A DNA stretch of 27,526 bases from a virus, in the IMG/VR virus record IMGVR_UViG_3300025141_000591, positions 1-27,526 of that record; one strand, 5' to 3'. A model generated the notes under the pieces. It was given only the letters and a program-made list of their open reading frames with translations. It ran no database searches and had not been told where the DNA came from. Positions 1 through 27,526 of this stretch are shown one piece after another. The position numbers and the translations under genes are program-made. Every line of letters begins with the position of its first letter. The stretch's first letter is position 1.

Positions 1-3000
1 GGCTCGGAGCACCCGGTACGCCTCTTCCTCATTAGGGTTGAGTGTTTTTGATCCCGACCTCATAGCATATTCTAAATCTACTCCTGCCATAGAAAGGCCG
101 GCCCTTGAAAGAGTGTCTAACCAAGGATGCATCGTCTGGAGAAAAGGCTCGAGAAGGGCAGCTTCCCAATCTCCTACCCGGTCTTTCCCGATATCTGTAT
201 CCCCGGGATCATTCCCCTCTAGAATACCTGTGATCGAGTTCGCTACGAGTCCCATACTTAGGAGCATGTTTAGAGCAACATTTGCTGTAATTGGTGGAGT
301 ACTTCGGAACCAGTGGGTTCTCCATATGCCGGTCTCTCGTTGATAATCATCAATTTCCTGCTGCGTCATTGTCCCTACAGTAGGAATAATCCTCCCCTCG
401 GCATTTCTTGGAAGGAAAGACCTTGAGAAGAGATCCATCTGACGGAGAGCGTCGGCGGCGTCGTCCTCTGTTTCAGGATCAGTGAGAACCCCAGCATGCC
501 CAGCGAGGAGGATCTGATTCTGCATCCTCTTCAATCGAGTTTGTCCTGCCCAAACTGCGGGGTCTGTCCACACCTCCGAGGGTGCTCGCATAATAGGTTC
601 AAGAAGAGCATCGAATTGCTGCCGTATTGCTAATTTCCAAAAACGGTAGAAAGGGATGAGGGAGCTGGCCAGAGCTAGCTCTTGTTTCGCGATACCATGC
701 TTCCAATCATATAGGGCTCGGAGGGTCCGCTTCCTTGCCTCCGTTCGGGTTGCCCCCCTGGAAATAAGATCAAAGTAGAGGCCCAAGCGTTGTCTTTGCT
801 GGACTGTGCCTGCGTGGTCGCCAATCGTTCGATTTAGCTTATTAGCATTGATGTTCACGCCCCGGAGATTTCCGCTCAACCAACTTTCTGATTGGTATTT
901 TAGGGTGAGTAATAGCTCTTCATGGACAAAATCCTCTAGAATACCGTCCTCTAGTGCCCACTGACGGATCTCTGAGAAGGTTCTTTGCTGGCCCCCTTTA
1001 GTTAGGAAGTGACCTTCCCTGCCCATGAATATCTTATTTATATCGCTGTCAAAAAGAGACTCAAAGATCCCGGGTAAGACAGGCACATCCCCATACTTAT
1101 TACGGACCGCAGCCGCCATTATCGCTTCTTTTTTGTTTGACCACCAGGCATGGCCAGGAATATTTGAGGAAAGATTCCGAGCAAATCCCCGAACGGAGAA
1201 GAGGATTCCAGCCTCTTGATAGACCTGCATCGCATCAGCCGCGATATTATTTGTCCAATATCGAGGGTTTGGAATAATCATCCCTGTTACAACAGACTGT
1301 CTCCAGAGAGATAACTGAGCCTTGTATGTCTTCACCCCAAGGTTTACAACCGGGAGTTGGCTCCAAGGATGTGGGGTTACCGCATCTATGGAATTAATTA
1401 TTTTACCGTACTCTTTTTCGAAAGACTCCACTAAAGCCCTTGGGAAAAAGGTAGTTCCACCCTTTGTTGTCCCGACCTCTATTAATTCTTTAGTAATCTT
1501 TGTGATCCTATCCCCCGAAACCCTTAAGATTCCTGGCTTTACACCATATTCAACCACCGCGTGGAACCCCAGATCATTCAGGGCTGCAAACGCCTTCGCC
1601 GCATCTTTAACCCCAGGGCTTCCCGTAAGTATTTTATTTATGTCAGCAGCCGTCTCTGCAGTCATCTCCATGAGATATAGTCTTTCCATCTTCTGTGCTG
1701 CATACCCGATAGAGGATGCCGCCCCCATCGCAGAAGCCCCCTTTTGGTAAGCCTGCGCGATCGCAGCGTCCGAAGCATGCTTAACTCTGATTGCACCCAT
1801 ACGGCCCAAGTAGGCGTGGGAGAATTTCTCCATCCCATCTACAAACTCTCGAAAGGTATTCGATTTCGCGAGGATACTCCGGGCCCTTATTACTAATACT
1901 GCTTGCTGAGTCCCAGAAAGAGGGCCCATGGTTGTCTTAGAAAGGAACATCCTTGAAAGAGCTAGTAATGGCTTTGATATAGCAGTGTCTGCAAGGTCTG
2001 TAGTTGCTCCCGACTTAAATAACGCGGATACGATATCATCAGACATGTTTCCAGCCGCTTTAGTTAGAGCTTCAAACTCTGCCTTAGGGACTTTAAGTGC
2101 TCGGAGCTCTTTAGTCAGAGTACTAACAATCTTAGCTCGAATGGAGTCTCCCCGATCTGCTAATTGTTGGGCAATCCGAGGGTTTGCTCGAGTATCCGCT
2201 AGGATCTGCCTCTTTGCGTTATCAAAGATTGTTCCAGAATCAAAGAGCTCAGCAAATCTTGTTCTGCCTGCTGCGAGGACTACTGGCTCCCGGAGATCGA
2301 TATAATTGATTATTCGGTTTACCTCCCGAGGCGCCAAAGCCCGGATTCCGGGGGCTTCCATCAGTTCTCTTTGGAATCTTCCGATAGCGTTCTCCGTCGC
2401 TCGGAGGATGTTTGTGACTTCTTCCGAAAGGGTAAACCCAAACTTACTCTCGAATGCTGTGTGTGCATCCTTCCTTTGCAGCAAGTGTCTTAGATGCTGA
2501 GTAAACATATATATAGTATCCTGCTGCTGTTTGGGACTGAGAAGACCCAGGTCCCTCCAAGCTGTCGCGATGCTCCGGGCCCAGAGGGTTTCTTTCCTCT
2601 CGACTAATTGGCGAGCCCTATTCCCATGGATTCGATTTAGAGCCTCTCGAGTCCGCCGCCAATTCTGGGGAGTTAGTTTGACCTCGGCCATTGTTGGCTG
2701 ATTCCTTACGGTAAATCTGAGGACGCCCTTTGGATCAAATCTATCAATCTCTTCTAGGCCATCCTTTCCTAGAGTAGCCACCAAATAGTCCTCGATCGCC
2801 GTCCTATTTACGGTGACCTCTCCAGTTTTCTTGTCTATTGACCGGACAAAACTAGTTTCAAGTCCTTGGAAATCCCTCGCTACTGCTTCGGGATCAACTC
2901 TAAGTCCAGCACGTTTTATGTAATCGCCCGACTTAGTGGTACCGGTCCTAATAGCCTGCCCAAAATGACGCAGCCTCTTAGGGAACCCTCGAATATGTCC

Positions 3001-5469
3001 TAGGGCCCTAGCCTCAGCACGAAGATTTGCTCCTATCCTGAACTCCTCCGAGACGCCCTCTCTCAGAGCACGGATAGAATCCCTGACCTCTACGACTGTT
3101 TCTTGAAAAGAGGCCCTCGCATTTTGCCGAACGTGGAGAACCTCTTCCTTTAGTAAGAGTGCGGCCTCCTTTTCAGAAACTGTCTGTTTTGCGGCGGCTG
3201 CCCGTACAGCCGACGCATCTACCCGCCGGGCCCCCCGAGTAACTAGACCTTCATACATCGCGCGTTTCGCACGAATATTGATTGCCTCTTCCAGAATATT
3301 GGGGACGCTTCTAATTCGAGCAAGTTGAGCCGCCGCTGTTCGAACCGCCGTTTCAGATGCCATGAGGCGAGCCTGATCTTCCCCCATCTGGCCCCGCAGA
3401 GCGTTTATCTCCTCTCGAAGTCTTTGTGCCCTTTCAGACAACACCCCAGCCTCACCGCCAGCACCCACCTCTTCCATAAATTCTCGGCTTCTGGCCGCGA
3501 GCTGGTCCCCTATAAAGGGCTCAGCGGAGAGATCTGTTGTTCTAGCAGGATTATAATAGATGTCTAGGAGTTCTTTTTGCGCGGCTGTCGCTTCTTCGAA
3601 AGCTTCCTCCGCCTCTCTGAGGATATTCGGATTCATGGCCTCCACGTAGTCTTCTACGGTTCGAATACCTGCAGCCGCCTCTTCGGAGATTCCTAAGGCC
3701 TCTAGAGTTACAATCTTTCTTGCCTCAATGTCTACTTCAGCCAGTCGAGCCTCTTCCAAACGGGCCGCGTTTAGCTCTTGGACCGCTAGAGTAGCATCCT
3801 GATTAGCCCGAGCGTGTGCTCCTTGAACACGAGCAGTCGCGACTCTTTCCTCTGCTCTTGCTACAGCATCCCGAGCCGTAGCGATTCGGCTTTGGAGAAT
3901 GTCCGTTGCTCTCGCTGCACCATGAGCATTTGAGTTCACCTTTACTGCTTGTATCTCACTAACGACCCGCTGGGCACCTAGATTAACATGTCCTATCGCC
4001 TCTCGTAGCTCTTGTATCCCTTCCTTAGGCACCATTCTAGGCTCTGCTGGGATTGGCCTTCCGGGTATAGGAGTTGCTGGAATCTCTGGTGGTACTCTCG
4101 CTGCAATATCACTAAGTGCATCCTCGAGATTCCCGAGTTGCCTTACTCTACTAAGAGTTGCTCCAGTTCCATGGAGAACCCCCCCAGCAGTACCTAGGAG
4201 AGCAACAGCATCCCCGCCGAAGAGTGTCAGAAAGGCTAGACCACCATACCCCCCAATCTTAGCCATTGCGCTTATTTCCCCAGGCTCGTCTCCTAATAGC
4301 CGAGAAAACCCCCCGACAAATTCCGGGGAATGGTAGAGGATATCGTCCCCTTCTCTGATCATCCTGAAGGTATCTTCTGAAATCCATTCGCCCGTGGTGG
4401 TTCTAGTTGCAAAATAGGATCCCATCATCATTCTTGCAAAGGAAAACGCGAGGTTTTCCCTATCCCACTGCATTCGGCTTTGTCGGAAATGTGCCCTTTC
4501 TGCTGGGGTAGGGTTCTCTGGCATTTCCTGCATTGTTCCAAAGGCGGCTGGGGACATATAAGCCCGGACAACCGCAATAGGCCCAGTGATCGGAGGGAAT
4601 ATCTTAGCAAACTCTGCGAGGTCCGCGTTCCGATTTCGGTCGAAGGAATCTGCCCATACCCTGCCTTGCCCCGAACCACTGATTTGTGCCATCGTAATGT
4701 GTGTTCTTCGATCTACTTCCTGATTTAGTTCATCTCTTTGTGCTGCCGTTAGGGTGGTTGCTAAGTTCTGGTTTGTCCAGCCTCGCTTATGTAGTTCTTG
4801 AGCACGGATACTAGCCCGGATTGCTCGTTCCCAGGATCGGGGGTCATATACTTGCCTACCAGAAGAAAGCCTACGCGCATTCATTCGGGGAGTTACTCTA
4901 GAAATGGTTTGTTCTGGAGTATTGTCTTCTTGAATGTCCACTACCCGCTGAGACATTGCTTGCTGAAGTATGGGTCGAGATTGAAAACGTCCTCTCTGGG
5001 CTTGTATTCGTCCCCGCCGCCAAGCGTCTGCTGGCCCTGAAATAGTCCCTGAGCCCCCTGCTCCCGTATTTGCTAATCTCTCTAGCTCTTCTGGGGTAAA
5101 CTGATATCCTCTAGGGAGGGTCTCTGAAGAAAGGTAGTCTGGGATTTCTGTATCTTGCACAACAGGGTCTGGTGGGGGTAATGGTTGCCCCCAAAGTTCT
5201 GCCGCCTCTTCCTCTGAGGGGGGTTCGCCTGCGGCTCGCGCGTCTTGCGCGGCTCGGACAGAACTTGGGCCCCTCTCAAGTTCTTCCCGAATTCTGGGGA
5301 TCGCCTGTAGGTTCTCTGTTGCCTCTTCTAAGTTCCGTAAAAGTACTGGAGACCTGGGCTCTTCTTCCCTCCTCTCCTCTGCATCTCTTCGAATTTGCTC
5401 TAGTCTTTGATCAATATGACTTCGGAGGGCCTGATCCGTTTCAGCGGCAGTATCATTTGCTTGTGGCAT
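1..5469 (-). CDS. Giant internal virion / DNA-ejection (polyvalent-type) protein, 3' end outside window
   Basis: A frame open from ATG at 5469 to the left edge gives at least 1823 residues with no stop, so the C-terminus is missing. An AAGGA lies just upstream of the start, and the previous gene stops 5 bp before it. Seen in the translation: a charged N-terminus; a Gly/Ala-rich hydrophobic stretch near residues 400-435 (KIGGYGGLAFLTLFGG), long enough to enter a membrane; Ala/Glu/Arg-rich probable coiled coils around 510-600 and 670-810; the motif NPRYWTNNIAAD near 1401; and SLIPFYRFWKLAIRQQ near 1602. The last two resemble the 'NPxxxxRN' and 'IPF' signatures I know from phage large polyvalent / internal virion proteins. 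Position as the last of three growing genes after the tail genes matches T7 gp16 (1318 residues). I infer ejection into the host with the DNA. I found no recognisable polymerase, peptidase or lytic transglycosylase motif. Confidence 0.85.
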   Translation of the reverse strand, partial: MPQANDTAAETDQALRSHIDQRLEQIRRDAEERREEEPRSPVLLRNLEEATENLQAIPRIREELERGPSSVRAAQDARAAGEPPSEEEAAELWGQPLPPPDPVVQDTEIPDYLSSETLPRGYQFTPEELERLANTGAGGSGTISGPADAWRRGRIQAQRGRFQSRPILQQAMSQRVVDIQEDNTPEQTISRVTPRMNARRLSSGRQVYDPRSWERAIRASIRAQELHKRGWTNQNLATTLTAAQRDELNQEVDRRTHITMAQISGSGQGRVWADSFDRNRNADLAEFAKIFPPITGPIAVVRAYMSPAAFGTMQEMPENPTPAERAHFRQSRMQWDRENLAFSFARMMMGSYFATRTTTGEWISEDTFRMIREGDDILYHSPEFVGGFSRLLGDEPGEISAMAKIGGYGGLAFLTLFGGDAVALLGTAGGVLHGTGATLSRVRQLGNLEDALSDIAARVPPEIPATPIPGRPIPAEPRMVPKEGIQELREAIGHVNLGAQRVVSEIQAVKVNSNAHGAARATDILQSRIATARDAVARAEERVATARVQGAHARANQDATLAVQELNAARLEEARLAEVDIEARKIVTLEALGISEEAAAGIRTVEDYVEAMNPNILREAEEAFEEATAAQKELLDIYYNPARTTDLSAEPFIGDQLAARSREFMEEVGAGGEAGVLSERAQRLREEINALRGQMGEDQARLMASETAVRTAAAQLARIRSVPNILEEAINIRAKRAMYEGLVTRGARRVDASAVRAAAAKQTVSEKEAALLLKEEVLHVRQNARASFQETVVEVRDSIRALREGVSEEFRIGANLRAEARALGHIRGFPKRLRHFGQAIRTGTTKSGDYIKRAGLRVDPEAVARDFQGLETSFVRSIDKKTGEVTVNRTAIEDYLVATLGKDGLEEIDRFDPKGVLRFTVRNQPTMAEVKLTPQNWRRTREALNRIHGNRARQLVERKETLWARSIATAWRDLGLLSPKQQQDTIYMFTQHLRHLLQRKDAHTAFESKFGFTLSEEVTNILRATENAIGRFQRELMEAPGIRALAPREVNRIINYIDLREPVVLAAGRTRFAELFDSGTIFDNAKRQILADTRANPRIAQQLADRGDSIRAKIVSTLTKELRALKVPKAEFEALTKAAGNMSDDIVSALFKSGATTDLADTAISKPLLALSRMFLSKTTMGPLSGTQQAVLVIRARSILAKSNTFREFVDGMEKFSHAYLGRMGAIRVKHASDAAIAQAYQKGASAMGAASSIGYAAQKMERLYLMEMTAETAADINKILTGSPGVKDAAKAFAALNDLGFHAVVEYGVKPGILRVSGDRITKITKELIEVGTTKGGTTFFPRALVESFEKEYGKIINSIDAVTPHPWSQLPVVNLGVKTYKAQLSLWRQSVVTGMIIPNPRYWTNNIAADAMQVYQEAGILFSVRGFARNLSSNIPGHAWWSNKKEAIMAAAVRNKYGDVPVLPGIFESLFDSDINKIFMGREGHFLTKGGQQRTFSEIRQWALEDGILEDFVHEELLLTLKYQSESWLSGNLRGVNINANKLNRTIGDHAGTVQQRQRLGLYFDLISRGATRTEARKRTLRALYDWKHGIAKQELALASSLIPFYRFWKLAIRQQFDALLEPIMRAPSEVWTDPAVWAGQTRLKRMQNQILLAGHAGVLTDPETEDDAADALRQMDLFSRSFLPRNAEGRIIPTVGTMTQQEIDDYQRETGIWRTHWFRSTPPITANVALNMLLSMGLVANSITGILEGNDPGDTDIGKDRVGDWEAALLEPFLQTMHPWLDTLSRAGLSMAGVDLEYAMRSGSKTLNPNEEEAYRVLRA

Positions 5470-5474
5470 TTTCC

Positions 5475-8400
5475 TTACCTCTGGTTTGGCCTGAGTCTAG
5501 AGCCATTAATTAAGAGCTCAGATACCATATCTCGAGCCGCAGCATTTCCTCCTTTTGTGCTAACCACAGGGGCTGCTGTAGATATATTAGGGTGCGTAGC
5601 TAATCTAGAAGACCCCCCCATTTCGGATGAGGATCGTTGAGGGGCATTCATCCTCTCCTGCCCTCTCTGGCGGCGAGACTCTTGTCGTCCTTCCGCAGCC
5701 ACTTCTTGTTGACGTCCTCTCTGGTCGAGGTATCGTCTAGCTGGTGCTGCTGCCTGCGTAAGCCCTCGGCCAAGGGCCCTTAGTCCTGGGGATGAGGCAG
5801 TAGGAAGTCTCCCTGCTTGCTCTGCAAGCCAACCAGCGCCCTCTAAGGTGTCTGCGCCATACCCAACGGTTCCGCCAAGAGCACCGTGTTGGGCTAAGTT
5901 ATAGCCCAAGGCTGCTACATCTGCGACGACTCCCACCTTTCCTGCAACGCGGCCTATATCATCCCAAGGAAGTTCTGCGCCTGCTCTGGCAAGCCTTTCG
6001 AGGGCTTCGCCCGAAACCCTTCCTGCTTCATCAAGCATCTCAGGAGTAATAGGAATTCCACCGAAATTCGTCGTACTATTCAGACCATCTGCTAAATCGT
6101 CCATCATATTGCCTAGCTGATTTGTCCTACCCCTTCCTTGACGTCGTGCATTCCTTGCATCCTGAGCATTCTTTGCATCGATTGCCTCTGCTTGAGCTAT
6201 TTGCCCTGGTGTTGCGTCTGCAGGAATTTCTGTCGGATCTACCCCCACGTATGCGGAACTTGTATCTACATTAGATACATCAACGCCTTGCCTCCTGGCA
6301 TTTCTCCTTGCAAGGGCATCACCCCGGCGGATCTGCTGCTCCACCGCCGCTAACTCCATCTCTAAAGAAGCCCGTTGTACTGCTCCGTGGCCCTGGGGAT
6401 CCCCAGGAAACTCGGTAGGCATGCTAGAGAGCCGTTCTCTGAGCCCATCAAGTTTCTGGCGGGCTCTTCTCGTGAGGTAGCTATCTGTCTCAACGGGAGT
6501 GGAGCTAACAGGAGCTTGCCCCCTTGGGCGTCCTCTGCCCCTCGTAGCAGGCGGGTTTTCTGCTGCTTGTGGGGCTGGAGTTGGCGCGGCGACTTCCTCT
6601 GCCATTTCTGTTAGCGACGGGAATAGGCTTTGCTGAGTATAACCTGTTGGCGCTGCTTCTACCGCCTGAGCAGCAACCGGAGTCGGAGCCTGGGTGGTAG
6701 TCGGAGGCGGTGTTGGTGTCTCGGGGGTCAGAGTAGCTCTCTGCTGTACATCCTGGAGGAGGGCCTGCGTATTCAATCCCCCAGTATCCACTCCTCTATT
6801 CACATTACCAAATTCAGGGCGAAATTGTGGGGCTCTTCCACCATCTACTGGAAGATATAGGTTCTCTGGAACCCCACCCGTAGGGGCTGCTCCTAGAGCC
6901 CCTGACGGAGCTCCCCCTAAAGTATCTTGTGATCCCCCAGGAATCTGTATTCGGAAAGGTTCAGAAGAAATCTCTCCTCCACGTATCGGAGTCACTCTTT
7001 CCCCAGGAAGCTGCCGTTGCTGGTCTAATGTCGAGGAAACAACCTCAGTCGGATATGCTGGTGGGGTCTCAGCCACTCCTCGGGGGCTTCTATCAGTTGG
7101 TATATCAAATTCCTCTGGAAGATCTCCACTGAAACTTCTATCAGTTGGTATATCAAATTCCTCTGGAAGATCTCTTGGTTGGGCGCTAAAACCCTCTGGA
7201 GGAGCATCCCATGCAGAGGGAATTCCATCCCAAGCTGCTCGCTGATCTAAGCTCCTTATCATATCGTCCATACCCTGTGTGTTGAGACGCCTACGATTTA
7301 TATTAGCATTTGCTTGTTGTCCCCGTGCCCAGGCCCGGCTCCCCAGATAGGTACCAGCGCCTGCGGCACCTAGTGCAGCAATGTTTCTCGCCGCATTGCT
7401 CCCTGTGTCCCCACCAGAAGGGGCTCCAGTAGTTTCAGGATCCGCATTAGGATCCACATTAGGATCCGCATTAGGACCCGCATCAGAAGCCAGGTTCTGA
7501 CTTGCAGCAGCAGCGAAGTCGCCTCCGACTTGATTAGAGATCGCAGTATAGGCGTCTGGGTCTGACTGAGGAGTCAGGTAGTGCTGACGGCCTGTTTGTG
7601 GGTGAAGGAAGCGTATAGTCCCATCTTGGTAGAGATGGTACTCATATCCACCCCCACCTTGAGCAACCTGAGTTGCTCCTGCGGGAAGTACGTCAGGCGC
7701 TTGGGCCTGTGTCTGTTCTGGAGCATCGCTGCTTTTTTCCTGTGCTGTGGGGAGGTCTGTATAAGGATTTGGTGTATCTAGTGCTTGGTTCAGCTCTTCG
7801 TTAGAAAGAGTTGGGAATTGCTGTGCCATCTCGGCAAGCAGCTCTTCTCTTCGAGGCCCCGTAAGGTGAGGGAGCGAGTTATCCCACGTCCCCGGCAGCC
7901 TTTCCCCACCCCGCTGTCCTAGTACCCAAGAAGAGGCTTCTGCAAACGGGTCTGGCTCAGAACTTCCTGCTCGACCGCCCTCGGGTTCTGTGAGAAGCTC
8001 ATCCAATTCAGGATCTAACTGAGAACCCTCACCACCCGATGGGGTTTGCCCAGAAAGTGATGGTGCTTGACTTGCAATTATTTTGTCCACGTCCTCTCTT
8101 GAGGTTGCGGGCTCTGCCGCAGGAGTTTCCCCTGATTGGATGGCCCTGACAGCATCCAGTTGAGCAGACATCTCATCTTGCTGGTCTGCCACTTCATCAT
8201 TACGGAATCTAGTCTCTGTGGCCCCTGGTCCATCTAGTGCGCCTAATGCAGACTCGATGGCACTCCCTGCGGCCTCTGGAGTTACTTTAGCAACCTGTGA
8301 GAAAGCGTTTGCGACTTGACTTGTCATCTGCTCTGCAGCACCCGTTGGGCCATCTGCCCCTTCCTCTTGGCTCCAGTCATATGAGTATGGGTCACGAGCG

Positions 8401-9533
8401 GCTTGGCGCATATAATCAGTATAGGCGTCATCCACAAGAGATCGGAGAATGTGGGGGTTTAGGTCGGGCCTTGCTCCCAGCATCCTAGCGACCTCTCGGG
8501 GATTCTCCTCAATTGTATTTACTAGTCTTTGGTAGAGGAAATTTACCGAAGCCTCTGGGTCGGCCCTACCGATGGCCGCTGTAAGGCCGGCCTCTACTAA
8601 TCCCTGCGCACGATCGAGGCCAGGAGAAGACTGATTGACTATTACTCCCCTCTCTTGACCGTATGCTGCGGGGTCGGCCTTTATATCTGCGAGAAGGTTA
8701 CCCAGCATCTCGTATGTCTCTCGTCGAGCTCCTGTCATTCCCCCAGAAATTGACATAAAAGAATCTTCTGCCTCATTAAGGACACGATCGGCGTCTGCAA
8801 CAATGGCCGCATTCCTATTAGCAGCAGAGTTAGATAGTTCCCACATATCGAGTATAGGAGTTTCTCCACCACCCGCATCTTCGCCACGAGCAAGAGCGAG
8901 TTGTCTGACTACAGCCTCCGGAGTTTCACCACGCTGTGTCGCTATCCACGCCATCTCAGCCGCAAATTGGTCTGGGCCGACACGCTCTGGCTGCTGCAGC
9001 TCATTAAATACAGACATGCTATATGGTCTACCGCCGCCCCCGCTTTCTCCAGCGTCCAAGTAGTGTAATGCAGAATTCAAGTCTGCCCATCGTTCGTCTG
9101 GGATGTCACTATAAACATCATTATAAGCCGCTTGTTGACGTTCATGGGCTGCGAGCGCGATATCCCCTTGTGCCGAGATTTGTTGCGCTGCAGTACTCGC
9201 TTGATCGCTTCCAGCCGTATTAGCGATCTCAGTCATCTGCGTAATTATTGTTCCCCTTAGATCGCCCCCTTGGGCGGCTGTTCCGTTAGTCAACTGTTCT
9301 TGGACCTTCGAAATCTCGAGAGTTAAGTTTGCTGCGTCTTGGTATGCTTGTTCTAGGTCATTAGGAGAACCTTCGAGACTTTCCCCTGGAGATTGTCCGG
9401 AGGCTTCTAATCTTCTCGCATCTCTTTGACGTCCTCTTGCTACCTCGAGTTTATGCATGTTATCCCAGACAGGAGAATCTCGGAATTCCTGAGAGACAGC
9501 GGGACGACGATTTCTTCTACTAAAAAGTGGCAT
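5475..9533 (-). CDS. Large low-complexity internal virion protein (T7 gp15-position), 1352 residues
   Basis: ATG at 9533 follows an AGGA about 10 bases upstream; it ends with TAA 5 bp before the giant gene. The N-terminal half is Ala/Gln/Glu-rich and looks helical. A hydrophobic Gly/Ala segment sits near residue 714 (NIAALGAAGAGTYLGSRAW). The middle is Pro/Thr/Gly-rich, probably disordered, with two internal tandem repeats (7087-7174 and 7437-7484). An AT-hook-like core, RGRGRPRGQ, lies near residue 1000. The C-terminal region (about 1197-1300) contains VADVAALGYN and matches the end of the 917-residue protein at 23679-26432. The gene order suggests the middle member of a three-protein ejection set. 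T7 gp15 is 747 residues, so this one is far larger. Function is inferred from context and composition; no enzyme motif is visible. Confidence 0.85.
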   Translation of the reverse strand: MPLFSRRNRRPAVSQEFRDSPVWDNMHKLEVARGRQRDARRLEASGQSPGESLEGSPNDLEQAYQDAANLTLEISKVQEQLTNGTAAQGGDLRGTIITQMTEIANTAGSDQASTAAQQISAQGDIALAAHERQQAAYNDVYSDIPDERWADLNSALHYLDAGESGGGGRPYSMSVFNELQQPERVGPDQFAAEMAWIATQRGETPEAVVRQLALARGEDAGGGETPILDMWELSNSAANRNAAIVADADRVLNEAEDSFMSISGGMTGARRETYEMLGNLLADIKADPAAYGQERGVIVNQSSPGLDRAQGLVEAGLTAAIGRADPEASVNFLYQRLVNTIEENPREVARMLGARPDLNPHILRSLVDDAYTDYMRQAARDPYSYDWSQEEGADGPTGAAEQMTSQVANAFSQVAKVTPEAAGSAIESALGALDGPGATETRFRNDEVADQQDEMSAQLDAVRAIQSGETPAAEPATSREDVDKIIASQAPSLSGQTPSGGEGSQLDPELDELLTEPEGGRAGSSEPDPFAEASSWVLGQRGGERLPGTWDNSLPHLTGPRREELLAEMAQQFPTLSNEELNQALDTPNPYTDLPTAQEKSSDAPEQTQAQAPDVLPAGATQVAQGGGGYEYHLYQDGTIRFLHPQTGRQHYLTPQSDPDAYTAISNQVGGDFAAAASQNLASDAGPNADPNVDPNADPETTGAPSGGDTGSNAARNIAALGAAGAGTYLGSRAWARGQQANANINRRRLNTQGMDDMIRSLDQRAAWDGIPSAWDAPPEGFSAQPRDLPEEFDIPTDRSFSGDLPEEFDIPTDRSPRGVAETPPAYPTEVVSSTLDQQRQLPGERVTPIRGGEISSEPFRIQIPGGSQDTLGGAPSGALGAAPTGGVPENLYLPVDGGRAPQFRPEFGNVNRGVDTGGLNTQALLQDVQQRATLTPETPTPPPTTTQAPTPVAAQAVEAAPTGYTQQSLFPSLTEMAEEVAAPTPAPQAAENPPATRGRGRPRGQAPVSSTPVETDSYLTRRARQKLDGLRERLSSMPTEFPGDPQGHGAVQRASLEMELAAVEQQIRRGDALARRNARRQGVDVSNVDTSSAYVGVDPTEIPADATPGQIAQAEAIDAKNAQDARNARRQGRGRTNQLGNMMDDLADGLNSTTNFGGIPITPEMLDEAGRVSGEALERLARAGAELPWDDIGRVAGKVGVVADVAALGYNLAQHGALGGTVGYGADTLEGAGWLAEQAGRLPTASSPGLRALGRGLTQAAAPARRYLDQRGRQQEVAAEGRQESRRQRGQERMNAPQRSSSEMGGSSRLATHPNISTAAPVVSTKGGNAAARDMVSELLINGSRLRPNQR
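7087..7174. repeat. Perfect 40-bp direct repeat, 48-bp period
   Basis: Bases 7087-7126 and 7135-7174 are identical over 40 bp with a 48-bp period. Inside the 1352-residue gene this encodes two copies of a 16-residue unit containing LPEEFDIPTDRS. The lack of any synonymous difference suggests a recent duplication or ongoing conversion. Confidence 0.95.
7437..7484. repeat. Four imperfect 12-bp tandem repeats
   Basis: Units based on AGGATCCGCATT occur at 7437, 7449, 7461 and 7473; the second and fourth carry one and two changes. They encode an Asp/Pro/Asn linker (NADPNVDPNADP) in the Pro-rich middle of the 1352-residue protein, likely a flexible spacer. Confidence 0.9.
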
Positions 9534-9545
9534 AGTGTTTTCCTA

Positions 9546-10067
9546 TTATCCAAAGAAAGGGAGTAGCAAGGAAAGCCCAAGGCCCGCAATTGCTCCCATG
9601 CTGCGACCCCCCTCTGCTTCCGACCTAAAAGCAGCGTTGTTCAAATCTTTTCCAAGAGATCCAAGCCCAGGGGCCGCAACCTTACCTACAATATCTCCCA
9701 CAAGTTCCATCTTATTTGCTTTAGACTGTTGATAATGAGCCAAAGTCTCTTGGCGCTTCTGCTCTGCAATCTCCGCTGACTGCGCTTCAATCTGTTCTGA
9801 GGCATTGGCCCCTGCTTCTGCAGCAGCCCCGCCCAATTGGAGCATAGCCTTAGTATTCGCACCTTGTTGCATCCCTCCAGAAGCGAGTGCTTGCTGAGAG
9901 AGGTCTTGCTGCATAGCACCGACCTGTTGCCCCGCCATCTCAGTGGCCTTGGCCTTACGCTGATTCTTCTCAGCTTCAGACATCCCAGCAGCCCCCGCTT
10001 CAAGCGAGGCTGCTTGTTTGTCCATAATTTGATCATATTTGAATGGTGATACCGCGCCTATTCCCAT
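9546..10067 (-). CDS. Small internal virion protein (T7 gp14-position), 173 residues
   Basis: ATG at 10067 is preceded by a very strong ribosome site, AGGAGGT, that overlaps the TAG stop of the gene before. The protein starts MGIGAVSPFKYDQIMDKQ, continues as an Ala/Gln/Glu-rich region likely to form long helices (about residues 25-125), and ends in a hydrophobic Gly/Leu tail (AIAGLGLSLLLPFFG). Length and position, directly before two very large internal proteins, match T7 gp14 (196 residues), which forms the outer-membrane part of the ejection channel. The assignment is from architecture and order, not a diagnostic motif. The gene is in the same frame as the upstream 211-residue gene, separated by one TAG and three codons. 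Confidence 0.8.
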   Translation of the reverse strand: MGIGAVSPFKYDQIMDKQAASLEAGAAGMSEAEKNQRKAKATEMAGQQVGAMQQDLSQQALASGGMQQGANTKAMLQLGGAAAEAGANASEQIEAQSAEIAEQKRQETLAHYQQSKANKMELVGDIVGKVAAPGLGSLGKDLNNAAFRSEAEGGRSMGAIAGLGLSLLLPFFG

Positions 10068-10076
10068 GAGAACCTC

Positions 10077-10712
10077 CTACTTGAAATATACATAATCTAG
10101 ATGACGGCACCTAACACGGGAAACCCCAGGGTCAGCCGTATCATACTCCCCTGCAATCCTTAAACTAAAGGAATGCCAGCCCTTCGTCAAGCCCGTTTGG
10201 AGTCGATGCCCAGTCCAAACCCTTCCCCAGTCCCCTCTGAGGCCGGCCGCTGTTTCTGGGAGATCCAGAACGGAAGCATTAGCAACACGAGCAGCACCTA
10301 AAAAAGGACGAATACGAGAAACCGTATTATTTGCTCCTCCCACGCCCTGAGCCTGGAGCGTCCAGCTAAATACGACGAGAGAACAATTATAGGGCAGGTA
10401 GAAATCCTGTGCGGCCCCCGGAATTCCAGCATACTCGAGGTCCTCATCAGAAGAGAAGAGGAACGTTGGTGCCATCTCCATGAAACTATCCATGTTGACC
10501 GTTGCCCCCACTGTTCGGCCCCCAGAACAAGCTCCCCGCTGGATATGAGAAGACTTGATATCCCAGCCAGCAACCCGGTTCACATTCTCTAATCGTCCAT
10601 TGATCATCTCAAAAGAGGCTGTTCCCGCACCATCATCATAAAGGGCGGTAGAGACAGCCGAGCTGCTCAATACATTACCATCAGCAAGTGCGGGGATTGT
10701 GATGTCTGCCAT
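10077..10712 (-). CDS. Putative tail appendage/fibre-like protein C, 211 residues
   Basis: ATG at 10712 has an ideal AAGGAGTAATT leader; the stop is TAG. The short N-terminal part (MADITIPALADGNVLSSSAV, then FEMINGRLENVN) looks like an attachment segment. The rest is rich in Ser/Thr/Val and aromatic residues, as expected of beta-sandwich domains, and ends with GWHSFSLRI followed by VRCRHLDYVYF. That ending resembles the end of the 204-residue protein (SHTVSWAIR, then ALHRELIVLEM), so the genes are probably distant paralogues. Its place between the nozzle and the internal virion proteins suggests a head or tail fibre or adhesion protein. I do not recognise a named family. Confidence 0.75.
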   Translation of the reverse strand: MADITIPALADGNVLSSSAVSTALYDDGAGTASFEMINGRLENVNRVAGWDIKSSHIQRGACSGGRTVGATVNMDSFMEMAPTFLFSSDEDLEYAGIPGAAQDFYLPYNCSLVVFSWTLQAQGVGGANNTVSRIRPFLGAARVANASVLDLPETAAGLRGDWGRVWTGHRLQTGLTKGWHSFSLRIAGEYDTADPGVSRVRCRHLDYVYFK

Positions 10713-10714
10713 AA

Positions 10715-11392
10715 TTACTCCTTAGTACATTGTAGGACTATTCCCGCTAGGGTGCATTCACGAAGATCCGCTCGCATGGTCACTAGGTCTGCTTGCCCTT
10801 GGGTTCCTCCGACAGAAACCACCGCCCGAACTTTCCTGACCGCTGCAAGATCGGCGACGGTAATCAAGGTCCTTATCGGAACATGATGTAATTGGTCCCT
10901 GGCAGCAGCGGCGGTTCCAGCTTGTGTCTCTGAAGACATCCACCGTTCTGTTCGAAGGAGAGGAACCCAAGCTCCCGCCGTAGTAGAGGCCTCAAGCCTA
11001 AAATACGCACCGTTCTGCCAGTCATTCCCGACAGCAAGGTAGAGCCGGCTGATAAAAATATCAGCCAGGACGAAAATTCCACCCAAATCTGCATTGAAAG
11101 TTTGGTCTGACCCAAAGTCGATTTCTAGTGCTGTTCCACCCTGAGTGATCGGGCCCCAAGTACGCGGACTAGTCGCAGAATAGGTATGGATACTAGCCCC
11201 TGGGCCCCCCGTAGCCTGAGTCGCACTAGTCTTAAGTAGTGAGGGAAGGTGAGCGGAATTTAGTGCTCCAGGGGCAAGGGCATCTGCTTCTATGTCATTT
11301 ACCGCGTTTTTTACCCCATCCATAAGATTATTCACGCTTGCCGCATTGAGCGCATCGCCCGGATCCAGGGGATTTAATACTACTTCTGCCAT
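10715..11392 (-). CDS. Putative tail appendage/fibre-like protein B, 225 residues
   Basis: ATG at 11392 is separated from the previous TAG by 1 bp. The N-terminus (LNPLDPGDALNAASVNNLMD, residues 6-25) has the pattern of phage surface proteins in which a short helical start leads into a beta-rich domain. The stretch LAPGALNSAHLPSLL is typical of linkers in phage fibre-type proteins. The C-terminal 150 residues look all-beta and end with an Arg-rich VRKVRAVVSVGG and RADLRECTLAGIVL. Flanked by similar-sized genes on both sides. The role as a virion appendage is inferred from position and composition. Confidence 0.75.
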   Translation of the reverse strand: MAEVVLNPLDPGDALNAASVNNLMDGVKNAVNDIEADALAPGALNSAHLPSLLKTSATQATGGPGASIHTYSATSPRTWGPITQGGTALEIDFGSDQTFNADLGGIFVLADIFISRLYLAVGNDWQNGAYFRLEASTTAGAWVPLLRTERWMSSETQAGTAAAARDQLHHVPIRTLITVADLAAVRKVRAVVSVGGTQGQADLVTMRADLRECTLAGIVLQCTKE

Positions 11393-11393
11393 A

Positions 11394-12008
11394 CTACCTC
11401 CGCATCTCTAATACAATCAATTCCCTATGGAGGGCAAAGATCCAAGAGGCATTATACTCTCCAGGAGTACCACGGATTGCCCAAGAAACTGTATGGGACC
11501 CAGAAGACACAGGGAGCACGAGGGTAGTAACAACGGGAAGAGACATCCTTAAATTCCCAGGAGCGCCGTCGTTCCCAACATCCCCCGCGCCTATTATTGT
11601 ATCCTGAACGACCTGCCCATCCACCATTATGGCAACGCTATAGGAAGTTAGTAATGGAACCCCAACCATCGCGGCAGTCTGAGCTGATAGGTGTATCCAC
11701 AAAAGTGTAGTGGGACAGTTGAAGGTAATTCGACTGTCCGTTACCTCCAGCCAAGAATTATTGCAGGGAACCGCATATGCGTTGGTATAAGGATACACAG
11801 AAAGATCACAAACTACAGCTGACTGCCTCCAAACAAAACTAGCGTTGGGTTCGCAGTCTGCTATAGAAGAAATCGCAGCTGCCCTCCAATTATGCTCATT
11901 TAATTGGCCACTAAGTTCCTCGGCTGCGGGGCGAATGCCCTCATTGAGGTTCTCAGGGGTTACTGTTTGCCCAGTAGAGACTATGTGTTTAGGGAATCGC
12001 CAACTCAT
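11394..12008 (-). CDS. Putative tail appendage/fibre-like protein A, 204 residues
   Basis: The start ATG (12008-12006) overlaps the TGA stop of the nozzle gene as ATGA, which implies translational coupling. The N-terminus reads MSWRFPKHIVSTGQTVTPEN, then LNEGIRPAAEELSGQLNEHN, a helical segment of the kind that docks small phage appendages. A beta-rich domain follows with Cys at several positions (CDLSVYPYT, VPCNNSW, NCPTT). It ends GSHTVSWAIRGTPGEY and ALHRELIVLEMRR. First of three tandem genes of similar size. Likely a fibre or nozzle-tip protein; no specific family recognised. Confidence 0.75.
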   Translation of the reverse strand: MSWRFPKHIVSTGQTVTPENLNEGIRPAAEELSGQLNEHNWRAAAISSIADCEPNASFVWRQSAVVCDLSVYPYTNAYAVPCNNSWLEVTDSRITFNCPTTLLWIHLSAQTAAMVGVPLLTSYSVAIMVDGQVVQDTIIGAGDVGNDGAPGNLRMSLPVVTTLVLPVSSGSHTVSWAIRGTPGEYNASWIFALHRELIVLEMRR

Positions 12009-14107
12009 TTGGGTGCACTCCTAAAAGTATCTCCCTTCGGCGCTTCGTCGAAGGCGATCGCGATGAATTCCCACTCTGAAGTGTGTGAGATTTTTAATCG
12101 GAAGACCTCTGAAGAGGGAACGAAGATATCTACTCGAGTCCAATAGGGCCTCGCCTGCTCCCAAGTTCCTGTGCCCAGAATTGCTGTATCCCAGAAGGCT
12201 GGGGTATCTTCTGTTGCGTATAGAGGGGCAGTAACTGTTTGGGTAATCGTGGCTTTCCAGTCTCTTTGGACTTCTACATTCAACGTCCCCGACTCCCTAG
12301 CCCGAAGCCAAAGATAGACGGTAAGGGGAGAGCCTTTCATCTTAGAGCGGGCGCTCCTTAACCAGGCAGTCTGAACGGAAGCCGTCCTTGTCTGAGGAAC
12401 CCAAGATTGAACTTGGTGATCTAGGACCCAGACGCCTTGGGTAACCGCCTCGCCACTCTCTTGGGCAGACCCTGCGACTAACATCATTGCTCGGTGGTCT
12501 GAAGTAACACAGACACCTGCTGCACTCACATCTGTTCGCCTCTTCCAACCCGTACCATCGAATTCCCAGCATACATTATTGATTGTTGATGCTTGATCGG
12601 CTACCCAACAACGATAGACGCCTTCCCGAACATCTACAGCAGCACAAGCTTGAAGCATTCTTGCTTTATTAAATCCTCGTACATGCTTATCGATCGGAGA
12701 CGATATGAGGGCAATCGTGCCTTGACCGTAGGGAACAGGAGTATGTGAGAAGAAGCCCTCCCTCCCTAGCCAGACAGTTTGCCCAGAAGAGAGTGTTGCG
12801 ATAGAAGAGGGGGCGACACACCCTATAGTAGAGTGAAGAGTTTGAGTAATAAACCCATCGCCAGAATCGTTTGGAACGACCAAGAACGTACTGCTCTCAG
12901 TGAATACGAGGAGGCCTTCTGCAACTGCTTGGACGCCAGTGATCTCATTCCCACTGGGGTCTGGATAGATCTCTGCGAACTCCTCGAAGGTTCCCCACCT
13001 GCCTGGAAGGGTATAGTGGAGCCTGCCGGGATCCCCCTCAAAATTAGCTGCCCACCCTCGACCAAACGCGACGGCGTAGAGTTTGAACGCGGGGACCGCG
13101 ACTACTGCCTTTGGCTTACGGATAAGCCAAGAATCCGGGGTATTATCCGCAAAAAGTAGTGTACTGTTATCCGAGAGGGTAGAGAAAGATAAAAATCCTC
13201 CTGCCGCGTAACAAGGAACCTCAAAGAGGTCTAAGGTCCCGGAACTTAGTTCGTCCTTTGTCCTATGTAAGATCCTTCCTATCGTCCCTAGAGGGCCTGG
13301 GGAGATACTTCCCCATAGAAGTTGGGGGATGGTCTGTTCTGGGAAATCATTCTCATCTGCAGCCTTGATCTCCACAGTCGTGCTTTTGCCTGATAGGGGG
13401 GAAAGATTCCCCCACAGATCTATCCATTGAGTAGCAGCGCGATATTGGCCCGGAGCAACCCTTGCTAAGTCACCGCTAGTGTTGATCGAATCCAAAGATA
13501 AAGACCCAATACGGCCGTTTTTAATCCATTGCGCATCCGTAGGGAGGTCTTCATATGTATGCGCGTATCCCTCGTTCTGTCCCATCCCTATCGGAGCGCC
13601 TGGGGGTGAGGAATACCCGAGGGGGAGGATCTCTTGGCCATCATAAAAGTAAGGGCGGCTAGAGCCTCCAGCAGGAATGATTACAATACCATTTGAGGTA
13701 GAGACAAACTGGGCGGGGAACCGAGCTTTCTTATCCGCCTCAAACTGCGCTTCTCTTTGCGGCGAAGTCGCCGCTGGCCCAAGAAGTGCTCTCCAGGCAT
13801 TACCAGCAGCAGCATTCCAGCCCTCGAAGACGCGGATCTGGTCGCCCCACTGGGCTAAGAGAACATCACGTTCTCCATTCTGCCCAAGGCGAGCATGGAA
13901 GATCCCTTTCATTGTTTGGTAGCTTGGATACCCGGCACCATAGTTCGGAACATAAGGCGCAGGCCCCCATACTGATCGAAGTGTTCCTTCCTCAGTAAAG
14001 TACATGTTCTTGACCTCAGAGCCTACCTCTTCAGGTAGAAGCAACTGAGCCGCTTCTGCCCGAATGGGTAAGACTTCTGATTTCAGCCGGAGCCGGGTGT
14101 CCGCCAT
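12005..14107 (-). CDS. Tail nozzle / tail tubular protein B-like, 700 residues
   Basis: ATG at 14107 lies 2 bp after the previous TAA. The N-terminus contains VGSEVKNMYFTEEGTLRSVW, close to the 'N.y...G.l..r.G' opening of podovirus tail nozzle proteins. The body has beta-propeller-like repeats: IFHARLGQNGERDVLLAQWG, VQAVAEGLLVFTESSTFLVV, and IGCVAPSSIATLSSGQTVWL followed by GREGFFS. The last two are typical of this family, where a query of a state variable is followed by an 'empty start' blade. Length is a little under T7 gp12 (794). Downstream of the adaptor, as in T7, where gp12 forms the tail tube tip through which DNA passes. Confidence 0.75.
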   Translation of the reverse strand: MADTRLRLKSEVLPIRAEAAQLLLPEEVGSEVKNMYFTEEGTLRSVWGPAPYVPNYGAGYPSYQTMKGIFHARLGQNGERDVLLAQWGDQIRVFEGWNAAAGNAWRALLGPAATSPQREAQFEADKKARFPAQFVSTSNGIVIIPAGGSSRPYFYDGQEILPLGYSSPPGAPIGMGQNEGYAHTYEDLPTDAQWIKNGRIGSLSLDSINTSGDLARVAPGQYRAATQWIDLWGNLSPLSGKSTTVEIKAADENDFPEQTIPQLLWGSISPGPLGTIGRILHRTKDELSSGTLDLFEVPCYAAGGFLSFSTLSDNSTLLFADNTPDSWLIRKPKAVVAVPAFKLYAVAFGRGWAANFEGDPGRLHYTLPGRWGTFEEFAEIYPDPSGNEITGVQAVAEGLLVFTESSTFLVVPNDSGDGFITQTLHSTIGCVAPSSIATLSSGQTVWLGREGFFSHTPVPYGQGTIALISSPIDKHVRGFNKARMLQACAAVDVREGVYRCWVADQASTINNVCWEFDGTGWKRRTDVSAAGVCVTSDHRAMMLVAGSAQESGEAVTQGVWVLDHQVQSWVPQTRTASVQTAWLRSARSKMKGSPLTVYLWLRARESGTLNVEVQRDWKATITQTVTAPLYATEDTPAFWDTAILGTGTWEQARPYWTRVDIFVPSSEVFRLKISHTSEWEFIAIAFDEAPKGDTFRSAPK

Positions 14108-14109
14108 CC

Positions 14110-14403
14110 TTAGTTCCCTTTCTTTTTACTCTTTTTCTTAGAGGGGGTAGTTGGGAGCGGGAGAACATTCTTTACTTCTGTTGCTGGCTTAGATAGGATC
14201 GTCCAGGGCATAAGATCTTCTCCGCCCTCTTCGAATCTTTCGAAAGCTAGTCCGAATCTTCGGAACAGGCCGAGAACCTTTCCATTCTCTTCGACGCGAG
14301 CGAGGCAGATCGCCTGCTCCTTACGATCGCCTGCTTCTTTCTGGTAGACGGCTCCAGCAATTATTTTTACTGGCTCTACTATTGTATCTGTATCATCTTG
14401 CAT
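14110..14403 (-). CDS. Small protein with basic Lys-rich C-terminus, 97 residues
   Basis: ATG at 14403 with AAGGA about 8 bases upstream; stops 2 bp before the nozzle gene. The protein has a compact centre (VKIIAGAVYQKEAGDRKEQA, then LARVEENGKVLGLFRRFGL) that could be a small beta-barrel, and a tail of about ten residues, SKKKSKKKGN, that is almost all Lys and Ser. A basic tail could bind DNA or the acidic inner surface of the portal channel, but this is a guess. I do not recognise the family. Its place between adaptor and nozzle suggests a minor neck component. Confidence 0.65.
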   Translation of the reverse strand: MQDDTDTIVEPVKIIAGAVYQKEAGDRKEQAICLARVEENGKVLGLFRRFGLAFERFEEGGEDLMPWTILSKPATEVKNVLPLPTTPSKKKSKKKGN

Positions 14404-14424
14404 TTTATTTCCTTGTTGGGAGGA

Positions 14425-16005
14425 TTAAGAAGTAGGTAAGTTATACCATCTTCTAAAGGGTTTACGGGAATTGAGTTGATCGCTTGCCCGCGCGGGTTTT
14501 CTCTTAAGAGGCTCTGCTGGATAACGGAGGTCTCCGTACCGCTTAGTCATAGTAACAAGATCAGCCATGTAACGGGCCAATATCCTGTCAGCGAGGGGAG
14601 TATTGCCCTGCGCTTCGTAAAGATATGCGAGGGCTCTATGAATAAGAACGTCAACGGTATCTCTGTGAATCCTGGGTACATCGTTATCGTCTCGTAATTC
14701 GGAAGGCCGTCTAATACATCTGATGTCTACATCATAACGTTTGTCGGGCCTTGGGTACATAGCCATGGACTGATATCCATGAACATCCCTAAGACGCCTA
14801 TGGAAATCTGGGATAATAGTCCCGTTATCCATGGTATCTATTTGGTGTCCTGGAATATCAAATAGTAAAAACATCGTATCTGGGGTACCCTGTTCTTCCG
14901 CTCCAGGCTCTATTTGTGTGAGGGGGGGAGAGGAATAGAGGACTGTATCTACGGTAATCCTTCTTCGGTAGATCCGCTTTCTCCAACCCGATTGTTGGTA
15001 TCGGGTGTCCGCTACTCTTCCGAATCCTTGCATGAAGTCGATGTTCGGGGTAACAATTTTGAGTGCGCCATTCACTCCAGGGGCAGTTGCAACAGCATTG
15101 GTAGTGCTCGCAGAGGCAACTGGGCTAGGAGCACTCTCCCAAAGAGGCTCCAACCGGGCATTTGGTCCCTGGTTGGCGGCAAGAGATCCGGGTGGACCAT
15201 AATTCTGCTGCTCATTATCTCGATATCCCCAGCAGTAGGTAAAGCAGTACTCAAATTGTCCGGCAGGGTCTGGCCCTTGCCAGGGAAGTTTTCCTCCACC
15301 CTCTCCTTCAGGGAGGATCTTTGGGGGGACAGTTGGCGACTCAATCTGATGGTGAGATCTTCTGTAGATTGTTCTAGGAACTCCAGAAGCTACTTGGCTC
15401 GGATCATCCTGGAGAGAGAACTTCTCTGCCTCTAGTTGGCCTAGGACATTGAGCGGCCAATTCTGGTCAGCCTCTGCAAGGCAGACGGAGTTCACTTCGA
15501 TTACATCATCAGGAAGGTAGTAATCCGGAGTATAGATCCTCCATGTCAGTCCGGTGTCTGTTATATTATGCCAGGGTTTATATAGAGAAATAAGGCGATA
15601 ATTCCCCACCCCAGCAGGGCCAGCATAGCCCAGCTTTGTAAATACGGAGCGGATCCGATGCTTATGAACGCGCCCTGAACCATCGGTAACCCGAATCATT
15701 CTGCCATTCCAAGCTCCTGAATCATCCCACTGGGATAAGCCCAGAGTTGTGTAGGGCAATTCTTGTATGAGGCACCAAGGATCTGTAGCAATTACAGCTA
15801 ACTTGTCTGTTTCGATTCCAGGCTCTACATCAGGTTGAGTCGTAAGGTGTACCTCATCTTCAAAGAAGAGAAAAGGGGCTTCCTGACTCAGTTGGAAGTA
15901 AGCTCGGTTGATAAAATTATTTACGCGAGAAACTGCATCGGCAGACTGCGTAGGTGCCCAGTCAGATTGGGAGAATATAGCATTTCTTATTTCGCCTAGA
16001 TTCAT
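14425..16005 (-). CDS. Head-to-tail adaptor (tail tubular A-like) protein, 526 residues
   Basis: ATG at 16005, with AGAGGT 8 bases upstream, is the first gene after the terminator that ends the capsid genes. The N-terminus (MNLGEIRNAIFSQSDW, then VNNFINRAYFQLSQEAPFLF) matches the usual opening of podovirus adaptor proteins, helical segments that dock under the portal. The C-terminus (VDVLIHRALAYLYEAQ, then DLVTMTKRYGDLRYP) also fits, with the helices that close the adaptor ring. The middle carries a long insertion, including Pro/Gly-rich regions, making it far longer than T7 gp11 (196). I infer the insertion is a surface domain. Followed after 21 bp by the small basic-tailed protein. Confidence 0.7.
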   Translation of the reverse strand: MNLGEIRNAIFSQSDWAPTQSADAVSRVNNFINRAYFQLSQEAPFLFFEDEVHLTTQPDVEPGIETDKLAVIATDPWCLIQELPYTTLGLSQWDDSGAWNGRMIRVTDGSGRVHKHRIRSVFTKLGYAGPAGVGNYRLISLYKPWHNITDTGLTWRIYTPDYYLPDDVIEVNSVCLAEADQNWPLNVLGQLEAEKFSLQDDPSQVASGVPRTIYRRSHHQIESPTVPPKILPEGEGGGKLPWQGPDPAGQFEYCFTYCWGYRDNEQQNYGPPGSLAANQGPNARLEPLWESAPSPVASASTTNAVATAPGVNGALKIVTPNIDFMQGFGRVADTRYQQSGWRKRIYRRRITVDTVLYSSPPLTQIEPGAEEQGTPDTMFLLFDIPGHQIDTMDNGTIIPDFHRRLRDVHGYQSMAMYPRPDKRYDVDIRCIRRPSELRDDNDVPRIHRDTVDVLIHRALAYLYEAQGNTPLADRILARYMADLVTMTKRYGDLRYPAEPLKRKPARASDQLNSRKPFRRWYNLPTS

Positions 16006-16021
16006 CTGGGACCTCTAAAGT

Positions 16022-16055
16022 AAAAAGGCTCCCCCCTCACGAAGAGAGGGGAGCC
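16022..16055 (-). terminator. Intrinsic terminator after the capsid genes
   Basis: On the minus strand GGCTCCCCTCTC (16055-16044) pairs with GAGGGGGGAGCC (16038-16027) around the loop TTCGT, a 12-bp stem with one G-T pair, followed directly by TTTTTA. It lies between the decoration protein stop and the adaptor start, so it would end or reduce transcripts of the abundant head genes. Confidence 0.85.
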
Positions 16056-16084
16056 GGAATTAGCTCGCTAGAACTAATCTACGG

Positions 16085-16558
16085 TTATGTACCGCAGTTA
16101 ATCAAGCAAGTCAGAGTTGCGCCAGCAACGGCACTCGCGGTGAGATTGATGCCGAAGACCGAAGCCTCTTCACCAGCAGCCATCTCGCCTGCGCGTCCTG
16201 ATGCTCGAGATACCATCATTTCACCTACCGCGTTCAGATTACCGTCAGTATTGACAGATCCTCGTCCCTTTTGCAAGATGAAACCATAGCTACCCGCCGC
16301 GATTGCATGTTGGGCTGCGCCCAGAACACGCAATTTAGCCAAAGCGCCTGTGGCAGACTGAATTCCGTTGTACAGAGCCATGTCTGTATCCAACTGAACA
16401 AGTTCGCCAGCAACCCAAGCTCCTGCCGCGTCGTCATTGAAGACGTAGACCCATGTCTGAAGACCGAAGTCTCCATTTGGAACAACTAACTGAAACCCAA
16501 GAGGAGCTAGTTGTGAAGTTGATACGGTGTTTTGGTGGACACCTGCAGCTGTTGTCAT
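16085..16558 (-). CDS. Probable head decoration / cement protein, 157 residues
   Basis: ATG at 16558 with AGGAGA nearby, 15 bp after the coat gene. Rich in Gly, Ala, Val and Thr with no charged clusters. It has a repeated pattern of short beta strands (LGFQLVVPNGDFGLQTWVYV, QHAIAAGSYGFILQKGRG, MMVSRASGRAGEM, VFGINLTASAVAGATL), which is typical of small capsid-stabilising proteins made next to the coat protein. It is followed by the terminator, so it shares a transcript with the coat protein. The role as a decoration protein comes from size, position and composition. Confidence 0.7.
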   Translation of the reverse strand: MTTAAGVHQNTVSTSQLAPLGFQLVVPNGDFGLQTWVYVFNDDAAGAWVAGELVQLDTDMALYNGIQSATGALAKLRVLGAAQHAIAAGSYGFILQKGRGSVNTDGNLNAVGEMMVSRASGRAGEMAAGEEASVFGINLTASAVAGATLTCLINCGT

Positions 16559-16572
16559 TTTAGTCTCCTATA

Positions 16573-17646
16573 TTATGGGGTTGCGCCGCCGGTGACGACA
16601 CCGTTGCAACGAAGTTGATCACAGTACATACCCATGTTGAGAACATACTCATAACGCCACATATCTTGCTCAGGAATCCTGATTGGACCACGAACGGCGA
16701 AATCGCCCTTAGTTTCCATTCCAGAATCATGCCCAAGAGTGTAGATGTGCCATGAATCAGTTTTCAGCATGTATATAACACCATCGGCTGCTGGGGTACC
16801 TACTAGGTTTGTAGCAGTAATGTCGATTGAATCTTCAAGGAAGAAGTCTGCCTCAAGGAATGGAATTCCCTGACGAAGCTGACCAGGAGCCTTGTCACCA
16901 TCAATCTTCATCACGCGAACTTGATCATCAAGATCGTCGATGTAGTTGAGGTAAGAAGCCTCGTCACCAAGAAGAAGGTCAACTGGACCCATAGCCTTAG
17001 AACCCTGACGGCTCGCTTGGTAGTAAACCTTACGCATTGTAGATTTACCATCTGTAGCGAATGACGAAATGTCACCGTACTGGTTGTGCCAGCCTGAAAC
17101 AGTAGCTTTATTCAATCCAAAGACAGTACCAGTCTGTGCTGCTGGAGCAGCAAAGTCAAGAGCACCGTCACGGTTAGTACCTTGTGGGTTGTATGTAGTT
17201 GCACCGTTTAGGGTCATGAAACCACCAACATCAAGACCAGTACCTAAGACTACCTGCTGAGCGATACGCTCGTAGAAGTCAGACAGAGCGAGCTCTGGGT
17301 AACGCTTGATGATTTTAGCGAGATCATTCTCGCCATTGGCTTCTGCTAGGTCCTTACCAGGAACGTCAAATGCATAAATCATACGCGGTGCGTATGTGTT
17401 ACCTCTTTGAGCGTTCTGGCGACGTCCACCAGCGATTACTTCTGAACCAGTCAGAACTTGTGTTACGGAGCCAGGACCGTCTGTTACGACGACGAACTCA
17501 CGATATGGACCCTTGAGAGACGCACGATCTATATTACCCTTCTTGACTACCCGCTCCATGACGGGGTGCCAGAGGGTAAATAGCTCGGAGTAACCCGGGG
17601 CGAGGTCTTGCAAGGCACTTGCAAGTACATCAGGATTAATTGCCAT
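16573..17646 (-). CDS. Major capsid (coat) protein, 357 residues
   Basis: ATG at 17646 follows TAAGGA at a good distance. Size and place, directly after the scaffold and before a decoration protein, are those of a phage coat protein. The sequence has a helical N-terminus (MAINPDVLASALQDLAPGYS), a glycine-rich extended region, an acidic helix (LSDFYERIAQQVVLG, likely spine-like), and an ending of the type seen in coat proteins (GPIRIPEQDMWRYEYVLNMG, then QLRCNGVVTG). The HK97 fold is inferred from the family, not proven by a motif. This should be the most abundant product; the strong terminator and a promoter upstream fit that. Confidence 0.8.
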   Translation of the reverse strand: MAINPDVLASALQDLAPGYSELFTLWHPVMERVVKKGNIDRASLKGPYREFVVVTDGPGSVTQVLTGSEVIAGGRRQNAQRGNTYAPRMIYAFDVPGKDLAEANGENDLAKIIKRYPELALSDFYERIAQQVVLGTGLDVGGFMTLNGATTYNPQGTNRDGALDFAAPAAQTGTVFGLNKATVSGWHNQYGDISSFATDGKSTMRKVYYQASRQGSKAMGPVDLLLGDEASYLNYIDDLDDQVRVMKIDGDKAPGQLRQGIPFLEADFFLEDSIDITATNLVGTPAADGVIYMLKTDSWHIYTLGHDSGMETKGDFAVRGPIRIPEQDMWRYEYVLNMGMYCDQLRCNGVVTGGATP

Positions 17647-17676
17647 GTTATTTTTCCTTATGGATTAGGTAGTGAA

Positions 17677-17690
17677 GGGGAGAATTCCCC
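17677..17690 (-). other. Short hairpin between scaffold and coat genes
   Basis: The minus strand reads GGGGAATTCTCCCC, a 5-bp GGGGA/TCCCC stem with a 4-base loop, in the 49-bp gap before the coat gene. It has no T-run, so it is not a terminator; it might be an RNA-stability or processing site. Confidence 0.25.
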
Positions 17691-17695
17691 GGTTG

Positions 17696-18625
17696 TTATC
17701 CCCTGCCTCCACCATGCACAGTTAAGGCACGACGAGCAGCGAGAGTTCTCATCTCATCTAATGAAGTAGCATCTTTCATACCAGCCTTAGCCGCTTGGGG
17801 CTGCGCTGATCTGACGGCACCATTGGTGATCTTCGCTGCAGTTCGTGGAGCTTTAGCTTTCTTTTGCTCCTCCACTAACTTTGCTGCGACCACCATTTGG
17901 TCTTCAGTAGGTTGAGATCTAGCTTCCGTCAACTTAGCGTGTGCCTCTGCTAGTTGAAATGCGTATTCATCTGCGACACCGTTTTTCTTGGCGTCAACAG
18001 CAATTTTCTGGACTTCCTCGGGCATATCCATCAGCCTTACAGCGAGGTATGCGTCCCAGGCACCTCCGTGTGGGCCCCCTTCGGTCAAGAACTCTGCGAA
18101 ACGATTTAGTTTTTCTGTGTCTTGAGAAAGTTCAGCATGCTCTTCCCAGAATTTCTCCACATAGGTGGTTGCGTTATTCCTTTCATATGCCGATAGTTGG
18201 TTCTGAAGCTCCTTATTTCTAGTCTCCAGAGTCCCATACTCCGTTCCCTTCGCATCATACTGTGTTTGGAGATCTGATAATTGACCAGTTAGTTGGCCTA
18301 TTCTAGGGTCTTCTTCATCGTTCAGCATTGCAGCATACATTGCGCGAAGATTATCTAGTTCTGAAGCACGTTCCTGGTATTTTGAATCATAGCGACTATT
18401 GAGGGCAGTCGCAGCAGACCGGTATTGCTCGGGAAGGTCATCAATCTTACCACCCCATCCGTCCCAATCTACTTCGGGCCACCCCTCGTCAGAGCCTGAG
18501 GAGGCTGATCCGACGTTAGCAACAGGACTGGGCCCGGAAGTAGAAGGGGATTCTGTGGTAACGGGGGCGGTTTCTGCGCCTCCTGCTGGTGTAGAGACGG
18601 CGGTTGGGGCGCTGACTTCTGACAT
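17696..18625 (-). CDS. Scaffolding protein, 309 residues
   Basis: The start ATG overlaps the stop of the acidic protein as TAATG. The first 50 residues are Ser/Thr/Pro/Ala-rich and probably disordered, followed by DEGWPEVDWDGWGGKIDDLP. A strongly heptad-like helical region follows (about residues 75-160, for example ERASELDNLRAMYAAML and LETRNKELQNQLSAYERN). The C-terminus is basic (KKAKAPRTAAKITNGAVRSA, and TLAARRALTVHGGGRG), as in scaffolds whose basic end binds the coat protein. Position between portal and coat agrees. High Glu/Gln/Ala content and predicted coiled coil make this a confident call. Confidence 0.8.
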   Translation of the reverse strand: MSEVSAPTAVSTPAGGAETAPVTTESPSTSGPSPVANVGSASSGSDEGWPEVDWDGWGGKIDDLPEQYRSAATALNSRYDSKYQERASELDNLRAMYAAMLNDEEDPRIGQLTGQLSDLQTQYDAKGTEYGTLETRNKELQNQLSAYERNNATTYVEKFWEEHAELSQDTEKLNRFAEFLTEGGPHGGAWDAYLAVRLMDMPEEVQKIAVDAKKNGVADEYAFQLAEAHAKLTEARSQPTEDQMVVAAKLVEEQKKAKAPRTAAKITNGAVRSAQPQAAKAGMKDATSLDEMRTLAARRALTVHGGGRG

Positions 18626-18975
18626 TATTTCATTGCTCGCTTAGCGGCTTCTTTACCCATAAGTCCGATATCGAACCCGAACCCTTCAGGCTCGAGATCT
18701 CCTTCTTCCTCTTCTTCAGAACTGAATTGTCCTAAGAGGTCTTGAAGCTCTTGTTTATATTGTTCACCTTCTGGTGTAGTTGGTTGCCAACCATCAGCGA
18801 GCTCTTGGGCTCCTGATTCGAGAGAGGCTGGTCCGGCATCGATTGCGATTTCTGTGACTTCGATATCGGCATCGCCTTCGGAAGGCTCTTCAAGAGCTTC
18901 GTCCATTGCTCCTTCGTCAAGTACCTCTGTCTCTTCTTTTTCTTCATCGTCTTTCTCAAAGGGGAATCCGGCCAT
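18625..18975 (-). CDS. Small, highly acidic protein before the scaffold, 117 residues (116 aa plus stop)
   Basis: I choose the ATG at 18975 (MAGFPFEKDDEEKEE), which has GGAG about 9 bases upstream; a longer TTG start at 19026 lacks such a site and would overlap the promoter. The protein is very rich in Glu/Asp (for example SSEEEEEGDLEPEG) and ends KEAAKRAMK. It overlaps the scaffold by TAATG. Such acidic proteins might mimic DNA or aid portal or capsid assembly. No family recognised. Confidence 0.65.
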   Translation of the reverse strand: MAGFPFEKDDEEKEETEVLDEGAMDEALEEPSEGDADIEVTEIAIDAGPASLESGAQELADGWQPTTPEGEQYKQELQDLLGQFSSEEEEEGDLEPEGFGFDIGLMGKEAAKRAMK

Positions 18976-18997
18976 TATTTTTCTCCAGGTTACTAAG

Positions 18998-19026
18998 TTT
19001 CTACCTAAATGGTAGTCATCAGTCAA
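18998..19026 (-). promoter_or_regulatory. Sigma70-like promoter upstream of the capsid genes
   Basis: On the minus strand TTGACT (19026-19021) and TAGAAA (19003-18998) are separated by exactly 17 bp. TTGACT has five of six consensus bases and TAGAAA four of six. It lies in the 60-bp gap between the zinc-ribbon gene and the acidic gene, giving a transcript through scaffold, coat and decoration genes up to the terminator at 16022. No extended -10 seen. Confidence 0.4.
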
Positions 19027-19035
19027 CTATTTTTT

Positions 19036-19455
19036 TCAGACTTGTACCTTAGCGCCCTCATTCTTACAACGCGCTTCGTTTGCTTTTCTTATCTTTGTCT
19101 TACTCTTCCTATCCGCATGGTCAGTAAAACCCAGTTTTTTAGCTAGGTTATCCGCCTTTTCATGCGCTAAATCTCTATGCTTAATAAATGAAGAATCATT
19201 CGTAGCTACAATAGCACGTTCTGGATGCTCCTTGAAATATTTATCCATTTGAGACTTACTTGTAAACTTTCGACCGATTTGTTCGATTACTAGCGGGTGG
19301 TCTTCACTAGGTCCGATTGTCCTAACTGCTTGTATGACAGTCTCGGCCCTCTGTCCGCACTCATCACACATCAATCCTTGTTCTAGGTAAGCCTGCATGG
19401 TGAGGAAATATGTCCTCTCTCCATGGACTTCACATCTTCCAGTATATGTTGGCAT
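19036..19455 (-). CDS. Zinc-ribbon protein (FmdB-like N-terminus), 139 residues
   Basis: ATG at 19455, 30 bp after the portal stop. The start MPTYTGRCEVHGER, with Cys-8 and His-11, and MCDECGQRAE, with Cys-30 and Cys-33, form a treble-clef or ribbon-type zinc site (C-x2-H and C-x2-C) like the FmdB family, common in phages next to portal genes. The C-terminal half (for example SKSQMDKYFKEHPERAIVAT, ADNLAKKLGFTDHADRKSKT) is Lys-rich and helical and might bind nucleic acid. It ends in TGA. Its role is unknown; regulation of late expression or a structural minor protein are both possible. Confidence 0.75.
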   Translation of the reverse strand: MPTYTGRCEVHGERTYFLTMQAYLEQGLMCDECGQRAETVIQAVRTIGPSEDHPLVIEQIGRKFTSKSQMDKYFKEHPERAIVATNDSSFIKHRDLAHEKADNLAKKLGFTDHADRKSKTKIRKANEARCKNEGAKVQV

Positions 19456-19485
19456 TCTTCTCTCTTAGTTGGGGTAAGTAAGGAA

Positions 19486-21252
19486 TTATCCTGGCATCGG
19501 AGCAGGGTGCCCTTCTCCTCCGACTCCCATCGGTGGGATCGGGACTTCTGCGCCTTCTGGAAGCGCCCCTGTTGCAATCGTATCCTGCCCTTGTTGAGGG
19601 CCTGGAGTTTGCAAAGCTGCCTGTGCCTGCTGCGCTTCTGCCTGGGCCATCTCTGCTTCAGCTTTAAGTTGTTGCTCATCTTTTAGGATATCTTCCATCT
19701 GTAATAACTCAAGGAGCTTCCTTACAAGTCCCTGTTGATCCACATTTGGAGCCTGTGAAAGCAATGGGAAGAACTGCTGGACGTTCTTAAGCTGAACTAG
19801 TTTGTTATTTTCTGTTGGAGAATAAGGTACTGCCATGTAGTCATATTCTAATGGTTCCTCACCCTGGGCCGCGAGGATATCTCTTGCCTGCATAGATTGT
19901 CTAGTGATCTCGAGTACTTGGGGATTTGAAAGAAGCCTAACGGGTAGGATTTCATCATCCGCAAGGAATTCTTCATAGAGCCCAATGATGGCTTGTGACT
20001 CCCAACCGATGAGGTCGTAGACCTCTTTCTGGCGTCGACCATTCCTAGTTCTTGTCGCGGTATCTGCGAGAGCTACTTCCGTAGCTACGTCAGCTACTCC
20101 AACCGCACCACGAGAGTACTGCGGGATGCCCAGGATGAATTCGATTACCTGGATACATCTATCCCTAGCCGCTACAAACTCCGGGTTGAGGGTTGGAGTC
20201 TGGGTATGGCCGATGATATCGCTAATCGAGGCATTCGCTTTCCCTGCTATCTCAACGATAGAGCCCGGGGTTGTGGCGTCTCTAAGCTGGGACCTGACTC
20301 TCTCTGGGTTATCGCAAAGCCCAGAGTTGAGCAGGGTAATCGGGATACTGGTCTGGGCAAACCAGAGCATAAGAGTATCAAGCTCGTTCAATCTCTCCAG
20401 AACAGGAGCAATAAGAGATACATCAGACAGACCACCGATATCAGAAAGGTTGTCGTTGAAAGTAAGCCTGTAAAAAGGATTACGAACAAAGCGGTAAGGT
20501 AGTTCTCCACCGAAAAGGGGCTCCTCTTGGTCCTCAAGGTAGTGGTAATAGGCACCATCTCCGGAGAAATCATATACTTCATAAACAGTTACCCACTCGA
20601 ATACTTCCTTTGAGGAATCATTTAGGAGGGATTTATCTGAGTGCTGGTCTTTCAACCATTCCGGGAATGACCCAAATTGTGCGCTCTTAGCTATTTCTGG
20701 GTTATATGCTCGATCTTCCTTACCTTTACCTTGAGTCCGTGAGTTAAAGTCCTCACGGGTAAGGACTGTGACTTCTACAAGATACCTGATATCTTCCCAA
20801 CGCATGACACTCATATCATACCAAACGTATCTTGGATCAATAACGAGGAAGTCAGGAGAGCGTTTACGGAAATTCCAAACGGTCTTTACGAAAGACCTCG
20901 GGTAAACAGCAGCCATGGTAGCTGCCCGCCAGAGAACGCGGTGCCCAGCGATACGATTGAAAGTGTCGTTGACGAGAGCTTCTCTATACTTTGCGGCCTC
21001 ATGTAGCTGCTTCTTCCTGGCGTTTACCGTAACCTCAGGATTATTAGGACAGATATTAGCAACCATCGTATCAACGAAAGCATAGGGGTAGTTAGTCTCC
21101 ATGACTAATTCATCCCGATCAATATCATCAGCAGAACCCCAGGCTTTACTGGTGTACCAACTCCTCACCTTATCCCACTCTTTCTGATCGATGTGGGCTT
21201 TAGCCCTGTGGGTTTCTATGAGTCCTCTGATCTGCTGCTTAGTTAACGCCAT
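19486..21252 (-). CDS. Portal protein, 588 residues
   Basis: ATG at 21252 overlaps the upstream gene by 10 bp and has AAGGA about 8 bases upstream. The N-terminal half has portal-type features: ETNYPYAFVDTMVANICPNN (start of the wing), then the R-rich helix LHEAAKYREALVNDTFNRIA, a DPRYVWYDMSV segment, and the helical middle (LERLNELDTLMLWFAQ) that lines the channel. The C-terminus is Ala/Gln-rich, coiled and then Pro/Gly-rich and flexible (MGVGGEGHPAPMPG). Position two genes after TerL and before the scaffold and coat supports this. Confidence 0.85.
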   Translation of the reverse strand: MALTKQQIRGLIETHRAKAHIDQKEWDKVRSWYTSKAWGSADDIDRDELVMETNYPYAFVDTMVANICPNNPEVTVNARKKQLHEAAKYREALVNDTFNRIAGHRVLWRAATMAAVYPRSFVKTVWNFRKRSPDFLVIDPRYVWYDMSVMRWEDIRYLVEVTVLTREDFNSRTQGKGKEDRAYNPEIAKSAQFGSFPEWLKDQHSDKSLLNDSSKEVFEWVTVYEVYDFSGDGAYYHYLEDQEEPLFGGELPYRFVRNPFYRLTFNDNLSDIGGLSDVSLIAPVLERLNELDTLMLWFAQTSIPITLLNSGLCDNPERVRSQLRDATTPGSIVEIAGKANASISDIIGHTQTPTLNPEFVAARDRCIQVIEFILGIPQYSRGAVGVADVATEVALADTATRTRNGRRQKEVYDLIGWESQAIIGLYEEFLADDEILPVRLLSNPQVLEITRQSMQARDILAAQGEEPLEYDYMAVPYSPTENNKLVQLKNVQQFFPLLSQAPNVDQQGLVRKLLELLQMEDILKDEQQLKAEAEMAQAEAQQAQAALQTPGPQQGQDTIATGALPEGAEVPIPPMGVGGEGHPAPMPG

Positions 21253-21524
21253 AATTTATCCTTCTGGTTTGGGGCCAGTGATGGTCTAGGGGGAAGTGGT
21301 CCTTCCTCGGGTTCTCCCATCGGTTGCCCAGGAGCGGCCGGGGGAGTAGGGTCTATCTGAAGTGGTGCTGCGGTGCCTTCTTGTGCAGCATTCGTATTGT
21401 CTGAAATTGGATTCCCTTGTGCCTGTGCCTGTGCTTGCTCTAGAGCCCGGAGACGTATCTTCGCGATTGCACTCCTGCGGAGTTGCTCAAGCGTAAGTGG
21501 CACACCTTCGGGGACTGATGGCAA
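21243..21524 (-). CDS. Small Pro/Ala/Gln-rich protein after an in-frame amber codon, 93 residues
   Basis: The only plausible start is TTG at 21524, with AGGAATAGGAA just before it; no ATG is available. It lies in the same frame as the 140-residue gene, separated by TAG and one GAA codon, so it may be a readthrough extension rather than an independent gene. It has a helical segment (LTLEQLRRSAIAKIRLRALE) and Pro-rich regions (LQIDPTPPAAPGQP). It overlaps the portal start by 10 bp, so it could be translationally coupled to it. Function unknown. Confidence 0.55.
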   Translation of the reverse strand: MPSVPEGVPLTLEQLRRSAIAKIRLRALEQAQAQAQGNPISDNTNAAQEGTAAPLQIDPTPPAAPGQPMGEPEEGPLPPRPSLAPNQKDKLWR

Positions 21525-21527
21525 TTC

Positions 21528-21950
21528 CTATTCCTCGACCTTATTCCATGTACCAACGCTCGAGCGGGGAGGTTGGGGGCGAGCCCGCCTTGCTGGTTGG
21601 GCCTCCACAGTTTGGGCGCGTTGGGGTGCTGCGCGTTGGGGTGCTGCGCGTTGGGGTGTGTTGGGGGGCGAGCGGATAGGTTCTAGAGTAGGCTCTGAAA
21701 CTAAGTTCGGCGGAGGAGTATTATGCCTCTCTCCAGGGAGGCTAGGCCGGCGACCTTCTTCAGCATCTAACGCTTGATACTCTGGGCTTGCATCATTCCA
21801 GCCATCGGGAAGCCTGTTGAGGATATCTGCTACCCTTGCTCGATCCTCAACAGGTGGGGTAGCCGAACGCATTGGGTCTAAAGGCATATCGTGTTTCTGT
21901 AGGGCACTTCTTGCCGCACCTTTTCTTAGATCACTGAGATATCCTGGCAT
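21528..21950 (-). CDS. Small Pro/Arg/Gln-rich protein after TerL, 140 residues
   Basis: ATG at 21950 overlaps the TerL stop as TAATG and has a very strong GGAGGAG leader inside TerL. The N-terminus is basic and helical (MPGYLSDLRKGAARSALQKH), the middle mixed (VEDRARVADILNRLPDGW), and the C-terminus is Pro/Arg/Gln-rich with three tandem PQRAA units. It ends in TAG, then the same frame continues. No known family recognised. The position between TerL and portal suggests a packaging or head-vertex accessory. Confidence 0.65.
   Translation of the reverse strand: MPGYLSDLRKGAARSALQKHDMPLDPMRSATPPVEDRARVADILNRLPDGWNDASPEYQALDAEEGRRPSLPGERHNTPPPNLVSEPTLEPIRSPPNTPQRAAPQRAAPQRAQTVEAQPARRARPQPPRSSVGTWNKVEE
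21616..21660. repeat. Three tandem 15-bp repeats
   Basis: Unit GCGCGTTGGGGTGCT occurs at 21616, 21631 and 21646; the last copy ends GTG. It encodes PQRAA units near the C-terminus of the 140-residue protein. The first two copies are identical. Confidence 0.95.
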
Positions 21951-23677
21951 TACTTTCTCCTCCTGATTGAGCGATACGCGGGTTTCTTCCTAGTAGGAGT
22001 AATATCCGATTTGAGTGCTTCGCGGTATTTTTCTTGTTCCTCATAACTCATACCAGAAAACATCACGATGTTCGAGTCTTTTTCTTTTTTCTCTGCACCC
22101 GGTTTGGTTCTTACAGGAAGATCCCTAGCGCATACTACAGCCATTATCAAGGCAGATACTTTATCCCAGTGATGTCGATCACGACGTTTATTAGAAGAAC
22201 CGCCCCGTAAAACCTCAGAAGAAGCACCCTCTTCGACGCTCTTATCATTCTTATATGTCTGCATCTGGGCAACGGTGTCCTTATCGTTGAATACTAGCTC
22301 ATCTAGGAGCCCTTCGATCAACCAACCCGTTGCTTTATCCAAAGACTTCGCTGTTGAGGTGAATCCTGCCTTAAATTTGGCCTCATAGAAGAGATTCGAG
22401 TATTCTCGCTCATTCAATAGGGCAATAACGGCTTGCCCGACCCCATTTGACTCAACACAGATCCGAGCGTTATTATATCGCTTTGCTGTCCGAATAATCT
22501 GGTTTGTGAAGGATAATGGGTCTACATGCTCTGCATATACAGCAACTTGCGTCCATTCTCCGTCCCAACACTTCAATACTTGGAAAGAAGCATGGTCTCG
22601 AGCCGCATAACCGCAGGGATCGACCCCGATTGCGTAGATTGCCCCCATTTCTGGCGGTTCATACTCCGCATATGGCCCAGTCCACTCGATATGCACCTGT
22701 TTTAGGTGCTTTTCAAGGGCCCGGTTGGGTATTGCCGCGTTTGTGGCCGCAATCCAGCACGTCATGTCGTCGAATGGGTACATTACCCCGAACATCTCGG
22801 GATTTTTCCGTACTTCTGGGTCGGTATCCATGATGAAACGGCGGAATGCTAGGTTTTCTGCTGCTAATCCGTCTGCTTGGTACCTATTTAGAAGTTCAAT
22901 CTCCTCATTCGTAGGTATAAAGTCCTTTGTGACTGGTCTGACGTTGAGTTTGCCGTCCCAAAACGGAAAAAATACAGCCCTATGTCTACCAGAGCCCGCC
23001 TTTGCCATCACATAGTGCTCATGCCAAGCACAATTCTGCTCCCAAGGGGTAGCCTCAAAGATAACTAGAGCCTCTTGCCTGTTAATAAGCGACGGGTTGA
23101 TGAGGAACATAGACCCATTGAAGTCTGACCAGAGGTGGCACTCGCTTGCGTGGAAGGAATCAGGTGACTGACCAACACCTACAGCCCCAGATTCTGCGGA
23201 GAGGATACGCATCTTCCCCCCTTGGAGCCCGTTGAAGGTCAATTGGCGGCTCTCTCGGCCCGCAATAGTCTTAGATCTGATCTGTTCCGGCCACCTTTGA
23301 TGCAAATGGTGGACCCTCTTGTGCAAATAATCCGCACGATCTCTATTATCCGCAATACAAATGTGATCCCAGCCCGGGATGTACGCGGCCTTGCAGTACA
23401 TAGCGTACTCTATGGACAGCGATTTACCTGCCTGACGATAGGCGAGCAGTGTAAGGAACTCTGTTTCTCCTGTAGGCAATCTTGGAGGATTACTCACATA
23501 ATCAAGAACAGTATTCTGAAGCTCATGTGTGATCTTCGTAGGACTATACTTTGTGAACCTACCCGTCTTCTGATCATGTACCTCACCGAATGCTGGAAGA
23601 GCATGCTTCGGAGAACGGAGAGTGTTCAGTAACTGAGCGGCTTGTTTTAGTTTGGGAGTAGTTGGGTTACTCGCCAT
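21950..23677 (-). CDS. terL: Terminase large subunit, 575 residues
   Basis: ATG at 23677 lies one base after the stop of the previous gene, with GAAGGA upstream. The N-terminal ATPase has a Walker A variant YRQAGKS (residues 80-86), the Walker B region SFHASECHLW with catalytic Glu-179, and a coupling motif FEATP (208-212). The C-terminal nuclease has AIGVDPCG (Asp-353), ARICVESNGVG (Glu-409) and DRHHWDKVSALIMA (Asp-500, Asp-505), the three acidic clusters of the RNase H-like fold. All key motifs are intact. It drives DNA into the procapsid through the portal encoded downstream and cuts the concatemer. Length is normal for the family. Confidence 0.93.
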   Translation of the reverse strand: MASNPTTPKLKQAAQLLNTLRSPKHALPAFGEVHDQKTGRFTKYSPTKITHELQNTVLDYVSNPPRLPTGETEFLTLLAYRQAGKSLSIEYAMYCKAAYIPGWDHICIADNRDRADYLHKRVHHLHQRWPEQIRSKTIAGRESRQLTFNGLQGGKMRILSAESGAVGVGQSPDSFHASECHLWSDFNGSMFLINPSLINRQEALVIFEATPWEQNCAWHEHYVMAKAGSGRHRAVFFPFWDGKLNVRPVTKDFIPTNEEIELLNRYQADGLAAENLAFRRFIMDTDPEVRKNPEMFGVMYPFDDMTCWIAATNAAIPNRALEKHLKQVHIEWTGPYAEYEPPEMGAIYAIGVDPCGYAARDHASFQVLKCWDGEWTQVAVYAEHVDPLSFTNQIIRTAKRYNNARICVESNGVGQAVIALLNEREYSNLFYEAKFKAGFTSTAKSLDKATGWLIEGLLDELVFNDKDTVAQMQTYKNDKSVEEGASSEVLRGGSSNKRRDRHHWDKVSALIMAVVCARDLPVRTKPGAEKKEKDSNIVMFSGMSYEEQEKYREALKSDITPTRKKPAYRSIRRRK

Positions 23678-23678
23678 C

Positions 23679-26432
23679 TTATTCCTTCGGAGCTAATGCG
23701 CGGCGTACCGCCTCATTTCTAGCTTCTCTCTGTTGTGTTACTCGGTCTGGAGTATTCTCCCTAATCCGCGCTTCCCTTTCCTGCCATCTTCTGTATGGGC
23801 TAGCGACCCGAGTAATCGCATCTCCTACCGCAGAGAGATTGCCCAGGGGAGTGCCCAGTGTGCGATCATGACCTGTAAGCATCTCAGCTCCCGCCGCTGG
23901 TGCCCGAAAGATTGATCCTACTCCTTCGATAGCTTCTGCGCCCGTCCTCGTGAGACCGCGCAAAGGATCCCCCTCTTGAACAGTGTTGTATCCAAGTGCA
24001 GCTATTTCTGCCGCTGTTCCTAGGGTCTCGAGTCCGCTTCGAATTCCGCTTCGAATTCCAGCATTCCTGAGCATTCTCGCCCGGTTAGCCTCTTCAGTAG
24101 CTCTTGCTGCCGCTGCATTTCTCGCAGCAGTTAGGCTCCCTGGGGGGCTCCTTTCCCCAACTGGAGGTGGCGGGGGAAGGTCATCAGATCGAGGAACCAT
24201 TGTTGATCCCCTCGCCTGTAGATCTTCTGGGCCCTGTGCACCTCCTATTTCTCCTGGAGAGAATAGTTCTTGCTGTGCTGGATGAGGGCCCTGGCGGGTG
24301 GGCGGACTTTCTGGAGTAGGCCTATTCGTAAATCCCTCAACTGCATACCCTTGCCTCTCGAGCCTTCTAGGTCGTTCAAGGGCATCAGGGAATTCCTCTG
24401 GGGGGAACATCGGGTATTGGCCTGCTACGTCCGCAACCTCAGTAACTGCTCCCACCCTAGATCTCCCCCCTTGGGAAACACTTGCAATAATTTGTTCAAC
24501 ATTCTCGGGTTGGGGTACGCCATACATCTCTGGGATAGGACGAAAAAGGTTTGGGTCGTCTGGAACTATCTCAAGAACTGGTACTCGCCCACCCAATTGT
24601 TCCGAGAGTTCTCGGAGTTCGTTGTCCCAGTGCATCCCCCCTGCTGGTGGGTTCGAAACGATTCCCACAATCCTAGGTTCTCGGAGGACAGCCTCTGAAC
24701 TCCCTGTTAGTTGATCCGCTGACATAGCAAAGGGATGACTAGTCGAGACTGCTCGAGAAACATAGCGCCTCCCCTGGCGGGGAAGCCCCAGATCCAGTCC
24801 TTCATATGCGGGGAAAGTCCATAGGTTACCTTGCCCGATATAGCTAACGTCTCCCTCGAGGAGAAATCCAACTCCTCTGTGACCTAGAGACATAGTGGGG
24901 TTTCTGGGGATTGTCGCACCTTTAGGAAAGACACGGGCACTAATTTCCCCCCCGAGATACCTCCCATCAGGTGCTTCCGCTAACAAATCAGAAGCCCCCT
25001 CTAGAGTAGACCAATGAATATATCGGTTTGAGCGCACAAACTCAGGCTCTACGGAATTATTCCAGAGGGTTTGCATGTCCTTTGAACGGCGTGTGGCAGC
25101 AAGACGTGACTCCCTATGCTGGGGCATACCTACTGGCTGAGGACGCCCTTTTCTGTCGATGGCGGCATCGCCCTCTTGGGTAAGGTAGCCCCCCTGCTCC
25201 AAAGGTAATTGTTGGCGGACATCTATTAGCTCCTCTTGAGAGAGTCCGCCCTCTTGGAGCCTGCGATGCTGACGATGATATGGATTGGACTCTCTAGTAG
25301 AAGGATCTACGGAGGGGATACTTCTATTGTAAGGATCATCGTAATCACTGATTCTTTCCCTTAGCCATCGGTCATTCTCTGGGGAAGCCTGCCCATAATC
25401 AATGACAGCTTCCCTGTAAAAAATGTCGAGCGCCTCAAGTTTGTCACCCGCGTTTGGCCCTCCTTCCCTCCTGATCCTTTCTATTACTCTCGGAATAGCC
25501 TCTTCAGCGTACCCCCAATTTGTGGGCCCTTGTGGGACTTGTGTACGCCAGTCACCAGTCCGCTGATATGATGGGTGACTACGGAGATAGGGGCTTAAAA
25601 CATCCTCCGATAGAGTCTCTGGGATCTGAACCCCAAACTCTCGAAGTTGTTCTTGTAGAGAACTAGGAGATTCAAAGCGGATCACGGACTCGCGACCGAA
25701 TTCGATGTCTTCTGCGTTTCTGAAGAACTCATCCGATTCGACTATGGTGTGGATAAGTTTCTGCGCCCGCTGTCGAGGGTGGGCGAAAGAACTTTCTGGC
25801 GCATCTACTATTTCTTGGAGAACCTGCTGGAGGGGGGGACGATAATTCGGAGACCGATAGACCCTTCCAGTGGGAAGGTCGTTTGGGCGATAATCCTCCC
25901 CAACCGGGACGTGCCAAGCAGCGTCTGGCTTTACCTCGCCACCACTTGCTACTCGCCTGTCAGCCAGGATGCGAACAGGAGACTCTGGGTCAACCAGACC
26001 CTCCAGCATTTCGGGTGTAATGTCCCGGCCACGGTCAATAGCACCATGACCAAACATATGAACTGGCACAGGGGTGTCAGGAGCGATCTCATTGATCGCC
26101 ATCATTCGACCACGGCCTTCATGATTGCGAACCCTGAAGCTTCCCGCATCAGCCCCTTCTGTAACCAACTCAACATCCAAAAACGGGGGGCCGATACCTT
26201 GACCCTCTTCGATGGCTTGGCGTGTTGCTGCCATCGCGCCAGCGGCCTGCCTTGCAGGTCGTGGAGGATTGAGCCTTAGGAAGTCTTGCGGTTTCATCCA
26301 GACCACGAAGCCCTTATAGGCAACATTAGTGTTGTCGGGAACATTCCCCAACCCACCCATCGAGTCAAAGAGCACCCGACCAACCCGCACTTGTCCTTCG
26401 TAGGCAGCAGACTCTAGGGGGATATCTGGCAT
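23679..26432 (-). CDS. Polyvalent-type protein with ParB-like domain, upstream of TerL, 917 residues
   Basis: ATG at 26432 with AAGGAG just upstream. The N-terminal ~160 residues include FVVWMKPQDFLRLNPP, GIGPPFLDVELV and VRNHEGRGRMMAINEIAP (about residues 101-118). This follows the pattern of ParB-like domains in phage polyvalent proteins, usually with HEGRHR. A middle region (about 465-620) begins SNRYIHWSTLEGASDLLAE and contains GVGFLLEGDVSYIGQGNLWT and VSTSHPF; I cannot assign it. The last ~115 residues (AAEIAALGYNTVQEG, then VASPYRRWQEREARIREN) match the end of the 1352-residue protein. I infer a virion-associated or injected protein. Neighbours are the terminase and a possible small terminase. 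The fold and activity of the ParB-like part are not proven. Confidence 0.75.
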   Translation of the reverse strand: MPDIPLESAAYEGQVRVGRVLFDSMGGLGNVPDNTNVAYKGFVVWMKPQDFLRLNPPRPARQAAGAMAATRQAIEEGQGIGPPFLDVELVTEGADAGSFRVRNHEGRGRMMAINEIAPDTPVPVHMFGHGAIDRGRDITPEMLEGLVDPESPVRILADRRVASGGEVKPDAAWHVPVGEDYRPNDLPTGRVYRSPNYRPPLQQVLQEIVDAPESSFAHPRQRAQKLIHTIVESDEFFRNAEDIEFGRESVIRFESPSSLQEQLREFGVQIPETLSEDVLSPYLRSHPSYQRTGDWRTQVPQGPTNWGYAEEAIPRVIERIRREGGPNAGDKLEALDIFYREAVIDYGQASPENDRWLRERISDYDDPYNRSIPSVDPSTRESNPYHRQHRRLQEGGLSQEELIDVRQQLPLEQGGYLTQEGDAAIDRKGRPQPVGMPQHRESRLAATRRSKDMQTLWNNSVEPEFVRSNRYIHWSTLEGASDLLAEAPDGRYLGGEISARVFPKGATIPRNPTMSLGHRGVGFLLEGDVSYIGQGNLWTFPAYEGLDLGLPRQGRRYVSRAVSTSHPFAMSADQLTGSSEAVLREPRIVGIVSNPPAGGMHWDNELRELSEQLGGRVPVLEIVPDDPNLFRPIPEMYGVPQPENVEQIIASVSQGGRSRVGAVTEVADVAGQYPMFPPEEFPDALERPRRLERQGYAVEGFTNRPTPESPPTRQGPHPAQQELFSPGEIGGAQGPEDLQARGSTMVPRSDDLPPPPPVGERSPPGSLTAARNAAAARATEEANRARMLRNAGIRSGIRSGLETLGTAAEIAALGYNTVQEGDPLRGLTRTGAEAIEGVGSIFRAPAAGAEMLTGHDRTLGTPLGNLSAVGDAITRVASPYRRWQEREARIRENTPDRVTQQREARNEAVRRALAPKE

Positions 26433-26433
26433 T

Positions 26434-26964
26434 TTACTCTCCTTGCGCCTTTTTTATTTTCTTTGCGGCATTAGCCCGGAAGGTTTCATTGCCTACAGAA
26501 TTACGTACCTCAACCACCTGCGGATCGAGGGACTGCGGCCCTCCTGCTAACTGGATGAGTTGCTGCACATAATTAACTTGAGTGTTTTCTTCTTTGGGTT
26601 TTTCTGCCATAACACAGGTAAACATTAATTCTGCCCACTTGCGCATTTCTGCACTCTGACTTATCTTCATCTTACCCTGAGCAACAGCTAAACAAACAAC
26701 AGTAGCGAAATCAACGATTCCCGATGTTGTGTGCATCTGTGGTGCAGCTTCCATTAGAAAGCTTGCAGCCATAGCCTCTTCAGAAAGTTCGGATTCTTTC
26801 ACCAAGGCCCGAAGAGTGTCCGGGGATAGTAAACTTGGAGATGTACCCTCTGATAATACAGGTAGAACCTGGCTTTTCGGCGCTTCCATATCGCCCTGTC
26901 GTTCTAGCCCTAGTGATGTTTCTTCTTCTGGGGTTTCGTCAAACAAATCTGAGAGGTCGTTCAT
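26434..26964 (-). CDS. Unrecognised acidic protein, possible small terminase, 176 residues
   Basis: ATG at 26964, TAA one base before the 917-residue gene. The N-terminal third is acidic and disordered (LFDETPEEETSLGLERQ); the centre is helical (SELSEEAMAASFLMEAA, VCLAVAQGKMKI, MRKWAELMFTCVMAE), and the end is basic (NAAKKIKKAQGE). Helical oligomer with a basic tail, two genes before TerL, would suit a small terminase, but there is no helix-turn-helix I can identify. It may equally be an unrelated regulator. Confidence 0.6.
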   Translation of the reverse strand: MNDLSDLFDETPEEETSLGLERQGDMEAPKSQVLPVLSEGTSPSLLSPDTLRALVKESELSEEAMAASFLMEAAPQMHTTSGIVDFATVVCLAVAQGKMKISQSAEMRKWAELMFTCVMAEKPKEENTQVNYVQQLIQLAGGPQSLDPQVVEVRNSVGNETFRANAAKKIKKAQGE

Positions 26965-27033
26965 CGTTTCTCCATCTTAGAGTCTCTTAACTCGCTAAGT
27001 TACTATACTACTATATAAGGCCGAAGGAAAAGG

Positions 27034-27526
27034 CTATTCTTTAGGTAGATCATATCTTGATCCCCAACCCCATAACTTATACTCCTTGATTATCCCTGGG
27101 CGATCTTCTGGATCGAATCCATTGTCCTTCATATAATTGAATACATACATATCCCGGGCTTTCCTTCTCCCTTTCTTCGGCACTTCCCACCTAACGCGCA
27201 AGTACTCTTCAATATCCCTCATAACTATATGCTTCCACTTCGGGGGCACAATATGGGGAATTGGGTTGCCTGATATTCGGCGTTGCATCAGGCTTTTCAC
27301 GTAAGGATGCGATTGGAGCTCGATCAGCGCCTTTTTCCTTGCATTAGTACGCATTGGTGCGCCCACTAGACACTGTGCATGCTCGGGCCTAATGATCGCG
27401 GGCCTCATATCCATACCCATCGCCCATATATGAAATGCGGGTATTTCCATTAGTTGCTTGAGCGCGTGGGCTCGTAAATCCCAAAAATCTCGCGCCCCGT
27501 GCAACGAAGCATAAGGCTCAAGAACA
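27034..27526 (-). CDS. Unrecognised basic protein, 5' end outside window
   Basis: The frame is open to the right edge, so the start is probably outside; a TTG at 27504 is the only internal candidate and lacks support. At least 163 codons are visible, ending RYDLPKE then TAG. It is rich in Arg, Lys and Trp and contains NARKKALIELQSHPYVKSLM, which faintly resembles the 'AA..LL.NP.V..yi' segment of some small terminases. Then RWEVPKKGRRKARDM and YKLWGWGSRYD. I do not recognise the family. A DNA-binding role would fit the charge and the place upstream of packaging genes. Confidence 0.6.
   Translation of the reverse strand, partial: VLEPYASLHGARDFWDLRAHALKQLMEIPAFHIWAMGMDMRPAIIRPEHAQCLVGAPMRTNARKKALIELQSHPYVKSLMQRRISGNPIPHIVPPKWKHIVMRDIEEYLRVRWEVPKKGRRKARDMYVFNYMKDNGFDPEDRPGIIKEYKLWGWGSRYDLPKE

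Follow-up and report, generated by a model that had tools for sequence, protein, structure and literature searches.

How proteins are selected for loading into the head and for ejection is known for very few phage systems. In T7, the ejection (internal core) proteins gp14, gp15 and gp16 are encoded in that order after the tail genes. The capsid targeting sequences of T4 and of the giant phages are short signals, common to several internal proteins, which are located at the N-terminus and cleaved by a prohead protease. Cargo fused to the scaffold gets packaged in engineered P22 particles. The scaffold of P22, gp8, has a coat-binding helix at its end. It is attached to the shell through its coat-binding domain, and the ejection proteins are assembled together with it (PMC12005531). 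The phage polyvalent proteins, including P1 DarB/DdrB and those with an ART-PolyVal domain (PF18760), are large, multidomain, variable between lineages and encoded next to virion genes in terminase-portal phages; their packaging and injection were predicted (Iyer et al. 2017, PMC5512222), and the parts of that paper used here describe neither a constant C-terminal delivery module nor a scaffold-like tail for them.

Gene order of the window and its putative ejection-type proteins

The window, which is the whole 27.5-kb virus contig that was analysed, belongs to an uncultured phage of the short-tailed type, and all of the features described below are on its minus strand. In the order of this strand, a gene fragment (27034-27525) and a 176-aa TerS-like gene (26434-26964) are followed by P0002 (917 aa, 23679-26432), the putative variable cargo gene. 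The large terminase gene (TerL, 21950-23677) comes directly after it, before small genes and the portal. After the portal come a zinc-ribbon-like gene, an acidic 133-aa gene (18625-19026), a putative scaffold of 309 aa (17696-18625) directly upstream of the major capsid gene, and the major capsid gene. Tail-type genes, a 173-aa gene, P0001 (1352 aa, 5475-9533) and P0003 (1-5469, at least 1823 aa and cut by the contig end) complete the order.

PHROG matches were obtained for the portal, capsid, terminase and some tail-type genes. Searches of Pfam, PHROGs, NCBIfam and INPHARED gave no convincing family for P0001, P0002 or P0003, no relative of the three was found in annotated phages, and a PDB search with P0003, the module described below and the middle domain of P0002 gave nothing convincing. 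The 176-aa TerS-like gene had a weak match to the Pfam family fvmX1 (E=0.002, below the cut-off), and genes like it precede the terminase in many relatives.

Comparison of the last three genes with gp14, gp15 and gp16 of T7 showed the same position after the tail genes and the same order of sizes (173 aa, 1352 aa and more than 1823 aa). P0001, which lies between the 173-aa gene and P0003, is the positional orthologue of proteins of 789 to 1193 aa which, in relatives, are encoded directly before the P0003 family. Orthologues of P0003 of 1947 to 2421 aa were found in four relatives (E<=1e-94), with weaker matches in two more. P0001 and its positional orthologues have in common a central domain (residues ~628-674, 7512-7652), and a profile of this domain made from five orthologues found P0001 at E=3.3e-6. 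We therefore call P0001 gp15-like, or ejection-type, by position only; unlike the T7 proteins, it has no detectable sequence similarity to catalogued phage proteins, and no known internal virion protein was matched by it in PHROG, Pfam, NCBIfam or INPHARED. The last ~50 residues of P0001 were considered as a counterpart of the orthologues' tail, since PNIS..A....TKGG is alike in both and E=0.002 was reached once, but tail profiles missed P0001, so the likeness is tentative.

A module common to P0001 and P0002

The initial annotation had described P0001 and P0002 as proteins of 1352 and 917 residues that carry the same module at their ends, and both ORFs were found as described, on the minus strand. 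The results of our comparisons showed that residues 1194-1277 of P0001 (5703-5954) match residues 799-893 of P0002 (23754-24038) with E=4e-7, the composition-adjusted BLASTP alignment itself, a single comparison, covering residues 1200-1277 and 804-892 at 36% identity. The alignable length is ~80-90 residues. In P0001, the module consists of an apolar Gly/Ala helix, a HG-ALGGT-GYGA-LEGAGWLAE block and a basic helix ending in AAPARRYLDQR; its most specific part in the family is HG.L.GT..YGA...EG.G.LA. The placement at the protein end holds for P0002, in which the module is near the very end and is followed by a terminal helix, while in P0001 ~75 residues follow the module and this terminal helix is absent.

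Convergent composition of Gly/Ala/Arg helices, with no homology between the two proteins, was weighed as the source of the likeness. The module is biased in composition, and its full profile gave a spurious-looking PDB match to an alcohol dehydrogenase (E=8e-4), which shows the risk of chance matches. However, every composition-controlled test rejected convergence. The Smith-Waterman score of P0001 against P0002 was 116, compared with 38.9 +/- 7.1 for shuffled sequences, and none of 5000 shuffles scored as high. HHalign of P0001 against a profile of nine homologous modules from P0002-type genes, from which P0001 was left out, gave a probability of 93 and E=3.3e-7. A core profile, also made without P0001, scored P0001 at 30.3 bits (E=1.5e-7) in an hmmsearch of ~7,500 ORFs, when the next ORF outside the family reached 10.0 bits, the best reversed ORF 11.5 bits and the best of 2000 locally shuffled copies of P0001 11.6 bits. 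With an ungapped block of 23 columns, P0001 scored 29.7 bits, the next ORF 14.9 bits, and none of 20,000 shuffles reached the score of P0001. The motif is moreover position-specific, which argues against mere convergence; we consider this explanation highly improbable. Neither of the outcomes that would have spoken against the initial observation, a missing HHalign signal or an effect of composition, was thus obtained. The similarity is real, and it defines a helical module of ~90 residues. As related phages have this module at the unchanging end of a variable, probably head-borne cargo protein (see below), it is likely a delivery tag and not a chance resemblance.

The two copies had been proposed to stem from an old rather than a recent duplication, and their age was borne out at the DNA level. 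The AALGYN codons are GCA GCC TTG GGC TAT AAC in one copy and GCT GCA CTT GGA TAC AAC in the other, and blastn of the two module DNAs gave no alignment above chance. The codons differ throughout, so the copies are old.

The properties of the helices bear on the suggestion, made in the initial annotation, of a membrane-active segment. In the form in which we weighed it, an apolar helical hairpin of the Gly-zipper kind and a basic amphipathic helix would insert in the host envelope during ejection and help P0001 and the cargo to cross. In its favour are an all-helical prediction, the succession of an apolar Gly/Ala helix and a basic helix whose hydrophobic moment is high (0.4 to 0.84 across copies), and the location of P0001 at the position of the T7 trans-envelope ejection proteins. 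However, the maxima of hydropathy over 19 residues were about 0.6 to 1.3, below the transmembrane level in all copies (Kyte-Doolittle means for the first helix of 0.8 in P0002 and 1.27 in P0001), and the conserved polar or charged positions (HG, EGTG) are atypical of a membrane helix. We judge membrane insertion unlikely. Docking is preferred, without firm proof, because the first helix is not transmembrane-like, a basic amphipathic helix follows it and AlphaFold predicted helices of low confidence for the module (pLDDT 58, pTM 0.34).

The variable locus upstream of the terminase

Relatives were collected with the terminase as anchor. Ten contigs with terminases of 54-80% identity were found, an alignment of these ten added ~50 contigs with identities down to 38%, and the capsid protein added a few. 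The module ends the gene upstream of TerL in eight relatives (G002-G008 and G011), in which it directly adjoins TerL or is separated from it by one small gene. Each of these eight has one copy, and two copies were present only in the window among the 44 records searched. When viral contigs were scanned with the module as query, known contigs only, or none, were returned.

Comparison of the module-bearing genes showed that their N-terminal parts vary while the module end is constant. G003 and G011 have a common front and G005 and G007 another; the G004 gene has a segment that looks GNAT-like by eye, with a weak match to a PHROG of polyvalent size; and the G008 version, of 221 aa, has little besides the module. 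This constancy of the module, set against changing fronts, gives the locus the pattern that would be expected of variable effectors with an unchanging delivery end, and its products probably travel within the virus head. The slot upstream of the terminase has no gene in some of the more distant phages and is occupied by other proteins elsewhere, among them one with an ART-PolyVal domain. This protein, encoded at L046:1229-2278 directly upstream of the terminase (PF18760, E=5e-23), ends in a different hydrophobic helix rich in Gly and Ala. Another related phage has a gene with the same domain at L002:5993-12352 (E=9e-26).

P0002 itself is made of two separately shared domains and the module, and no Pfam domain was recognised in it. 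Its residues 4-200 (25833-26423) constitute a domain that recurs in another phage, within a polyvalent protein of 2120 aa, the identity over the first 200 residues being 63%; the 2120-aa protein also has an ART-PolyVal domain. The HEGRGRMMAI motif of this region suggests a ParB-like fold; as a candidate for its identity, ddrB-ParB (PF18763) had no match at E<=10. The second domain, at residues ~450-642 (24507-25085), is also present in the cargo genes of G002, G003 and G011, in a weaker form in the last two. The ART fold has catalytic residues of the H-Y-E type, and H47 and E154 of the fragment are invariant in the four sequences. Its AlphaFold model (pLDDT 59) had Tpt1 (E=0.2) and DarT (E=0.85) as best Foldseek matches, both non-significant, so that a weak likeness to ADP-ribosyltransferases is suggestive only.

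P0002 resembles the polyvalent proteins (as described in the parts of PMC5512222 used here) in being large, putatively multidomain, lineage-variable and encoded beside virion genes, adjacent to TerL in the window as in the eight relatives. One of its domains occurs in an ART-PolyVal-bearing protein, and an ART-PolyVal protein occupies the same locus in L046. Unlike the polyvalent families, P0002 matched no Pfam polyvalent domain. We propose that the cargo would be of the phage-delivered polyvalent kind, with a scaffold-like tag in addition. The location of the gene between the 176-aa TerS-like gene and TerL would also agree with a non-virion accessory of the terminase or of DNA packaging, the module then serving as a protein-protein contact during packaging. 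However, the N-terminal parts vary like effectors, with domains of the ART and GNAT types among them, and the slot has no gene at all in many related phages, which makes an accessory role improbable.

The module was absent from all six of the orthologues at the P0001 position that could be read to their ends, a further difference between P0001 and the T7 proteins. This bears on the claim of a common docking or packaging signal, of which docking is compatible with our results while head loading by the module is weakened. A module that acts as the head-loading signal of all capsid-interior proteins would explain why cargo proteins that differ elsewhere all end in it, and the T4 and giant-phage targeting sequences are a precedent for such signals. 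However, the six orthologues presumably still enter the virion, so that proteins of this class can be loaded without the module, and a separate helix of scaffold type, described below, is a better candidate. We give this role of the module little probability, and retain docking as the preferred one.

In the tree of the module copies, the P0001 copy groups with those of P0002 and G002 (support 94/93), on a long branch; P0001 and P0002, two presumed virion proteins, thus carry old, divergent copies of one module. The grouping is consistent with an origin of the P0001 copy by old duplication out of this lineage's own cargo gene, although it may also have been transferred from another phage. A better description of the module is that of an unchanging C-terminal part in an otherwise variable family of cargo proteins, of which an ejection-type protein has received a copy. 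Two block matches of 14-15 bits on proteins at the P0001 position in L037 and L038 were rejected as low-complexity chance. P0001 also has, at residues ~717-745 (~7299-7385), a second Gly/Ala helix (NIAALGAAGAGTYLGSRAWARG) that is like the start of the module; the module profile detected no copy there.

The scaffold-like terminal helix and a proposed loading system

The tail of P0002, REARNEAVRRALAPKE (residues 902-917, 23682-23729), resembles DEMRTLAARRAL, with which the putative scaffolding protein ends. This 309-aa protein, for which a family match was not found, is presumed to be the scaffold from its position and helical character alone. Nearly all of its ~45 homologous ORFs have a C-terminal R..AA..A[LFMV] motif, and a PSSM was built from 31 of these scaffold C-termini. 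The results of this PSSM showed 42 matches of at least 12 bits on non-scaffold ORFs, compared with 7 in shuffles; 34 were on the coding strand and 5 on the other, and 29 of the 34 were near an ORF end, when ~54% was expected. Among the carriers are cargo genes, neighbours of the terminase gene and the gene that precedes the scaffold, which ends in MRNNAASKAM or MRNQAASNAF in relatives. In the window, P0002 scored 14.0 bits, and weaker versions were found at the N-terminus of the 140-aa gene downstream of the terminase (LRKGAARSAL, 6.7 bits, 21528-21950) and at the end of the acidic 133-aa protein (GLMGKEAAKRAMK). The codons of the helix differ between carriers, so the motif is one of the protein level. 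It is short and rich in Ala and Arg, some cargo copies (G002 among them) lack it or have a weak version, it is absent from P0001, and co-variation of the cargo helix with the scaffold helix of the same phage was not significant (p=0.09).

Judged from these sequences, the helix is a better candidate for head loading than the module, and we distinguish two signals, of which the helix would likely serve for head loading and the Gly-rich module likely for docking onto the ejection apparatus or passing through it. This proposal follows from the co-assembly of scaffold and ejection proteins in P22 taken together with the predicted packaging of polyvalent proteins. The cargo would consist of interchangeable, probably host-directed front domains, the Gly-rich helical module and, in most cases, the short scaffold-like helix. 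The R..AA..AL helix would bind the coat, or the scaffold layer, as the scaffolding protein does, so that the cargo co-assembles into the procapsid; the module would dock the cargo onto the internal core or ejection proteins, or carry it through them; and the docked cargo would leave the head and enter the cell with or before the DNA. P0001 would have acquired its own module from a cargo gene by old duplication or transfer, as would fit a self-associating helical docking unit.

We infer virion location, coat binding, docking and ejection, and we hold the chances about even that the product of the terminase-upstream gene is a polymorphic cargo protein of the virion which works by this two-signal mechanism. 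We put forward more tentatively, as somewhat less probable, that, throughout this group of uncultured phages, a copied coat-binding helix of the scaffold serves as a plug-in address label for otherwise unrelated cargo, that a second, Gly-rich module links this cargo to the machinery of ejection, and that cargo and ejection proteins exchange their modules. A natural two-part tag on a variable cargo locus, if true, would give a readable rule by which phage-delivered effectors could be found in metagenomes, and would offer a loading system that can be tested directly.

As in T4 and the giant phages, a short terminal signal would be common to several internal proteins; in contrast to theirs, the helix here is mostly C-terminal and resembles the terminus of the scaffold itself, and no protease gene was identified. 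The likeness to P22 gp8 is a helix at the scaffold end, for which coat binding is predicted here. Whereas P22 cargo was engineered, natural cargo genes appear, from sequence, to bear the scaffold-like helix.

The R..AA..AL helix also recurs at the N- or C-termini of unrelated genes between the terminase and the scaffold in many related phages (L003-L092). One of these loci, L092 (CP070713.1, 1910464-1932077), with a terminase of 67% identity, is inside the chromosome record of a Myxococcales MAG and is possibly a prophage and a clue to the host. The score of the P0001 central domain on its cargo gene was not above that of shuffles and this match was rejected. Strong scaffold-like helices were present on three ORFs near the L092 terminase.
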